From positions 1 to 64,000 of the forward strand of contig JAHDID010000015.1 of NCBI GenBank assembly GCA_020630975.1: a DNA stretch of 64,000 nucleotides, given 5' to 3'. The number at the start of each line of letters is the position of its first letter. Within the stretch, counting starts at the first letter, position 1. This stretch comes from Verrucomicrobiota bacterium (GTDB taxonomy: Bacteria; Verrucomicrobiota; Verrucomicrobiia; Verrucomicrobiales; DEV007). This document shows positions 1-64,000 of the stretch, piece after piece. The position numbers were made by a program, and so were the translations under genes. A model generated the notes under the pieces. That model searched no databases. It was not told the DNA's origin and saw nothing but the letters and a program-made list of their open reading frames with translations.

Positions 1-3000
1 CTAGCTCGTAGGCAGTAGCGCTACCAGCATTTTCCACAAAGATACCGTAGGTGACGGTATCGCCTGCGTCGACACCTCCATCGTTTACGGCTGTCAGATC
101 GCGGTCGTAGGCGACATTCCAATCGGTCAGATCGGCAGTCTGGCCATTGTGTAGCTCAGACGATGTCAGAGGTGAACCTGCTAGCCCGGCGAAACGTGTC
201 GCCCATACGGCATCCGAATCACCAGTGCTATTATCTGCATCAGCTGTAAAGGTCTGCGGTCCCCCCGATGCAGGCGATACAGCTAGCACCGACTTCACCA
301 AATTAATATCAATGTCTGGGCCTACCACGTCGACGGTATCGTCTGCGCTATCGGTGCCCGTGCGGGTGTCGCTATTCGGATCTTCTGTGCTGTTCCAACT
401 CAGCGATACATTGTTATTGATGTCGTTGGTCAGATCCGTATCAGCAGTGGTGCGATTAATCAGCGCTGGATCATCGGCTAGCTCAACGGTGTAGGTGATG
501 ACTGCGTAGTTACCTCGATCGAGTCGGGTGATCTGAGCGGCCAGCTCATGCTCGCCACCATTGATACCAGGCGTCACCGTAGCACTGTCGACTCCACTCA
601 GTGTCACCACGGTGTCGTCACTAGTGTCACCAGTCGTGCCATTATCATTGCGGATCTCTATGTTGCTAGCGGTGATCGTAGCCTCGCCACCGATACCAGC
701 TGTGAGATCTGCGATATCATCGAGGATAGCAAGATCAAACGCATCCGCTGTGCTAGCTGCGGTGTGGCGCACAGTGATGGTATAGTTGATCGTGCCGCTT
801 GGCAGCACGGTATCGACATCTGCCACCTTGGTGATCTCTAGCACTGGCTCGACGATGTCGATCACTGCGATATCGGTGATGTCGGCAGCCTCATCGGTGC
901 TGACAGTCGCACTATTTGTAGCCGTGACACCGTCGACATTAGCTCCGACATTGGAGACTCTAGCTACCACCTGGATGACTAGGGTGTCGGTGTCGTTCTG
1001 CGTGTTGTCATTGACGTTGCCCGGATTCACCACAGTACCGAGCCCGAAAGTCAGCACATCGCCACCTGCCGATTGCGACATCAGGGTATTGATATCGATC
1101 GTCTCAATCAGATCCCCGCCGATGGTCATACCGCCACTGTTCGCTGTGACCTGAGCACTGACAAATTCCAGCGTTCCGTTATTGGCCACTGGTAGATTAT
1201 CGGTGATCGATACATTGCTCCAAGTGCCCTCCTCCAGTGTCAGTCGCAGCTCGTAGGTGACTTCTTCGCCGATGGCCAGATCGACGTGGTCGTCATCTAG
1301 ATCGGTGGTCACGTCATTATCGCCGATGGCATCGGAGCCAGCGGTATGCTGATCCGAGGTATGGGTGGATACGATGACTTTCTCGAAGCTGATCTCAGCG
1401 CCGGTAGCGACCGTCGCGGTATCGGAATCCGTGCCCTCGCGCTCTAGGTCATCACCCGGCTCGTCTGGGTGGCTATCCCAAGTGAGAGTCGCGGTATTGT
1501 CGATGTTCAGGTCATTGACGTCGGCATCGGTCGCGATCGTCGCTGTGTAGGAGACGACGATGGTATCGCCTAGAGCTAGGGTATCGAGACTTAGCGTAAA
1601 GCCATTGCCTGAGGCTACCGGCGTCGCACCTGCGATCGGATTGGTGCCATCGGTGACCGTCACACTACCGATTCCACCGAATACCAGTGGCTCACCAGCA
1701 TCGAACAGATCGGCGATCGCCAGATCGAAGGCATCCTGAGTGGAGGTACCATCGTGGGTGATGGTGAGTGTGTAGTTGACCGTATCGCCAGCATCGACCG
1801 CAGTCGGCGTGACATCTTTTTCGATCGTCAGGACCGGCTCGACCACATCGACCTGCACGGTCGTGCCGGAGTCGATCGTGACCGGTGTGCCGCCATCTGG
1901 CGTGAACTGCACGGTGGCATCGTTTGTCAATGTGGTGAATGTCGTAGGCGCTGTATCCACACCGACATTGGCAGTGATGTCTAGCACCTGTGCTCGCACC
2001 ACGAGCATGAACACATTATTAGCCGTGTCGTTATCCGCAGGCGTCACCAGATCGCTACCAGATAGCGAGAACACTAGATTACCTGTCGCCCCAGCAGTCG
2101 GCTCACTGGTGAAGGCTGGAATCGTGCCGGTGTAGGGATTGGTCGCCACATCAAAGCTAGTCGCAGTGAGAGCACTCTTATCACGCACTGTATCGGCTGT
2201 GTAGGCTCCGCCCGCATTGGCAGTGATATCGGCAGTAGACCTCACCAAATAGGCATCGACAAACTCCATGCCGCTAGGTAGCTCGTCGGTGATCACAAGG
2301 TCGCCGACTGAACCCTCTGGCACAGACACGAGTAGACCGTAGGTCACGATCTCACCGATACCCACATCAGTACCGGCATCCTGAGTGTCAGTCCCGAGTG
2401 CATGAGGATCAGCCGCATTATGCTGTGAGTCTCCTGTGTAGGTCTGATCGGTGGCCAATAGGATTTTGTCCAAGGTCAATGTGCGACCTTCGACGAACGC
2501 CGCCTCTGACAGCTGATCATCGCCTAGCGAGGCATTGGCAGTACCATCCGCAGAAGTCGCATAGAAGTTAACCGTCGCGGTATTCACTTCGCTATCGGTA
2601 GGACCGAAATCGTTACTCACTGTCACGTCGTAGGTGATGATCGCGACATTGTCACCGACCAGATTGTCGACCTCGCTGCGCACCGATATCTCAGCATTGG
2701 TAGCAGGAGCCACCGTGAAGGTGATTTCATTACCAGACAGAGTGTAGTCGACACCTAGCGTCTGAGTGGCACCATTCACCAGTACAGTCGCACTGTTAGG
2801 TATCGGGTTCGTCGTCGTGAACGCTGTCGTGGCGTTATCGCCGACAAAATCCTCAAACACCGAGCGACCTGGGCTGAGCGCCTGGTCGATCAGATCGATG
2901 GTGTACCCATCAGCTGTCGGCGTGACCGTGTAGTGGGTATCCAAGGTCAGTGCTGTGCCATCACCGAGGCGGATCTGGATGTTTGAGATAGCACCCAGAT

Positions 3001-6000
3001 CTGTCGCGTCGGTGATCTGTAGCTCGTGCACAGGGTCACCACCGGTATTCTCTACGAAAACACCGAAGGTCACCACATCGCCTGCGTCGGCACCGCCATC
3101 GTCGACGGTCAGGTTGCGATCGAGACTATTCCTCCAGACGGTAGCATCAGCCAAACCATCGGTCGTGTCCGCGTCGTTGTGCAGATAGAATGAAGTGATC
3201 GGTGTCGTGCCAATATTTCCGAGGATCGTCGCCCAGTCATCGTTCACCGTATCTGTCGCTTCGACATTGCTATCGTGCGCTGTGTGATTGGTAAAGGTCT
3301 GTGGCGCACCGCTCGCTGGCGATACAGCTAGCACCGACTTCACCAGATTCACATTGGTGCTGGCTACGACTACGGATAGCTCCTCATTATCATCATCGTT
3401 GTAAGTGCGGATCTCAGGGTTCGAGGTGTTCTCGACATTGGTATAGGTGAGAGTCGCCTGGTTTAGGATATCAGAATTGGTGTTATCCGTTCCGATATTG
3501 TTAGTCGACAGATCCGAAGGCACCGTAACGTCGTAGTTGATCAGCAATCGGTCCTCCATCGCCAGATGGATCCCCGACAGGTCGAGCCTATTCGTTCCGG
3601 TAGGCCCGACATTACTATTATCGCTATAGTCCGTGCCCACGGCTAGAGCCTGAGTGGCAGTGCCGGTGCCAACACCTGCCGCAGTAGCAGTGAAGGTAAC
3701 ACCCACGGTATTGCTGCTCGCGCCGATAGCGGTGAAATCAGTATCACCTACGGTGAGAATCGTGTACTCCTGACCGACCTCGAAGTTGACCGCCGCGACT
3801 TGCTTGCTCACCGTGATGTTGGTGATATAGGCATCGGCGCTGGTCTGGCCTCCCGCGAGAGTCAGGGTATCGACGATATTCAGATTGAAGGCATCACTAC
3901 CAGTATCGCTAGTGTGAGCGACCTCTAACTGGTAGTTAGCCGTGCCACCCGAACGAACCACGTCGCCCGACGGAATTGTCTTATCAATTGTTAGCTCCGG
4001 CTCGACGATATCGATCACTGCGATATCGGTGATGTCAGCAGTGCCTTCCCCGGTCGTGACGGTAGCGGTGTTGGTGGATGACACACCATTTACATTTTCC
4101 GGAACATTAGACACACGTGCGCGCACCTGGATGATCAGAGTATCGGTATCGTTCGCGGTATTGTCATCGACATCGCCAGGATTGATCACCGTGCCCAGGT
4201 CGAAAGTGAGCGTGCTGCCATCGACAGACTGAGTCAGCAACGGCCCGCCGTTGATCGGCGAACCCATCGCAATATCCTCGATCAGCACCCCGCCCTTGGT
4301 CATGGCACCAGCATTACTGGATACCTGAGCGCTAACGAACTCTAGCGCTCCAGCACCAGTAGTCGGTAGTGTGTCAGTGATGACCACATTATCCCAGGTG
4401 CCCTCCTCTAGCGTCAGACGAAGCTCGTAAGTGACCTCTTCGCCGATCTTCAGATCGACATAGTCGTCGCTGAGTCCGTCGATGGTGTCTGCGTTACCAC
4501 TCGGATTGTGCTGCTCCGATGTGTGGGTCGACACGATGACTTTCTCGAAACTGATCTCAGCCCCGGTCGAGACAGAAGCGGTATCGCTATCCGTCCCCTC
4601 GCGCTCCAGATCATCGCCAGGCTCATCTGGGTGGCTATCCCAGGTGAGAGTCGCAGTGTTGTCGATGCTCAGGTCATTCACATCGGCATCCTCGGCAATC
4701 GTCGCCGTGTAGGTGACCGTGATGGTAGAGCCCAGAGCCAGTTCATCGATATCGAGCGTAAATCCATTCCCAGAGGCAACGGCTGTGGCAGTAGCGCCAA
4801 TCACATTGACCGTATCGACACCGCCGAACACCAATGGCTCGCCCGCATCGAATAGGTCGGCGATGGCTAGATCGAATGCGGTCTGAGTCGAGGTCCCATC
4901 ATGGGTGATGGTGAGTGTGTAATTCACGGTATCACCCGCGTCGACACTCGTCGGGGTCACGGCTTTGTCGATATTCAAGACAGGCTCGACCACATCCACC
5001 TGCACGGTGGTGCCAGAGTCTATCGTCTGAGTCGCACTGCCATCACCAGGAGTGAACTGGACGTTGGCATCGTTGGTCAGAGTCGTGAAAGTAGCCGAGC
5101 TAGTCTCCACACCCACATTGGCCGTGATGTCCTGTACCTGCGCCCGCACTACTAGCATGAAGGTATTGGCACTATCGGCAGATAGATTCGCCACATCAGC
5201 ATCTGGATCGATAGTAAACGTCAGATCGCCCGTAGCTCCGGCAGCAGGCTGCGAGCTAAAGGCCAGCGTGCTAGTCACCACGATCTCGTCGCCAAACGCC
5301 GGTGCGGTCGCAAAAGTGATCTGATTACCCGCTATTGTCGGAGTCTGCACCGTGCCATTGACTGTGATGACTGCAGTCGACAAGTCGGTAGCTGCGGTGG
5401 TGAAGACTGTGGTCAGACCATCGCCAGAGAAAGTCTGACGTGAGCCGCCGGTAAAGGCAGCACCAGCTGGATCGAAACTCGAAGTCGTGCGACCACTCAG
5501 AGTCGCCACATCGGCAGCCGAATAGCCAGCACCGCTAGGTATATCACCAGCCGAGCGGACCACGTAGGCATCGACAAACTCCAAGCCACTCGGCAGCTCA
5601 TCGGTGATCACCAGATTGTCGGTGGTGCCTTCTGGTAGGGTCACTAGGATACCGTAGCTAATGATCTCGCCAATACCAGCGTCCGTACCTGCATCCAGCG
5701 TATCGCTACCTAGAGCATGCGGATCGGCAGCATTGTGCTGATCGGTGCCGGTATGAGCATAGTCAGTAGCCAGGATGATTTTATTTAGCTCCAGCGTCCG
5801 TCCTTCGATAAAAGCATCGTCGGATAGCTGGCTAGTCGCTTCGTCTTCTCCTAGAGCAAAGTTACCAGTGCCATTATCTGCCACCGTGTAGAAATCGACT
5901 GTCGCCACATTGTCTCGATGATCGAGAGCCTGGAAATCGTCTCCCACTACTACGTCGTAAGTGATGACGGCGACGTTGGTGCCAGCAGTGTTATCGATCT

Positions 6001-9000
6001 GGCCAAGTAACTGCACGGCTGCATCGACTGCAGGCTCGTTACCCGCTGTGAAGACCACATTGCCACTGCCGTCAACATTGTATTCATTTCCTAGGGTCTG
6101 CGCCTGGCCATTGACCAGCACTGTCCCACCGGTCGCATCGGCGGTGAAGTCGTAGGTGGTATTCCCAGTCCCAGCCAGTGTCTCATTGATCAGTCGACCG
6201 GCTGCTAGCGCGTGGTCGGTGAAAGTGATATCAAAGCCTGTGTCGGTGGCTGTCACGGTGTAGTCCGTATCCTGAGTCAGAGTCGTCGTGCCATCGCCGA
6301 GACGGACCACGACATTGCTGAATGTTCCTACGATACCCGCATCATTTACATTAATCTCATAAGCAGGGTCGCCACCGGTGTTCTCGATGATGATGCCATA
6401 GGTGACCGTGTCACCAGCTTCCACACCACCGTTGGCAGTCGTCAGGTCGCGGTCAAGACCGTCATTCCACACGGTGAGATCACCGATACCGTCCGCATTG
6501 TTCGCATCGTTGTGCAGATCGAAGGAGGTGATCACTCCAGCCGGATTATAAGTATCGTCGACGCTACCATCAGCAGCCGATGAGTCTCTACCCGAGTCGA
6601 CGGTAAACTCCTGAGAAGTCCCCAAGTCGCTATTCACGCCCAGCACGGTCTTGACCACATTGATGTCGATGTTGGCGCGAGTCACCTCCAGCTCGGCTTC
6701 GTCGCTGTCGCCATAGGTGCGGCGCTCATCATTGTCCTCGTCGTTTTCATCTACGTTGTGGTAGGTAACCGTCACATCGTTGAGGACATCTTTAGCCGTA
6801 TCGACTATACCGATATCGTTTCCTGAGATATCCGTCGCCACGGTGACTCCATAGGTGATTGTGAGGCTCTGACCAAGAGCCAGATCGATACCGGATAGAT
6901 TGATAGTGTTGTCGCCACCCGTGCCTAAGTTAGACCCATCTGTGTAGTCTGCTCCAGCCGTGAGCTGGATCGACGCGATACCAGCAGTCCCCGTGCCGAC
7001 ACTGGTAGCGGTAAAAGTCGTGCCCGCCAGATTATCTACCGAACCAAACTGGGTGTAATCGGTGCCAACGGACTCGATCCGGTAACTTTGGCCTACGACT
7101 AGATCAGCCGTGCCCAGCCCCGTGCCGAGGATCACTTCTGCACTCGCTGAAGTCGTCCCGGTGAATGCCGTATTAAGCACCAGATTGGTATCGTCTGTGA
7201 TCGATTGGATCACATAGTCCGCGCCATCGATAGTGATGGTATCGCCAGCAGTCAGGTCGGTGGTGAAGCTGGTGCCCACTCCTGAGACTGCGGTGCTACC
7301 ATTGGTGACCGATACCGTATCGCTGAGTAGGCGGGTCACGGTGCCAGCAGCAGTCGATACCGGAGCGACAAAAGTGGTGCCGACTTCGTTATCAGCAGCA
7401 CCAAATGCGGTGAAGTCTGTCTCGCCCTGCGACACGATCGTATAGGTCTGCCCCGCCACCAGATTCGTCGCCTGGTTGTTGAGAGTCACGACTAGATTAT
7501 CATTGATGTAGGCATCCGCTGTCGTCTGACCTGCGTCTAGTGTGAGTGCATCGGCGATGACCAAATCGTAAGCCCCCAGAGAACTATTCTCCGTATGCGC
7601 CACGGTGATCTGGTAGTCGGCAGTACCACCGATACCGACGACTCCACCGGTCAGGATGGTCTTCTGGATATCGAGCTCTGGCTCGACCACATCGACACTG
7701 GCCTGATCGCTGACAGGGTCGGTACCGTTGCCAGTCGTGACCGTAGCTGTGTTGACAGCGATATCCCCATTCAGACTATCGTAGACTGGATTACCATCAG
7801 CATCGACTCGGTCATTGCCGTCGCCATCTTGGAGCTGCTGCTCCTCGACCAGTGCTCTGACACGAATCGTAAAGGTATCGACATCAGTCGTGGTGCGATC
7901 GACCACACCCGAGTTCACGTTTGCTAGGTCGCCAAAATCGAAAGAGAAATTCCCATCGGCATCGACTGTCAGCACCCCGTTTCCAGCGGTCAGATCGAGA
8001 CTCTCTAACAGAGTGCCATTCGAAGTCATCCCCCGCAGATTGTCACCAGCCAGTATCTCGACATCGTGTAAGCTAAATCCAGCAGGCAGTGTGTCACTGA
8101 CCACAAAATTATTCCAATTGGTCTCCTCAACGGTAACTCGCAACTCGTAAGTCACGATCTCACCAGGAGTCACATCGACATAGTCATCCGCAGCGAAATC
8201 CAAGAATGGAGCTGCTGTCGACGATAGCGTGACGGCTCCACCTAAGGCGTCCGATGATAGCAGTTCAAAATCATTACTATCGGTAAAATCAGCATGGCTA
8301 CCCCGAGCGATAGATATCTCGCCTGCATCTGCCCCTGTATTTTCAAAATAGTAGGCATCTAGAAACAAAACATCACCAGCTTGAACATCGAATGTTGCCA
8401 CCGAATGATCGAAGACCGGATCACCAGCAACTTGTGGCGAAACATTGATATCGAAGGCGTAGGTCCTACCAAAGGTGTGGCTAAATCCATCTACGGTGGC
8501 TCCTGCTCCAGTCGGTGCGGTGAAACCATTTGCATCGTGACTGGTCGTGCTAGATCCAGAACCGGAATTATTAACGTCCAACGCAATAATCGCCGATCCT
8601 CCACCAGCCGTGAAGAAACCGGAATACACAGTCGTCTCCGCACTCAACGTAAACGTGACATCTTGAGCGACAGCTTGCACCCCATTGGTAGTCGGATCGA
8701 AGGCATCGCCCACCCAGATAGTCGTGTAGTTGCCGGGTGTGCCGGTGAGCAGCATAGGAGTAATGGTGCCGCCTTGAGTGTGATCGATCACATTCAGATT
8801 GAAATCACCCACATTGTAAGTCCCTGCATCCAGAGTCACAGACGTTTGGTCGACATTCAGGCGGTCGCCCCCAGGGGTATCTCGAGACGTAGCATTGGTG
8901 ATGCTAGCACCAGGGCCTACTGCGGTAGCTGAACCTGACGTCGCTACCTCACTAGCTCCCTCGAAACTTGTAGGACTGCTAGTAACAATGTTTCCTCCAG

Positions 9001-12000
9001 TGCTAGTAAAACCAGAGTAGCCCGGAGCCACGCCTGGATGAGCCTCGGTCAGCGATAGATTGCGCCCATCAGCACTACCAAAGGCAATGGTGTAGGTGCC
9101 CGCCTCCTCGAAGCGTATGTAAGTATCACCGCGCACACTGTAGTGATCGCCCTCGCTTCCAGTTGGCGCGAATGGACCAGGAGCACTGGTATCCACATTG
9201 GAAGCACCTCCACCATTGATCGAGCCGATGGCATTGTCTCCACCGAAGTCAGCCGCATCACCTGCGTAATTAAAGGTGCTTTCCTGATCACTGGTGCCAC
9301 GGTTCTGCACATTCCAGGTGACATCTGAAGTCGTAGCCGCCCCGGTAGATGTTTCAGCTTCGTAAGCCACATTGACCGAATCAAATCCCCAAAAATCGCC
9401 GCTACCTGAACCGGTGAATTTCAAACGTAGATCCTGCCCTAACAAAGCGGAATCCGACCCGATAGAAAATGTATGGCTACCTGATTCCCAAACGCGGAAC
9501 CCCGGATCTAGAGTGATCGTGGATGCTGGCCCTAAAGAGGTCTCAGTGACTCCATCCCAGGCGAAAGCTTCGACAGTAAACGTATTGGGATGTGTGCCTG
9601 CTGTGTAGGCATGAAGAAAAGAGACGGTGTAATCGCCTGCTGCTAACTCGTCACCATCGCTCGTCCCGACGTGCTCAGTAGTAGCAGTCCCCCAAAAGCT
9701 CTGCCCATCTGTGCTACCATCATTCGCTCCAGAGCCGCCAGATCCCGTTCTCGTCCAGCCAGAATCGCCATCACCAGTCACATTCAGGCTACCTGTATCG
9801 AAGGTAGTCGAATTACCTGCAATCGTGTAGTCGATGTTCAAGGACGGGCGATTTGCCGCTGTACCGACATCTTCGTTGTAAAGACGCAAGAACTGAGTGC
9901 CACCCGGTGCGCTAGTGGCACTAGATTTGAGTATCAGGCGCAAGGCATTATCCCCTGATGCTAGAGCGGCGTCTATGGCGGCTTGAAACGCGGAAGAATC
10001 TGAAAGCGTGAGCCCTGCTCCATCGGCTAAACCGGAGGCCACTGTCACCGTGCCGACCAGATCTCCCAGAGATCCGCCTGGGGTACTATCTTGTCCATTA
10101 CCATCAGGATTATTCCAAGTCGAGCTACCTTCATTGAGATCATGAGGGTAAACGTATACCTCCATGTCGAAGGTGCCCCCTTGATTTAGCCCTCTAGTCG
10201 TAAGACCTAGATCGACCGAATCAATCGTTATGCTATTCGCTCCGGCTAGGTCGGAAAGATATGTCAGATCAAACTCTAATACTGTCCTAAGTTCGTCACT
10301 TCCTGACCAACCGACAATATTCTCTAAATCAGAGTCTCCATTGGAATTGGCATTGGGACTGCCGGAACGGAAGTAGGTACCATCAGCCACGTAGCTGCCA
10401 TCCGGTGACACGCCTTCCTGGAAGGAAACAGAGCCTGATGTGGTAGGAGTACTGGACCCACCGCCATCCGTTGCCACCCCAGCATCGTAATGGCCAGAGA
10501 TGACGCTAGCATCTAGCACGGAACCGTAGATAGCGACCTCGTCGAGCAAACCATCGTAAGGACGATAACCCGTATCGGCGGAGTTCGGGCGAGCTGCACC
10601 AATCGTCAAATTGGCTGTACCAAATCCATCTGCACCATTGAAAGTCACACCATTGGCGAGAGTGGTATCCTCTGCCACTTGCACGCCATCGACATAAAGA
10701 GTGAGCGTACCGGCAGCAGTACTACCAGTGATCACCACGTGATGCCACTCGTCAGCCGTCAGTGCCGATCCTGCTGCATCACGAGTTGTTCCGGGGTTGC
10801 CTTGGTGGATTGCGCCGACACTTCCACCTGGGACGCCTTCACTGCCACTCTCGGCTCCGATACCGATGATCACATCGTCATTCCAGCCGCCCTGATCGTT
10901 AGAAAGGAAATTGGAGCCAGATGTTTTGGCCGAGTCATAGTTCACCCATGCCTCTACAGTCCATTCATCCAGAGAGTTGGTCAATGCCGATGCAGCCTCT
11001 AGGAAACCGCCACCAAAGTCGTAGGCCGTTCCACCATTAGCAAAGCTCGCCTGACCGACCGTGATCGATCCTCCACTGGTATCAAAGGTCGCGTCATAAG
11101 TCGAACCTGTCGTCGCTGAGTTCACAGCTGTGGTGCCGCTGGTTTCGTTGAGCTGGTAGTACACCAGAGGGTTATCGTTCAGTACGGTGTCCTGATAGGA
11201 AACAGTTTCGGTTGTTTCTCCGGTGTACTCAGCGGTTCCCGAATCGGTACCATTCCAAATGGCCTGCCAATCAGCTGATGTCAGGTTAAACTCTGTGGTG
11301 TTATTCGTTGTGGTAGTAGAAGAGTTGCCACCAGTCGGCGTAGACGTTTCCACAGTGGCTAGATCATTCCAAAATCGAGCACGACCTATAGTCCCTTCGA
11401 ACTGATTAGCGGTGAGATTATTCTCATGGAAAGGACTAGAAGTATCTCCATTGGTACTGATCAGCGAGCCACCTAGATTCCCTGCTCCAAACGCCGAAAC
11501 GCTTCTGTCACCGGTCCAGTTGTCGCGGACGCCGATGTTAGACAAAGCAAAAGCATCGGCAACCGCACTCCCGCCTGTGGGCTCGACGACGAGGTCGAGG
11601 GTATTACCAGTAATCGGATCGTAGACAGCTGTGATCGTGTATTCCTGCCCAGCGGTCAAACTACCGAATGAACTCTTTACCGAAATTGAGGAATCCGTAT
11701 CAAAATCCGTGTCGTTGGTTAACGATGGGACCACGTTGGCATCTCCAGACACTTTACTGATGAAATACACTTCCCCATTGTATAAGTAGATCCCCGACCC
11801 ATTCGTATCCCCGCCGATCTCCAGAATGGGCACACCAGCAGTCGTAGAATCCAGATCGCCCGCAGCAGGCGAGAAGGTAGCTTGGAAAGTTCCGCCGTTA
11901 TTGGCATCAGGTATTGTAACGACATTGTCCGTAACTGAGCTTGTCCTATCAACTATCGCAGTAGACGACGGCGCAGTCACCGAAACACTAGTCGTTCCTG

Positions 12001-15000
12001 AACCAGATCCACCAGCCGACTCCTGTTGGAAGGTGGTTCCTGTGATTTCAACATCGTCGATAAAAGCAAACCCCCAGTTGGAGCCATGACCGTAGGTATC
12101 GACCCAGTCGATGGTGTACAGTGTACCTGGAGGGTCCGATGCGATCAACGCATCGAGAGTCGCGGTGTTCCATTCGATAGTTTCATAGCTTATTCCGCTA
12201 CTAGTTCGACCTTGCTCGATGAGGTAAGAGTCGTCTCCAACTCGGCGAAGAAAAGCCTTCTGGACAGCTCCAGTGCCATTGCCACTCGTGCCACCATTAA
12301 AAGCCGCAGCATCGGCGCTCGTAGCGAAACCGCTAGCTGTTCCAACACCAGACCCACCGGCGATTTGGAAGGAAATGCTGGATGCACCTGTCTCCAAAGT
12401 GAATTCAGGAGAGCGCATGATCAGATTCGGATGCGCAGCATCTTGACCACCCCCGCCTGTCCCATTAGCGGCGCCACCTGTTCCTCTACCTCCCACACTA
12501 GATAAATTTCCAAACACCTGATTCGCCGGATAGCTCTGCCCGACGACATCAGTCCAGCCGGCGGAGATAGCGCCATTATCGGCTGTGCTATCAAAATCGA
12601 AGGTTAGGGTGCCACTTTGAGCGGTGGTCGGAGTCGCCGTCAGGCGCACATTATCAAAAGCGCCCTGGCGAAAGGTGCTATCATCTGAGCTATGCACCAG
12701 CCTGACTGTGACATCACTACCTGCGGAAGTCGCTGTATAGGAAGTCGACAAGTCATACCACTCGCCTGCAGGAATATTCTCAAACGCATTACTTAGCGTA
12801 TTCGAAGCCACTACAACTCCATCCTCGAGAATCTCAATGCGATAGTCATCTGGGCGGCGTCCACCGGCGTCGCTAAAGTCGCGATGTCCTAGAGCAACAG
12901 TCAGCTCATAGGTCGTATTCGCCTCTGTGGTGGCCAAGCTACTCTCGGAAGTTAGAGATATAGCTCCGGGTTGATTGGTTCCCGTCTCCGTAAATACATA
13001 CGAAGTGCCATCATCAGCACCACCAGGAAAGTCAGTCGTGTTGGGGGCATAGACAGCCGCAGCGCCCCCTGCAGTAGTCCAGCCTGACAGGTCCGTTTCA
13101 AAGCTAAAGTTCGGCACTGTGATATCTGTCGGCCCACTAGGAGTCGTACCAGTGGTAGTGGTCGTCGCTGTCCCAGTCACATTGAGGACCTGCACATTCC
13201 ACAACCCATCTGTCTCCGGCTCTTCACCTGGGGTATTGAATTGATCACCACCGGTATGATCGAGACTCGTCCCTGTGATCACTTTCTCGATATCGACGAA
13301 GTTGCCAGTTTGGATATCAGCATCGTCGCTGTCGCTGCCGCTACGCTCATTGGCGTCGCTATCCTCAGGGAGACTATCCCAGGCGAGAGTCGCGATGTTC
13401 TCGACCACCTCGTTGGCTGTAATCGTTGCATTAAGCGTGGTGTCGAAGTTGATCACCAAACCTTGGTCCAGCCCCAAACTCGGCACTTCGATCTCGAAGC
13501 CCTCTCCTGCTGCGGTATCCACACCTTCTCTGAGCAGATACTCATCTGCTCCAGGAGTGCCGGTAGTGATCGCTGTGAGGACTGTAGTACTACCATCAGC
13601 ATTGTGACGGGTAACCACCAAATTACCCGCGTAGTCGAGACGGGTGTCAGCCACGTCGTCAGTAATCACCAAATCGAACGCATCAGCTGTTGAAGCTGAT
13701 CTCGCCGAATCATGTAGTGAATAGTCAGCCGATGTCGAAAAGACGCCGGTGCCACGATCGAAAGTGGCATCGGTCTGGTTATGATCGACGACGATGGTGT
13801 TTCGGAAGGAATCTCCCGAATCGCCAACCGGCATCACATAGGTGCCGCTACTATCAGAATTGTCGCTCAGCGCATTGTTCTCGTTGGTCACGAACTTACG
13901 CATCTCTAGCTGCGGCTCGACGATATCCACCGAGGCGTCATCATCGTCATTGACCGTGTAATTAGCACTCGGTGCGACTGCAGCAAGTGCCCTCAGGGTG
14001 CTCTCGTTGATACGTACAGCACCATCGACGTTTAGTGCATCGTCTAGAACCACAGCAGACAGACGAATCGTGAAAGAGTCGGTATTTCCACTAACCGCAC
14101 CCGCTGTGTTGTTATCGACTGTGCCGAAGTCAAACGTCAGCTTTTGGCCGTCGATCGTAGGCGTCAGCGCTTGCCCGACTGCTAAGTCCGCACTATCAGA
14201 AGTCATGCCAGCGTCATTCGCCGAAATCACGGCACTACCTGGCACATACTCAAAGCCCTCTGGTAAGAGGTCTTCGACCACCACATTGTTCCAAGTCCCC
14301 TCTTCTAGGGTCACTTCCAGATCGTAAGTCACCGTTTCACCGACAGCGAAGTCAAAGAAGTCGTCAGTCGCTCCAGCGACCGTCGTCACCCCACCAGTGG
14401 TGGTGTTGTAGGATAGATTGACATCATCGATCGTCACCGCAGAGTCTGCTCCTGCGACATTTCGGGTAAAACCAATTAACACGTAGTCGTAGTCCGCCAG
14501 ACTGCTGAAAGCATGGCTAGACAGGTCGATAGTGGTCGAAAATGGACCACCGGCACTCCCTGTTAGCTCGATACCATGGGAAGCAGTCGATAATGGATTG
14601 CCGACACCCGTTGTACCGGTAAACAGATTGTATACATCTAGCACATCAGGGCTGCTCCCTTGCCAGGTGAAATCTGGCATCTGCCCATTCGAGCGAAAAC
14701 CAACGTGAGCGATCGCATCATTTCTGACTCCACCGCCTCCAACACTACCGGTCTCGATTAACCCAGCACCATCGGTGGTATCGTCGACACCCCAGGCATG
14801 AAGAAAGAGCTGTTCTGCAGGATCGCCTAAGGTGTAGTTAAAGCTTAGCGCCAGCTCACTGATTGATGTATCCGTAATCGAAGTGACATCTACGATGAGA
14901 GCCACGCCGGCTTCACCATCTGAGTTATTGGCGTTAGTGACATTGGACAGCGCGCCTCCCGCGATCGTCCAATCTCCGGCCCCTCTGGTCCACACACCAT

Positions 15001-18000
15001 CCGCCCCGGGATCGATAGCAGAAGCCGTTCTAGCCCGCGAAAAGTTTCCATTGATCACAGAAGCATCGCCATCGAAGGAATCATCAATCAGAGGAATCGT
15101 TACATCGACTATCGTGTCGATCTCGACATCCTCGCCAGGCTGATTATGCTGCCCGCTGCCCGTGTGCGGATGAGAGTCGACACTGGTCACCACTGTCTTG
15201 TCGATCTCGGCGATAGCGCCGCGACTTTCGACAAAGGCTACGTCAGTAAGGAGACCATCGGGGTCTTCGCTGACGAAGTTGGTGATGGAATCGTCCTCGG
15301 CGGTGTAGAAATCCACCGTAGCTGTATTGGTTTCGCGTGTGTAGAGAGCACTCTCGACGCCAGCTGGATCCGCCGCATTCGACGAGTCGCCACGTACGGT
15401 CACATTGTAGGTTACCACCGCGATATTGGTCCCGTCGGTATTACCATTGCCACCAGCTAGCGAGAAATTGGTGAACTTAATCGCAAAGTCGCCAGTGCCT
15501 AGCGCACCAGTAACGGTGTAGTTAGCCGAGTCTACCTCTGTGCCGTCTCCCAAATGTATCTGTATACTCCCGGGATCGATCTCTCCTAAATTGGATTGGT
15601 CGGTCAGGTTGACCTCGAATACCTCGCTGCTGCCCGCATTCTCCACGACGATACCGAACTGTACCGTATCCCCATTGAAGACACCGCCGTTCAGCGCGGT
15701 CAGATCGCGATCGTAAGTGTCGCGCCAGCTATTCACATCAAGTGGTGAAGTTTCGTTGTGTAGCAGATCGGAGGTGATGGTATCGCCAACTGCAAAAGCT
15801 GCAGCCACGGTGCCGTCTGCAGGTGCCAAACTAGAGCTGGTTGGTCCCTCAGCTGTGACTAGCTCCTGAACTGTGATCTGGGTAGCGCTATCTATGCTGA
15901 CGATATTATAAACGCGATCATTATTGGCTGTGCCTGATATCGTGATCTGACCACCAGCTGAGTAGTCGGCAGTGAAGTCTCCCGCGTCTCTCGTAATGGT
16001 GTAGATATCTCCGGCGGCATCTGGAGTGACGCCGAAGGTCAGATTAGCGGTCTCGCTATCACGAGTCACATCTGCTGTGAACCCTGTGGTCGCAGAGTCG
16101 ACACTATCCGCACGCGTCACACTGAGCACGCCCTTGACTAGATTCACATCGAGATCAGGGGTGATCACCTCCAAGCCCTCGAAATCGTCATTCTGATACT
16201 CACGCACTTCGACATTGGTGCCGTCGTCGATGTTGTAATACGTCGCTGTCGCCCGGTTGACGATGTCGGCCTCGGTCGATACGACATCGGCAGTGATGAT
16301 CTCGCCTCCATCGAAGTCAAACCCGCTGGTAAAGGTGATAGCTCCCGTATCTTTATCGTAAGTCCAATCCGTATCGCGGACCTGAGGATGAGCGATGGTG
16401 ACTTGGGCGGTCGTCTCACCTGCAGGTAAAGTGAAAGCATAGTCACTCTGATCCGCCACACCCGCGATAGCCGGATGAGTCGTCTGAGTGCCGTCAGCCG
16501 TCTGAGTCACGATGACAATCGACTCGCCACCGACGAAAGTCGGCACGGCGAAGGAAATAGTATTAGTGCCGGTATTGTGAGTCCAATCAAAGGTCTCGTT
16601 GTACTCTTTGGTGATCACGATATTGGTATCGAGATCGTAGGCGGTCGGTAAAGTCGGTGTGTAGGCAGCGGAAGCTGCGACACCGGTAAAGACAACCTGC
16701 TCCGCAGCAGCTCCAGCGACGATATTATCATCTGACATCGCAGCCGCCGTGGCCGTATCGGCCAACGTCAAGGTGTAAGCGATCGTGACCACCTCGCCAG
16801 CGGCCAGATCGAATCCCGACACCTCGATCTCGCCCGGTGTCCCCGTATCGATGGTCGCCGTTACGGTAGTTCCATTACTATCCGTCACTGTCACGCCACT
16901 GATTGTCACATCGCTAGCTAGACCATTGTGCTGCAGGATGTCGTTCACAGTCAGATTGAAGGCATCGCCTGTGCTGCGATCACTATGAGAGACGCGGATC
17001 TCGTACGTCGAGCTCATGCCCGGAGCGATCAGATTGCCACTGGTGATGACCTTGTCGACGACTACGTCTGGGTTGACCACCTCGATATTGACCTGGCCAC
17101 TATTGAGAGTCTGAGTCGTGCCTTGTCCATCGACGAAGCTAGCCGATGCGGTATTGGTGAGAATAGCACCCTCCAAATTACCTGTCGGATTACCAGTTTC
17201 GGTACCCAGTGCCACACCATTGGTCGCTACACTATCGGCTGCGCCATTGCTATCAGCCACACCGCTGGCACCTGCGTCGCTTCCGTTGCTAAACGGATTG
17301 TAAGTCAAACCATTGAGCACCCTGGCTGCGACACGCACCACAAAGGCATCATTAGTCGTGTCATGAGTCACGGCACTCGGATTCGACACAATGCCGAAGT
17401 CCATCACCACATCCTGCCCCTCGATAGGAGTCGTCAGGGTGATGTCCGAGCCATTGATAGCCGTGTCACCATTGACCGACTGAATCGATGGCGTCGAGCC
17501 TCCAAAATCGCTCTGTAATAGACGCGAGTCTGCTCCACTAGTGATCACCTGTAGCCCGGTCACCTCTAGGCCCGCTGGCAGATGATCGGTTATCAGTAGA
17601 CCATTGGTCGCATTGCCGACCACACCCTCTGGCATGGTCACTAGAATGTCGTAGAAAACGGTCTCACCCGGAGTCAGATCAGTCGTGCCCGCATCGCCGA
17701 AAGTCCTAGTATAAGAAACCGTAGGCGTGTAACCGACGCTCGGCGCATCAGCGACATTTTCGGTAAAGGTGATGATACCATCGTTGTAATTGATATCTGC
17801 GATCTCGCGATCTACCTCAGCGGACACTGCAGCGGCAAATGAGCCCGGAACTAGATTGATCACGGTCACGTCATCAGCACCATTGGCATAGGAGCCGACG
17901 ATCGAGCCACTGCTGTCCTTGATCGTTCCATTGTCGAATGTCAGGGCGATGTCACTAGTGCCATCATTCACCACCAAGTCACCGCTGACGATATCGTCAG

Positions 18001-21000
18001 CATTGGTGATCCGGATCGTACCAGCAGCAGCGTCAACCGCACCGATGGTAGCCGTCACGTTCTCCTGGATCAAAGCACCGGTGCCGATCTCGGAGTAGGT
18101 CGTGCCATTCAGGTTCACCGATACCGTGCCCACCTCTAGTGCGGCATTCTCAGCGAATGAATCAAGCGTGGATACATTGATCTCTGCGCCCTCTAGCGTG
18201 GTGAGAGCGGGATCGGTAAACGCTACACCCTCGGCTGTGAATACCTGCCCCGTGTGATCTAACGATGTGTCATGGATTTGCTTATCCACTGCGATCGTCC
18301 GACCCTCTACGATCGCCTGATCGCTGAGGTCTGAGTCGGTCAACGGATCAGCTTCGTTACTACCACCCTCAGTAGCAGCATAGCTAGTGATCGTCGCATC
18401 GTTGCGCACTTCATCCAGCGCTTGGAAATTGTTACCAATGGTCATCTCGTAGGTGATGACCAGAATGTTCGATCCTGTGGTGTTATTCAGCGCCTCGTCC
18501 TCTCGATCGCGACCGGCCTCGAGCAAACCTGTCAATCCGTCGGAAGCCGAAAAGTCCCACTGCAGATCATCGGTAGCGGCATCGCCATCTGGATTCGGCG
18601 ATTGTACAAATGCGATAGAAGTGCCCGGGTCGTCGGCACGAAAGACATTGATATTCGCAACCGAACTGAGCGACGTGTCGCCAGAAGTGTTGATCAGTGA
18701 TAGCACATCAGACACCGTCACATCGAATGCCTCCGATGTTCCTTGGTTCTCGATGATGATGGCATAGGTCACCACATCGCCCGCGTCGACACCACCATTC
18801 TCAGATAGAAGGTCGCGATCCAGCTGAGCATTCCACGCCATATTCGGCGCGGCATTGCCATCGCCATCCACATCGTCCTGACCAGGGTGCAGCCAGGCAC
18901 TGGTGACCGTGCTCGGCAGCCCTGCTGCATTGAGATTAGCCGTCACATCAGCGGCCGAAGTATCCACCGTCGCTGTAAATGCTAGATCATCGAAAACACC
19001 GTCGGTGTTACCATCGTTATTAGCAGTGGTATCCTGAGTGAAAGTCTGTGGTGTGCCACTAGCAGGACTCACCGAGAGCACGCCTTTTACGATAGCCAAA
19101 TCGACATCTGGCCCGACGATCTCTAGAGTCGCCGCAGCGCTGTCTGTGTACTCGCGCACTTCTGGGTTAGAGCCCTGATCGGTATTGCCATCAGGGGCAT
19201 TGTTCGTATCACCGCGATCTGGCAGGCTGTACCAAGTGATATCGACTTTGTTCTCTACGTCGTTCTGCTCAGCATCTCCGAGGTTGTCGTTATTATTGAT
19301 CGCAGCCTCATTCGTTACATTCACCGCATAGGTGATGACTAGCTCCTCATCGAGAGGCAGATGGGCAAACGTCAGACTAAACTGGGCGTCGCCGTTGTTC
19401 CCATACGATGTTCCTTCGAGATCGTGTGAGGTCAGACCGTCGTTATCGAAATTCCAGCCGTCTTGGAAGGCTGCGAAGTCAAATGGAACCACGTCGCCAT
19501 CTGAGTTGTAACTAAACAATTCCGGAAGGTTGTAGGAACTGTTAGTATCCACCGTCGGCGCGACAAAGGCACCGCTAGTGTATAGCGTCAGCGGATTCCC
19601 CCCATTAAAAGAAGTGCCGGACGACTGAATGGTGAAACTTACCAGCTCTAACGTCTCTCCCAGAGTTAGAGAATCTGCCCCAAAATCCGTCGCCATAATG
19701 ATATCTTCGATCGATACATTATAGGCATCTGCTGTACTCTGATCATTGTGACTGACGGTGATCTGATAGCTCACTGGCTGATCGCGATTTACCTCATACT
19801 CATTGGCAGTGTAGTCGCGACCATCCTGAGTGTACGTAAAGGAATTCTCGAAATCCGCACCGAGCACTACCTTCTCGACATTTAGGCTAGGCTCGACGAT
19901 CTCGACATTCACCGCATCGGTGGTGAGCGTGATATCCTGCCCCTGGCCGGTACGATAGGTCGCATCGGCCGTATTGGTCATCAGCGAACCATTGAAATTG
20001 CCATCTGGGTCTCCTCCGGTCTCTTGATCGAATGAAGTTCCGTTCGTGGCTACGACCTCGGTGTCGGGACTATCTACCGTAGAGGTGGTATCTAGATCTG
20101 GCGATGTTCCGCTATCATCTCTCACGATGCCATTGCTACTTGGATCATACTCATAGCCATTGAGCACACGTGTCACCAGACGCAGCATAAAGGTATTGTT
20201 CTGATCGCTATCGACGGTGTCACTGGTATCACCCAAGGTATCGTCCTGCGGATCATCGGGAGTATTGACGAATCCATCGAGGAACTGAATCTGGATATTC
20301 TGCCCGCCGAAGATCCCATACGGCTCGTCAGCACCAGCAGCGTAGCCATGATCATTAGGGAAATTAAAAGGATCATTATCGCCGAGTTCATCATTGGCAT
20401 GAGTCCACTGCACATCGCGCTGCGAGTATACCGTATCGCCCACCACTAGATTGAAAGCCGGGTAAGCGATATCGATACGCTGGTTACCATCTCCAGCTTC
20501 TGCGACCAGCACATCCTGCTCGACGGTGATAGTGGTAGCTGTAACCGCTTCGATACGATAGCGCCCGCCATTTTCAGCATTGGTGAAGCCAGCCAGATCA
20601 ATGGTCTGACCGACTGCAAAGCCATCATCTAGGAAACTCCCAGTCGCACGAGTCAAGGTATTGGGAGCACTGGCACTGATGCCGATATCCCCAGTCGTCG
20701 CCAGCACGCTAAAGTCTGAATCCAGCAAGCCTTCGCTCTGAGACGCTTCAGTAACGATCTCGATATCCAGTAACTCTAGGCCTTCTGGCATGTAGTCAGT
20801 CACCACCAACTGCTCGGTGGTCCCCTCTGGTATGGTCACCACGATGCCGTACACGACCTCCTCACCCACCGCTACATCGTAGGAGCGATCCGGATTATTC
20901 GTGTTCGCCACTTGGTCGCTACCCACACCACGGGTAAACTGGTAGTCCACCTCGGCACGGAAGTTTTGGGTCTCACCCGTGTTTCGGTTCACATGGTTAT

Positions 21001-24000
21001 TGAAGTCCTGAACGATGGTCACATCGCCATTTGCATAATCCACTGTACCGACTAGACGGTCGTAGCTAATGTTGGCGAGACCATAATTGAAGCGACTACT
21101 AAAAGTGAAAGTCCCTGTGAAATCTGGATCCCGATCATCGACACCATTAAAGGCATTGTTGGTGAGATAATTGGGATTGGTATCTGGGCGATCGATCTCT
21201 CCAGTCTCATAGTCGATCGTCGCGTAGTAGGACGTGTAGGATGCGATGACGTCGCTGAGTGGCTTATTCGCCTCGACAAAAACGACCTCACCTGTCGCGT
21301 AATCGATATTCGCGACCACATTGTTGCTACTATCCACGAGCACCCCGGTGCCGGTATGAAAATCGGTGCCCGTACCAGCGACTCCACCAGCCGTGAGCGA
21401 TGGCACGTCAGTCAGAGTGCTGCTAACACCAGCACTGGTGATCTCCAGCGTGATCGATCCTGGAGCCAGAAATCGATCCATGTAAAAGGTACTAATTGAC
21501 TGATCATAAAAACCCTGACGCCCATCGACAGAACCGGGAGGCACGAGCGCATTGAAGTCAGAGATGATACCAGTGTTCTGATTGCGAATGCCGTAACCAC
21601 CGAACGGAATACCATAAATCTCGCGATCGACATTTTTCAGAATCAAACCCTCAGTCGTCGGGATATCCGTTGCCGTAGCACCGGCATTTTCTAATCCAGT
21701 CGCACTATCCACTACTACCTCCTCGTAGCTGGTGACATTGCGCACTGTGTTAGTCAGCGGGTCAGCTATCCGATCCCGCGTGCCCGAGCTTACCTCAAAG
21801 GTTCCTGGGACAACATTGATATGCCCTCCAGCACCGCCCCAGATAGTCGAGCCTAACACCGGCAGCCCCTGATCAGACGTCGAGCCATTGAATAAATGCG
21901 AGCCACCATGACCGACACTAGTCACCGTGTTGATGAGATTGCCTTCGCCATCGTCAACGATGTTGTAGGCAGCAGCCACATTGACGGTCGAAACGCGATT
22001 GCTGCTATCGGTAAACTGATAGTTGATCGCCTCAGGGAAATTAATATCAACACTGCCCGGAACGATACCGTCCTCAGTCAAAGAAAAGCTCTCCGTGTTA
22101 TTGAGATCGGTCAGATTGACACCGATGAGATCGGCCACCTCTTCGCCAAACTGATTGAACACTCCAGTGGTCTCATGCGATGAGCCTAGGATCACCTTGT
22201 CGATCTGCACATCGCGCCCCTCGATAGTTGCGATATCGGTCTCGCGCTCCCCAGCGATGAAGTTGCCGCCACCGTCACCAGAGGAATAGCTCTCCAGCGC
22301 CACTTGATTGGTCAGCTCCTCATCCGGCTGCCAGCTATCGGCTAGCTCAAGATCATAGGTGATGACGAGGACATTAGTTCCGTCCTCATTAGTGGGGAAT
22401 CCATTATCATACTCCTGGCCGAGTGTGTAGTCACGACCCGCCTGCAGGATACCCTCGCGACCATCGACAGCGAAGTCATTGAAGGTGATCTGAAAGGTAT
22501 TAGCAGTCGCATAAGTACTGCTCAGAGTGAGAGTCTCCACCGTGGAAAATTCGATCGTTCCTGCGGGGACGGTATTATCCGTAGCTGGATCTCCATCCAC
22601 ATCGTGAGCCGCATAGGTGATGGTACCGATCACCACACCATCGACATTCAGGAGATTGCCCTGGCCATCGTCGGTCACGTCTCCGTGAATAGCATCAGTA
22701 AAATTAACGGTTCCCGGCACGATCACCTCGCTATCTAAAGTCAAAACGATCGTCTCGCCATCGGCCGACAGCGGCCCTGTGAGCGTGCCATCGTTGACCG
22801 TTAGCGTATTAGCGGAATTCGCCACAGGCGTACCGACACGATCGTAGAATACCGAGTAAGTCGCTGTACTTGCCTCTACCGTAAACGATATCTCACCCGT
22901 CTGGTAATCAATCGAACCGAGCGGGATATTGCGGTCATTGACTAGGAAGCCATTACCCGCATCACTCAGTACCTGATTGCCACTAGAGAAAACCAGCACC
23001 GTACCTGGGAGGACCGTTCCGTTGAGAGTATCGGTAGCGGTCACCTTACCCGCATTCAGAGTCCCGGTGGCATTGATCAGACTATCATTAGTACCTAGAG
23101 CAGTCGTTACATCGAATGCCGTGTCTAAATTCCAGTTGATCGACAGGCGAATGTCCACCTCGCCACTGGAGTAATTGATCACACCCACTGTCGGATAAGT
23201 CGTGCCATCGATGGTCACATCGGTAGGCGTATTTGGAATCACGTCTGGAACAAAATCTCCCAGAGGATCCACCGCATAGAGATTGCCCTGCCCATCGTCT
23301 CGCACCGTTATGCTGATACCTTCTGGCAAGTCACCTGTCTCAGAGCCGACTATCAGCTCCACAGTATTTGGCACGACTTCGGTGTGATCCAGCTGAGTTC
23401 GGATATTACCATTGCGGATCCCATTGAGCGACTGCTCATCCTGCTGCAGAGCAGCATCTGTCCAAGTGATGTCGTCAGCCGCAAATCCGACATAGTCGCT
23501 AGGGATCGAGACCGCACCGGCTGTCCCACTCACATTGCCCTCAGCATCGAATGTCAGGCTAGATCCCAGTGTGACCACTCCAGTCCGATAGTCGATGAAA
23601 CCAATATTTAGCCCAGTGTGATCTTGGATATGGCCGTAGCCAGTCAAAACATCCTCGTCATTCCGTGTCTCGACATCGCGCAGCGTAGCATGGTATGGCT
23701 GCACCGGATCGCCGACCGGCACCACCTCGCCGGTATTCGACAGAGATATGAGCAGTGACTCTGGAAGAAACGCATCTCCCGGGATCGTAAAAGACGCCCC
23801 GTTGATGGCAGAAAAAGTAGCCGGATCGAGCAACGAACCATCCTGGTTCTGCACCGTGCCTGGAGTATACACCAGCGTGAAGTCAGCCTTGCTCACTTCG
23901 ATAGCCTGCCCACTAGCGGTAGCGCCGGAGAAATTGTCGCTTAGAACCAGAGTCGTATCATCGGTAATAGATTTTACCAAATAATTCACGCCTCCAATCT

Positions 24001-27000
24001 TAATCGTATCCCCCGCTGCGAAATCTGTCGTAAAGGCGGTACCAATGCCCGTGACAGTATCGGAGCCATTGGTCACATCGACCGTGCCAGTAGCAGCGGA
24101 AAAAGAGGCTTCATTCGTACCTAGCACCACATCCGAACCATTGATCGACTCAGCGCGCCCCTGTAGGATTTGGCCATCGCCGGTAGCGATCTGCAGATTC
24201 AGAGATGACAGATCGTAGCCTCCATTAGCATCCGTCGTATCGCTATCGACCAGTGTCGTCTGGCTGCGCTGGAGATTATCGGTAAGCGGGCCGTCGAATA
24301 ATGAATCGGTAAGCACCACATCATAGGCATCGCTACCGCCGATATTCTCGACAAAGATACCAAAGGTCGCGATATCGCCTGCATCAGCGTTGAAGACATT
24401 AGCATCGACGACGCTGGCCCACGAGTTCAAAATCGCATCGAGATTGTCAGTGGCGGGATCGAAATCATCCACGCCGTGTAGGAAAGCACTAGTGATACCA
24501 TCGCCGGCGAGCAGGTCGTTTACGTTCAGACCATCGGCAGTTAGGCCATTACCCACGCCACCGCCAGTAAAGGCAGCCCCCGGCCCACTGGTGCCAGCAG
24601 GAGTGATCTCGACAATACCTTTCCGTACATTCAGCTCAGGCCCGAGTAGCTCGACCGGAATGAAGGAACCATCGGTAGTGGTGATCTGCTCGGTATTATC
24701 AAACTCTAGCTGAGCTTCGTTAGTTAAGAATAGACCGTCGGCGAAGGCCTCGGTATTCACCTTCACCGTGAAAATGATATCAATCACCGCCCCCTCCAGG
24801 ACAGCCTCGTCATTACCATCGTCGGTCTCATTCCACGTACCGAAGTTCCAAGTGATCGTGTTGTTCGTCGTATCAAAATAGACCGTCCCAGCCTGATTAT
24901 TAGGATTGTCTCCATCTCCCTGATTCGCTAGGTCTGGATCGGGATCGAATTCCAGCTCGGTGTCGATCGGATTCCCATCGGCATCTACGATGCGGCTTGT
25001 GTCCACTCGATGATCAGGCCCATAAGCCCACTCGATAAATGATCCGCCGGCATTCTGGTCTTGAGACAGAAACGCATTCGGCAGTGTCGCATTGGTCGTG
25101 CCATCATAGTCAGCGATCTGCTGCACACCCTGCGGGTAGTCAGTCGCCAGATTGAAGACTGGGAAAGGCAGAAAATCATTGATCTGAATATCCTCACCGG
25201 AAGCATACGGCAATACCGTCTTGATCCGATAAGTCACCGTATCGCCAGTGCGTAGGATAGGGTTGTCGATCGAGCCATCCGGATCGCCTTCGTTCAGAGC
25301 GTCGGTCTGGTCCAGCACCGCTAGACCACCACCATTCTCGTCATTAAAAATACTGACTGCATCGGCTGGGTCATCGGACAGGTTATTGATCGCTACGATA
25401 TCTTTATCGATCGTCGCGGGCACGATACCCACATTGGCTCCATTGATACGGATATCGATACCATCCGGACCGTAAGTTTCCGGTAGCACAGCAATCACAT
25501 TGCCATCGCCATCGATAGGTCGGCCCTCCGCATCGAGATTGTCATGGATACCATCAGCATCGGCATCTCCGCTGAATGTCTGGATCTGATCCGCATTGAC
25601 ACTGGTGTAGTTCGACAGGGTATCAGTCAGGTCGACCGAGCTATCACTACCATCGACTGCGCCTTGGTCCTCGGAGACAAAGTTGGGCTGCACCTTGGCA
25701 TAGTAGACGATCGTAAACTTGGGCACCTCGGGTACATCCAAGACCAGATCACCAAAGGTCACCTCTTGATTGGCATCAATGGTGCTCGAATTGTAAAAAC
25801 GGTGATAACCACCTGGTGAATCGGCATTGATCAGACCAGGGTCATCCCCAGCGCCGCCCACACCAAACTCATTATTCACCTCATTGTCGCTGACGTTATA
25901 CGGATCAAACAATCCACCTGCAAAGTAATGGTAGAGATCCAGCTCGCCATCATTGTCCAAATCGAGACCATCGGCGCTACCATCGTTATTCACATCTAGA
26001 CCATTGAGAGACGTGATGTTCAGCTCGGCTCCATCGCTCTCGGTGCGGTAGTTACCACCCACACCGCCGAATAGCCCAGCCTCAGCCACACCATCAGCAT
26101 TGGTATCACCAGTCACCAGCACACCCGTACGATAGTTGAAAGTAATCGCCGCGCCATTGGCAGGCGGCGTATCGAATACCACATCCTGCCCGACGATCGA
26201 CACACCTGCCGTCTGAGCCACACCATTCACCAATACCTGTACCGTGGAGGTAGGCTCACTCAGCGCAAATGTAGTCGTTGCACCGTCACCAGTATGGCTA
26301 TCGCTAACAGCTTGGGAGAATACCCAGCGCATGTAGTTGGAGCCATCATCGGCATTCAGCGTCGCCGGATCGAAGTTCGCCACATTGCCGACGGCATTTC
26401 CATCGGCATCTTCCCATTGGTTCGTCACATCGTTATAGGTGAGATCGTTGAAAATCTCTGGATCTCCAAACGGCACCACTGCCAGAGCCTGTCCGGTGCT
26501 CTGGTTGAATTCCCCCAAGATTACCGAATCATCGCCTACACCCTTACTCTGGAGTGCGATGTAACTTTGGAAGGTCGACATCCCCTCGATGGTATTGTGG
26601 CCGCTTCCCCCGTTGATCTGTAGGCCGGCATCGGTGAAGTACTCCAGACCATCGCCCATCAGATCCTCGATCGATAGATTATCCAATGCCAGGAAGTCGG
26701 ACATATCAAAATTGATGGTGAACTCGACGATATCACCAGGGATCGCCTGCCCGCCTTCGCGAGTCACGGCATTACCATTCTCATCATAGATCGCCGTCAC
26801 ACCTTTTCCTGCACCAGCGCCACCGACTTCTGCACTAGTCAGGTCGGTATCGAGTCGGTAGTCGTCATGTGTCGGCAGATAGGTATCATTGTCGACCACA
26901 TCATTGCCATCGTGAGTGGCTGTGAGGATGGCGTTATTAAATACCTCCCCTTCATTTGGCGTGCCATCAGCACGGAATTCTGGCGCATAGGCCTCGTAGG

Positions 27001-28831
27001 TGATGAAGATATCCCAATTATTATTCCGCACCCGATCTTCGACCCGAGGGTGATTCAGTGTCGTTGAGTTGCTACCATTGCCAAACTCACCACCACTCGT
27101 CACTCCTGCTTCGAAGGCATAGTCATTCTCCAAGTTAGCGTTGTAGCCATCTCCCTCAGCATTATCCACTGCGGTAAAGGAATCCCACGTGAGCACGATA
27201 CTGCCACCTGGAGTATTCGGCGTATCATTAGCGACAAAGGCGTCTAACTGGGCCTGGGTGTAGCCGCCGTCAGGATCAGCGCCATGCGGCTGACCGACAC
27301 GTAGCCCCTCTACGGTAGAGCCATCGCGGTACTGGATTTGAATCGAGTTGGGCACATAGACCAGTCCATCAGGGATCAAGTCGGTTACATTGAGATTCTC
27401 TAGTGTCTCACCCGCTGCGATATCGACATGCAGTGTGTAAGTATTAGGGAAAGAGGGGCCCAGCTGTACCGCTTCTTTAGGACCACTTTTGACCAACTCC
27501 GCCACCTGCGGCACCACACTGCCGGTATCCGCATCGGAGATGATCACCGGATCTTCATCTGGATTATCCAGCGGATCGCAGCCCAGAGCAAAACCACCGA
27601 TCGATGTCACATTCAGCGCATGAGCCTCTCGCTCTGCAGCCGTGCCGTCATAAAACACATTTGCTCCTCTATCCGGATCCAGGCGCGCCTCAAAATCGAC
27701 AATCGAAACCGGCTGCCCAGGAGCATAGCTACCGAAGGGCAGTTGTAGCGTGTAGTAGACATCACCATGCCCAAAAGATGTATCACCGATCAATCCCGTG
27801 GTATCATCGGCCTGCAGACGCAGCTCTGTCAGGGGATGCGAGATCCCTCGATTAAAACCATTTGTGCCCTGCTGGTGGATCGTAGTGACATCCAACGAGG
27901 TATAAGGTGCCACGAAGTAACGATCGCTGGCACCAGCAGCAGTGCCATCTGGCCGGGTGCGCCCAGAGGTGCTGGCCACCTCGAAATATTGGAGACGATT
28001 GGGCAATACATCGCCCGGAGAGTCTGGATCCGGCACATCACCGAATACAGGCGTGAACTCGGTGTCCAGCCCCAGAGCTAGATTCGTCAGCGCCGTGTAC
28101 GAAGCACTGTAGTCGGCGTTGTAGTTCAGATTCGCGGCACTATCAGGATTGGCGGTATCAAACGTAGCGGTAGCAAAGTTGTAGGTGGTGACAGCACCTC
28201 CCGACTGCTCCGTGATCCATGCGTCTGCTATCGACTGCAGTTCAGCCAGAGCGACATTCACATCGAAGACCTGACCCAACGCCTCAATACTCTCACCCAC
28301 TTCCACGCCTTTTAGCACAGCCACATCTGCATCGAAATTAGGCGAGCCATTGCCACCAATCCCTGAATGAGCGAACGTCAAGCCACCATCCATGGTGAAG
28401 TCGATATACGGCGCGTAGCCCGTAGTGCTGCCGGTATTATCAAAGGTGATCGAGAAATCGACATGCTCGCCGATCATTTCCTCATCTGCCCCCCCGGCGA
28501 CACCGTCCACGCCATCGTCAGCCGTATTCGCAGTACCCGGATCTGGTGGCACCGACACACTCTCATTCAGGGCCGCATGAGGCTGACTCATCGTCACTGC
28601 TACCTCTGGCACAGGTGCCTCTCCTGGCGCCGCTGAGAACAATACCCTAGGCTCCAACACCTCCATATGGAGATTTCTCGACTTTTCAGCTCTTAGCTTA
28701 CCCTTACGGCTATCCGATGTCCGTCTCCGACGACTACCCAATCTCTGAATCAGGCTACGGTGGGCACGCATCTTGCTTCTAGAGAAGTACCAGGACTTGA
28801 GCCGTTCAGTTCGACAAGTGTTACAATTCAT
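1..28831 (-). CDS. Giant LEPR-XLL surface protein built from DUF11-like repeats (3' end outside window)
   Basis: This minus-strand frame starts at an ATG at 28831 and has no stop down to base 1, giving at least 9,610 codons and roughly 1 MDa. The N-terminus is basic and carries LEPRVLFSAAP at about residues 59-69, the hallmark of LEPR-XLL proteins, which are large secreted or surface proteins of PVC bacteria. The rest is mostly tandem beta-sandwich modules of the DUF11 type, with recurring phrases such as AGDTVTYGIFVEN, VDVVEPVL and GEEVTYELRLTLEEGTW. It is rich in Asp, Thr and Val, and cysteine is rare in the stretches I translated. LamG, DNRLRE-like and other blocks interrupt it between about 8200 and 22200. 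No clear Shine-Dalgarno precedes the start, and Met21 is an alternative. An adhesive or cell-surface role is inferred; the ligand is unknown. The C-terminal anchor or sorting signal lies outside the window. Confidence 0.93.
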   Translation of the reverse strand, partial: MNCNTCRTERLKSWYFSRSKMRAHRSLIQRLGSRRRRTSDSRKGKLRAEKSRNLHMEVLEPRVLFSAAPGEAPVPEVAVTMSQPHAALNESVSVPPDPGTANTADDGVDGVAGGADEEMIGEHVDFSITFDNTGSTTGYAPYIDFTMDGGLTFAHSGIGGNGSPNFDADVAVLKGVEVGESIEALGQVFDVNVALAELQSIADAWITEQSGGAVTTYNFATATFDTANPDSAANLNYNADYSASYTALTNLALGLDTEFTPVFGDVPDPDSPGDVLPNRLQYFEVASTSGRTRPDGTAAGASDRYFVAPYTSLDVTTIHQQGTNGFNRGISHPLTELRLQADDTTGLIGDTSFGHGDVYYTLQLPFGSYAPGQPVSIVDFEARLDPDRGANVFYDGTAAEREAHALNVTSIGGFALGCDPLDNPDEDPVIISDADTGSVVPQVAELVKSGPKEAVQLGPSFPNTYTLHVDIAAGETLENLNVTDLIPDGLVYVPNSIQIQYRDGSTVEGLRVGQPHGADPDGGYTQAQLDAFVANDTPNTPGGSIVLTWDSFTAVDNAEGDGYNANLENDYAFEAGVTSGGEFGNGSNSTTLNHPRVEDRVRNNNWDIFITYEAYAPEFRADGTPNEGEVFNNAILTATHDGNDVVDNDTYLPTHDDYRLDTDLTSAEVGGAGAGKGVTAIYDENGNAVTREGGQAIPGDIVEFTINFDMSDFLALDNLSIEDLMGDGLEYFTDAGLQINGGSGHNTIEGMSTFQSYIALQSKGVGDDSVILGEFNQSTGQALAVVPFGDPEIFNDLTYNDVTNQWEDADGNAVGNVANFDPATLNADDGSNYMRWVFSQAVSDSHTGDGATTTFALSEPTSTVQVLVNGVAQTAGVSIVGQDVVFDTPPANGAAITFNYRTGVLVTGDTNADGVAEAGLFGGVGGNYRTESDGAELNITSLNGLDVNNDGSADGLDLDNDGELDLYHYFAGGLFDPYNVSDNEVNNEFGVGGAGDDPGLINADSPGGYHRFYNSSTIDANQEVTFGDLVLDVPEVPKFTIVYYAKVQPNFVSEDQGAVDGSDSSVDLTDTLSNYTSVNADQIQTFSGDADADGIHDNLDAEGRPIDGDGNVIAVLPETYGPDGIDIRINGANVGIVPATIDKDIVAINNLSDDPADAVSIFNDENGGGLAVLDQTDALNEGDPDGSIDNPILRTGDTVTYRIKTVLPYASGEDIQINDFLPFPVFNLATDYPQGVQQIADYDGTTNATLPNAFLSQDQNAGGSFIEWAYGPDHRVDTSRIVDADGNPIDTELEFDPDPDLANQGDGDNPNNQAGTVYFDTTNNTITWNFGTWNETDDGNDEAVLEGAVIDIIFTVKVNTEAFADGLFLTNEAQLEFDNTEQITTTDGSFIPVELLGPELNVRKGIVEITPAGTSGPGAAFTGGGVGNGLTADGLNVNDLLAGDGITSAFLHGVDDFDPATDNLDAILNSWASVVDANVFNADAGDIATFGIFVENIGGSDAYDVVLTDSLFDGPLTDNLQRSQTTLVDSDTTDANGGYDLSSLNLQIATGDGQILQGRAESINGSDVVLGTNEASFSAATGTVDVTNGSDTVTGIGTAFTTDFAAGDTIKIGGVNYLVKSITDDTTLVLSDNFSGATASGQAIEVSKADFTLVYTPGTVQNQDGSLLDPATFSAINGASFTIPGDAFLPESLLISLSNTGEVVPVGDPVQPYHATLRDVETRNDEDVLTGYGHIQDHTGLNIGFIDYRTGVVTLGSSLTFDAEGNVSGTAGAVSIPSDYVGFAADDITWTDAALQQDEQSLNGIRNGNIRTQLDHTEVVPNTVELIVGSETGDLPEGISITVRDDGQGNLYAVDPLGDFVPDVIPNTPTDVTIDGTTYPTVGVINYSSGEVDIRLSINWNLDTAFDVTTALGTNDSLINATGTLNAGKVTATDTLNGTVLPGTVLVFSSGNQVLSDAGNGFLVNDRNIPLGSIDYQTGEISFTVEASTATYSVFYDRVGTPVANSANTLTVNDGTLTGPLSADGETIVLTLDSEVIVPGTVNFTDAIHGDVTDDGQGNLLNVDGVVIGTITYAAHDVDGDPATDNTVPAGTIEFSTVETLTLSSTYATANTFQITFNDFAVDGREGILQAGRDYTLGQEYDNGFPTNEDGTNVLVITYDLELADSWQPDEELTNQVALESYSSGDGGGNFIAGERETDIATIEGRDVQIDKVILGSSHETTGVFNQFGEEVADLIGVNLTDLNNTESFSLTEDGIVPGSVDINFPEAINYQFTDSSNRVSTVNVAAAYNIVDDGEGNLINTVTSVGHGGSHLFNGSTSDQGLPVLGSTIWGGAGGHINVVPGTFEVSSGTRDRIADPLTNTVRNVTSYEEVVVDSATGLENAGATATDIPTTEGLILKNVDREIYGIPFGGYGIRNQNTGIISDFNALVPPGSVDGRQGFYDQSISTFYMDRFLAPGSITLEITSAGVSSTLTDVPSLTAGGVAGTGTDFHTGTGVLVDSSNNVVANIDYATGEVVFVEANKPLSDVIASYTSYYATIDYETGEIDRPDTNPNYLTNNAFNGVDDRDPDFTGTFTFSSRFNYGLANISYDRLVGTVDYANGDVTIVQDFNNHVNRNTGETQNFRAEVDYQFTRGVGSDQVANTNNPDRSYDVAVGEEVVYGIVVTIPEGTTEQLVVTDYMPEGLELLDIEIVTEASQSEGLLDSDFSVLATTGDIGISASAPNTLTRATGSFLDDGFAVGQTIDLAGFTNAENGGRYRIEAVTATTITVEQDVLVAEAGDGNQRIDIAYPAFNLVVGDTVYSQRDVQWTHANDELGDNDPFNFPNDHGYAAGADEPYGIFGGQNIQIQFLDGFVNTPDDPQDDTLGDTSDTVDSDQNNTFMLRLVTRVLNGYEYDPSSNGIVRDDSGTSPDLDTTSTVDSPDTEVVATNGTSFDQETGGDPDGNFNGSLMTNTADATYRTGQGQDITLTTDAVNVEIVEPSLNVEKVVLGADFENSFTYTQDGRDYTANEYEVNRDQPVSYQITVSHNDQSTADAYNVSIEDIIMATDFGADSLTLGETLELVSFTIQSSGTSFNGGNPLTLYTSGAFVAPTVDTNSSYNLPELFSYNSDGDVVPFDFAAFQDGWNFDNDGLTSHDLEGTSYGNNGDAQFSLTFAHLPLDEELVITYAVNVTNEAAINNNDNLGDAEQNDVENKVDITWYSLPDRGDTNNAPDGNTDQGSNPEVREYTDSAAATLEIVGPDVDLAIVKGVLSVSPASGTPQTFTQDTTANNDGNTDGVFDDLAFTATVDTSAADVTANLNAAGLPSTVTSAWLHPGQDDVDGDGNAAPNMAWNAQLDRDLLSENGGVDAGDVVTYAIIIENQGTSEAFDVTVSDVLSLINTSGDTSLSSVANINVFRADDPGTSIAFVQSPNPDGDAATDDLQWDFSASDGLTGLLEAGRDREDEALNNTTGSNILVITYEMTIGNNFQALDEVRNDATITSYAATEGGSNEADPLTDSDLSDQAIVEGRTIAVDKQIHDTSLDHTGQVFTAEGVAFTDPALTTLEGAEINVSTLDSFAENAALEVGTVSVNLNGTTYSEIGTGALIQENVTATIGAVDAAAGTIRITNADDIVSGDLVVNDGTSDIALTFDNGTIKDSSGSIVGSYANGADDVTVINLVPGSFAAAVSAEVDREIADINYNDGIITFTENVADAPSVGYTPTVSYTRTFGDAGTTDLTPGETVFYDILVTMPEGVVGNATNGLLITDHLPAGLEVTGLQVITSGADSRLLQSDFGGSTPSIQSVNGDTAINGSDITLTTPIEGQDVVMDFGIVSNPSAVTHDTTNDAFVVRVAARVLNGLTYNPFSNGSDAGASGVADSNGAADSVATNGVALGTETGNPTGNLEGAILTNTASASFVDGQGTTQTLNSGQVNIEVVNPDVVVDKVITSGNLIAPGMSSTYEIRVSHSDRSTGDAFNLTVNDILQHNGLASDVTISGVTVTDSNGTTVTATIDTGTPGEIEVSGFDLAAGEVVTIAYTLTLADTATAAAMSDDNIVAGAAAEQVVFTGVAASAAYTPTLPTAYDLDTNIVITKEYNETFDWTHNTGTNTISFAVPTFVGGESIVIVTQTADGTQTTHPAIAGVADQSDYAFTLPAGETTAQVTIAHPQVRDTDWTYDKDTGAITFTSGFDFDGGEIITADVVSTEADIVNRATATYYNIDDGTNVEVREYQNDDFEGLEVITPDLDVNLVKGVLSVTRADSVDSATTGFTADVTRDSETANLTFGVTPDAAGDIYTITRDAGDFTADYSAGGQITISGTANNDRVYNIVSIDSATQITVQELVTAEGPTSSSLAPADGTVAAAFAVGDTITSDLLHNETSPLDVNSWRDTYDRDLTALNGGVFNGDTVQFGIVVENAGSSEVFEVNLTDQSNLGEIDPGSIQIHLGDGTEVDSANYTVTGALGTGDFAIKFTNFSLAGGNGNTDGTNIAVVTYNVTVRGDSSNAADPAGVESALYTRETNTATVDFYTAEDDSITNFVSEDPDGLLTDVAFVESRGAIAEIDKTVVTSVDSHPHTGSGQHNQPGEDVEIDTIVDVTIPLIDDSFDGDASVINGNFSRARTASAIDPGADGVWTRGAGDWTIAGGALSNVTNANNSDGEAGVALIVDVTSITDTSISELALSFNYTLGDPAEQLFLHAWGVDDTTDGAGLIETGSVGGGGVRNDAIAHVGFRSNGQMPDFTWQGSSPDVLDVYNLFTGTTGVGNPLSTASHGIELTGSAGGPFSTTIDLSSHAFSSLADYDYVLIGFTRNVAGADSAVTIDDVNLSYNTTTGGVTTVAGATDDFFDFAVGETVTYDLEVTLEEGTWNNVVVEDLLPEGFEYVPGSAVISANDAGMTSDSADLAVGQALTPTIDGQKLTFDFGTVDNNTAGAVSGNTDSFTIRLSAVVLDDALNVDGAVRINESTLRALAAVAPSANYTVNDDDDASVDIVEPQLEMRKFVTNENNALSDNSDSSGTYVMPVGDSGDSFRNTIVVDHNQTDATFDRGTGVFSTSADYSLHDSARSASTADAFDLVITDDVADTRLDYAGNLVVTRHNADGSTTVLTAITTGTPGADEYLLREGVDTAAGEGFEIEVPSLGLDQGLVINFDTTLNATITANEVVENIATLAWDSLPEDSDANERSGSDSDDADIQTGNFVDIEKVITGTSLDHTGGDQFNTPGEEPETDGLWNVQVLNVTGTATTTTTGTTPSGPTDITVPNFSFETDLSGWTTAGGAAAVYAPNTTDFPGGADDGTSYVFTETGTNQPGAISLTSESSLATTEANTTYELTVALGHRDFSDAGGRRPDDYRIEILEDGVVVASNTLSNAFENIPAGEWYDLSTSYTATSAGSDVTVRLVHSSDDSTFRQGAFDNVRLTATPTTAQSGTLTFDFDSTADNGAISAGWTDVVGQSYPANQVFGNLSSVGGRGTGGAANGTGGGGQDAAHPNLIMRSPEFTLETGASSISFQIAGGSGVGTASGFATSADAAAFNGGTSGNGTGAVQKAFLRRVGDDSYLIEQGRTSSGISYETIEWNTATLDALIASDPPGTLYTIDWVDTYGHGSNWGFAFIDDVEITGTTFQQESAGGSGSGTTSVSVTAPSSTAIVDRTSSVTDNVVTIPDANNGGTFQATFSPAAGDLDSTTAGVPILEIGGDTNGSGIYLYNGEVYFISKVSGDANVVPSLTNDTDFDTDSSISVKSSFGSLTAGQEYTITAVYDPITGNTLDLVVEPTGGSAVADAFALSNIGVRDNWTGDRSVSAFGAGNLGGSLISTNGDTSSPFHENNLTANQFEGTIGRARFWNDLATVETSTPTGGNSSTTTTNNTTEFNLTSADWQAIWNGTDSGTAEYTGETTETVSYQDTVLNDNPLVYYQLNETSGTTAVNSATTGSTYDATFDTSGGSITVGQASFANGGTAYDFGGGFLEAASALTNSLDEWTVEAWVNYDSAKTSGSNFLSNDQGGWNDDVIIGIGAESGSEGVPGGSVGAIHQGNPGTTRDAAGSALTADEWHHVVITGSTAAGTLTLYVDGVQVAEDTTLANGVTFNGADGFGTANLTIGAARPNSADTGYRPYDGLLDEVAIYGSVLDASVISGHYDAGVATDGGGSSTPTTSGSVSFQEGVSPDGSYVADGTYFRSGSPNANSNGDSDLENIVGWSGSDELRTVLEFDLTYLSDLAGANSITIDSVDLGLTTRGLNQGGTFDMEVYVYPHDLNEGSSTWNNPDGNGQDSTPGGSLGDLVGTVTVASGLADGAGLTLSDSSAFQAAIDAALASGDNALRLILKSSATSAPGGTQFLRLYNEDVGTAANRPSLNIDYTIAGNSTTFDTGSLNVTGDGDSGWTRTGSGGSGANDGSTDGQSFWGTATTEHVGTSDGDELAAGDYTVSFLHAYTAGTHPNTFTVEAFAWDGVTETSLGPASTITLDPGFRVWESGSHTFSIGSDSALLGQDLRLKFTGSGSGDFWGFDSVNVAYEAETSTGAATTSDVTWNVQNRGTSDQESTFNYAGDAADFGGDNAIGSINGGGASNVDTSAPGPFAPTGSEGDHYSVRGDTYIRFEEAGTYTIAFGSADGRNLSLTEAHPGVAPGYSGFTSTGGNIVTSSPTSFEGASEVATSGSATAVGPGASITNATSRDTPGGDRLNVDQTSVTLDAGTYNVGDFNLNVIDHTQGGTITPMLLTGTPGNYTTIWVGDAFDPTTNGVQAVAQDVTFTLSAETTVYSGFFTAGGGSAIIALDVNNSGSGSSTTSHDANGFTAPTGAGATVDGFSHTFGRTYAFDINVSPQVAGDPVFDHSVATFDVQAGDVLFLDAYYFENTGADAGEISIARGSHADFTDSNDFELLSSDALGGAVTLSSTAAPFLDFAADDYVDVTPGEIVTYELRVTVEETNWNNFVVSDTLPAGFSLHDVEILAGDNLRGMTSNGTLLESLDLTAGNGVLTVDADGNFSFDFGDLANVNSGVVDRTTTDVDTFTIRVRALVEEQQLQDGDGNDRVDADGNPVYDSLNGDIAVNTATVTTGNGTDPVSDQASVDVVEPELDIQKTILTGGVVGIGGTADYQITVAHTENSSLGAYDLVIADALTLDAGQTTADAYINDNLVVTLNNQATNLVAGQTYTIVSQGETDFTAFGAADNEVGTTFVAPVSTAAGTVTRLLSDTVSVTNGSTAVSGVGTSFTTDLTAGDTITIDGADYVIQSITDDTNLVLNTAFTGTTSASAEVILGTGLGTADLVVGQSYRIESVGTDYTQFGSVDNLAGTTFTATSVGTGTAGIASIQLTAGADYTDGSNLGTGGDNTINLSGIDLALGQSLTITYGVTVATDISGNDIGIVDTAKDVLNDVTVTYHNVDENDEDNDERRTYGDSDEAELEVTRANIDINVVKTVLGVNSDLGTSQEFTVDSGRDSSAADGSVDDTYNPAGVITSFDLHNDANNADGIGDLTVWNDGLDRDLTTANGGVEAGDTVTYGIIIENTGGDPAYEINVNDAGIVGTFSNVVVRLGDGTTTLTQDTDYTVTATDTGFDITFTDHALAAGRLINETLAGTGNTTYDFTADATGGTVLVNGQAQTLGNEYNVDGSGNVVFTAGNEPAVDAAVQLLGQIDNTAGTNVAVITYDVVVGDDFQALDHRDNVATVDFYTVADNGTGNFALGEDEATSQLSDDAFIEGRTLELNKIILATDYAHTGTDQHNAADPHALGSDTLDAGTDAGIGEIISYGILVTLPEGTTDNLVITDELPSGLEFVDAYVVRSAGDIPSGAGYSAADVATLSGRTTSSFDPAGAAFTGGSRQTFSGDGLTTVFTTAATDLSTAVITVNGTVQTPTIAGNQITFATAPAFGDEIVVTSTLAFSSQPAAGATGDLTFTIDPDADVANLSADSANTFMLVVRAQVQDITANVGVETSSATFTTLTNDANVQFTPGDGSATQTIDSGTTVQVDVVEPVLNIDKAVTPTSVDAGDTVNYTLTITHDGTSTQTAFDLAIADLFDAGEPLVFGGVDTVNVIGATATAVASGNGFTLDIDELALGSTITVTYTATIAEDADVNDLSIDNTATLTWDSHPDEPGDDLEREGTDSDTASVSTGAEISFEKVIVSTHTSEQHNPSGNADTIDGLSDDYVDLKIGEEVTYELRLTLEEGTWDNVVITDTLPTTGAGALEFVSAQVSSNAGAMTKGGVLIEDIAMGSPINGGPLLTQSVDGSTLTFDLGTVINPGDVDDNTANDTDTLIIQVRARVSNVPENVNGVSSTNTATVTTGEGTADITDIAVIDIVEPELTIDKTIPSGDVVRSGGTANYQLEVAHTSDTGSDAFNLNIVDTLTLAGGQTSADAYITNITVSKQVAAVNFEVGQEYTILTVGDTDFTAIGASSNTVGVTFTATAAGVGTGTATQALAVGTDYSDNSNVGPTGTNRLDLSGIHLAMEDRLLINYDVTVPSDLSTNNIGTDNTNSDILNQATLTYTNVENTSNPEIRTYNDDDNEELSVVVASTNVNLVKSVLAVSPASGAPQTFTNHTAHDSNVEATDTVNDDWATILGNIGTTPITSFYLHNDADTTDGLADATVWRNSLDRNLTVDDGGADAGDVVTFGVFVENTGGDPVHELQITDATDLGAISNIQIRLGDGTALTLDTHYTVTPTADGYTIDLIDQALSPGRSVFEDFVGDNATTAFTTTNPIPNSATVLVNGATQTLGVDYTLSGNEITFTVAPATNAEISVRSEVDNLVGDNVAIITYDVTVSNDFGPTDSEVNTATVNFYATSADGTANASLGDDQLSEAAFVEGRTLTLDKILLATDQTYTGDSQHNAADPHALGTDTQDAGTDVGIGEIVTYGLLVSVPEGSVGDLVITDELPSGMEFVDAYLVRSTADITANAGGAYTADTVRDKSALTATSFDVATNPYTGTIPAFTSEPTAGATGNLVFSLSGSDLVTPADNDTANNVFMLVVRAQVLDITANVGVDTAPTTFTTLTNDATVQFTPDGGTPVTIDSGTTVQVDVVEPVLTIEKDVTPTAVDAGDTVNYTLTITHDGTSTQDAFDLAIADLFDAGEPLVFGGIGSVTVTDGTNPIAGATPVASGNGFTLSLDTLALGDTIVVSYTATIATDADVNDLNIDNTATLTWDSHPDEPGDDLEREGTDSDTATVATGAEISFEKVIVSTHTSDQHTAGSDAIGDNDVTTDLDDDHVDLAIGEEVTYELRLTLEEGTWSNVSITDNLPVANNGTLEFVSAQVTANSGGMTIGGDLIETIDINTLMSQSAGGDVLTFGLGTVVNPGNVNDNTQNDTDTLVIQVVARVSNVGANVDGVTATNSATVSTDEAADITDIAVIDIVEPVLEITKVADVDTVLPSGTINYTITVRHTAASTADAFDLAILDDIADLTAGIGGEATITASNIEIRNDNGTTGDTSDDTVVTLSGVDSATVTPGINGGEHELAAQITRLDRGNYAVITYTVELADDPALINRTTADTDLTNDINNNVSLSWNSTEDPNSDTRTGTDSADDTVDVVGPDIDINLVKSVLAVSPASGGPQTFTADADNSTGDSDAVWATRFAGLAGSPLTSSELHNGQTADLTDWNVAYDRDLTAVNDGGVDAGDTVTYGIFVENAGSATAYEL
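281..3325 (-). repeat. Super-repeat unit A of the giant protein (about 3.05 kb)
   Basis: The unit runs from one NLVKSVLAVSPASG phrase (coding bases near 3326) to the next (near 281). It holds about five DUF11-like modules in the same order as unit B. Landmarks recur with small indels: the tract at 868 matches 4021 (offset 3153) and the tract at 1371 matches 4533 (offset 3162). The peptide phrase NTATLTWDSHPDEPGDD occurs in both units. Confidence 0.8.
3326..6640 (-). repeat. Super-repeat unit B of the giant protein (about 3.3 kb)
   Basis: This is the neighbour of unit A with the same module order. It begins at a VVKTVLGVNS phrase near 6640 and ends at the NLVKSVLAVSPASG phrase near 3326. It is slightly longer than unit A because of an extra segment near 5300-5460. 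Related but more diverged units begin near 24620, 19090 and 16150. Confidence 0.78.
8180..13255 (-). other. Approx. 1,690-residue nested insertion with LamG, DNRLRE-like and lectin-like modules
   Basis: Translated on the minus strand, the DUF11-like module breaks off after VDIEKVITGTSLDHTGG (near 13260) and resumes at PGEIVTYELRVTVEE (near 8140). Between them lie, in order: a CBM-like block starting VPNFSFETDLSGW; another beta block; a LamG/concanavalin-like domain at about 11190-10510 (NDNPLVYYQLNETSG, then WTVEAWVNY, then DEWHHVVITG); a DNRLRE-like block at about 10450-9800 (YFRSGSPNANSNGD, TVLEFDLTYL); and further beta-rich segments. LamG and DNRLRE are known sugar- or surface-binding folds. 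The boundaries are approximate. Confidence 0.7.
14350..15155 (-). other. Approx. 265-residue lectin-like insertion in a DUF11-like module
   Basis: The host module breaks after VDSHPHTGSGQHNQPGED (near 15150) and resumes at VGETVTYDLEVTLEEGTW (near 14340). The insert (SFDGDASVINGNFSRA onward to FTRNVAGADSAVTIDDV) is Gly/Ser/Asp-rich and looks like a jelly-roll sugar-binding domain, but I cannot name the family. Confidence 0.6.
17690..18275 (-). other. Approx. 195-residue insertion in a DUF11-like module
   Basis: The host module breaks after VDKQIHDTSLDHTGQVF (near 18250) and resumes at PGETVFYDILVTMPEG (near 17680). The inserted segment has no family I recognise. It occupies the same position in the module as the other inserts. 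Confidence 0.5.
20885..22188 (-). other. Approx. 430-residue insertion in a DUF11-like module
   Basis: The host module breaks after KVILGSSHETTGVFNQFG (near 22180) and resumes at VAVGEEVVYGIVVTIPEG (near 20870). The insert contains short internal phrases that recur in this half of the protein, such as GTVDYANGDV, IDYATGEVVF and IDYETGEID, which suggests several small repeated beta hairpins. No named family was recognised. Confidence 0.5.
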
Positions 28832-29636
28832 AAGAAGGAAAGGATTTCGTTTGTGGAAAATATTCTATTTCGATTCGTCTCATCGACGAAATGACGCCTA
28901 AACAACCGAAACCATTAATCATTCTAGTGATTAAAAATCGCTTCGTCTGGGCAATCACTAACAAGAACGCACCGTTTACCAATCAGTGCAATACAGGCCG
29001 TTATCCTCATTTTATAGGATACAAAGAGGATCTGCTAAGCGTTAAAAATCCCCCTTTTCAGCCGTCAGAACTCGTCGCACGGAAGGTTACAAACCCTGGC
29101 TCTAGCCCTAAAACTCTGAAATAACGTAAAAGCGGTTCATTGAAACAAATCCGACGATTAATGTCCCGCAAAAACGATATTTTTTTTGCTTTTGTTAGGC
29201 GTTAATGCGGTTCTGTTGAAATCCTCTCTCTGTTAATCAGTTCTGAAAGGCCATTGAAGAGTTTTTCAATCAATTGTACCCTATTGAGAAATTTCTGTAC
29301 CCTATTTAGTCTCTAAAACCAGACGATGTCGCTCCGATCACTAAAGTCATATTAGCTCAACCCTAGCATCTCGGTAGTCTCATCATCTGATTCGTCTTTA
29401 TCGAGCCCAGACTTCCCATTTCAAAAAGCAATACGGTCTAGACTGGGCGACAATTAAACGAATCATATAATCATAATAAAAATTATAATTAAATAACATC
29501 AATAGTTTTTTGGCGAAAACACGGGAGCTGTTATCAATTCACTCAGGCTTTCTACGACGACTTGTCGCTGATTATGCCACTCTACCATCTGATTCCAAGA
29601 GACTTGACTGCTCTGTTACCGCCAAAATAAACGACC
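28832..29636. other. AT-rich 0.8 kb gene-free gap upstream of the giant gene
   Basis: No convincing gene was found on either strand. Composition is clearly more AT-rich than the flanks, with an almost pure A/T run near 29460-29510. Both the promoter of the giant gene and any terminator for the gene ending at 29637 should lie here, but I could not fix a -35/-10 pair. The double TGTACCCTATT motif (29274-29308) is also inside. A 77-codon ORF at 28891-29124 (+) has no coding signature. Confidence 0.6.
29274..29307 (+). repeat. Left double motif: TGTACCCTATT twice, 21 bp apart
   Basis: TTGTACCCTATT begins at 29274 and TGTACCCTATT recurs starting at 29296; the two GTACCCTATT cores are exactly 21 bp apart. 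The same arrangement, inverted, occurs at 55826-55859 with the same 21 bp period. Paired motifs with an outermost TG are known at the ends of some insertion sequences such as the IS21 family, but no transposase is present here. Confidence 0.75.
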
Positions 29637-30692
29637 TCACGATTCAGTTTCCGGAGAACTTTCAGGGCCTTCATCGAGGTCGATCGAGCTATCGCCACCG
29701 AAATCATGCGTGATGCCATCTTGCATGAGTCGCAGCTCAGTGCGGATCTCATGATAGGCATCGTCCGCAGCGACGAGTTCTGAAAACTCGGCCGCTTGCG
29801 AGTCATCCGATGCCGTGTGATCCAGACCGGCCGTCTCGAGAAAACTGTGCACCCTCTCTAAAGCCTGGGACTCGGAGCTTTCACCATCGCGATCTAGCGC
29901 AGCGATCACCAGGCGATCTTCGATCTGCTCACCGATGGACTGGCACATACCCATCGCAGCCTCCAGCGACTGTTTCACCCCTAGTCCGTATGAGCTACGG
30001 CACTCCGGTGCCTGAGCCACCCACTGCTCCATTTCGGAAAAAGCGATCTCTATTTCTTTCTCCGCCTCGGCCAAGCGGCGCCCTGCTCCGATCTGCTGAC
30101 TCAGACTCTTCAGGTGAGACAGCTTTCGCTTCGATTCGATGATGAATTGCGTCTCCTGCACAAGATCCAGCTTCAACTGCCGGTTCTTGATCGCGGCCTC
30201 TAGCAACTTCAATCGACTGGCCGCACGATCAGACTGCTGGCTGCGCTGCCGGTCGGCTAGGGCACTGAGCTCTGCGACTTTGTCGATCAGTAGACGCCGC
30301 GACTGATCGAGGTCTTTCAGTTGATCAAGGTAGCCGATTCTCGGTTTCCGCTCCGAGATCAGACGCCGGTAGCAGCTCGCCACATAATTGAAAGCGAAGA
30401 TACCCGACACGATGCCCAATATCCCCCAAATCAAACTGGCAGGGCCTCTCAAAAACATCGCAAAGCCCACAAAACCAACAGTGCATAGGCAGAAAAAAAG
30501 ACTGAGAATCACCTCTAGTGGAGCTGCACCACGCGCCGCCTGGCTCGCCTCCAAAGCCGTATCGCTCTTGTATAATACCGGGCGCTGCTCCAAGAGCCGG
30601 ACTCGGCAGCGCCCGCAGTCTGGACAATCAGCACGCCGAGCTGATGGCTCGGGTGCAGGCATCGAGAAGGAACAATGACGGCAGTAGGGCAT
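29637..30692 (-). CDS. Zinc-ribbon, two-TM, coiled-coil membrane protein
   Basis: About 351 residues from the ATG at 30692; a GTG at 30710 would add six residues and is less likely. The N-terminus is a zinc ribbon (CRHC near residue 4, then CPDCGRC near residue 24). Two adjacent hydrophobic segments follow at about residues 60-80 and 85-105. A long, charged coiled-coil stretch rich in Leu, Lys, Glu and Gln covers about 120-230, and the C-terminal tail is acidic. The layout suggests an integral membrane protein with a cytosolic metal-binding head and a helical rod. I do not recognise a named family, so the function is unknown. It is the last gene of the minus-strand run before the gap upstream of the giant gene. 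Confidence 0.8.
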   Translation of the reverse strand: MPYCRHCSFSMPAPEPSARRADCPDCGRCRVRLLEQRPVLYKSDTALEASQAARGAAPLEVILSLFFCLCTVGFVGFAMFLRGPASLIWGILGIVSGIFAFNYVASCYRRLISERKPRIGYLDQLKDLDQSRRLLIDKVAELSALADRQRSQQSDRAASRLKLLEAAIKNRQLKLDLVQETQFIIESKRKLSHLKSLSQQIGAGRRLAEAEKEIEIAFSEMEQWVAQAPECRSSYGLGVKQSLEAAMGMCQSIGEQIEDRLVIAALDRDGESSESQALERVHSFLETAGLDHTASDDSQAAEFSELVAADDAYHEIRTELRLMQDGITHDFGGDSSIDLDEGPESSPETES

Positions 30693-30843
30693 ATCGGTAC
30701 TGAGACACACTAGACTACGCTGAACTGTAGCCCAGCCTTACGAATATCTTAAGGCCGAAGTCGATGCGTCGCCACATCAGTCATCGTAGCGTCTGCGCAT
30801 GATCTCGCCGATTCTCTTTGGTCAAACGTCGAGGCAAACTCGA

Positions 30844-31548
30844 TTATTCTCCCCCAGCGCCACTGTAAATCACCCGGCCTGCACCATAGCTCGGCAAAGT
30901 ACCTTCCCCATACAAGCTCACCGGCAGTTTGGACCTTTGGCTCCCGGAATTACTGCTGAACATGAGACTGTCGATATCGGACTTGGGGTCAGCCTGACGT
31001 AGATAACCACGAGATATTTCCAGCTTTTCGATATGAGTCCCGTCCTCCTCGCTCTGGGATAGCTCGACGCGCACGATCATCATCACTAGCTGCCCTGCAG
31101 GAGCCTGTGCCACACTGACCCAAATTTTGCGACTGTGCTCACCATTAGGCCCGACCCATTTTTCAAAGCCTGCCCGGCCATGATCACCCAGCATCTTCGA
31201 AAGAATGGCGAAACTCTGGCAAGCCTCTAGGTGCTGACGGCTCGGCAAGCGAGAGACCAGAGTCGGGCTATCGCCCACGGCTAGACTGCCATCGGGCTCT
31301 ATACTAAAAAGCTGTACAGCGCCATCGTCGACCATACCTTTCTCCAACCGCACAGCCGTAAAGCTGCCATCGTGCTCCCGAATCGAGCCCACCCAGTGTC
31401 GAGACAATGGCTTGGGATCACTCGTCTCAGCCGGCTGGGCCTTGGCCGTCTGAATCAGAGCCTCTAGCGATACGGTCTCGCTAGCGGTGCTAAATCCAGA
31501 AAAACAAGCTGCACAGCAAACCAAGCAAAGATAGGACGCCATTCTCAT
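30844..31548 (-). CDS. Secreted protein of unknown function
   Basis: 234 residues with an N-terminal signal peptide (MRMASYLCLVCCAACFSGFS, cleavage likely near STASE). The mature part is mixed alpha/beta and contains GRAGFEKWVGPNGEHSRKI and a repeated beta pattern (VSVAQAPAGQLVMMIVRVEL). I recognise no family. It sits 39 bp downstream of the Kelch gene on the same strand and is probably co-transcribed with it. The C-terminus (YGAGRVIYSGAGGE) has no anchor. A periplasmic or exported location follows from the signal peptide. Confidence 0.75.
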   Translation of the reverse strand: MRMASYLCLVCCAACFSGFSTASETVSLEALIQTAKAQPAETSDPKPLSRHWVGSIREHDGSFTAVRLEKGMVDDGAVQLFSIEPDGSLAVGDSPTLVSRLPSRQHLEACQSFAILSKMLGDHGRAGFEKWVGPNGEHSRKIWVSVAQAPAGQLVMMIVRVELSQSEEDGTHIEKLEISRGYLRQADPKSDIDSLMFSSNSGSQRSKLPVSLYGEGTLPSYGAGRVIYSGAGGE

Positions 31549-31587
31549 ATTAGTAGAATGTTAGCGTAACTTAATCTTTTTCACAAC

Positions 31588-32577
31588 TCACTTGTTTTCA
31601 GGAAACCATTCGAGCTTCTTCGGTCGGCCACCCTTCTCAGCACCTCCCATGATCACCAGAGGCCCCTCGGGCAGATCCACCCAGCGAGCAAACATACGAC
31701 CATGCTCAAGCTGGCCAGCTTTCTGCCACCCATCTACTCCCAGGTAGCGGTAGACTGTGCCACTGAAACCAGTGAGATACAGAGAGTCCGTCTCTTGATC
31801 GACTCCCACTGCGGAACCAAAAGCCAGCATCGCGTCATCTGGCAGCTCGGGCCCCGTGCTCCACTGCTCAGACGTCAGGTCCAGTATATCCACCTCCCGA
31901 CTGATATCACCGCTCTTGTCTAGGCCACCGATACACAGTAGCTGATCTCGATAGACCGCCACTGCTAGAGCCCTTCTGAAAAACGGTGCAGGGATCGACC
32001 TCCACTGCGGCTCATCGTCCGAAAGATCCAGGACATCTACCGTCATCGACCACTTGCTGGTCTGATCCGGCCCACGCATCGTCCATCCTCCGGCGACATA
32101 GATACGATCACCAGAGATAAAAGCATCGTGACTCGAGCGTCCCTTGGGCAGACTAGGTAGCGCGCTCCACTCGCCTGAAGCAGGATCGTAGCGTCTCACA
32201 TCCGGAATCGATACCATCACCGCATCCTCGCCCTCAGCATTGCGCGGCTGCATGCCACCGATCCGGATCAGTCCACTGCTATGGCTGAGCAACGACGGAC
32301 CAAGGGCTGGCAGATCCGTAGCCAGCGCCTCCCACTTCGCACTTCCGTCATTAGAGTCATCAAGTTTCAGCCGATACAGCGGCTGACTCACCTGCTCTCG
32401 ACTGTACTGATGCGCCCGCCCCAGCTGCCCGCCAAAAGTGTAGATCGCCCCAGCGTGATAAGTCGCCCCGAAGCTAGTGATCCCCACTGGATGATCCGGT
32501 AGTCGAGCAGGCTGCTGCTGTGCAAGGGCTAAAAAGCCGAAACAAAAAATAGGCAATAAATTTAAAACCAACCGCAT
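31588..32577 (-). CDS. Secreted Kelch-repeat beta-propeller protein
   Basis: 329 residues with a signal peptide (MRLVLNLLPIFCFGFLALAQ). About six Kelch-type blades are visible from their GG-containing strands: IYTFGGQLG, LIRIGGMQ, IYVAGGWTM, LLCIGGLDK, SLYLTGFSG and PLVIMGGAEKGG. This matches the N-acetylneuraminate-epimerase/galactose-oxidase-like Kelch fold. In verrucomicrobia such secreted propellers often accompany glycan degradation genes, but no catalytic residues can be assigned, so enzyme or binding protein are both possible. It lies 64 bp after the TPR/C39 gene and 39 bp before the secreted unknown, on the same strand. Confidence 0.85.
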   Translation of the reverse strand: MRLVLNLLPIFCFGFLALAQQQPARLPDHPVGITSFGATYHAGAIYTFGGQLGRAHQYSREQVSQPLYRLKLDDSNDGSAKWEALATDLPALGPSLLSHSSGLIRIGGMQPRNAEGEDAVMVSIPDVRRYDPASGEWSALPSLPKGRSSHDAFISGDRIYVAGGWTMRGPDQTSKWSMTVDVLDLSDDEPQWRSIPAPFFRRALAVAVYRDQLLCIGGLDKSGDISREVDILDLTSEQWSTGPELPDDAMLAFGSAVGVDQETDSLYLTGFSGTVYRYLGVDGWQKAGQLEHGRMFARWVDLPEGPLVIMGGAEKGGRPKKLEWFPENK

Positions 32578-32641
32578 AGAAATTATGATTCAAACATGAA
32601 ATAATCAATCCAACAAACAGCCGCGTCCACTTCAACATGCA

Positions 32642-35600
32642 TTAAGAAACCAAATAAGTCAGCCACCATTTCACCAATCGATGCGACACGCCCAAATACC
32701 TATAGGAGTGGCGAATCAATTTCCAACGCATGCTCTTTAAATCGTTAACATGGCTCTTATAGCCTACGACCAAATCTCTCCAAACATTATCAGCATTTAT
32801 ATAACGCTGCTGACGTGAAATAGATGAATCACCGATAGCAACAAGTAATTCACTAAATCCAACCTTGAAACGCCTATATTTGGGATTCCCTGCAGTCTCG
32901 AACTCAGCAGTATTGATATCCCTTAGATAGACCTTGGCCTCATCAAACCTACCAGACAATGCAGCATGGTAGGCCAACTCCAAACGATGGTAGGACGCTC
33001 CGTGTTCGTGTGGCAAATGCTTCACTGCCCATCTGCGAACTTCTTGCGACTCCTTTACCCCCACGGTAAACTCCATAACTTCTGCCACATTGACTAACAT
33101 CCAGCTTTCTAAATCGGTGCGATCTTTCCAATCCCGCACCCATCTAGCGGCCTCGCCTCCCAAATTCGTATGGCCAGCATAGAACCAGCAGACTTTCCCC
33201 CAAGTCGCCGTGTGATTTTTTAGATACTTCGCCTCCTTTCGAATCGCTTTCTGCAACTCCTGTCGCCACCGCGTATCCCCCTCTCTACTGTAGGTCGCAG
33301 CAGCATCGATGTATTCTGTCCATGCTTCTATTCTTTGCTCGTCAGAAAAGTGCAAATCTGCGAACCGGGTCCAGACTTTGCGATCCTTCGCAGCCGTGCG
33401 CAAATACACCCAGCGCCCCACTACCGCAGTATTCCAGACATCGAGTTTTGTCAGTTTTTCCCAATGCTCTTTTAGTCTATCTCCCCAACCTTTGTCCTGC
33501 AGAGTGCGATCCGCTCTAGCCAAGTAGAAAGGCCGAATCTCGCTAGCTAAACGGACCAGACGATCCCAAGCCAAAAAGGCTTCTTCTTTTTCATCCCTAG
33601 CAGCTAGCAGAGCCACTTCCTTGCTCAGTACATCGGCCTCGCTCACCTGGTTGGTGATGATTCGGATCGTCTCTTCGGCACCATTCCAGTCTTGTTCCTC
33701 CAGTTGAATGGCAAACAGATTATCAGATGCCCATGGATAATCGGCACACATGCGGAGGGCCCGATCGAGATGTGGTACCGCATCCTGTTTGCGGTCGACA
33801 TTTAGTAAGGCGCTCGCTAAGAAACCGAAAGAGGTATGATCTTTGGGCGCGACCTCTACCAGTTTCTCTGCCCACGGGATAGCGGCTTCATGCTCTTCAG
33901 CTTCCTCGAGCCATTCACACATTTCTCGCAGCCCCCATGCACTATCAGGCACTCGTTTCAGCGCCCTCTCCATCTGTTTGATCGCCTCTGACCTGTTACC
34001 CAATTGCTTCTCGATCCATGCAGCTCGCCGGGCAACCATCGCCCTCAGCTTATCATCTATTTCATCTTTATCATAGGACTTACAGTACTCACGGGCCTGA
34101 TGATAGTAACGCCCCTCAAACAAATAGAACGCATTATTATCCACAAAGTGATCATCTAAAGGATGATGACTGAGAGCCATATCTAAAACGTTCAATTTAG
34201 CATCGACATCATCTAGTAAATCAATGTAGGACATCCAACGCCACCGATCTTCTACGTCTGCCAAACACCACGCTTCCACATCTTTCGACACTTTATCCAG
34301 GTTACCAACTAGACCCGCCCGAATCTTCAGCGCCTGCCATGGTTTGGTCTCTTTAGGAAGGCTTATTGCACTGAGGTAAACCGCATCCACAGCCGCTTCC
34401 TTTTCTTCTTTTTCCCACAAAACATCGGACAACACCAGATGAAGGCGAGGGTCATCCCCCCCTACTTTCAACGCGTCGCGAATAATCTTTTCTGCTTCAG
34501 AGTGAAACCCCTCTGACGAAACGATCGAAGCCAAATCTTGAACAGGAATCTGGCCTCGAGCTCGATCCACCGTGTCTATGGCAGCTTCTAGACCATCACG
34601 CCTGAGCTGCAGCTCTAGCAGGCGAAATGTCGCCCATCCATAGCCTGGACTAATGGTTGTCGCTTTTATCAAATCCTCCTCTGCCTGAGAGAACTCCTGT
34701 AGCGCTAGATGAGCCCCTGCTCGGAAACCATAGCTAGTGGAATCGTCAGGCGATAAACGAATCATATGAGTCGTCCATTTCACGACATCATCATAGTGAG
34801 CCTTCTCATCATGCCATTCAATCAGACGAAAAACGGCCCAATCATATTTAGGGTGTTCTTCGACGATACACTCCATCATCTCGATACCCTCGCTGGAATG
34901 CCCGCTCACGTACTTAATCCAAGCCCTGCGGCCCCTTCGCCAATGCCGCTGAGTGGTCGGCACGCCCTCTTCATCGCAACAAGCCTCCGCCTCTTGATAC
35001 CGGCCTAAATCTGCCAAAAGGACCGCTTTATCCTCTACCAAGTCCCAATCTACCGGTAAATGTTTCAACGCCTGATTCAAAATACTGAGCTGGGCTTCAT
35101 AATCACCCAACCTCTTTTCTACTTCTATCCGACTTTCCCAAGCCGACTTATTTAAGGGAGCTGCATCGGTCTGCGCTTGGGTCTCTGCCCTTATTATCTT
35201 CAGTTCGTCCTCGTCTCCACGCGCCGCTCTGGTTCTTGCACCCCACGTATCCGGATTCCCCGGGGACAAAACTGTTGCACGCCGCGCATACTTCAACTCT
35301 TGCTCAAAATCATCATTATCTCGTAATAGTGAAATTAGTTTTAGTAAGACGTCAATATCCCAAGGCCTGCTCCTAGTATGATTCACCAATACCGACAATG
35401 CCTCTTCTTTCTGCTTCAACGTCAAACACACATATGAATAGTTCAAAACCGCTAAAGACCACCTAGGGTTCAGCTGTAAGGCCTCTTCCAAAGCCTCTTT
35501 TTCCTTAATGTCATTCCCCACACTCTGATAAACCTCCGACAAATCCACCCAGACACGCGGCAGTAGTGGAAAACGCTCGGTGGTCTCCTCTGCATTAGCC

Positions 35601-38587
35601 AGCGCTTCGTCCACTCTACCCATCCTCAAAAGATGATCGGATACAGTCGTCCATGCTCGCCAAAGATCAGGCCGAGCCTTGACGATTTCGCGCAATATCA
35701 CTAGGACGTCCTTCGGCGGCCAATCTCGCCACGCGAAATGATGCCAACGTATGAGTCCTTCGCCATCGATCACCTGATTCTCCATCTCGGCTAGGCAAAA
35801 GTTGAGGACTTCCGTCCGGCCTGCCGCATCCGGGCTAAGCGCTATCAATTTCGAAATGGCTATTGGGTAATCGGCATCGATCGCCACCCCTTTTCGCAGG
35901 TAATCTCGAGCCTGGTCATCCTTTCCCCGCTGTTCACAAATATCTCCCAGCACCCCCCAACTAGTCGACTCTGTAGGCGCGACTTCCACGGCTATTCTTG
36001 CTTGTTCTTCAGCCTCCTCCAGACGCCCTAGGGAAGCCAAATCTAACGCTAGTTCGCGATAAGCCCAGCCATAGCTGGGATCAAGGTCTACGATATCTCG
36101 CAGCACTGCTATTTTCTTTTCTATGTCACCACCTAAGAATTCACAGAAGAGGACTTTCAAAGAAATACTGCCGGGAAAAGAATGGCAGACCTGCTCTAGA
36201 TGCTTAATCGAAGCCGACTTGCCATTGAATACCGATAACAAAGAAGCCAACTCTCGGTGAGCATCGACAGATGTCGGCTCTAATCCTACCGATCGCTGAC
36301 GGTATTCCAAAGCCTCTTCTAGATCCGCCCTATTTTCTGCAGCTACAGCAGCCTTCTCTAACCATCTGGTCTCTGCAACTAAGGATTGGGCCTGATCCAA
36401 CAGATCATTAGCCTTTTCATCCTGTCCAGAAGAGCGAAACTCACTAGAAGCATACAAGAGTAACTCACCATCATCAGGGCGGATTACCATCGCATTTTCA
36501 AGTACCTCTAAGGACTCTTGATGTCTATCCAACCCCTTCAACGCCCACGATAACGTGCACGCTGGCTCTCCCGATAAATCACCGTAATCCTCGACTCGAT
36601 TCCTCAAGAATGTTATAGCCTGATCTCGCTGCCCACACCAGCGTGCCGCCCGGTAGTAGGTTCGAGCTTCATGTTCCGAGAGAATCTCAAGGCACGAAGA
36701 CAAACGATAGAGCTCTGTCGACTCGGCTCTGCGCTGGCTATCCCACCATAGGTATCCAGCCATACCTGTTACCGTTTGACTATTGAATGGCGACGTTCGC
36801 ATGGCTCGCTCCCAAGCAACCCCTGCCTCGGCCCTATCCCTGGCATCTTCATCTAATAACGATGCCAGAGTACGATGTATCTCGCTAGGAGCTTTATCTT
36901 TCTCAATCAGACTCCTAGCGAAGTCTATTTGCTCTTTCCTTCCCGCTAGCCTACCCAACAAAAGGAGTTTTGTGTAGAGTAAAGCACCCTCATCTGGATA
37001 GAGACGCAGCATATTTTCGGTAGCCTCAAGTTGGGCACTAGGATTTCTATCATAGTAGGCAAGTGCCCTCTTACCAATGTGAACCAAAAGGTGATCTGGG
37101 CTTTGCTGCTCGAGCTCATTCAGATGATCAATCGCTTTGCCTCGGTGATTATCATGCAAAGCTCGCTGAGCGGAGTGGAGAAGATCGTATAGATCTGCGT
37201 CTGGAAGCTCGATAGCTCCTAGTTTTGGTATCAGGCCTTCTGGTATCAATAGCATTCCTCTCGGTCCAGAAAATGCATATTTCTCCAGAGTCTTCATCCG
37301 ATACTCAGCAAAATGCTCCGACCCGGGATCTCGAACAATCAACGTATCTGCCACACTGTCATAACCGACGACAGCTTGTAAGTGGGCACTCGCTGGCTCT
37401 ACAGTACCCAGTGTAAAAGGAATCTCTTGATCAATCAAATGCAGAGCCACTTCGGGAGTCACACGAAATTCTCTCACATAATACCCTTTCTCTGCCGCCC
37501 AATGCCTTTCGTTATGGTCTGGAGTACCATCGTAACAGATCGCTTCAGCTATTTCCACTTGGTCGATCTCCTCGCCCCAGTAGCGACAGATAGCAGCCAG
37601 TGTCGCAGGAGCACATGTCCTTCGATCTTGTCGGACAAAGGGAACCGGTAGCCGAACACGCTTTCCACTAGGGTTCTGCCGTAAACGGTCGGCTATCTCA
37701 GCCGTAAAACATTTGGGAGATTTCTCTGCTTCAGCTAGAGCAGATTCAATTTCTCCCGACAAATAGTGCCACTCCGCTTTTCGTCCAGCAGCCCAGCGCC
37801 GAAACGACAGACTAGCTAATGGTGCCAATTCTTCTATACGGTTCATGGCCTGAAAAGCCTCTGGATATTGCTCTCGCTCAGCATACCAATTCGCAATGGT
37901 CACTGCTATATCATAATCCTGAACCTTTGCATCGGCCTGCTGCAAAACGCCTAACGCTTCATCATCTCGATTTTTAGCAATAAGAATCTCGGCTCTCACG
38001 ACAGGAGCCGAAACTGACCCCGGTCGGCGTTCCAGAGCCACTTCCGCCCAATCTAGGGCTTCATCCAGCCGATCAGCCCTCCGCAAAATGTAAGACCGAC
38101 TAATAGCTCCGCGATAATAATCAGCTGCTTTCTCCTCCAATTCATCGAGGATTGCTAGAGCCGTCCGAAAATCGCGCCAGTAACTATACTGCATAGCTCG
38201 GTCGCAATTCAACGACCAGCGCTGAGACTCACTCAAATCGGGAAGATTCGCCTCATCTTCCATCATTTTCAGTCCTTGCCACTCACCTTGCCTCCAGCAA
38301 ACCGTATGGAGCCAGCGCAAAAATACTTCACCACTTTCAGGGTACAAGCGACGCGCTATCGTATTGATGGCGTGACTTCTCCGATTGTTGCCTAGCCAAG
38401 ACATCAAACGAGATGCAAAGTAAGCGGCCTTGGGGCCAGCATAGACCCAGTGGTCTAATGATGAAAATTGCTCACAGTAGCAGAAAGCGTCTAAGGGACG
38501 ACCATTGTTCAGCAACTTTCTGATAACCTCCAAGTCATCAGAACAAGGTAATGAGCGATCTTGATTAGGGTGTGAGTGTGAGGACAT
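32642..38587 (-). CDS. Large TPR-repeat protein with embedded C39-like cysteine peptidase
   Basis: 1,981 residues. Residues 1-300 and about 460-1,900 are tandem helical TPR-type hairpins (recurring patterns such as RLDEALDWAEVALERRPG and GRLEEAEEQARIAVEVAP). Between them, about residues 312-450, is a peptidase C39-like papain-fold domain. It shows oxyanion Gln320 and nucleophile Cys325 in RQDRRTCAPATLAAICRYWG, His402 in AHLQAVVGYD and Asp420 in VRDPG, so the catalytic set is intact. No signal peptide is seen, so it is probably cytosolic. C39 domains normally cleave GG leader peptides inside ABC exporters; here there is no transporter, so the substrate is unknown, possibly a partner held by the TPR superhelix. 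The start follows the GH gene by 23 bp, suggesting co-transcription. It looks more AT-rich than its neighbours. Confidence 0.9.
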   Translation of the reverse strand: MSSHSHPNQDRSLPCSDDLEVIRKLLNNGRPLDAFCYCEQFSSLDHWVYAGPKAAYFASRLMSWLGNNRRSHAINTIARRLYPESGEVFLRWLHTVCWRQGEWQGLKMMEDEANLPDLSESQRWSLNCDRAMQYSYWRDFRTALAILDELEEKAADYYRGAISRSYILRRADRLDEALDWAEVALERRPGSVSAPVVRAEILIAKNRDDEALGVLQQADAKVQDYDIAVTIANWYAEREQYPEAFQAMNRIEELAPLASLSFRRWAAGRKAEWHYLSGEIESALAEAEKSPKCFTAEIADRLRQNPSGKRVRLPVPFVRQDRRTCAPATLAAICRYWGEEIDQVEIAEAICYDGTPDHNERHWAAEKGYYVREFRVTPEVALHLIDQEIPFTLGTVEPASAHLQAVVGYDSVADTLIVRDPGSEHFAEYRMKTLEKYAFSGPRGMLLIPEGLIPKLGAIELPDADLYDLLHSAQRALHDNHRGKAIDHLNELEQQSPDHLLVHIGKRALAYYDRNPSAQLEATENMLRLYPDEGALLYTKLLLLGRLAGRKEQIDFARSLIEKDKAPSEIHRTLASLLDEDARDRAEAGVAWERAMRTSPFNSQTVTGMAGYLWWDSQRRAESTELYRLSSCLEILSEHEARTYYRAARWCGQRDQAITFLRNRVEDYGDLSGEPACTLSWALKGLDRHQESLEVLENAMVIRPDDGELLLYASSEFRSSGQDEKANDLLDQAQSLVAETRWLEKAAVAAENRADLEEALEYRQRSVGLEPTSVDAHRELASLLSVFNGKSASIKHLEQVCHSFPGSISLKVLFCEFLGGDIEKKIAVLRDIVDLDPSYGWAYRELALDLASLGRLEEAEEQARIAVEVAPTESTSWGVLGDICEQRGKDDQARDYLRKGVAIDADYPIAISKLIALSPDAAGRTEVLNFCLAEMENQVIDGEGLIRWHHFAWRDWPPKDVLVILREIVKARPDLWRAWTTVSDHLLRMGRVDEALANAEETTERFPLLPRVWVDLSEVYQSVGNDIKEKEALEEALQLNPRWSLAVLNYSYVCLTLKQKEEALSVLVNHTRSRPWDIDVLLKLISLLRDNDDFEQELKYARRATVLSPGNPDTWGARTRAARGDEDELKIIRAETQAQTDAAPLNKSAWESRIEVEKRLGDYEAQLSILNQALKHLPVDWDLVEDKAVLLADLGRYQEAEACCDEEGVPTTQRHWRRGRRAWIKYVSGHSSEGIEMMECIVEEHPKYDWAVFRLIEWHDEKAHYDDVVKWTTHMIRLSPDDSTSYGFRAGAHLALQEFSQAEEDLIKATTISPGYGWATFRLLELQLRRDGLEAAIDTVDRARGQIPVQDLASIVSSEGFHSEAEKIIRDALKVGGDDPRLHLVLSDVLWEKEEKEAAVDAVYLSAISLPKETKPWQALKIRAGLVGNLDKVSKDVEAWCLADVEDRWRWMSYIDLLDDVDAKLNVLDMALSHHPLDDHFVDNNAFYLFEGRYYHQAREYCKSYDKDEIDDKLRAMVARRAAWIEKQLGNRSEAIKQMERALKRVPDSAWGLREMCEWLEEAEEHEAAIPWAEKLVEVAPKDHTSFGFLASALLNVDRKQDAVPHLDRALRMCADYPWASDNLFAIQLEEQDWNGAEETIRIITNQVSEADVLSKEVALLAARDEKEEAFLAWDRLVRLASEIRPFYLARADRTLQDKGWGDRLKEHWEKLTKLDVWNTAVVGRWVYLRTAAKDRKVWTRFADLHFSDEQRIEAWTEYIDAAATYSREGDTRWRQELQKAIRKEAKYLKNHTATWGKVCWFYAGHTNLGGEAARWVRDWKDRTDLESWMLVNVAEVMEFTVGVKESQEVRRWAVKHLPHEHGASYHRLELAYHAALSGRFDEAKVYLRDINTAEFETAGNPKYRRFKVGFSELLVAIGDSSISRQQRYINADNVWRDLVVGYKSHVNDLKSMRWKLIRHSYRYLGVSHRLVKWWLTYLVS

Positions 38588-38610
38588 TTGCTGGGACGCC
38601 CTATTTTGGA

Positions 38611-41600
38611 CTACTCCTGCAAAATATCAAACGTCACGCCACCCCGATGCCTTTGCCCAGACATGATGCCCTTGGTCAGGTTGATCGCCTGGTCCTGATG
38701 CTGGATCACGCGGATTTGAGAAAGCTTTGCAGTGCCTTGATCGGTGGAAATGCTCACCTCCAGGACGTCTTCGAGAATAACGGGAATCTTGTAAACCACT
38801 CGAATTTGTTGACCGCCAGCTAGTTCCGTCAGAGCCACAGCGCTCTGTGGTAGGCTGGTCTCGATCTGCAGCGCATCGCAGTCAGCTAGAGAATCGACCC
38901 GAAAGCCTATCTCAACAACACAGCCCTGGCGCGCCTCTTCGCAACTGGCCAAGGTCTGCACCTTTGGACCGACGCTGAGAGTCTCCGCCGCAGCCACCTG
39001 CTCGATACCGACATGAGCGTGAAATGGCACGGTATAGACACTGCCCTCGAAACTACCATCGGCACGGATACTCTTCAGCAATCCTGTGTGAGCCTCTCCC
39101 GTGCCCAGGCTGGCGATGTCGTAGCCGGCTGCCTCGTAGGGGCGCAGCTGGCCGATACCTCCCGCTAGGCCTGGCTTTGGCGTATCGTGATCGGCCAGCA
39201 TCTGCTCCAGTGCCTGGTGTTGGGCATCGTTGTAGCCCTTGTCCAGCCAGTCTGGCCACCACATCACGTGGAGACTCGAGACACCTCGGTCGCGCAGATA
39301 GAGTAGCTGCCCCAGTGCCTTTTCCGGGCTGGCATTTAGCGAGGCGTACTCACCGATCAGCATGCCGTCGTACCCTGAGCTGTGCGCTCCTTGACCGATG
39401 TTTTCCTCTCGCTCGTAAAAGGTGCCGTAGCGTGAGTAGCCAAAACCAGCGCCGGTGGTAAGTAGCCAATCGATCGGCGAGACCCGTTGCTCCTTTTCCG
39501 ATATACCTACCATTTCGCCAAACACGTAGCGATCGGGTATCTGATGGCACTTGATCAGCTCTGGGGGAAACCCTGCTAGCAATGCCTCTCGGTAGCTAGT
39601 CCCCACTCGGCGATATACCTGCACCCGGGTATACTCGACCCAGGCTCGGAAATAGGGATTACCGATATCGTAGCGATCCCAGCTACCACGTAGCAAATCC
39701 CTAGGTGCATCAAACCAATCGGCGCGAAAAGCGGTCTGCATCGCCCGGTTGATGCCATCGAGATCTCCGTAGCGAGCGATCAAGTAGTGATAAAACCCCT
39801 CGATACTTTTCGGATGATAATCCCCTATCGAATCGTGCCCCGACACGATCTCGTTTTCATGATTAGGCTCGACAGCTACCGTCTGCTCAGGATTCTCTCG
39901 ATAAAGCGGTGCCAATCGCCGGTAAAACTCACCCTGACAGGCGGTATAAAATTTCTGTAGCTCTGGCTGCTCGAAATTTTGGCTACCATAGTCAAACAGA
40001 CGATCGCCGAAATAGCCACCGCCAGTGGGTTGATTCTTCCGGTCGAGCAGTAGATACCTCGACAGACGTGTCTCGGGATCTCGCTGCGTCGCTAATGCCT
40101 TGGTCAGTCTTATGTGCCAGCGATGGCTAAAACCTGCGGACCAGACTACAGGAGGGCCATCTGTATAGTCGTCCAGTCCCACTCGATGCGTGCTAGAGAG
40201 ATCGAATGGCGCATCCTCGCCCCAGTCTACCCATTCCTTGTGACTTTTGCCTACGATATCGCCCGACTTCACCAACGGCGACCAATACTGCGCCGAGCCG
40301 AGATAGTTATACTTGGCATTTTTGATATACTGCCCATCAGCCAATTTAGGCCATGTCGCCTCACTACCACCGTGTACCTCCTGTGGATCGACCCACAGGA
40401 TATTTTCCATCCGCCCGATATCTTGAGTCGTTACCTCACCAGCTTTTGCGACATGTAGAGTCGATACCAAAGGCTCCACACCACCAAGCACATAGTCCCT
40501 ATCGGTATACCCAGAGGGATAAATCGCCAGCCCCTCAGACGCATCCGGTATAGCCTTACCTCTACCTGCGATGTGCCGCACCTTTCCCGAGGATAGATCT
40601 TGCGAAAACAAGCCCCCATCCAGATACACCAAGCGCCGCTCAGTTCCCTCTGCCAGGGGGTAGCGATCCACGACCTCACCACCGAGAGATAGCACCACTA
40701 CCTCTCCATCGCCATACCGAGACACGACCGCTACCTCATCGCCTGGATGCTCCTCGGCCAGATCGGCCACCACTAGCGAAAACGGGGCCGCTAGGTCATC
40801 GGGCACAATCAATCGCCCCCGACTACCACCATAGGTATCGAACACTCGGATCTCTCTAGTCGACTCACAGGCCAATGGCCAAGCGACAAACCCATCGCCT
40901 GTAGCCGCCACGCCCACACCACCACGCACCTCTGGTGGGTAGGCGAGAAACTGGGCTTCGCACAGCTGGTATTCCGACAGAATACGGATCACGGTGTGAT
41001 TATCCGGATGCGGTCCCTCCCCCGCTACCAGCCTAGGACCCAACGGTACCGGAGCATCGCCGCCCAGTCGCTTGGTCTCGGCATCGAGATCGAGATGGCG
41101 GTAGAGACTCATCACCACCGATTGGCTCGCGTCACCAGAATGCCGTACCGTCTCCACCGTCGCCTGCTGTGGCTCGACTGCCGTCAAACCAATACCAAAG
41201 GAATCAATACGCTCTGCGTACTCTCCGATTCTCGTGCGCTGCAGCAGCTCGGTAGTGGCAGGTAGCAGCCGACAGTTGCGAATACGGATGGTTTGCCCCT
41301 CTACGGTACCGGTATCGATGCGCAACCAGCGCACCCCTTGTCCAACTCCATCTGCCCCAGGAGAGAGCTCATGCAGGTACAAAACCCAACCATTAGCAGG
41401 CCCACCGGTTCCAGTTTGACTGTGTACCTCTTGATCCTCGGTCTGATAGTAAAAGCTAAACCCGTCAAACTCATCACTGGCTTGGTACTCGAAAGCCAAT
41501 ACATAAGCCTTATCAGGATCGATCTTTTCCACCAGCCCCTCGCACATCACGTACGGATCTGCACCTGTCGTCTCCAGCAGCCACTCACTGCTAGAGTTCT

Positions 41601-42168
41601 CTTGAGATATCTTTAGATCGTTTCCCTTAGAGCGCAGGGCAAAGGAATCATCCAAATCAAAACCCTTATCACGGCGGATTAGCCGCACCTCGCCGACTCG
41701 GTAATTTTTGTCTGCCTCGGTGCCAAAATCCAGCCGCAGCCACTCGATCGGTTTTTCGCGATTGGCCAGATCTCCTATCGCCCAGCGCCAGCCATCACCT
41801 GCAGACTGTACCTCCAGTCGACAGACCTTTACCTCGCCACCGGTCTGGTAGACCACATCGGGACGCGGGGCTGGCGATTTGTAGCGGATCGCCACGGCAT
41901 AGTCCCAGTAAGCATTCAACTGCTCAATAGCAAAATTAGTCTGAACATAGGGATCGCCTCCGCTGGTCTTCACCATCCATCCGGCGCCACCGCCCAGCGA
42001 CTTGCAGGTGGCTTGGTGTGCACTAGCAGGTAGCAGCGTCGCAGGTATATAAGGGCGCTCCAGCAGCTCTAAAGCCAATGCCGCAATGCAACTGCAAGCC
42101 AACAGTAGCACCACTAACGATCCGCCCAGCACACATGTAGGCAGGCTTCTAGTAGGTGATTTCATCAT
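38611..42168 (-). CDS. Secreted GH42-like glycoside hydrolase with two N-terminal beta-sandwich domains
   Basis: About 1,185 residues. The ATG at 42168 is preceded by GAGGAG at 8 nt, which favours it over the TTG just upstream. A signal anchor (about residues 12-33) is followed by two related beta-sandwich domains (each with DPYV...E/Q and a WLR(L/I)D strand), then a beta-rich middle part. A TIM-barrel region occupies about 640-1,050. The barrel segment FYHYLIARYGDLDGINRAMQ with TAFRADWFDAP closely resembles GH42 beta-galactosidases, and VEPNHENEI (near residue 768) offers an Asn-Glu acid/base candidate. The nucleophile may be the Glu in MLIGEYASL. Role inferred: removal of a sugar from an exported or surface-bound glycan. 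It is downstream of the AraC gene (79 bp) and upstream of the TPR/C39 gene. Confidence 0.8.
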   Translation of the reverse strand: MMKSPTRSLPTCVLGGSLVVLLLACSCIAALALELLERPYIPATLLPASAHQATCKSLGGGAGWMVKTSGGDPYVQTNFAIEQLNAYWDYAVAIRYKSPAPRPDVVYQTGGEVKVCRLEVQSAGDGWRWAIGDLANREKPIEWLRLDFGTEADKNYRVGEVRLIRRDKGFDLDDSFALRSKGNDLKISQENSSSEWLLETTGADPYVMCEGLVEKIDPDKAYVLAFEYQASDEFDGFSFYYQTEDQEVHSQTGTGGPANGWVLYLHELSPGADGVGQGVRWLRIDTGTVEGQTIRIRNCRLLPATTELLQRTRIGEYAERIDSFGIGLTAVEPQQATVETVRHSGDASQSVVMSLYRHLDLDAETKRLGGDAPVPLGPRLVAGEGPHPDNHTVIRILSEYQLCEAQFLAYPPEVRGGVGVAATGDGFVAWPLACESTREIRVFDTYGGSRGRLIVPDDLAAPFSLVVADLAEEHPGDEVAVVSRYGDGEVVVLSLGGEVVDRYPLAEGTERRLVYLDGGLFSQDLSSGKVRHIAGRGKAIPDASEGLAIYPSGYTDRDYVLGGVEPLVSTLHVAKAGEVTTQDIGRMENILWVDPQEVHGGSEATWPKLADGQYIKNAKYNYLGSAQYWSPLVKSGDIVGKSHKEWVDWGEDAPFDLSSTHRVGLDDYTDGPPVVWSAGFSHRWHIRLTKALATQRDPETRLSRYLLLDRKNQPTGGGYFGDRLFDYGSQNFEQPELQKFYTACQGEFYRRLAPLYRENPEQTVAVEPNHENEIVSGHDSIGDYHPKSIEGFYHYLIARYGDLDGINRAMQTAFRADWFDAPRDLLRGSWDRYDIGNPYFRAWVEYTRVQVYRRVGTSYREALLAGFPPELIKCHQIPDRYVFGEMVGISEKEQRVSPIDWLLTTGAGFGYSRYGTFYEREENIGQGAHSSGYDGMLIGEYASLNASPEKALGQLLYLRDRGVSSLHVMWWPDWLDKGYNDAQHQALEQMLADHDTPKPGLAGGIGQLRPYEAAGYDIASLGTGEAHTGLLKSIRADGSFEGSVYTVPFHAHVGIEQVAAAETLSVGPKVQTLASCEEARQGCVVEIGFRVDSLADCDALQIETSLPQSAVALTELAGGQQIRVVYKIPVILEDVLEVSISTDQGTAKLSQIRVIQHQDQAINLTKGIMSGQRHRGGVTFDILQE

Positions 42169-42176
42169 CAAATTTT

Positions 42177-42182
42177 CTCCTC
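42177..42182 (-). promoter_or_regulatory. Shine-Dalgarno GAGGAG of the GH42-like gene
   Basis: On the minus strand GAGGAG lies 8 nt before the ATG at 42168. It is one of the few strong ribosome-binding sites in the window and decides the start of the glycoside hydrolase gene. Confidence 0.75.
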
Positions 42183-42247
42183 AAGCAAATCACATACTAG
42201 CTGCCATTCTGCCCCCGATTCGCGGTTATTCTACCCTGTGTGCCGAT

Positions 42248-43108
42248 TTACCGGTCGTCACTAGGCGGCTTGCCGTAATGCTGCCGATACGCTCGGCTGA
42301 AGTCATTGAACTGGCTGTAGCCCAGCTTATGAGCCACCTCTTTGATTTGGCAGTCGTTTCTCCGAATCAATTCCCGTGCTTGCTCCATCTTGCGATTGCG
42401 AAAGTATTCGGCGGGACTGATCTCAATCCGCTCTGTGAAGATGCGATACAAAGATGACTGTGAGATATTCAAATAATCACACAATCGGGCGATCGGATTC
42501 TTGCTGTCTAGGTGCTCATCGATCCACTCCGTCGCCCTAGCAAAGGTGTCATTGCTCTCGCGATCGGTGTCATTCTCCAAGGCCCGCCGCAACAACACCT
42601 GAAAGCTAAGGTGACAGGCGGTCAGATAATCGGTGCTGTAGTCATCCATCGCTTGGGCCTCCTTTCGGCACAGATCATGATTGAGGACTAGCGCTTCACG
42701 ATAGCTTTTCTCTGGCGCCACTAGTGAGTAGCCAGAGGGAGCAGCCTGCAGTGGGCCGGCGTCGAGCTGGTGCCACATCCACAAGATGAATTTGCACCGA
42801 TTTTCAGCCAACGAAGGCCAACCGAACAAACAATCCGGCCCGATCAGTGCAAGAGTGCCTCGGGTCAGATGGATGACCTCACCATTCAGCGTGATCTTGG
42901 GTCGCCCTTCCTGAATCAAGAGCCCCGTCCACCCCTGATGCGGACACGCAGGCAGGTACTCTTGCTCAAAGTTTCTACGGCCCCATGCCAGATACTGCAG
43001 AGGCATATTGGCCGAATCCGGCTGCCAATAGGAGCGATCTTTCTGCGGCAAAAAGAGCTGACTTTTACGGGTGCGACTAGCGGTAGCCATGACAAATCGA
43101 GATAGCAT
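42248..43108 (-). CDS. AraC-family transcriptional regulator
   Basis: 286 residues. The N-terminal half is a cupin-like sensor domain (GLLIQEGRPKITLNGEVIHL). The C-terminal 100 residues hold the two AraC helix-turn-helix motifs: one around LCDYLNISQSSLYRIFTER, the second around IKEVAHKLGYSQFNDFSRAY, followed by the usual YRQHYGKPPSD ending. It is divergent from the cytochrome/DUF1080 operon with only 67 bp between the two starts, and is followed on its own strand by the glycoside hydrolase gene. The context suggests a local activator responding to a sugar. The repeated box at 43128-43152 and 47032-47055 is the obvious candidate operator. Confidence 0.93.
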   Translation of the reverse strand: MLSRFVMATASRTRKSQLFLPQKDRSYWQPDSANMPLQYLAWGRRNFEQEYLPACPHQGWTGLLIQEGRPKITLNGEVIHLTRGTLALIGPDCLFGWPSLAENRCKFILWMWHQLDAGPLQAAPSGYSLVAPEKSYREALVLNHDLCRKEAQAMDDYSTDYLTACHLSFQVLLRRALENDTDRESNDTFARATEWIDEHLDSKNPIARLCDYLNISQSSLYRIFTERIEISPAEYFRNRKMEQARELIRRNDCQIKEVAHKLGYSQFNDFSRAYRQHYGKPPSDDR

Positions 43109-43127
43109 TATCAGTCAGCTGGTTTTT

Positions 43128-43152
43128 TTTGCAACTTAATCACGCATTGTCA
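43128..43152 (+). promoter_or_regulatory. Candidate operator/promoter box, copy 1
   Basis: The sequence TTTGCAACTTAA, then TCAC, then GCATTGTCA is nearly repeated at 47032-47055 (TTTGCCACTTAA, then ACG, then GCATTGTCA). It ends 23 bp before the cytochrome start; the other copy ends 29 bp before its gene. The conserved distance to two starts and the adjacent AraC gene suggest a regulator-binding site or shared promoter. I did not find the box upstream of the GH gene. Confidence 0.6.
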
Positions 43153-43175
43153 GGGCAGAGCTCTTTACGCAGGGT

Positions 43176-44378
43176 ATGCCTATGTTGGGCAAATTTATCA
43201 AAACTGCGCAGGCCGCGGTCATTATTGCAGCGCTGATTACCTGCTGCCAGGTCTCAGCGGCCAAGTCTCCCGATCCCGAGCTGCTCGCCGAGGGTAAAAG
43301 GCTGTACCTAGGGGCTGGCTCCTGTGTCGCCTGTCACATGGCCGATGGCAAGGGACAGATAGGCTCCATACCGCCGTTAGCTGGCAGTGAATGGCTGAAG
43401 GACAACGATCGCTCGATCGCCATCTCGCTGCGTGGCCTGGCAGGCCCAATCAAGGTCAACGGCAAGCGATACTACTCGGCGATGCCGCCACAACTGATGT
43501 TCGACGACACCAAGCTAGCAGCCATCCTCACCTACGTGAACCATGCCTGGGGGAATGACCACGGGGTCATCCAGCCCAAACAAGTGGCCGATGCCCGAGC
43601 CAAGCTGCCTATCGATGTCTACACTCCGGAGAAGATCCTGAAAGCCTTCCCCTTCAAAGGAAAATCCGAAGCGAAACGCAACGGCACTTATAAACTAGAT
43701 TTCGACGATACCCTGACCGAGGTGACGGAGCCTGTCGTCTATCGGACATTCATGCCTGGCGCTTCTCCCGCCGCATTTGCAGTCGCTCTACCGGGCAATC
43801 ATTACTACTGCTGGGATGCCGGTGAGTGCCGACTGCGCTACGTCTGGACCAAGGGCGGCTTCATCCGTGGCAACAAGGTCCACTGGTCGAGTAATGGTAA
43901 ACCCGTGGCCGAATTCAATGGCGTGCCCTACTACCGAGCGAAATCGAGCCTTCTAAAACCAGAGCACTACCAACATCTGGCCGAGGTCGAACGCGACGTC
44001 CCATTTTATGATACCTCGGAGGCCAGTGATTTTCCGATCACCATAGCAGGGATCGACTCGCCGCCTAGCTACCTCGGCTATCGACTAGTCGATCACTATC
44101 CCCTTTTCCGCTACCGCCTAGGCGATCACGAGATCCACGAGACGATCCGAGTGACTGAAGCTAAAAATGGCATCACCCGTAGCTTCACTATCTCACCGCC
44201 CGTGGCGATGACACTCCAACTCACCCCTAACGAAACAGCCCAACTCACATCTACCACGGGAACCATCACCCCGAATGGCACTCTGCAACTTTCGGCTGAA
44301 CAATCGGCCAGCTTCTCGGTAACCATTACCGATATCACTCCACCTTCACCAACTACTAGCACAGGAGGCGTCAAATGA
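43176..44378 (+). CDS. Secreted c-type cytochrome with C-terminal beta domain
   Basis: 400 residues. Signal peptide at residues 1-29 (hydrophobic AAVIIAALITCCQVSAA). A class I cytochrome c domain follows, with the haem motif Cys50-Val-Ala-Cys53-His54 and a likely Met103 axial ligand in AMPPQLM. The remaining 250 residues are a beta-rich domain ending in a Thr/Ser/Pro-rich tail. Such cytochromes precede sorbosone-dehydrogenase-type proteins in planctomycetes and verrucomicrobia and probably take electrons from periplasmic sugar oxidation. Its stop overlaps the next start (ATGA), so translation is coupled to the propeller-DUF1080 fusion. First gene of the plus operon. Confidence 0.88.
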   Translation: MPMLGKFIKTAQAAVIIAALITCCQVSAAKSPDPELLAEGKRLYLGAGSCVACHMADGKGQIGSIPPLAGSEWLKDNDRSIAISLRGLAGPIKVNGKRYYSAMPPQLMFDDTKLAAILTYVNHAWGNDHGVIQPKQVADARAKLPIDVYTPEKILKAFPFKGKSEAKRNGTYKLDFDDTLTEVTEPVVYRTFMPGASPAAFAVALPGNHYYCWDAGECRLRYVWTKGGFIRGNKVHWSSNGKPVAEFNGVPYYRAKSSLLKPEHYQHLAEVERDVPFYDTSEASDFPITIAGIDSPPSYLGYRLVDHYPLFRYRLGDHEIHETIRVTEAKNGITRSFTISPPVAMTLQLTPNETAQLTSTTGTITPNGTLQLSAEQSASFSVTITDITPPSPTTSTGGVK

Positions 44379-46954
44379 TCCGTTCCATCACTCTACTAAG
44401 CATCATCGCCATCGTTCTCGTCAATCAAGTTGGCCAACTCAGCCATGCGGGCACCCAGCCGAATTACCAGATCACCGATCTGCCCAATCCACCATCTCGA
44501 TTCGAGACCAAGCAGATCGATGGCATGTGTCGGATGCCAGACGGCCGCATCGCAGTCTGTATGCCCAGTGGGGAAATCTTTTTCTACAATCTCGAGACCG
44601 AAGAGTGGCAGCTATTCGCCCGAGGCCTACACAACCCGCTAGGCCTATTGCCACTATCCAATAGCGAACTAATCGTCTCGCAGCGCCCGGAGCTAACTAA
44701 AGTCAGCGATACCGATGGCGACGGTGTGGCAGATGATTTCGAGGTGATCACCGATCAATTCGGTATGTCAGGTAACTATCATGAATTTCATTTCACCCCC
44801 GTCCGTGATAGCGACGGCGCTTACTACTTCGCCCTAGGCACAGCCTCTAAAGGTGCAGGGGTACGCAGTATCGTGCGAGGCAAGTTCGACGTGCGAGGCC
44901 GTCCAGGCCGTATGCACGCAGCGACACCCTACCGCGGCTGTGTGATGAAAGTGACTGCAGATGGTAAGACCATACCCTGGAGCTATGGTCACCGGACGCC
45001 CAATGGCCTAGGTTTTGATTTGGATGGCAACCTATTCGTGACCGACAACCAAGGAGACTGGGTCGGCACAAGCAAACTCTTTCATGTCCGCGAAGGGCAT
45101 TTCTATGGTCACGCCGCGAGCCTTACTTGGAAACCTGGATTCGAGGGAGTCCCGGTAGAGACTCCTGCTACAGAGCTCGCCAAGCTCCGTTCACGAGCTT
45201 GTGTGATCTTTCCACACGGCACCATGTCTAATTCACCTACCAAAGTCATCGCCATCGGCCCCGAGGCAAATATAGGGCCCTTTGAAGGTCAATTGCTGGT
45301 CGGCGAGATGAATAAACCTCGGATCATGCGTGTGATGCTAGAAGAAGTGGATGGTGAATTGCAAGGCGCTTGCGTGCCGTTCATCGATGGCGCACCACTT
45401 CGCAATGGCTGCAACCGATTTGCGTGGGCAGCAGACGGCAGCCTGATCGTAGGCCTGACCAAGCACACTTGGGCGGGAAACGAAGGCATTCAGCGAGTCG
45501 AGTGGGACGGTAGTACACCATTTGAGATACAATCTATGAATCTGACTGATACCGGGTTCGACTTCACTTTCACCCGCCCGGTCGATCGAGCAGCTGCGAG
45601 CGACCCAGCCAATTGGCCTTTCAGCCGCTACTACTACGAGTACCGCCAAGCATATGGTTCCCCTCGCAGCGACGAGCTAGCAGTGCCCATCGAGTCGATC
45701 ACTGTATCTGAACACAACCGCAAAGTATCTATCGCTCTAAAAGAGCTAAAGGCGTGGCATGTGCATGAAGTCACGGTGCAGAACCTGACAACGGAAGATG
45801 GTAGCGCTAAACTGAGCAATAACTATATCGTGTATACCCTCAATCGCCTTCTAAGCGATACTCCAGAAGAGCCTCTACACGCCTCGGAAGCCCCCCAAAC
45901 TCAAACCACCCCTCCTCCTGCTAACCAACAAGCTAAGCTAGATATGGGTGGAACAGTCTTTGACGCCGAACAAGCTCAACTCAATGGACCGAGCAAGTCC
46001 GCCTCTAATAAAGGCTTTTCAGGGAAAGGCTATGCCGACTACCGAGGAAACAACCAATCCATCGTCTGGCACATCGATAGCCAGAGTCCAACCACAGAGA
46101 TCGCTTTTCGCTACGCTCTAGGCGGCAATGCAGCACGCCCGTTGCTGCTAAAGATAAACGATAAGGTGATCCAGACTTTACCAATCAAACCCACGCCCGG
46201 ATGGACGACTTGGCAGGAAGAAACCGTCGATGTCAATCTACCAAAAGGCCAACACACCATCGCCCTACACAGCCAAGACAAGAATGGCCCCAATATCGAC
46301 TGCTTAATTCTGCGCCAATCCACTTCCAAACACAATACTCTAACCGAAGCCGAAAAGGCGGCAGGCTGGAAACTGCTTTTCGATGGCAAAAAGATACAAG
46401 GCTGGCGCTCCTACGAGACCGAAAGTTTTCCCAGTACCGGATGGGTTGTCGAAGATGAGACGCTTCACAAACAAGCCGAATCGACGGGAGCTAATATCAT
46501 GACGGTCGACACCTATGAAAACTTCGAATTCAGCTGGGAATGGAAGCTATTACCCGAAGGCAACAATGGCGTGAAGTACTTCATAACCCCAGAACGGAAA
46601 GCCACAGTCGGCCATGAGTATCAGATGATCGATGACAAACGCACAGATGACACTACCCAGCAGACGGCGGCATTCTACCTCATCAAAGCAGCCGCTAGTG
46701 ATAAACCGATGCGCCCACTCGGTGCATGGAATCACTCGCGCATACTCGTAGACGGAAACCAAGTCGAACACTGGCTAAATGGAGAAAAAGTCCTCGAATA
46801 CCAATGTGGCAGCAAAGAAGTGATGAACCGTGTGCCTGAGACGAAGTTCAAAAAATATCCCGGATTTGGCGAGAAGGTAACTGGCCATATCCTACTTACA
46901 GATCACAAAGACCCTTGTTGGTTTCGAAACCTAAAGATCCGTGAGATCAAGTAG
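44375..46954 (+). CDS. Sorbosone-dehydrogenase-like propeller fused to CBM-like and DUF1080 (3-keto-disaccharide hydrolase) domains
   Basis: 859 residues. Signal peptide about 1-25. A PVC-type six-bladed propeller of the sorbosone-dehydrogenase/heme-binding group occupies about 30-375 (DGMCRMPDGRIAV, GHRTPNGLGFDLDGNLFVTD). A beta domain typical of this group is at about 385-500. A carbohydrate-binding-like sandwich is at about 525-645 (YADYRGNNQSIVWHI). The DUF1080/3-keto-disaccharide hydrolase domain is at about 657-859 (GWKLLFDGKKIQGWRSYE, NNGVKYFI, GHILLTDHKDPCWFRNLKI). DUF1080 enzymes hydrolyse or eliminate 3-keto-glycosides. The fusion places sugar oxidation and cleavage in one exported chain, served by the upstream cytochrome. 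Whether the propeller is an active dehydrogenase cannot be decided from the sequence. Confidence 0.88.
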   Translation: MIRSITLLSIIAIVLVNQVGQLSHAGTQPNYQITDLPNPPSRFETKQIDGMCRMPDGRIAVCMPSGEIFFYNLETEEWQLFARGLHNPLGLLPLSNSELIVSQRPELTKVSDTDGDGVADDFEVITDQFGMSGNYHEFHFTPVRDSDGAYYFALGTASKGAGVRSIVRGKFDVRGRPGRMHAATPYRGCVMKVTADGKTIPWSYGHRTPNGLGFDLDGNLFVTDNQGDWVGTSKLFHVREGHFYGHAASLTWKPGFEGVPVETPATELAKLRSRACVIFPHGTMSNSPTKVIAIGPEANIGPFEGQLLVGEMNKPRIMRVMLEEVDGELQGACVPFIDGAPLRNGCNRFAWAADGSLIVGLTKHTWAGNEGIQRVEWDGSTPFEIQSMNLTDTGFDFTFTRPVDRAAASDPANWPFSRYYYEYRQAYGSPRSDELAVPIESITVSEHNRKVSIALKELKAWHVHEVTVQNLTTEDGSAKLSNNYIVYTLNRLLSDTPEEPLHASEAPQTQTTPPPANQQAKLDMGGTVFDAEQAQLNGPSKSASNKGFSGKGYADYRGNNQSIVWHIDSQSPTTEIAFRYALGGNAARPLLLKINDKVIQTLPIKPTPGWTTWQEETVDVNLPKGQHTIALHSQDKNGPNIDCLILRQSTSKHNTLTEAEKAAGWKLLFDGKKIQGWRSYETESFPSTGWVVEDETLHKQAESTGANIMTVDTYENFEFSWEWKLLPEGNNGVKYFITPERKATVGHEYQMIDDKRTDDTTQQTAAFYLIKAAASDKPMRPLGAWNHSRILVDGNQVEHWLNGEKVLEYQCGSKEVMNRVPETKFKKYPGFGEKVTGHILLTDHKDPCWFRNLKIREIK

Positions 46955-46971
46955 GCCCGAATGATAAAAGC

Positions 46972-46987
46972 TGCTCAAATAAGAGCA
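46972..46987 (+). terminator. Weak hairpin after the DUF1080 fusion gene
   Basis: TGCTC, loop AAATAA, GAGCA forms a 5 bp stem shortly after the stop at 46954; a loose T/C-rich stretch follows. It could give partial termination before the separate promoter box at 47032. Confidence 0.3.
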
Positions 46988-47031
46988 CTCTTCTGTGCCT
47001 TCGACGTAGCATCAGCATTCAATTGATTTTA

Positions 47032-47055
47032 TTTGCCACTTAAACGGCATTGTCA
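47032..47055 (+). promoter_or_regulatory. Candidate operator/promoter box, copy 2
   Basis: TTTGCCACTTAA, then ACG, then GCATTGTCA, nearly the same as the box before the cytochrome gene and at a similar distance from the start (29 bp). This implies that the demethylase-like gene has its own transcription start under the same control. Confidence 0.6.
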
Positions 47056-47084
47056 CCGTCCCAACATCTAAACCATCTTGTGCC

Positions 47085-49364
47085 ATGACAATGCCGCGCC
47101 CTGATCAAGAAATGGCAGACCTCCAGGACTACAGCCTAGTGGGTAGCAACACTCAGCAGGCCATTGATGCGGGGCTCGCAGAGGCCGAATGGTACACCTC
47201 TCCCGTGTCCAAGCAAGACATGCGCGACCTAATGACTCGGCGAGACTGGCCTGCTCTGCGCGATAGCATTATCTATTTCGGCCTGATATTGGGGTTTGGC
47301 TACCTCACCTATTACCTATGGGGCAGCCTCTGGGCGCTAATACCGATGATGGCCTACGGCATCCTCTGGGCATCGGCATCTGATGCACGCTGGCACGAGT
47401 CAGGACATGGCACAGCATTTAAGACCGATTGGCTCAACAACTGTCTCTACGAAGTCGCTTCTTTCATGGTCCTGCGCGAGTCTGTGCCCTGGAGATGGAG
47501 TCACACGCGCCACCACAGCGATACCATCATCGTCGGTCGCGATCCTGAGATCGCAGTGCCTCGCCCTCCAGACTTGAAAACCATGCTCCTGAAAATGATC
47601 AATTTTCAGGCGTTCCGTCGATACCTCAAAAACATCACCTTGCACTCGCTAGGCAAAATTACTCCCGAGGAAGCCACCTTCATCCCCGAGTCCGAGTATC
47701 CTAAGGTATTTCTGCGCGCCCGCATCTATGCTGCGATCTACTTGGTCATATTTGGGTTAGCGATCTACTACCAGACGTGGCTACCCTTCATCTTCGTGCT
47801 CGGCCCCAATCTCTACGGTGCCTGGCTGATGCCGATCTACGGATGGACGCAGCATGCAGGGCTGGCCGAAAACGTACTCGACCACCGCCTCAACTGCCGC
47901 ACCGTGGAGATGAACATCGTGCACCGGTTTTTGTACCTAAACATGAACTACCATCTGGAGCATCACATGTTCCCTCTGGTGCCCTACTACCACCTTCCTC
48001 GACTACACCAGATCGTAAAAGACGATTGCCCGAAACCATACCGTGGCTTGATCGAGACCTATCGCGAGATCATTCCCACCGTGTTCCGACAGATGCGAGA
48101 TCCGGGATTCTACATCAAACGAAAGCTCCCAGATACTGCTAGACCTATCGGTGCTGATATCACCCAAAAAAGTAAAACAACAGCTGAACCACCAACCACC
48201 GACGGCTGGGTAGAAGTCTGCTCGTCTGATACCCTGGAGCTCAACGACGTGATTCGCTTCGATTACGCCGACAAAACTTATGCCGTTTACCGAACTGCAG
48301 ATGGCGAACTCTATGCCTCGGATGGTATCTGCACGCATGGTAGCACCCACCTAGCCGATGGACTGGTGAAAGGCAAAGTAGTGGAGTGCCCAAAACACAA
48401 TGGGAGATTCGACGTAACTGATGGCTCTCCAGTTCGACCACCCGTATGCGTAGCACTGCAGACATACCCTGTAGAGGAACGACAAGGACAAATCTACCTC
48501 TGCACCGAAACACGACAAACACAGGAAGCCCAACAGTACCGAGTCGTGAGCAATCACAATGTCGCCACCTTCATCAAGGAACTGGTGCTCGCCCCCATGT
48601 CCGAAGATGCCCTTCCTGATTACCTACCTGGGCAATACATGCAGCTAGATATCCCTGCATTTAGCGAAATATCCTTGAGAGAAATCGATGCCGATGCACC
48701 CTACGATAGCGTCTGGGCGGACCAGCATATCGGCGACTACCGAACGCATAACGATTTCAAATTAAGGCGAAACTACTCCATCGCCACTGCACCCGAGGTC
48801 GAAAAAGACCACCTCAAATTCAACGTTCGCATCGCGACCCCTCCCAGAGGCCAAGACTGCGATGCTGGGATCGGTTCGACTTACGTGCACAACTTGAAGC
48901 CAGGCGATACCGTCTCCGCAGTTGGCCCATTCGGTGATTTTCTGATCAAAGAAACAGACCGAGAGATGGTCTATCTCGGCGGTGGCGCCGGTATGGCCCC
49001 GCTCCGCTCCCATTTAGTGCATTTGCTCAAAACACTCGATAGTGGGCGTAAAATTAGCTTCTGGTATGGTGCCCGCTCATTGCAAGAAGTGTTCTACGCA
49101 GAAGAATTCAGAGACCTTGAGGAGCGCTATAAAAACTTTACCTTCCACCTCGCCTTGTCAGAACCACAGCCGGAAGACGGTTGGACAGGGCCAACTGGAT
49201 TCATACACGATCACCTACGCCAGTCGTACCTAAACGGACATAGCGACCCCACATCTATCGAATACTACCTCTGTGGTCCACCGATGATGCTAGAAGCTGC
49301 GCGTACGATGTTGATCAGCGATTTTTCGATTACCGAAGCCGACATTGCCTTCGATGCCTTTTAA
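47085..49364 (+). CDS. Desaturase-type oxygenase/Rieske ferredoxin/FNR reductase fusion (MocD-MocE-MocF-like)
   Basis: 759 residues in three parts. (1) About 1-350: membrane di-iron desaturase/hydroxylase with two hydrophobic hairpins (about 50-100 and 210-250) and histidine boxes His104-ESG-His108, His140-TR-His143-His144, His257 and His290-LE-His293-His294. The opening YSLVGSNTQQAIDAGLAEAE and WY are typical of MocD-type proteins. (2) About 375-470: Rieske [2Fe-2S] with Cys416-T-His418 and Cys435-PK-His438. (3) About 480-759: ferredoxin-reductase flavin/NAD domain with RRNYSIATAPE, GGGAGMAPLRSHL and YLCGPPMM. In rhizobia MocD, MocE and MocF are separate proteins needed for rhizopine O-demethylation. 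The fusion should be a self-sufficient oxygenase. Gfo/Idh/MocA and MocC-like genes follow directly. The exact substrate is unknown; a methylated sugar or cyclitol is inferred. Confidence 0.88.
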   Translation: MTMPRPDQEMADLQDYSLVGSNTQQAIDAGLAEAEWYTSPVSKQDMRDLMTRRDWPALRDSIIYFGLILGFGYLTYYLWGSLWALIPMMAYGILWASASDARWHESGHGTAFKTDWLNNCLYEVASFMVLRESVPWRWSHTRHHSDTIIVGRDPEIAVPRPPDLKTMLLKMINFQAFRRYLKNITLHSLGKITPEEATFIPESEYPKVFLRARIYAAIYLVIFGLAIYYQTWLPFIFVLGPNLYGAWLMPIYGWTQHAGLAENVLDHRLNCRTVEMNIVHRFLYLNMNYHLEHHMFPLVPYYHLPRLHQIVKDDCPKPYRGLIETYREIIPTVFRQMRDPGFYIKRKLPDTARPIGADITQKSKTTAEPPTTDGWVEVCSSDTLELNDVIRFDYADKTYAVYRTADGELYASDGICTHGSTHLADGLVKGKVVECPKHNGRFDVTDGSPVRPPVCVALQTYPVEERQGQIYLCTETRQTQEAQQYRVVSNHNVATFIKELVLAPMSEDALPDYLPGQYMQLDIPAFSEISLREIDADAPYDSVWADQHIGDYRTHNDFKLRRNYSIATAPEVEKDHLKFNVRIATPPRGQDCDAGIGSTYVHNLKPGDTVSAVGPFGDFLIKETDREMVYLGGGAGMAPLRSHLVHLLKTLDSGRKISFWYGARSLQEVFYAEEFRDLEERYKNFTFHLALSEPQPEDGWTGPTGFIHDHLRQSYLNGHSDPTSIEYYLCGPPMMLEAARTMLISDFSITEADIAFDAF

Positions 49365-49393
49365 TATGGCGACCACTCTATTTGACTAAAACT

Positions 49394-50425
49394 ATGGCAA
49401 AACAGCTAATACGGACTGCTATCGTCGGCTACGGTCGTAGTGCCCAGTTTCTGCATGCCGCAGGTCTGAGGGGGAATGCCGACCGCTTCGAAATCGTCGC
49501 AGTGACCAGTCGCTCCGATGATAGCCTACAACAGGCTAAGCAAGACTTCGACTGCCCCACCTATACCGACTACCACACCATGGTCGCGGAGATAGAGATC
49601 GATCTCGTCGTGCTCGTGACTCGTAATGATCAGCACTGCGCCATGGCCTGCGCCTTACTCTCTGCAGGATGCGACGTGCTAGTGACCAAGCCACTAGGCA
49701 TCAACCGCTCCGAGGTCGATCAGATCTACACCACCGCTACCGCTGCGGGAAGAAAGGTCTTCTCGTACCAACCGGCGCGCTGGGGCAGCGACTATCGCCG
49801 CATCCGCGAAGTGATCGATTCTGGCGAACTAGGCGATGTGTTCGCCATTCGGCGGTCGGTATTTGGCTTTGCGACACGCGACGATTGGCAAACCCGGACC
49901 GATAGCGGAGGTGGCATCGTGATGAACTGGGGAGCCCACCTAGTCGAGCCTGCAATGCTGCTTACAGATTCCAGCCCATCTCATGTGTTCGGCGCCTGTG
50001 CACAGGTGCTCAATCCGGGCGACGCAGAGGATATCTTCTACAGCATCATCACGATGCAGGATGGCACACGTATCCACGCTGAGTGGTCTTTCTCTCCAAA
50101 AGGTCTACCGAATTGGTTCGTTCAGGGCACCAAAGGCTGCCTCATCGCTCACGACCGTGAACTGGAAATCATCACCGGCACACCCGAGATGCCGGCCGAC
50201 CCGACCAAATTCAAAGATATGGAGGGAAAGACACAAACCACTCGTATCGAGACAGTTAGTGAGCACATTTATGGCGATCCCGTAGAAATCTACCGAGATG
50301 TGGCACGGGATTACAGCCAACAATCAACTTTTCCTATCACTGAGAAGGAGGCAAAGTTGCTCCTCTCTATTCTAGATGCGATCAAAGCGTCTCAGGATAA
50401 ACAACAACTCATAACCATATCATGA
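49394..50425 (+). CDS. Gfo/Idh/MocA-family sugar or cyclitol oxidoreductase
   Basis: About 343 residues from the ATG at 49394; an upstream TTG at 49382 would add four residues. The N-terminal Rossmann fold has AIVGYGRSAQFLHA. The usual EKP motif appears as TKP in DVLVTKPLGIN, and the C-terminal sheet domain carries GGGIVMNWGAHLVEP with the family's conserved His. These enzymes oxidise or reduce sugars and inositols with NAD(P). No signal peptide is present, so it is cytosolic. It follows the oxygenase fusion by 29 bp, and its stop overlaps the next gene's start (ATGA), so the two are coupled. By analogy with MocA it could act on the demethylated product. Confidence 0.92.
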   Translation: MAKQLIRTAIVGYGRSAQFLHAAGLRGNADRFEIVAVTSRSDDSLQQAKQDFDCPTYTDYHTMVAEIEIDLVVLVTRNDQHCAMACALLSAGCDVLVTKPLGINRSEVDQIYTTATAAGRKVFSYQPARWGSDYRRIREVIDSGELGDVFAIRRSVFGFATRDDWQTRTDSGGGIVMNWGAHLVEPAMLLTDSSPSHVFGACAQVLNPGDAEDIFYSIITMQDGTRIHAEWSFSPKGLPNWFVQGTKGCLIAHDRELEIITGTPEMPADPTKFKDMEGKTQTTRIETVSEHIYGDPVEIYRDVARDYSQQSTFPITEKEAKLLLSILDAIKASQDKQQLITIS

Positions 50426-51309
50426 TATTTTACACAGGATTCGCCGACGAAGCAGGAAACGATATCGAGAGCCAAATCGAAGCGATCGAGACCCTAGGCT
50501 GGTCGCACATCGAGCTACGCAGTGTGAATGGCACCAATATCACCGACATCTCAGATGCGGACTTCGATCACGTCGCCGAGCAACTGCAGGCGCACAACAT
50601 CACCGCCAATGCATTTGGCTCGACCATCTGCAACTGGGGCAAATCCATCCTCGAGCCGATGGACAAAGATATGGCAGAAGTCGAGCGTGCGATACCTAGG
50701 ATGAAAGCCCTCGGCACCAAGTATGTACGAATCATGAGCTACGCCGTGCTTCGTGATCGCGATGCTAGCGACCAATTGGTGGATGAGCGTGTCGACCGGT
50801 TGCGCCGCGTGGTTGATCGATTTGCAGAAGAAGGCCTCGAGGCACTTCATGAAAACTGCGCAAACTACGGTGGAATGGGCTACCCCTACACCCTAGAGCT
50901 AGTCGAGAAAGTCCCAGGTATGAAGCTGATCTTCGACACGGCCAATCCTGCTACGACTCTAGATCGCACCAAACCTGCACCTCACCCACCCCAGTCGGCA
51001 TGGGAATTTTATCAAAACGTACGTGAGCACATCGTCCATGTACATATCAAAGATGGCAAGTTTTTGAAAGACAACCCAGACTCTGTCTTTGAGGATGCCG
51101 ACTATGTATGGCCGGGTGAAGGCGATGGAGCCGTAAAAGAAATCGTCGCTGATTTGATCAACACAGGCTACGAAGGCGGGCTTAGCATCGAGCCCCACCT
51201 CTCAGTGGTCTTTCATGATGACAGCCAGCAGTCCTCAGATCAGGCTCGCTTTGATAGCTTTGTTGAGTATGGCCGCCGCTTTGAGACGCTAGTCAAATCG
51301 GTCAGCTAA
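50422..51309 (+). CDS. Sugar phosphate isomerase/epimerase family TIM barrel (MocC/IolE-like), cytosolic
   Basis: 295 residues of the xylose-isomerase-like AP endonuclease 2 fold. Metal-site residues are visible as Glu in LEALHENCANYGG, Asp in LIFDTANPA, His in IVHVHIKDGKF and Glu in LSIEPHLSV. No signal peptide. The start overlaps the stop of the Gfo/Idh/MocA gene in ATGA, so the pair is translationally coupled, as expected for consecutive steps. Family members isomerise, epimerise or dehydrate keto-sugars and inosose; the precise reaction is not resolvable here. Together with the preceding two genes it reproduces a moc-like set. Confidence 0.9.
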   Translation: MIFYTGFADEAGNDIESQIEAIETLGWSHIELRSVNGTNITDISDADFDHVAEQLQAHNITANAFGSTICNWGKSILEPMDKDMAEVERAIPRMKALGTKYVRIMSYAVLRDRDASDQLVDERVDRLRRVVDRFAEEGLEALHENCANYGGMGYPYTLELVEKVPGMKLIFDTANPATTLDRTKPAPHPPQSAWEFYQNVREHIVHVHIKDGKFLKDNPDSVFEDADYVWPGEGDGAVKEIVADLINTGYEGGLSIEPHLSVVFHDDSQQSSDQARFDSFVEYGRRFETLVKSVS

Positions 51310-51363
51310 CATAGTGCGGCCCCTTTACCGTGCTGTAGTCAGACACAGACTTTTCCATTCATC

Positions 51364-53001
51364 ATGAGCATCGACGAGGACAGAGTAGAAAGAGCCCGCT
51401 CTGCGGGGGGAATCAAAAAGCTCGGCCTCTACGCTGCGATGAGTGGTCCAGGGTGGCTACAGGCAGCAGTCACCCTAGGAGGAGGCTCTCTAGCCGGTGC
51501 TTTGTACCTCGGTGTCATCGGTGGCTACAGTCTCTTATGGCTGCAGCCTCTGGCGATGATCTGTGGAGTGATCATGCTCGCAGCTTTAGCCTATATGACA
51601 CTAAGTATGGATAAAAATCCATACGACGCCGTGCGGGAACATATTTCCCCGGTCCTAGCATGGGCATGGCTGATATCGGCGGTAGTGATCGATTGTATCT
51701 TTTGCCCAGCTCAATCCGCGCTGGGCCAAGGTATCGTCGAGCAGAACTTTGGGCTGAAAGGCATTAATCCGTTTTTGATCACTATACCCATGGCGGCCTG
51801 TTGCCTAGGAGTGGTCTATTTTTACTCGAAAGGCACCAGAGGCGTTGCGACTTTTGAGACCATTCTCAAGATCATGGTCGCGATCGTGATTTTGTGCTTT
51901 TTCGGTGCTGCCGCAGTCAATTTTACCAATGGCAATGCCGATATCGGAGCGATCCTCAAAGGGTTCATCCCCAACTTCACAGCCCTATTCAATCCAGCCA
52001 ATTCACTGAAAGAATCGATCCAAGCAACAGGGCCCTACGCAGAGCAATGGGCCCAACTGATATCGACTAATCAGCGGAACATCATCATCGGTTCCTTCGG
52101 TGCGGTAGTCGGTGTCAACATGGCGCTGCTATTGCCCTACACGCTTAAGAAAAAAGGCTGGTCCAAAGCTCACCGAGAGCTGTCATGCTATGACCTTGTA
52201 TTTGGTTTAGCGCTTCCCTTTATCCTAGCAGCCTCTCTACTTGTAATCGTCGGAGCCGCACAGTTTCACGACAAAACTGGAGACATCCTAGGAGACGATG
52301 GCCGCCCTAAAGCTCTAGCAGGAGCTTACTACAATTTATTAGCCCAGAGAGCTGCATTTGAAAATCTGGAGCTACCAGACGAAATGACAGCGCGCCACAC
52401 CCGATTGGATCAGCTACCTTTAGCAGATAGGAAACTAGCCGCCGCCTTGACCAAGCGAGACGCTGGCCAACTGGCTACGGCCTTAACTCCTTTTGTAGGA
52501 GCTAAGCCCGCGCAATTGATCTTTGGTTTCGGTATCTTTGCCATGGCATTGTCGACGATGATTGTGCACATGTTGATCAATGGGTTTGCGATTTCTCAAG
52601 CAGTAGGAAAACCAGGGCAAACGTTGCCCTTCATGTTGGGAGCAGCCACACCAGCCATCACCGCAGCTTTGTCACCCATCTTATGGAGCGGCGCTAGCAA
52701 GGCCGCCATGCAGATCCCCGCAGGCATCACAGCCACCGTGTTGCTACCAGTCGGCTACTTGATCTTTTTCCTGCTAATGAATTCCAAAAACGCACTTGGC
52801 AAGGAAAGACCAGAGGGAAACACACGCATCATCTTGAATGTATTGATGCTGATCAGTTTATTTGTAGCTGGCTTTGCCGCTTTTTGGGCACTGTTTGGCC
52901 GCGGAGATAATTACGGCCTGATCGGAGTTGTTGCGCTAGTCAGCTTAGCCCTAATCGGAATCATCAGCTTCATTCGAAAAGAAAAACACACGCAAACTTA
53001 G
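51364..53001 (+). CDS. Nramp-superfamily permease lacking the metal-binding motifs
   Basis: 545 residues with about 11-12 hydrophobic segments. The first helix opens GPGWLQAAVTLGGGSLAGAL, which aligns with the Nramp TM1 GPGF...DPGN segment, but DPGN is replaced by LGGG. The helix expected to carry the MPH motif reads FGAVVGVNMALLLPY, so both canonical metal ligands are missing. A soluble loop of about 90 residues (near 300-390) is inserted. The gene sits inside a sugar operon between two isomerase-like genes, 54 bp after the previous stop. Databases usually call this group divalent metal transporters; from the missing motifs and the context I infer a different substrate, perhaps the sugar or its keto derivative. 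Confidence 0.8.
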   Translation: MSIDEDRVERARSAGGIKKLGLYAAMSGPGWLQAAVTLGGGSLAGALYLGVIGGYSLLWLQPLAMICGVIMLAALAYMTLSMDKNPYDAVREHISPVLAWAWLISAVVIDCIFCPAQSALGQGIVEQNFGLKGINPFLITIPMAACCLGVVYFYSKGTRGVATFETILKIMVAIVILCFFGAAAVNFTNGNADIGAILKGFIPNFTALFNPANSLKESIQATGPYAEQWAQLISTNQRNIIIGSFGAVVGVNMALLLPYTLKKKGWSKAHRELSCYDLVFGLALPFILAASLLVIVGAAQFHDKTGDILGDDGRPKALAGAYYNLLAQRAAFENLELPDEMTARHTRLDQLPLADRKLAAALTKRDAGQLATALTPFVGAKPAQLIFGFGIFAMALSTMIVHMLINGFAISQAVGKPGQTLPFMLGAATPAITAALSPILWSGASKAAMQIPAGITATVLLPVGYLIFFLLMNSKNALGKERPEGNTRIILNVLMLISLFVAGFAAFWALFGRGDNYGLIGVVALVSLALIGIISFIRKEKHTQT

Positions 53002-53015
53002 CCTACACTAGGATC

Positions 53016-53825
53016 ATGAAATCCATCTCAATACTCGCATTTCTATTCATCTGCGCCCTGGTTGGAGCGAAGGCTCAGCCAATCTTTGTTTTCGAAAACG
53101 GACTGCGATTCTCAAGCATCGAGGAGGAAGTAGCAACACTAAAACAACTCGGCTACGATGGAATGGGATCCGCCAAACTACCAAATCTTGCCAAACGCCT
53201 GCCTGTCTATCAGAAATCAGGATTGCGCATTTTTAGCATCTACGTAGCACTCAAAGCCCAAGGAGAGACCGCTAGCTACGATCCCGCGATCCTCGAAGCT
53301 ATCCAATTATTGCAAGGCAGCAATGCGATCGTCGAACTCAACATACAAGGTCGGTCGACAGTCGGTGATACGGCAGTGGTCGAAAAAGTCCGGGAAATCG
53401 GTGCTGCCGCCGAAGCAGCGGGCCTAAGAGTCGCCCTTTACCCGCACGCAAATTTTTACGTGGAAAAAGTCGGTGAAGCAGTCCGAGTCGCAAAAGCAGT
53501 AGACCTCGAGAATGTCGGTATCATGTTCAATCTCTGTCACTTTCTGAGGAACGAGAAACTATCTGACTTAGACACAGTGCTGGCCGCCGCCGCACCACAC
53601 CTCTTTCAGGTCAGCACTTGCGGGGCAGACACCGACGGCACAGACTGGACAACTCTGATCCAACCGTTAGACAAAGGCTCCTTCGACCAAAGCATTCTCT
53701 TTGATCTCCTCAGAAAACAAGGTTTCGACGGACCTGTGGGCCTACAATGCTACAATATCCGTGGTAATTCCAAAGAGTTCCTCAATAGCTCCATCGAAGC
53801 CTGGAAAGCCATGCAAGCAAACTAG
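53016..53825 (+). CDS. Secreted sugar isomerase/epimerase-like TIM barrel
   Basis: 269 residues with a signal peptide (MKSISILAFLFICALVGAKA, cut near AQP). The mature part is a xylose-isomerase-like barrel with acidic/His residues in ALYPHANFYVE, IMFNLCHFLRNE and VGLQCYNIRGN. Exported members of this family occur next to DUF1080 proteins in 3-keto-glycoside loci and are thought to process the keto-sugar in the periplasm. It is the last gene of the plus operon, 14 bp after the permease stop. The presence of an exported and a cytosolic copy in the same operon suggests action on both sides of the inner membrane. Confidence 0.87.
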   Translation: MKSISILAFLFICALVGAKAQPIFVFENGLRFSSIEEEVATLKQLGYDGMGSAKLPNLAKRLPVYQKSGLRIFSIYVALKAQGETASYDPAILEAIQLLQGSNAIVELNIQGRSTVGDTAVVEKVREIGAAAEAAGLRVALYPHANFYVEKVGEAVRVAKAVDLENVGIMFNLCHFLRNEKLSDLDTVLAAAAPHLFQVSTCGADTDGTDWTTLIQPLDKGSFDQSILFDLLRKQGFDGPVGLQCYNIRGNSKEFLNSSIEAWKAMQAN

Positions 53826-53834
53826 AGCAGCCGA

Positions 53835-54044
53835 TCACTCTGCGTGTAATAGCAAACCAGCAATCTCTTTCACCCGATCCAACGCTATCCCCTGTGTTTG
53901 CTCGATAGCTAGAGGGTGGTCTGTAGGTTCCAGTTCGACAAACGGGATCATTCCTACCTCACGGGTATGAACAAGAGTCTTTAAATTCGTTGTCTCAGGA
54001 ATCCTATCAAGGCTCTTCTCCCCTAAGGCAATCACCAATCCCAT
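53835..54044 (-). CDS. Possible small protein, unknown
   Basis: About 69 residues from an internal ATG at 54044; an upstream ATG at 54092 gives 85. It overlaps the end of the zinc-ribbon gene in another frame and converges on the isomerase gene. The C-terminal half (NLKTLVHTREVGMIPFVELE, then an amphipathic IALDRVKEIAGLLLHAE) looks like a folded alpha/beta end rather than random translation. No family recognised. It may be a remnant or a translationally coupled small gene. Confidence 0.3.
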   Translation of the reverse strand: MGLVIALGEKSLDRIPETTNLKTLVHTREVGMIPFVELEPTDHPLAIEQTQGIALDRVKEIAGLLLHAE

Positions 54045-54369
54045 CCACGAAAAATTCAACCTTACCGCAATGGGGGCAATAATAGACATCATAGGTTTCG
54101 TGCCCCTCGAAGAGATGACCTAGATCTCCCAACCAGAATCCCATTGTTGAGGCACCTCTGAAACTCTTGGTTCCAGCGTATCGAGAAGGCGTACCACACC
54201 GCATGCATGAAAGCTCGAGCAACTCCTTCCGACTTTGACAATCCCGAAGAGACTTCAGATCAGATGAATCCACATCTCTTCGACTCGAGCATTTCCAGCA
54301 TTCCTGCCACGAATCCTCCTCATTGTCTATATCGCAAACTTGGCACTTCCACATGGCTAAAGAAACCAT
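54007..54369 (-). CDS. Small double zinc-ribbon protein
   Basis: 120 residues. The N-terminal ribbon is CQVCD...CWKCSS; the C-terminal ribbon is CMRCGTP...YYCPHCGKVEFF. The second half resembles widespread small proteins with a C-x-R-C-G-T-P start and a CPHCGKVEFF end whose role is unknown. An in-frame ATG at 54354 (MWKCQVCD) is an alternative start. It lies 9 bp downstream of the membrane protein gene on the same strand and is likely co-transcribed. No signal peptide, so probably cytosolic. Confidence 0.75.
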   Translation of the reverse strand: MVSLAMWKCQVCDIDNEEDSWQECWKCSSRRDVDSSDLKSLRDCQSRKELLELSCMRCGTPSRYAGTKSFRGASTMGFWLGDLGHLFEGHETYDVYYCPHCGKVEFFVDGIGDCLRGEEP

Positions 54370-54378
54370 GATTCAAGA

Positions 54379-54876
54379 TCAATCGTCGAGTGCAAAATTT
54401 GATTTCCTTTCTAACTGGCGCGACTTGATGGTAGCCACAAAAATCAAAGTGACAGCGACCAAAGCAACTGGAGCACCTGACTGATATGAGCTACCGGCAG
54501 AAACGGCCCTCAACACCCAAAGACTTAGCGGAACAATAGAGACAACTAGAAGCACAAAAACAATTTTATAAGAGACCTCGAAAAAACCCACGATCGAAAG
54601 TCCTGAAACGACTCCTGCAATCGGTATCAGCAGGATAAATAACCACGCCGGAAACGGTATCCCAAGACCGATCCTGCCAGAAATCCCTGTTTCGATTGTC
54701 GAGAGTGGAGCCATCAATTTTAGCAAAGCGGCATGCTCTAATTCTGGCACCCCATCTCGCTGCATATGGACATCGATAGGTACAAACACCCAAGGAAGAA
54801 ACAAGGTGAAGATTCCTAATAGAGCGCCAATAATACTAATCGCTGCGAAATTCCGGGATGATTTCGATGCTATCAT
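54379..54876 (-). CDS. Membrane protein of unknown function, four TM segments
   Basis: About 165 residues from the ATG at 54876; a GTG at 54885 adds three. Four hydrophobic segments: ISIIGALLGIFTLFLPWVFV, FPAWLFILLIPIAGVVSGLS, YKIVFVLLVVSIVPLSLWVL and PVALVAVTLIFVATI. The loop between the first two holds an acidic/His stretch. No family recognised. It is followed closely by the zinc-ribbon gene and is divergent from the PAP2 gene. Confidence 0.7.
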   Translation of the reverse strand: MIASKSSRNFAAISIIGALLGIFTLFLPWVFVPIDVHMQRDGVPELEHAALLKLMAPLSTIETGISGRIGLGIPFPAWLFILLIPIAGVVSGLSIVGFFEVSYKIVFVLLVVSIVPLSLWVLRAVSAGSSYQSGAPVALVAVTLIFVATIKSRQLERKSNFALDD

Positions 54877-54921
54877 TTCAAACACAACGTGCTAGCATAC
54901 AACCGACTGAATGTCGAGATA

Positions 54922-55746
54922 ATGAATGGGGAATTAAGCGAATCAGCTACTGCGATAATCCACCGATTATTTGTTTCATTTTGCCTGCTAACAGGGGGCT
55001 GGATTGATGCTGGTGAAATCCTCGATCCCTACTCAGACCTCAGCGGCGCCTCATCAGATATCGCTAACCCTCAAGATTTACTGACCTTTACCAACACTGC
55101 CCGATGGGATGCTGCTTATCTAGCCGCTACCCAACAGACCCCGACTTACCTTCCGAAAGATTGGAAGGGGCGGATGGGCGCTGCCGAGCCTCCGAGCAAT
55201 AGCTCACTCAGGACACGAGCGGAACTAGACTACCTACTCGCTCTGCAGGCCAAACGAACGGCGCAGGATGTTCAGCGTATCACACACGAGATCACTTTAG
55301 CGGGGTTTGTATTTGATGGAATCACTTATGCCGATATCACGGATGAACAGAACCGCCCTCTGACACGCAAGTTAGCCAAGAACATAAACGCCGAGCTGAC
55401 GACAGTGATGATGGCGACCAAACGCCACTTCAATCGAGTGCGCCCACACCATCTCGAGCCACGGCTGACGCCGTGTATCGATGTACCCGCTCACCCCGCC
55501 TACCCGAGTGGGCATGCCACCCAGGCCTATGTATGGGCTTATTTGCTATGCGAACTACTACCGACAGAGCGACATAGGCGGATACTGGCAGGAGCGCAAC
55601 TGATCGGCCAAGATCGAGAACTGGCAGGCGTGCACTACCCTAGCGATACTGCGCTGGGTAAAAGCATAGCCCGGCAAATCGTGGATATGTGGCTGGAGAA
55701 TCCACACTTTCGGGAACGGCTCGATGCTGTCCGCAGCGAGTGGTAG
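54922..55746 (+). CDS. PAP2-family acid phosphatase, exported
   Basis: About 274 residues from the ATG at 54922; a GTG at 54889 would sit only 3 bp from the divergent neighbour. A hydrophobic leader (RLFVSFCLLTGGWIDAG) suggests export. The class A phosphatase signature is complete apart from one change: KRHFNRVRP, then YPSGHATQAY, then DRELAGVHYPSDT, where the usual SR of the third motif is DR. PAP2 enzymes remove phosphate from lipid or small substrates, or act as haloperoxidases with vanadate. Its 3' end is followed by a palindrome and the right double motif. Confidence 0.88.
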   Translation: MNGELSESATAIIHRLFVSFCLLTGGWIDAGEILDPYSDLSGASSDIANPQDLLTFTNTARWDAAYLAATQQTPTYLPKDWKGRMGAAEPPSNSSLRTRAELDYLLALQAKRTAQDVQRITHEITLAGFVFDGITYADITDEQNRPLTRKLAKNINAELTTVMMATKRHFNRVRPHHLEPRLTPCIDVPAHPAYPSGHATQAYVWAYLLCELLPTERHRRILAGAQLIGQDRELAGVHYPSDTALGKSIARQIVDMWLENPHFRERLDAVRSEW

Positions 55747-55787
55747 GGATCGATAACTACAGCTAATACTAACTGCGTAGGAAGATA

Positions 55788-55805
55788 GCCGACGAGGACG
55801 TCGGC
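55788..55805 (+). repeat. Perfect palindrome, possible terminator or REP-like element
   Basis: GCCGAC, loop GAGGAC, GTCGGC is a 6 bp perfect stem in the convergent gap after the PAP2 gene. No T-run follows, so it may be a repeated extragenic palindrome rather than an intrinsic terminator. A genome-wide copy count would decide. Confidence 0.4.
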
Positions 55806-55825
55806 GGTCCCAGGGCTCCCAGTTC

Positions 55826-55859
55826 AATAGGGTACAATTTTGACTGAATAGGGTACAAT
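55826..55859 (-). repeat. Right double motif, inverted relative to 29274
   Basis: On the plus strand AATAGGGTACAA begins at 55826 and again at 55847, 21 bp apart. On the minus strand this reads TTGTACCCTATT twice with the same 21 bp period as the left pair, with TG outermost. It lies 7 bp beyond the stop side of the Hsp70-like gene, in a convergent gap. Confidence 0.75.
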
Positions 55860-55865
55860 CCCAGC

Positions 55866-57134
55866 CTACTCGTCGCCAAACAATACAGAGGCTCCACCTA
55901 ACGCACTGGAGGCTCGGACGATATCGTGACCGAGTCGGATACACGGAAACTCACCATCTAGCGGTAGCGATGACGAATGGAATTTCTTCACTCCCTTTGG
56001 TGCTAACTTCTCTGCCAGCTTTTGAGTGACAGGTGGGATATTACTACCACCACCCGTGAATACCACCTCGTCAATACGATCGACTCCTACCGTCGACACA
56101 AATCTCTCTACCTCGTTGGCCAGTCGAGTGGTCATACCATCGACACATTTGTCTACGATGACGCGATCTGACGCGCCCCCGATGGTGACCCCATCGATGG
56201 TCCACGCACGTCCATCTGAGTATACCGTGCGGCGGAATAGCTCGCGCTCGGTAGCAGACAGACGCTTGACCACATCGGCACGCTCAGGCGAGAGACCATG
56301 CTTCACTAGGGCATCGAGCATCTCGACACCGTATGGCTCTGAGTGAGCCTCGAGTGGCGGTAGCCCACCAGCAGATGAGGCACCTACCGATACTAGAGAA
56401 AAGTCGGTCGTATAGGCTCCGATATCGACGAGAAGCATATTGAAGTCGCCCTCAGGCTCTTCGTCGGAAGAAAGATTCACATAGTCGAGCAGACCGCTAC
56501 CTGAGAAAATCGCATGGATGTCGGGGTAGATCGTACCATCATCATCGATCATGGTATTTCGGCCCTGACTGAGCGCACCGGTGAGGTTGGTCATCGGCTC
56601 GGGCTCGCAGAAGATCCACGGACTATTCCAGCCAGCCTCGATGAGGATCTCTTCCATCTGATAGGCATAGAGAGTCTCGCCATCGAAGTCAGGCACACTG
56701 ATCCGGATCACTGGATCGTCGAGATCGCGATAGTCGAGCAGACTAGGCAGCATGACCTCGAGCAGCCACTCAAAGTACTTCACTGCCAGCTTCTTGATCG
56801 GTGGCCAATTGTCGTTACCCCCATCGAGGTTGTAATAAAACAGACGGCCAATCGATGACTCGGGGTCGAGGATCTCACCTGGAGGCGCAAAGAGGATTGG
56901 CTTCCAGTTGCGGAAGACATGGATGCCGTTGCCCGATTTCAGGTCGAAAGCATCTGGACCAAATACCCAACGATCGTCGCGCTCGCGCCAGGCTGCGATA
57001 GTCGGGATGCAGATGCGCGCTTCATCGAGATTCAGCCGCTCATGGCTGAGAAGCCGAGATGTGCTATCCGGATTTTCACGCACCGCTATCTTGGTGTAGG
57101 CGGCGCCGAAATCAATACTGATGGCTGGTCTCAT
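55866..57134 (-). CDS. Hsp70/actin-fold ATPase without a substrate-binding domain
   Basis: 422 residues. Actin-superfamily motifs: phosphate 1 SIDFGAAYTKIAV (about 6-18), phosphate 2 LLVDIGAYTTDFSLV (about 233-247) and adenosine motif VVFTGGGSNIPPV (about 357-369). A DnaK nucleotide-binding domain is about 380 residues, so nearly all of this protein is the ATPase core and there is no room for a DnaK-type substrate domain. It contains variable inserts, such as the acidic SSDEEPEGD segment. It follows the GrpE-like gene by 30 bp on the same strand and is probably its partner. Function beyond ATP binding is unknown; a dedicated regulatory or chaperone switch is inferred. Confidence 0.83.
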   Translation of the reverse strand: MRPAISIDFGAAYTKIAVRENPDSTSRLLSHERLNLDEARICIPTIAAWRERDDRWVFGPDAFDLKSGNGIHVFRNWKPILFAPPGEILDPESSIGRLFYYNLDGGNDNWPPIKKLAVKYFEWLLEVMLPSLLDYRDLDDPVIRISVPDFDGETLYAYQMEEILIEAGWNSPWIFCEPEPMTNLTGALSQGRNTMIDDDGTIYPDIHAIFSGSGLLDYVNLSSDEEPEGDFNMLLVDIGAYTTDFSLVSVGASSAGGLPPLEAHSEPYGVEMLDALVKHGLSPERADVVKRLSATERELFRRTVYSDGRAWTIDGVTIGGASDRVIVDKCVDGMTTRLANEVERFVSTVGVDRIDEVVFTGGGSNIPPVTQKLAEKLAPKGVKKFHSSSLPLDGEFPCIRLGHDIVRASSALGGASVLFGDE

Positions 57135-57164
57135 AGGTCTATGGTCGGTGAAATATCTATAAGA

Positions 57165-57947
57165 TTAATCTATTTTTACAATCGCTTTCTCCAGCAAGAA
57201 TTCGCCGAATCCATCGTTCACTGACCAACCTGGCTCGACCACTTCTACAGGGTCGCCAGGAAAGACGGGCTCTCTGCAGAGGTGGATGGTACCATCCATG
57301 ATTACTCGATCCCCTGCGGTGCCGATAGGAGTGAGACCGGCATTGCTCATCGCAGCAGCGACTGCCTGTTTGGCCTCGGCGTTGGGGGAGTGTTTCCAAG
57401 CAACGACCAGCTCCTGAGCTAGGCGTCTCTTGAAGTCTGAGTCCTCGCGGCTGAGATCCTCCTCGACGACCTCGACTTGAGGCGGGGGTGGAGGTGAGGG
57501 TGCCGGACTCATGTCCTTACTTTCTGCGATCGTTACGATCTGATTGATGAGGAGATTGCAGCAGCGGGCGATCTTGGCGTGATCTTCGTCCCACAGCTCG
57601 GTGCGCGCCATCAGCGACCAGCGCTGCAGCAGTGGCAGCTGGTAGATGGCGGAAGCACCTGCGACCAGCCCCGGACGATCCTTGGGGTTGGTATTGCGGA
57701 TCAGCCACTCGAGGCCGCCTGGTAGCAGGCGCACGTAGATGGGCTGATTGAGAGGCGTACGCAGCTCCTCAGCCCAGAGCGCTGGCATCGCATTGAAGCC
57801 GTGCTGCACGGCCTTGCCGAATGCACCCACCTTCTTAGCGAATAGACCGGTACGGTCGGTCTTGCCGTGGTACAGCTTCACCGGCCCGGGCACGCGGACT
57901 GCTTTATTCAGAGCAGTATCGATAAGATTTTTGACTTGTGGGTCCAA
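57165..57947 (-). CDS. Protein with GrpE-like C-terminal domain, partner of the Hsp70-like ATPase
   Basis: 260 residues. The start is a TTG at 57947 preceded by AGGAG at 10 nt. The N-terminal 150 residues are of unknown family, with a basic region (VRVPGPVKLYHGKTDRTG). A Pro-rich linker (PAPSPPPPPQ) leads to the C-terminal 100 residues. There, GLTPIGTAGDRVIMDGTIHL, then VEVVEPGWSVNDG and FLLEKAIVKI, mirrors the beta-wing head of GrpE (PIG.. G...D...H, V..V..PGY, LR.A.V.V). GrpE exchanges nucleotide on Hsp70, and the next gene encodes an Hsp70-like ATPase. The remote similarity is by eye only. Confidence 0.65.
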   Translation of the reverse strand: MDPQVKNLIDTALNKAVRVPGPVKLYHGKTDRTGLFAKKVGAFGKAVQHGFNAMPALWAEELRTPLNQPIYVRLLPGGLEWLIRNTNPKDRPGLVAGASAIYQLPLLQRWSLMARTELWDEDHAKIARCCNLLINQIVTIAESKDMSPAPSPPPPPQVEVVEEDLSREDSDFKRRLAQELVVAWKHSPNAEAKQAVAAAMSNAGLTPIGTAGDRVIMDGTIHLCREPVFPGDPVEVVEPGWSVNDGFGEFLLEKAIVKID

Positions 57948-57957
57948 ACTAACAGAT

Positions 57958-57962
57958 CTCCT
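57958..57962 (-). promoter_or_regulatory. Shine-Dalgarno AGGAG supporting a TTG start
   Basis: AGGAG on the minus strand lies 10 nt before the TTG at 57947 and is the reason for choosing that start for the GrpE-like gene. Confidence 0.6.
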
Positions 57963-58038
57963 AAAACACGACTATGGATAAACCTGCACGTCGATCAAGA
58001 GAAATAGTTAAGAAACCTAAAATATCTTTGTATTTTTA

Positions 58039-59148
58039 TCAGAATGCCTCGGAGATCAGCTGGATGTAGCGTGATCCACTGCCGGAAAGCGAGGCTTTGC
58101 TCCCGGAGCCCTCGATGCGGCCCATGGTGAGAAAGGAGTGATTCGTGTTCACCGGCTTCACCGAAGTCACCAACGGATAACGAAGTGACTCGGTGCTGGG
58201 GCGGATCGATAGCGGCACACCAGAGCGCGCAAAGGTGTACTCCCAGCTGGTAGCACTGGCTGCGCCCTCCATCTCTCGGCCCAGCCAGGGGTGGCGCCTG
58301 AGCACGCCCGGCGGGTTCTTGCCAGGCGCACGCACTTTGAAATAAGCCTCCTCCTTGGCCAGAAACTCACGAATCGTGATCGCAGGATTGGCCGATTTCT
58401 CTCGATACAGCCGAGCGATATCCATGCCTGTCAGATTGAAGCCATTGAAGATATCGTGGTGATTCTTGGAAGTGAAATGCTTGCCATACCAGGTCTTGAA
58501 GCGATCGCTGAGCATGAAGTTGAGCTCCACATGCACGTGTGCCCGCTCTTTGTTGATGCCTCGCCCGGTGTAGCCGAGACGCCCCAGAGTATCGCCAGCC
58601 TTGACCGGCTGCTCCACTTTGACACTGGGGAAGGCCAGATGAGCGTATAGCGAGTAGAAAGCGCCCTCGGGCCAGTCGTGCTGAACCACCACGTACTTGC
58701 CAAAGCTACTAGCCGAAGCCGATGGATTCACATAGACCACCGTACCGTCGGAGATCGCATAGACATCGTCGAGAGGCTCACCGTTTTTATCGCGGCGCAC
58801 AGGCTTCACATCGATTCCCTCATGAAGGCGGGTGAAAACGACGCCAATACCGGTGCGCTTCTGATTTCGCACAAAACCATACTGCCCGCCCTGCCAGGGC
58901 TTAGACTTCACCCCCTCGAAGGTGCGATCTGTGTACATGTAGTAGCTGCTGGGATCGGAGAAGATATTGCGATTGTCCGTAGGTAGCACCAGTCGGAAAG
59001 ATGGCTCGCGACCGGCCACATCGGTAGCCTCTATGGATCCATCCTGATAGACTTGGCCTTCGGCAGGCTCGCTAGATCTATCGCAGGAGCTCAGCCCTAG
59101 GCAGAATACAGCTAAGGCTAGGGTGTGGCGGACAAATGATGCAGACAT
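58039..59148 (-). CDS. M23-family (LytM) peptidase lipoprotein
   Basis: 369 residues. Lipoprotein signal with lipobox LGLSSC (Cys22). The M23 zinc site is complete: His109-x3-Asp113 in LHEGIDVKP, His170 in SLYAHLAF and His204-V-His206 in RAHVHVELN. M23 enzymes cut peptidoglycan cross-bridges; some act as structural or regulatory factors, but the intact ligands suggest activity. A C-terminal region of about 130 residues is family-specific. The gene precedes the Hsp70/GrpE-like pair by about 90 bp on the same strand, and follows a secreted unknown by about 50 bp. Confidence 0.9.
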   Translation of the reverse strand: MSASFVRHTLALAVFCLGLSSCDRSSEPAEGQVYQDGSIEATDVAGREPSFRLVLPTDNRNIFSDPSSYYMYTDRTFEGVKSKPWQGGQYGFVRNQKRTGIGVVFTRLHEGIDVKPVRRDKNGEPLDDVYAISDGTVVYVNPSASASSFGKYVVVQHDWPEGAFYSLYAHLAFPSVKVEQPVKAGDTLGRLGYTGRGINKERAHVHVELNFMLSDRFKTWYGKHFTSKNHHDIFNGFNLTGMDIARLYREKSANPAITIREFLAKEEAYFKVRAPGKNPPGVLRRHPWLGREMEGAASATSWEYTFARSGVPLSIRPSTESLRYPLVTSVKPVNTNHSFLTMGRIEGSGSKASLSGSGSRYIQLISEAF

Positions 59149-59196
59149 ATCGAAAAATGACCCGAGCCAGCGGGGGCACTCTCGGCAGTAGATCCC

Positions 59197-59850
59197 TCAC
59201 GGACGAGGAGGATTGACGTATGGATTGGTAGCGGCAGGCGTTTCCTTTTTGCGGCCTACATTCTCAAAAAATTTACCAAAAGGCTTCTTCTTGGGAGCGC
59301 CCCCACCTGCCACTGCCCCACCCGGTCCGGGCACCTGGCTCTGCTGCGGGAGATTGAAGGAAGGCACCGCATCGGGAGAGCCGACTTGGTCGACGTGAGG
59401 CACCTGGCTATTGATAAACTGCAGATGCTGCTGCGCGAGCCCTTCCCACATCACCAGCACACCATCATTGATCGGGCGATCGATCACCACAGCGCTCATC
59501 GGGCCACCGACGATACGTGTGCCGAAAAGCTGCCCCTGATTAGCCGTCGTCAGGCCCGTCAGCTCCTGAGCTTTGTGATCTTTCAAACGGAAAGCAGCGC
59601 CAAACGACTGCCCATCCTGAGCGACAAAGGGGTAAAACCACAGGAGATCCGCACTGGTGAAGGCCGGCATCTTGCGAAAGAAATACTGCCGGTGCTCGGA
59701 GCCCAACTTCACAGGCGTCACGAATTTCTCTGAATCGCTCTCCTCCCCCTCGAGATGAAAGGTGATGACCAGACCTTTAGTCTTCGTCCCTGCTCCGAGG
59801 CACAATAGCCCAACGAGAGCCAATCCTGCCAGTAATGCGCTGTGTTTCAT
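59197..59850 (-). CDS. Secreted protein of unknown function with Gly/Pro-rich tail
   Basis: About 217 residues from the ATG at 59850, chosen because a signal peptide (MKHSALLAGLALVGLLCLGA) starts there; the upstream codons to 59910 look non-coding. The mature part is beta-rich (GLVITFHLEGEE, QYFFRKMPAFTSADLLWFYP, FGAAFRLKDH). The tail is low complexity with GPGGAVAGGGAPKKKPFGKF. No family recognised. Transcribed towards the M23 gene. Confidence 0.72.
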   Translation of the reverse strand: MKHSALLAGLALVGLLCLGAGTKTKGLVITFHLEGEESDSEKFVTPVKLGSEHRQYFFRKMPAFTSADLLWFYPFVAQDGQSFGAAFRLKDHKAQELTGLTTANQGQLFGTRIVGGPMSAVVIDRPINDGVLVMWEGLAQQHLQFINSQVPHVDQVGSPDAVPSFNLPQQSQVPGPGGAVAGGGAPKKKPFGKFFENVGRKKETPAATNPYVNPPRP

Positions 59851-59960
59851 GTGCACTTTGATGCCCTCAGTATAAGGGGGAAACCCCTCTCGCCGCAAGG
59901 ACCAAACCACCCCATCAGATGCGCCGTATCTCAGGCCTAAGAAAACGCCTTCGCTTCATT

Positions 59961-61388
59961 TTAGTAATCACCGCCTTGCCAAGACTCGAGCACACTATTT
60001 TGCCAGGCCTCGAGAGCGGTCCGCATCGCATCGGCTCGCGCCTCATGCTGAGCACTGAGATTCTTCGACTCTCCCGGATCGACACTGAGATCGTAAAGCT
60101 CATCCACGACACGGCCTGCATTCTCGATCCGATGATACTTCCACGGCCAATCGAGCCATGCCGCGTGACCTCGCAACTCAGCATCGGTGAAATCTGGATA
60201 CTGCTCGACATTCTTCAACAGCCGTCGGGGATGTGGCGTCGGCTCGCCAGCCTGCTCCGCAGCCAGCAGGGATTTGATGATGCGGTCACTCCAGGTCGCC
60301 TCCCCTCCCTGAAACCCATGCCAAAACCCCATCGCCGGACGACTATCCTGCCGACCCGCCAGGATCTGCGAGATATCGATCCCATCGAGAGGGTGAGGCG
60401 ATTGATACTCGATGCCCGCCATCGCCAACACCGTGGGAAAGACATCGCAGGAGTTCACAGGGACTGCTACCTTTCGCGGGGCTAATGTGCTCGGCCACTC
60501 GAGCAGCGCCGGTACCCGTAGCCCTCCATCGTAGATGCTACCCTTCTTTTCCCGTCCGCCAGACGACTTGGCCTCCAGCCCGCCATTATCACTGCAGTAG
60601 AGCAGGATAGTATCCTCCGCTATCCCGAGATCGCGCAGCGCCGAGCGCAGCCTACCCACCTGCTGGTCGAGCAAAGTGATCTCGCGAAAATAGCCGGCCT
60701 TTTGCGTGTCCTGATCATCGTAGAGAGTCGCGGCCCCCTCTATGTCATCAGGCACCTCGCCAAATGGGCCGTGAGGCGCTGGAAACCACGTGACGGCTAG
60801 CATCGGGCGGTCGCCAGCATGATGCTCAGTGAGAAAGTCTATCGTCGCATCTGTCGCGATCACCGTGCCCTGCCCTTTAGCCTGGAGGTACTTCCCATTG
60901 TGACTGAGATAAGGATCCCGATCAAAAAAATTGAGCCCCGATAGCCATTCATCAAACCCTTGCCCTCCTGGAGTGGTCGGACTATCCGGCTGCACCGAGC
61001 CGATATGCCATTTGCCAAAATGCCCTGTGATGTAGCCATCCTCTCGGAGCACCTCAGCCAGAGTGACCTCTTGCGGTCGCAGGTAGTGGCCGTGGTTGGG
61101 CACATTCACCCGAAAGGCGTGCCGCCCTGTCAAAAAAGCTGCCCGCGTCGGCGAGCACACTGGCGAACTAGCGTAGAACCGATCAAACACCACACTGTCC
61201 TGCGCCATGGCATCGAGATGGGGAGTCTTCACAAAAGGGTGCCCTGTGTAGCCACAATCGCCGTAGCCGTGATCGTCGGCCATCACCAGCACGATGTGAG
61301 GCCTGCCAGTATCCGCATAGACCTCCTGAACGGACGAAACTAACACCACGGCACATATTCCCCAGATGCAGGCGCATGAAACTTTCAT
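59961..61388 (-). CDS. Secreted sulfatase (formylglycine-dependent)
   Basis: About 475 residues from the ATG at 61388, where a signal peptide begins (MKVSCACIWGICAVVLVSSV); longer starts up to 61469 would precede it with non-signal sequence. The sulfatase signature is Cys78-S-P-T-Arg82, with the Cys as formylglycine precursor, following metal-binding Asp38-Asp39 in VMADDHGYGD. FGKWHIG and LYCSDNGGLE are the other family motifs. Likely removes sulfate esters from algal or animal polysaccharides. Divergent from the next sulfatase with 87 bp between starts. No maturation enzyme is in the window. Confidence 0.92.
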   Translation of the reverse strand: MKVSCACIWGICAVVLVSSVQEVYADTGRPHIVLVMADDHGYGDCGYTGHPFVKTPHLDAMAQDSVVFDRFYASSPVCSPTRAAFLTGRHAFRVNVPNHGHYLRPQEVTLAEVLREDGYITGHFGKWHIGSVQPDSPTTPGGQGFDEWLSGLNFFDRDPYLSHNGKYLQAKGQGTVIATDATIDFLTEHHAGDRPMLAVTWFPAPHGPFGEVPDDIEGAATLYDDQDTQKAGYFREITLLDQQVGRLRSALRDLGIAEDTILLYCSDNGGLEAKSSGGREKKGSIYDGGLRVPALLEWPSTLAPRKVAVPVNSCDVFPTVLAMAGIEYQSPHPLDGIDISQILAGRQDSRPAMGFWHGFQGGEATWSDRIIKSLLAAEQAGEPTPHPRRLLKNVEQYPDFTDAELRGHAAWLDWPWKYHRIENAGRVVDELYDLSVDPGESKNLSAQHEARADAMRTALEAWQNSVLESWQGGDY

Positions 61389-61475
61389 AGCCTGACCGTA
61401 GCGCCTAAAGACCATACCTGCCCTTCCGCAAATCGGCAGGGTGCATCTTCTAGCACCACCGCCTACCATCTCGGC

Positions 61476-62915
61476 ATGCGCTCTCGCTTTTTCTTAACGT
61501 TGCTGCTCACATCTCTCGCACTAGCTACCGCCGCAGATGAGGCCCCTCGCCCAAATATCATCTACATCATGGTCGATGACTTGGGCTATGGCGATCTCGG
61601 CAGCTACGGGCAGAAAGTCATCCAGACACCGCATCTCGACCAGATGGCTGCAGAAGGCATGCGCTTCACCGATCACTATGCTGGACACACGGTATGCCGA
61701 CCGTCTCGCTTGGTCCTATGGACAGGGCAGCACGTCGGCACCACCGGTATCAATGGCAACCTGCCCTACAGCTTCACTGGCAAAGAAGCGACCGTCGGCA
61801 AGCTCCTGCAGCAGGCAGGCTACCAGACAGCAGGCATCGGCAAATGGGCCTGCGGCCACGTCACCGACCCTGCCGAGATCGACAACCCCGGGCACCCGAA
61901 TCACAACGGATTCGACTACTGGATGGGCTACATGAACCAGAGCAATGCCCACAACTTTTACCCCACCTACCTGTGGGAAAACATGACCCAGGTACCTCTC
62001 AAGGGCAATGTGATCGGCGATTACCCCGAGGGCAAAGGGCTAGTCTCTAGCGAGCGAGTCACCTACTCGCACGATGTCATGACCGAGCGCATGCTCAGCT
62101 GGATCGAGAAACATCACGCCGATCCCTTCCTCTTTCACATCCACTGGACCATCCCGCACACCAATAACGAAGGCGGCAGAGTGACTGGCGATGGCCAAGA
62201 AGTGCCCGACTACGGCAGCTACGCCGATCGCGACTGGCCCAATCCCGAGAAAGGCTTCGCAGCGATGATCGAGCGCATGGATAAAGACGTGGGCCGCCTA
62301 TTCGCCCTGCTGAAAAAGCTCGGTATCGATGAAAATACCCTAGTCTGTTTCACCTCCGACAATGGCCCCCATGAAGAGGGTGGCCACCTGCACGAGTTTT
62401 TCGACTCCAATGGGGTGCTCACCGGCTACAAACGCTCCATGCACGAGGGCGGTATCCGCGTGCCGATGATCGCCCGCTGGCCCGGCCAGATCGAGGCAGG
62501 GTCTAAGACCGGTCTACCATCTGCCTTTTGGGACTTTCTACCCACAGCCTGCGAGCTAGCAGGCATCGACGCCCCTGAGGAGATCGATGGCATCTCCTAC
62601 GTGCCCACCCTACTCGGCCAAGATGATCAGCAGAAAAAGCACGACTACCTCTACTGGGGCAGCCGCGAGGGCGATACCTCCATCGGCATCCGCCACGGCA
62701 AATGGAAGCTGGTGAAATACCGCGAGATCAAGCCCGGCACCAAGCGCCGTGGCAAACTACTCGACCCAGTAGGCCCCGACGAGTGGCGCCTCTACGACCT
62801 GAGTCAGGATCTCCCAGAAGCCAACAACCTGATCGATCAACACCCCGAAATCGCAGAAAAAATGCGAGCCATGGTAGCCGCCGACGGGCTACCCCTGAGC
62901 GCTCAGAGGCGGTAA
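61476..62915 (+). CDS. Secreted sulfatase (formylglycine-dependent)
   Basis: 479 residues. Signal peptide MRSRFFLTLLLTSLALATAA. The active-site motif is Cys74-R-P-S-Arg78, with metal-binding Asp34-Asp35 in YIMVDDLGYGD, then GIGKWACG, and a C-terminal metal pair in CFTSDNGPHEEGG. The KWKLVKYRE segment near the end is typical of polysaccharide sulfatases. It differs from the divergent neighbour in the CxPxR variant and insert lengths, so the two probably act on different sulfate positions. Confidence 0.93.
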   Translation: MRSRFFLTLLLTSLALATAADEAPRPNIIYIMVDDLGYGDLGSYGQKVIQTPHLDQMAAEGMRFTDHYAGHTVCRPSRLVLWTGQHVGTTGINGNLPYSFTGKEATVGKLLQQAGYQTAGIGKWACGHVTDPAEIDNPGHPNHNGFDYWMGYMNQSNAHNFYPTYLWENMTQVPLKGNVIGDYPEGKGLVSSERVTYSHDVMTERMLSWIEKHHADPFLFHIHWTIPHTNNEGGRVTGDGQEVPDYGSYADRDWPNPEKGFAAMIERMDKDVGRLFALLKKLGIDENTLVCFTSDNGPHEEGGHLHEFFDSNGVLTGYKRSMHEGGIRVPMIARWPGQIEAGSKTGLPSAFWDFLPTACELAGIDAPEEIDGISYVPTLLGQDDQQKKHDYLYWGSREGDTSIGIRHGKWKLVKYREIKPGTKRRGKLLDPVGPDEWRLYDLSQDLPEANNLIDQHPEIAEKMRAMVAADGLPLSAQRR

Positions 62916-62951
62916 AATAACTAAGTGTGCAGTCCCGAAGCTATAGGTCGA

Positions 62952-62971
62952 ATAGGCCCTATACGGCCTAT
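62952..62971 (+). terminator. Hairpin downstream of the second sulfatase
   Basis: ATAGGCC, loop CTATAC, GGCCTAT is a perfect 7 bp stem 37 bp after the stop. An outer CTATAGG/CCTATAG pair can form an alternative stem. No T-run follows, so intrinsic termination is uncertain. Confidence 0.45.
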
Positions 62972-63117
62972 AGCAATGCCCAAAGCCAGAGAGTCGTAAG
63001 AATTTTGTGCCTTTAAAGCCGATCTGACCGTCCACTATGGTGTGAGCACAGCAACTATTTTGCACTGGATTATTCCGCAAAATCGCTGCAAACTTACAAC
63101 CTGCCCAACTGGTAGGT

Positions 63118-63131
63118 GGCCCTGAAGGGCC
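63118..63131 (+). repeat. Short palindrome before the CNNM-like gene
   Basis: GGCCCT, GA, AGGGCC is a 6 bp inverted repeat ending 18 bp before the ATG at 63150. It could be part of a 5' leader structure. The gap 62916-63149 holds nothing else I can assign. Confidence 0.3.
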
Positions 63132-63149
63132 TGCACCACACCGCCTTTG

Positions 63150-64000
63150 ATGACGGATCCTTTATCTTCAATTTTCTCTCTCGGACAATTCTCGCCCCCG
63201 GAATTTAGCCAGCTCACGTCTGGCTGGCATGGATTGGCCACGATCGTCCACTACCCGAGTCTCGACTTCGACAATGCCATCGTGCACCTGCTACTGATCT
63301 TGCTGCTGGTGGTCGTCAATGGCTACTTCGTAGCGGTCGAGGTCGCTCTGATCAAGCTCCGCGCTGCTCAGCTCGACGATACCGAGGAAAAATACGCTGA
63401 AAACGTGGAGATCACTCGCAAAGTCTTAGGCAACCTAGACCGCTATATCCCGACTTGTAAATTTGGAGCCTCGATCACCGGAGTCGGTTTGGGCGCTGTC
63501 AGCCTACCGTTTTTGGTGAATCTCTACTACCCCACCATCAAGAGCCTCGGCCCAGAGTCTTGGCGAGCTGGGCTACTGATCTCCTTTGCCCTAGCCTTCT
63601 GTACCATTCTCGCCCTACTTGTGGTCTTTGGAAAGGTGATCCCCAATTCCATTGGTTTTCGCCGCGAGCGCGAGGTCTCCCTGATCTGCTCACAGAGCAT
63701 CCACTACTTTTTCCTGGTCTTCTTTGTGCCGATCGTGGTACTCACCAAATTTTCCAACTGGTTCATGTCAGCCGTGCTGAATATACAGCCAGCCTCCGAG
63801 CGCGAGCCCGAGCACAGTGCCGAGGATCTGAAAATCTTCGTGGAGGAAAGTGGCGAAGACGCTGTAACCGAAACCGAAAAAGAGATCCTCTTCAATGCGC
63901 TGGAGCTGAACGACCTGACAGCGCTCGATATTTTCACCCCACGCAGTGAAGTGGTAGCACTCGATATCAACGAACCTTTTGAGGTCAATCTAGAGCGTGC
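63150..64000 (+). CDS. CNNM/DUF21-type membrane protein (hemolysin C-like), 3' end outside window
   Basis: At least 283 residues from the ATG at 63150 (MTDPLSSIFSLGQ), cut by the window edge. Hydrophobic segments: VHLLLILLLVVVNGYFVAVE, ASITGVGLGAVSLPFLVNLY, GLLISFALAFCTILALLVVF and FFLVFFVPIVVL. The pattern NGYFVAVEVALIKLR is the CNNM signature (NGxFxxxExAlxxxR). The segment VTETEKEILFNALELNDLTA then DIFTPRSEVVAL is the junction leading into the CBS-pair domain. Such proteins are proposed Mg/Co transporters or regulators. CBS and CorC domains should follow beyond the edge. Confidence 0.9.
   Translation, partial: MTDPLSSIFSLGQFSPPEFSQLTSGWHGLATIVHYPSLDFDNAIVHLLLILLLVVVNGYFVAVEVALIKLRAAQLDDTEEKYAENVEITRKVLGNLDRYIPTCKFGASITGVGLGAVSLPFLVNLYYPTIKSLGPESWRAGLLISFALAFCTILALLVVFGKVIPNSIGFRREREVSLICSQSIHYFFLVFFVPIVVLTKFSNWFMSAVLNIQPASEREPEHSAEDLKIFVEESGEDAVTETEKEILFNALELNDLTALDIFTPRSEVVALDINEPFEVNLER

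Follow-up and report, generated by a model that had tools for sequence, protein, structure and literature searches.

A giant LEPR-XLL protein of Verrucomicrobiota, probably an extracellular fibrillar adhesin with self-stapling units

The minus-strand gene that occupies the first 28.8 kb of the window (the whole 64,000-nucleotide stretch that was analysed) quite likely encodes an extracellular fibrillar adhesin with a LEPR-XLL start, isopeptide-stapled units, a lectin-like block and a C-terminal domain, exported by a non-Sec route. Along this protein, the LEPR-XLL end would be followed by about 26 CnaA-like units of the CLIPPER/DUF11 type and, in the last place, by the C-terminal domain; the units would staple themselves by Lys-Asn isopeptide bonds into a stalk resistant to proteases and tension, the lectin-like middle block is the candidate binding part, and the gene would be one of two tandem paralogous giants. 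The protein is expected to unfold little under load and to resist proteases, two properties that the available part of PMC12617251 gives for CLIPPER domains. The pairing of the conserved ends, together with the lysine economy of the protein, is new here.

The giant frame and its parts

On the minus strand, the window is free of stop codons from 28864 to base 2 (9,621 codons), and the ATG at 28831 gives a protein of 9,610 aa that is open at its 3' side, with no stop up to base 2. The tandem paralogue backs this start: it begins at the same position, and its N-terminus is 69% identical over 87 compared columns. An earlier note, made from the letters of the window, had reported an uninterrupted frame of more than 28.8 kb, and this is confirmed; as it also held, a plain start-to-stop ORF search misses the gene, since the frame is listed solely when open ends are permitted, and the antisense shadows are found inside it as four other frames of at least 150 aa, all of them on the plus strand and 150-196 aa long. 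The parts of the gene are the following.

2..28831, minus strand: giant open frame that runs off the contig end (ORF calling with open ends, 9,610 aa from the ATG)
28658..28831, minus strand: basic N-terminal stretch, residues 1-58, common to the tandem paralogue and, by eye, also to C40 and C144a
28625..28657, minus strand: LEPR-XLL motif LEPRVLFSAAP, residues 59-69 (model match at residues 54-74)
13304..27442, minus strand: first DUF11/CLIPPER-type unit array, containing long inserts, residues 464-5176 (Pfam/NCBIfam and unit profile)
8189..13303, minus strand: block without DUF11-type units (no unit-profile matches), candidate binding head, residues 5177-6881
12638..13117, minus strand: HpiC1-like domain PF22825, residues 5239-5398 (E 1.1e-22)
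10499..10993, minus strand: concanavalin A-like lectin domain Laminin_G_3 PF13385, residues 5947-6111 (E 1.3e-19)
2..8188, minus strand: second DUF11/CLIPPER-type unit array, truncated at the contig end, residues 6882-9610 (Pfam/NCBIfam and unit profile)
1400..1858, minus strand: modelled unit, residues 8992-9144, with the predicted triad Lys9005, Asp9041 and Asn9112 (AF2 model)
1..55, minus strand: branch-point end of 55 bp, an exact copy of the C105 contig tail, where the two tandem giants converge (contig-end comparison)

Conserved ends of the protein

The LEPR-XLL model NF012209 matches the window protein with 19.9 bits (27.2 bits in the genome search) against a curated cut-off of 17, and the motif stands at residue 59 of at least 9,610. 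The place in the LEPR-XLL group that had been read from the N-terminal LEPRVLFSAAP is thus borne out by a score above the cut-off, and the description of the gene as a LEPR-XLL giant in a lineage of the PVC group is upheld. The same model finds LEPR-XLL in 52 of 190 relatives and in 24 of the 387 genomes of the phylum sample.

For the other end, a profile of the C-terminal domain was seeded with six copies from the own genome (G000) and iterated over 400 frames from own and related stretches; it matches 34 frames, in 34 of 34 cases within 70 residues of the C-terminus, and none of the 400 reversed frames. The training frames match this profile by construction, although their terminal position is not implied by the training. 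Eleven of the 34 frames lack their 5' part because of a contig end, the limit of the stretch taken or an N gap, and a LEPR-type start is present in all 23 that have an intact 5' end (20 by the regular expression and three as the variants LEPRILFDAS, LEPRVLFDAA and LEQRTLFDAT); since 13 of these 23 had been chosen for the C-terminal domain, the N-terminal motif in them is an independent observation. Seen from the N-terminal side, there are 32 LEPR-motif frames of at least 1,000 aa, seven of them cut or gapped before their end; the other 25, with an intact 3' end, divide into 20 with the C-terminal domain and five without it (two on C126 and one each on C128, C129 and C88), and in the own genome 8 of 13 LEPR frames carry it. 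This pairing weakens beyond the genus, where 2 of 13 further LEPR frames with intact ends match the domain at E <1e-6 (G110 and G056), five others end, by eye, in RTX-like repeats, and four more ran off their contigs. Two frames picked by domain match also reach the profile, that of G357 at 1.4e-29 (it starts LEDRVLYNAMP) and that of G359 at 7.2e-17.

The C-terminal domain occurs in 20 of the 190 relatives and in 20 of the 387 genomes of the phylum sample, of which only G000, G357 and G359 exceed 60 bits, the rest being short partial matches. It is absent from Pfam and NCBIfam as judged on four scanned copies, which gave nothing in Pfam beyond Big_13 (E 0.074) and DUF2934 (E 0.093) and no match in NCBIfam at E up to 1. 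An Ig-like core is followed, in the main subgroup, by a GRRL...N.DWR tail; the model of the domain from two sequences is of low confidence (pLDDT 43.4). In the available portions of the literature on LEPR-XLL, no treatment of this C-terminal domain was found.

In another family of the order, the LEPR giants (loci L200, L201, L208, L209, L211 and L212) mostly have other ends: by eye, five of them (G115, G178, G136, G122 and G076) show RTX-like repeats and a shared hydrophobic tail, and G110 matches the C-terminal domain weakly (E 8.5e-9).

Export route

A Sec-type hydrophobic core is absent before and over the motif in 32 of 32 LEPR N-termini by hydropathy scan, the maximum mean hydropathy over 15 residues being 0.73 around the window motif and at most 1.44 in the 32 N-termini, against 1.9-2.9 in signal-bearing neighbours. 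Since no Sec-type signal is present, non-Sec export is most likely, with an exporter that would most likely recognise the conserved ends of the protein. Tentatively, the LEPR-XLL motif and the C-terminal domain may be two address tags of a dedicated, previously undescribed Sec-independent pathway that would export and anchor giant self-stapled fibres in Verrucomicrobiota, the tags being kept alike between the tandem paralogues by gene conversion. The paired ends are small pieces (about 70 and about 180 residues) that would allow export tests without a protein of 10,000 residues.

The same protein might possibly leave the cell through an ABC exporter of the LssB type, the C-terminal domain acting as an uncleaved signal in the manner of LapA/SiiE-type adhesins, and the lack of a Sec-type core in the 32 N-termini examined speaks for this type I route as well. 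Two LssB exporters of the own genome exceed the cut-off, neither of them adjoining the window gene; one copy, on C40, lies about 5 kb from a giant frame with Big_9 repeats and about 40 kb from a LEPR gene. With five candidates scored per genome and kinship ignored, LssB passes the cut-off in 11 of 52 LEPR genomes versus 10 of the 138 others (p 0.0097); for genomes whose C-terminal domain is strong, the counts are 4 of 7 versus 17 of the 183 others (p 0.003), but inside the genus the comparison (4 of 7 versus 7 of 26, p 0.19) is not significant, and contig ends truncate a number of the copies, for example those of G004 and G025. On the same five candidates per genome, 41 of the 52 LEPR genomes are without LssB over the cut-off, including the one-contig genome G110 with its LEPR frame of 11,336 codons. 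RTX families, moreover, are absent from the 9,610 aa of the window protein (Pfam at 0.01, NCBIfam at 0.1 and a five-segment scan), which is therefore not an RTX adhesin, as judged on its readable part. Given this mixed distribution of LssB, a type I system and the dedicated pathway are equally tentative candidates for the exporter, an LssB-kind type I system being the best known candidate.

The neighbouring genes were considered as exporter or partner of the giant and set aside on a comparison of stretches around giants: by blastp against 423 frames called on contigs of the own genome, only the two sulfatases, the 859-aa protein and the giant itself have matches among the window genes, and by tblastn seven neighbours (29640-43176 and up) have no match at 1e-5 in the own and relative stretches around giants. 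Elsewhere in the window, a single chain of 759 aa (47085-49364, plus strand) combines a fatty-acid desaturase domain, a Rieske domain and an FAD/NAD reductase, and a 1,981-aa TPR-repeat protein (32642-38587, minus strand) has a C39-like peptidase domain inserted at residues 313-421.

Repeat units and predicted isopeptide bonds

The unit families score above their cut-offs in TIGR04226 (155 bits) and TIGR01451 (133 bits), PF24595 reaches 31.1 bits in the first half of the protein (cut-off 27), and PF01345 reaches 44.2 bits in the second half (cut-off 24.6) and 17.1 bits, under the cut-off, in the first. A profile built from one unit finds 26 copies in the window protein and gives 112 aligned copies over eight related proteins, in which the Asp of the predicted triad is conserved in 99 of 105 copies and the Asn in 94 of 98. 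Matches to bMG10 and DUF2460 were discarded, no single stretch having passed.

Lysine makes up 0.62% of the giant (60 of 9,610 residues) as compared with 4.14% of the other frames of the window, and yet the strand motif that surrounds the expected bond lysine is counted 25 times in it, where 200 shuffles give a mean of 3.15 and at most 9. Two versions of the Lys regular expression were used, of which the strict one, with a fixed upstream stretch, finds fewer units than the looser one, which covers all residues back to the previous unit. By the looser version, the motif lies upstream of 22 of 24 units, at Lys-Asp distances of 36-37 (five units), 56-60 (five), 103-110 (three) and 76-1,730 (nine others), two units being without it, and in 6 of the 22 motif-bearing units the Lys is located 178-1,730 residues ahead of the Asp; by the strict version (about 100 residues upstream), the motif is found in 41 of 103 copies from eight proteins (control stretch: 4 of 103), and 30 of 103 copies have the complete Lys-Asp-Asn triad.

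The AF2 model of residues 8992-9144 (pLDDT 84.9, pTM 0.81) ranks streptococcal and enterococcal pilins at the top in Foldseek, and its VIA-align Z values are 14.6 for EbpB, 14.2 for Thermus TTHA1873, 13.9 for the CLIPPER structure 9ifr, 13.5 for an integrin and 13.0 for RrgB. Because the integrin beta-sandwich itself reaches 13.5, this fold is a widespread type of sandwich and its match, taken alone, is unspecific, so that the argument has to be made from the residues. The triad of the modelled unit has spacings of 36 and 71, close to the Lys-Asp-Asn spacings of 38 and 69 listed for DUF7619 in the accessible text of PMC12617251, where DUF11 is also renamed CLIPPER and its isopeptide bond solved. 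The units thus look built for internal Lys-Asn isopeptide bonds, a prediction from sequence, and by the tests made here (families, triad residues and CnaA-like fold) the window protein is a member of the CLIPPER-type adhesins; it would function in the manner of other giant cross-linked adhesins. The lysine pattern makes isopeptide stapling in a Gram-negative giant a clear and cheap prediction.

It is unlikely that the protein serves predation as a hook or tether, in the way of the Aureispira grappling hook protein GhpA. The unit profile, compared with all PDB sequences, does find GhpA (9flp) as its best match, at E 2.7e-10, while the single-sequence search of the unit against the same sequences gave no match at 0.1; the Aureispira hook proteins are secreted and bind prey flagella, according to the part of PMC11205867 at hand. 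The similarity, however, is between common CLIPPER-like units, with E 1.4e-6 for the best single stretch, and GhpA is a type IX substrate, whereas SprA_N was matched in 0 of 190 relatives, a count to be read with the equal silence of the control genomes. Adhesion, with the central block as the putative binding head, is the reading preferred here.

Integrity of the frame and course of the missing 3' end

That the frame arose from repeat expansion, a mis-join or a shadow frame is very improbable. The assembly is of a short-read style, with exact 55-bp overlaps common to its contig ends, and the 3' end of the gene is unsettled; however, the 28.8-kb gene contains no exact internal repeat of at least 30 bp, and with an apparent overlap length of 55 its own repeats would therefore give no branch, which makes a collapse or expansion unlikely and leaves the artefact inside the frame that the earlier note had allowed for without support. 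Chance is no explanation either, since in 100 base shuffles of the gene, read in three frames each, the longest stop-free run has a mean of 171 and a maximum of only 262 codons; in the other five real frames across the gene it is 201 codons. The GC content by codon position (0.58/0.47/0.56) is close to that of the neighbouring genes, and the substitutions between the gene and the paralogous contig C105 are of the coding type, with 27 of 34 differences in the last 255 nt at third codon positions. LEPR giants with intact ends also exist in other assemblies, and the one-contig genomes G110, G313 and G206 hold LEPR frames of 11,336, 14,158 and 19,216 codons, respectively. Strain mixing or mis-binning may be a source of error at the locus.

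The leftward extension to the stop that had been proposed is impossible, because the window starts with the first base of contig C95 (in an assembly of 7.14 Mb and 158 contigs) and the gene end is out of reach from there, but a continuation can be inferred from the contig-end overlaps. Contig ends in this assembly overlap by exactly 55 bp: the gene tail on C95 is identical to the tail of C105, the gene tail on C133 to the head of C105, and the head of C54 to the head of C133 at its other end, where both contigs begin inside the frame for the C-terminal domain. When the final 265 bases of C105 are searched as DNA against the genome, 10 matches appear, of which only C95 and C105 are fully identical through the shared tail, and the C-terminal-domain profile search found just two near-identical copies, at the heads of C54 and C133. 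C105 was rejected as the direct continuation of the window gene, since it shares with C95 its tail and not its head, the head matching the end of C133. The simplest path would accordingly run from C95 through a missing repeat to C133, C105, the same repeat and C54, which would put gene B, spread over C133, C105 and C54, 1,147 bp behind gene A (the window gene); alternatively, C133, C105 and the repeat may form a circle of their own.

On either path, the 3' end is missing because of a repeat common to the window gene and its tandem paralogue, and the repeat node that would link the gene to its C-terminal end is absent from the assembly, which counts against the adhesin as reconstructed here. 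The two copies of the C-terminal domain differ by one residue, however, so under either path the window gene would have almost the same domain at its end. These copies (L117 and L051, at the C54 and C133 ends) differ at 14 of 576 nt, 13 of the 14 differences being synonymous, and the similarity of C54 and C133 falls off straight behind the stop codon, a pattern that gene conversion or a recent duplication would produce. Since 1,063-1,731 aa separate the last matching unit from the protein end in four homologues, the full-length protein probably has about 10,700-11,300 aa; its minimum on the simplest path would be about 9,800 aa.

Size and comparison with known systems

The earlier view that proteins of this size are among the largest known in bacteria was overstated. 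The same genus has tandem LEPR-XLL frames of 18,544 and 16,801 codons (G004:C57:111549-218105, L157-L162), both carrying the C-terminal domain 67 residues ahead of their ends, a one-contig genome of the phylum reaches 19,216 codons, and an Omnitrophota bacterium has a protein of 39,678 aa, as given in the available part of PMC10066038; in view of the larger frames in the genus and in one-contig genomes, the size of the window protein is ordinary for its kind. The PVC phyla are described as rich in proteins of more than 5,000 aa in the accessible portion of PMC11573180. LEPR-XLL giants are frequent in the group, yet in the literature available in part the name is rare and mentioned in passing.

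The own genome has 18 LEPR-XLL matches over the cut-off, on contigs C133, C144, C95, C137, C49, C40, C88, C158, C52, C126, C125, C128, C129, C138 and C56; 17 lie in open frames, which range from 2,179 to 9,621 codons, and C144 carries three in tandem, C126 two. The same genome has another class of giants, with VCBS/Big_9-like and glycine-aspartate repeats (C117, C18, C5, C96, C6, C156, C101 and C51), mostly cut at contig ends.

Among the known systems, the window protein resembles the LEPR-XLL proteins of NF012209 in being giant and repetitive and in its N-terminal motif above the cut-off. A LEPR-XLL protein of Vibrio (about 8,000 aa) has RTX and serralysin-type domains at its end, according to the available text of PMC10868602, whereas no RTX was found in the window protein, which would end in an uncatalogued domain. 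With the CLIPPER (DUF11, PF01345) adhesins, it shares the unit family, the CnaA-like fold, the Lys-Asp-Asn residues and a tandem stalk, but it has far more and longer units with large inserts, and LEPR-XLL replaces the signal peptide; Verrucomicrobiota and Planctomycetota are not mentioned in the accessible part of the CLIPPER paper (PMC12617251). The 7,651-residue adhesin of Mobiluncus mulieris is likewise a giant with many internally cross-linked Ig-like domains, but it is Gram-positive, LPxTG-anchored and built with both ester and isopeptide bonds, and LEPR-XLL is not reported for it in the part of PMC10619420 consulted. GhpA (PDB 9flp) is giant and extracellular and has related units (the match given above), and differs as a heptameric hook of 5,898 aa, secreted by type IX in Bacteroidota, in the account given by the available part of PMC11205867. 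Finally, the Omnitrophota giants belong to a lineage of the PVC group and have proposed roles in adhesion or predation; the 39,678-aa protein has 42 predicted transmembrane helices in the accessible part of PMC10066038, whereas the window protein is smaller and composed of CLIPPER-type units.
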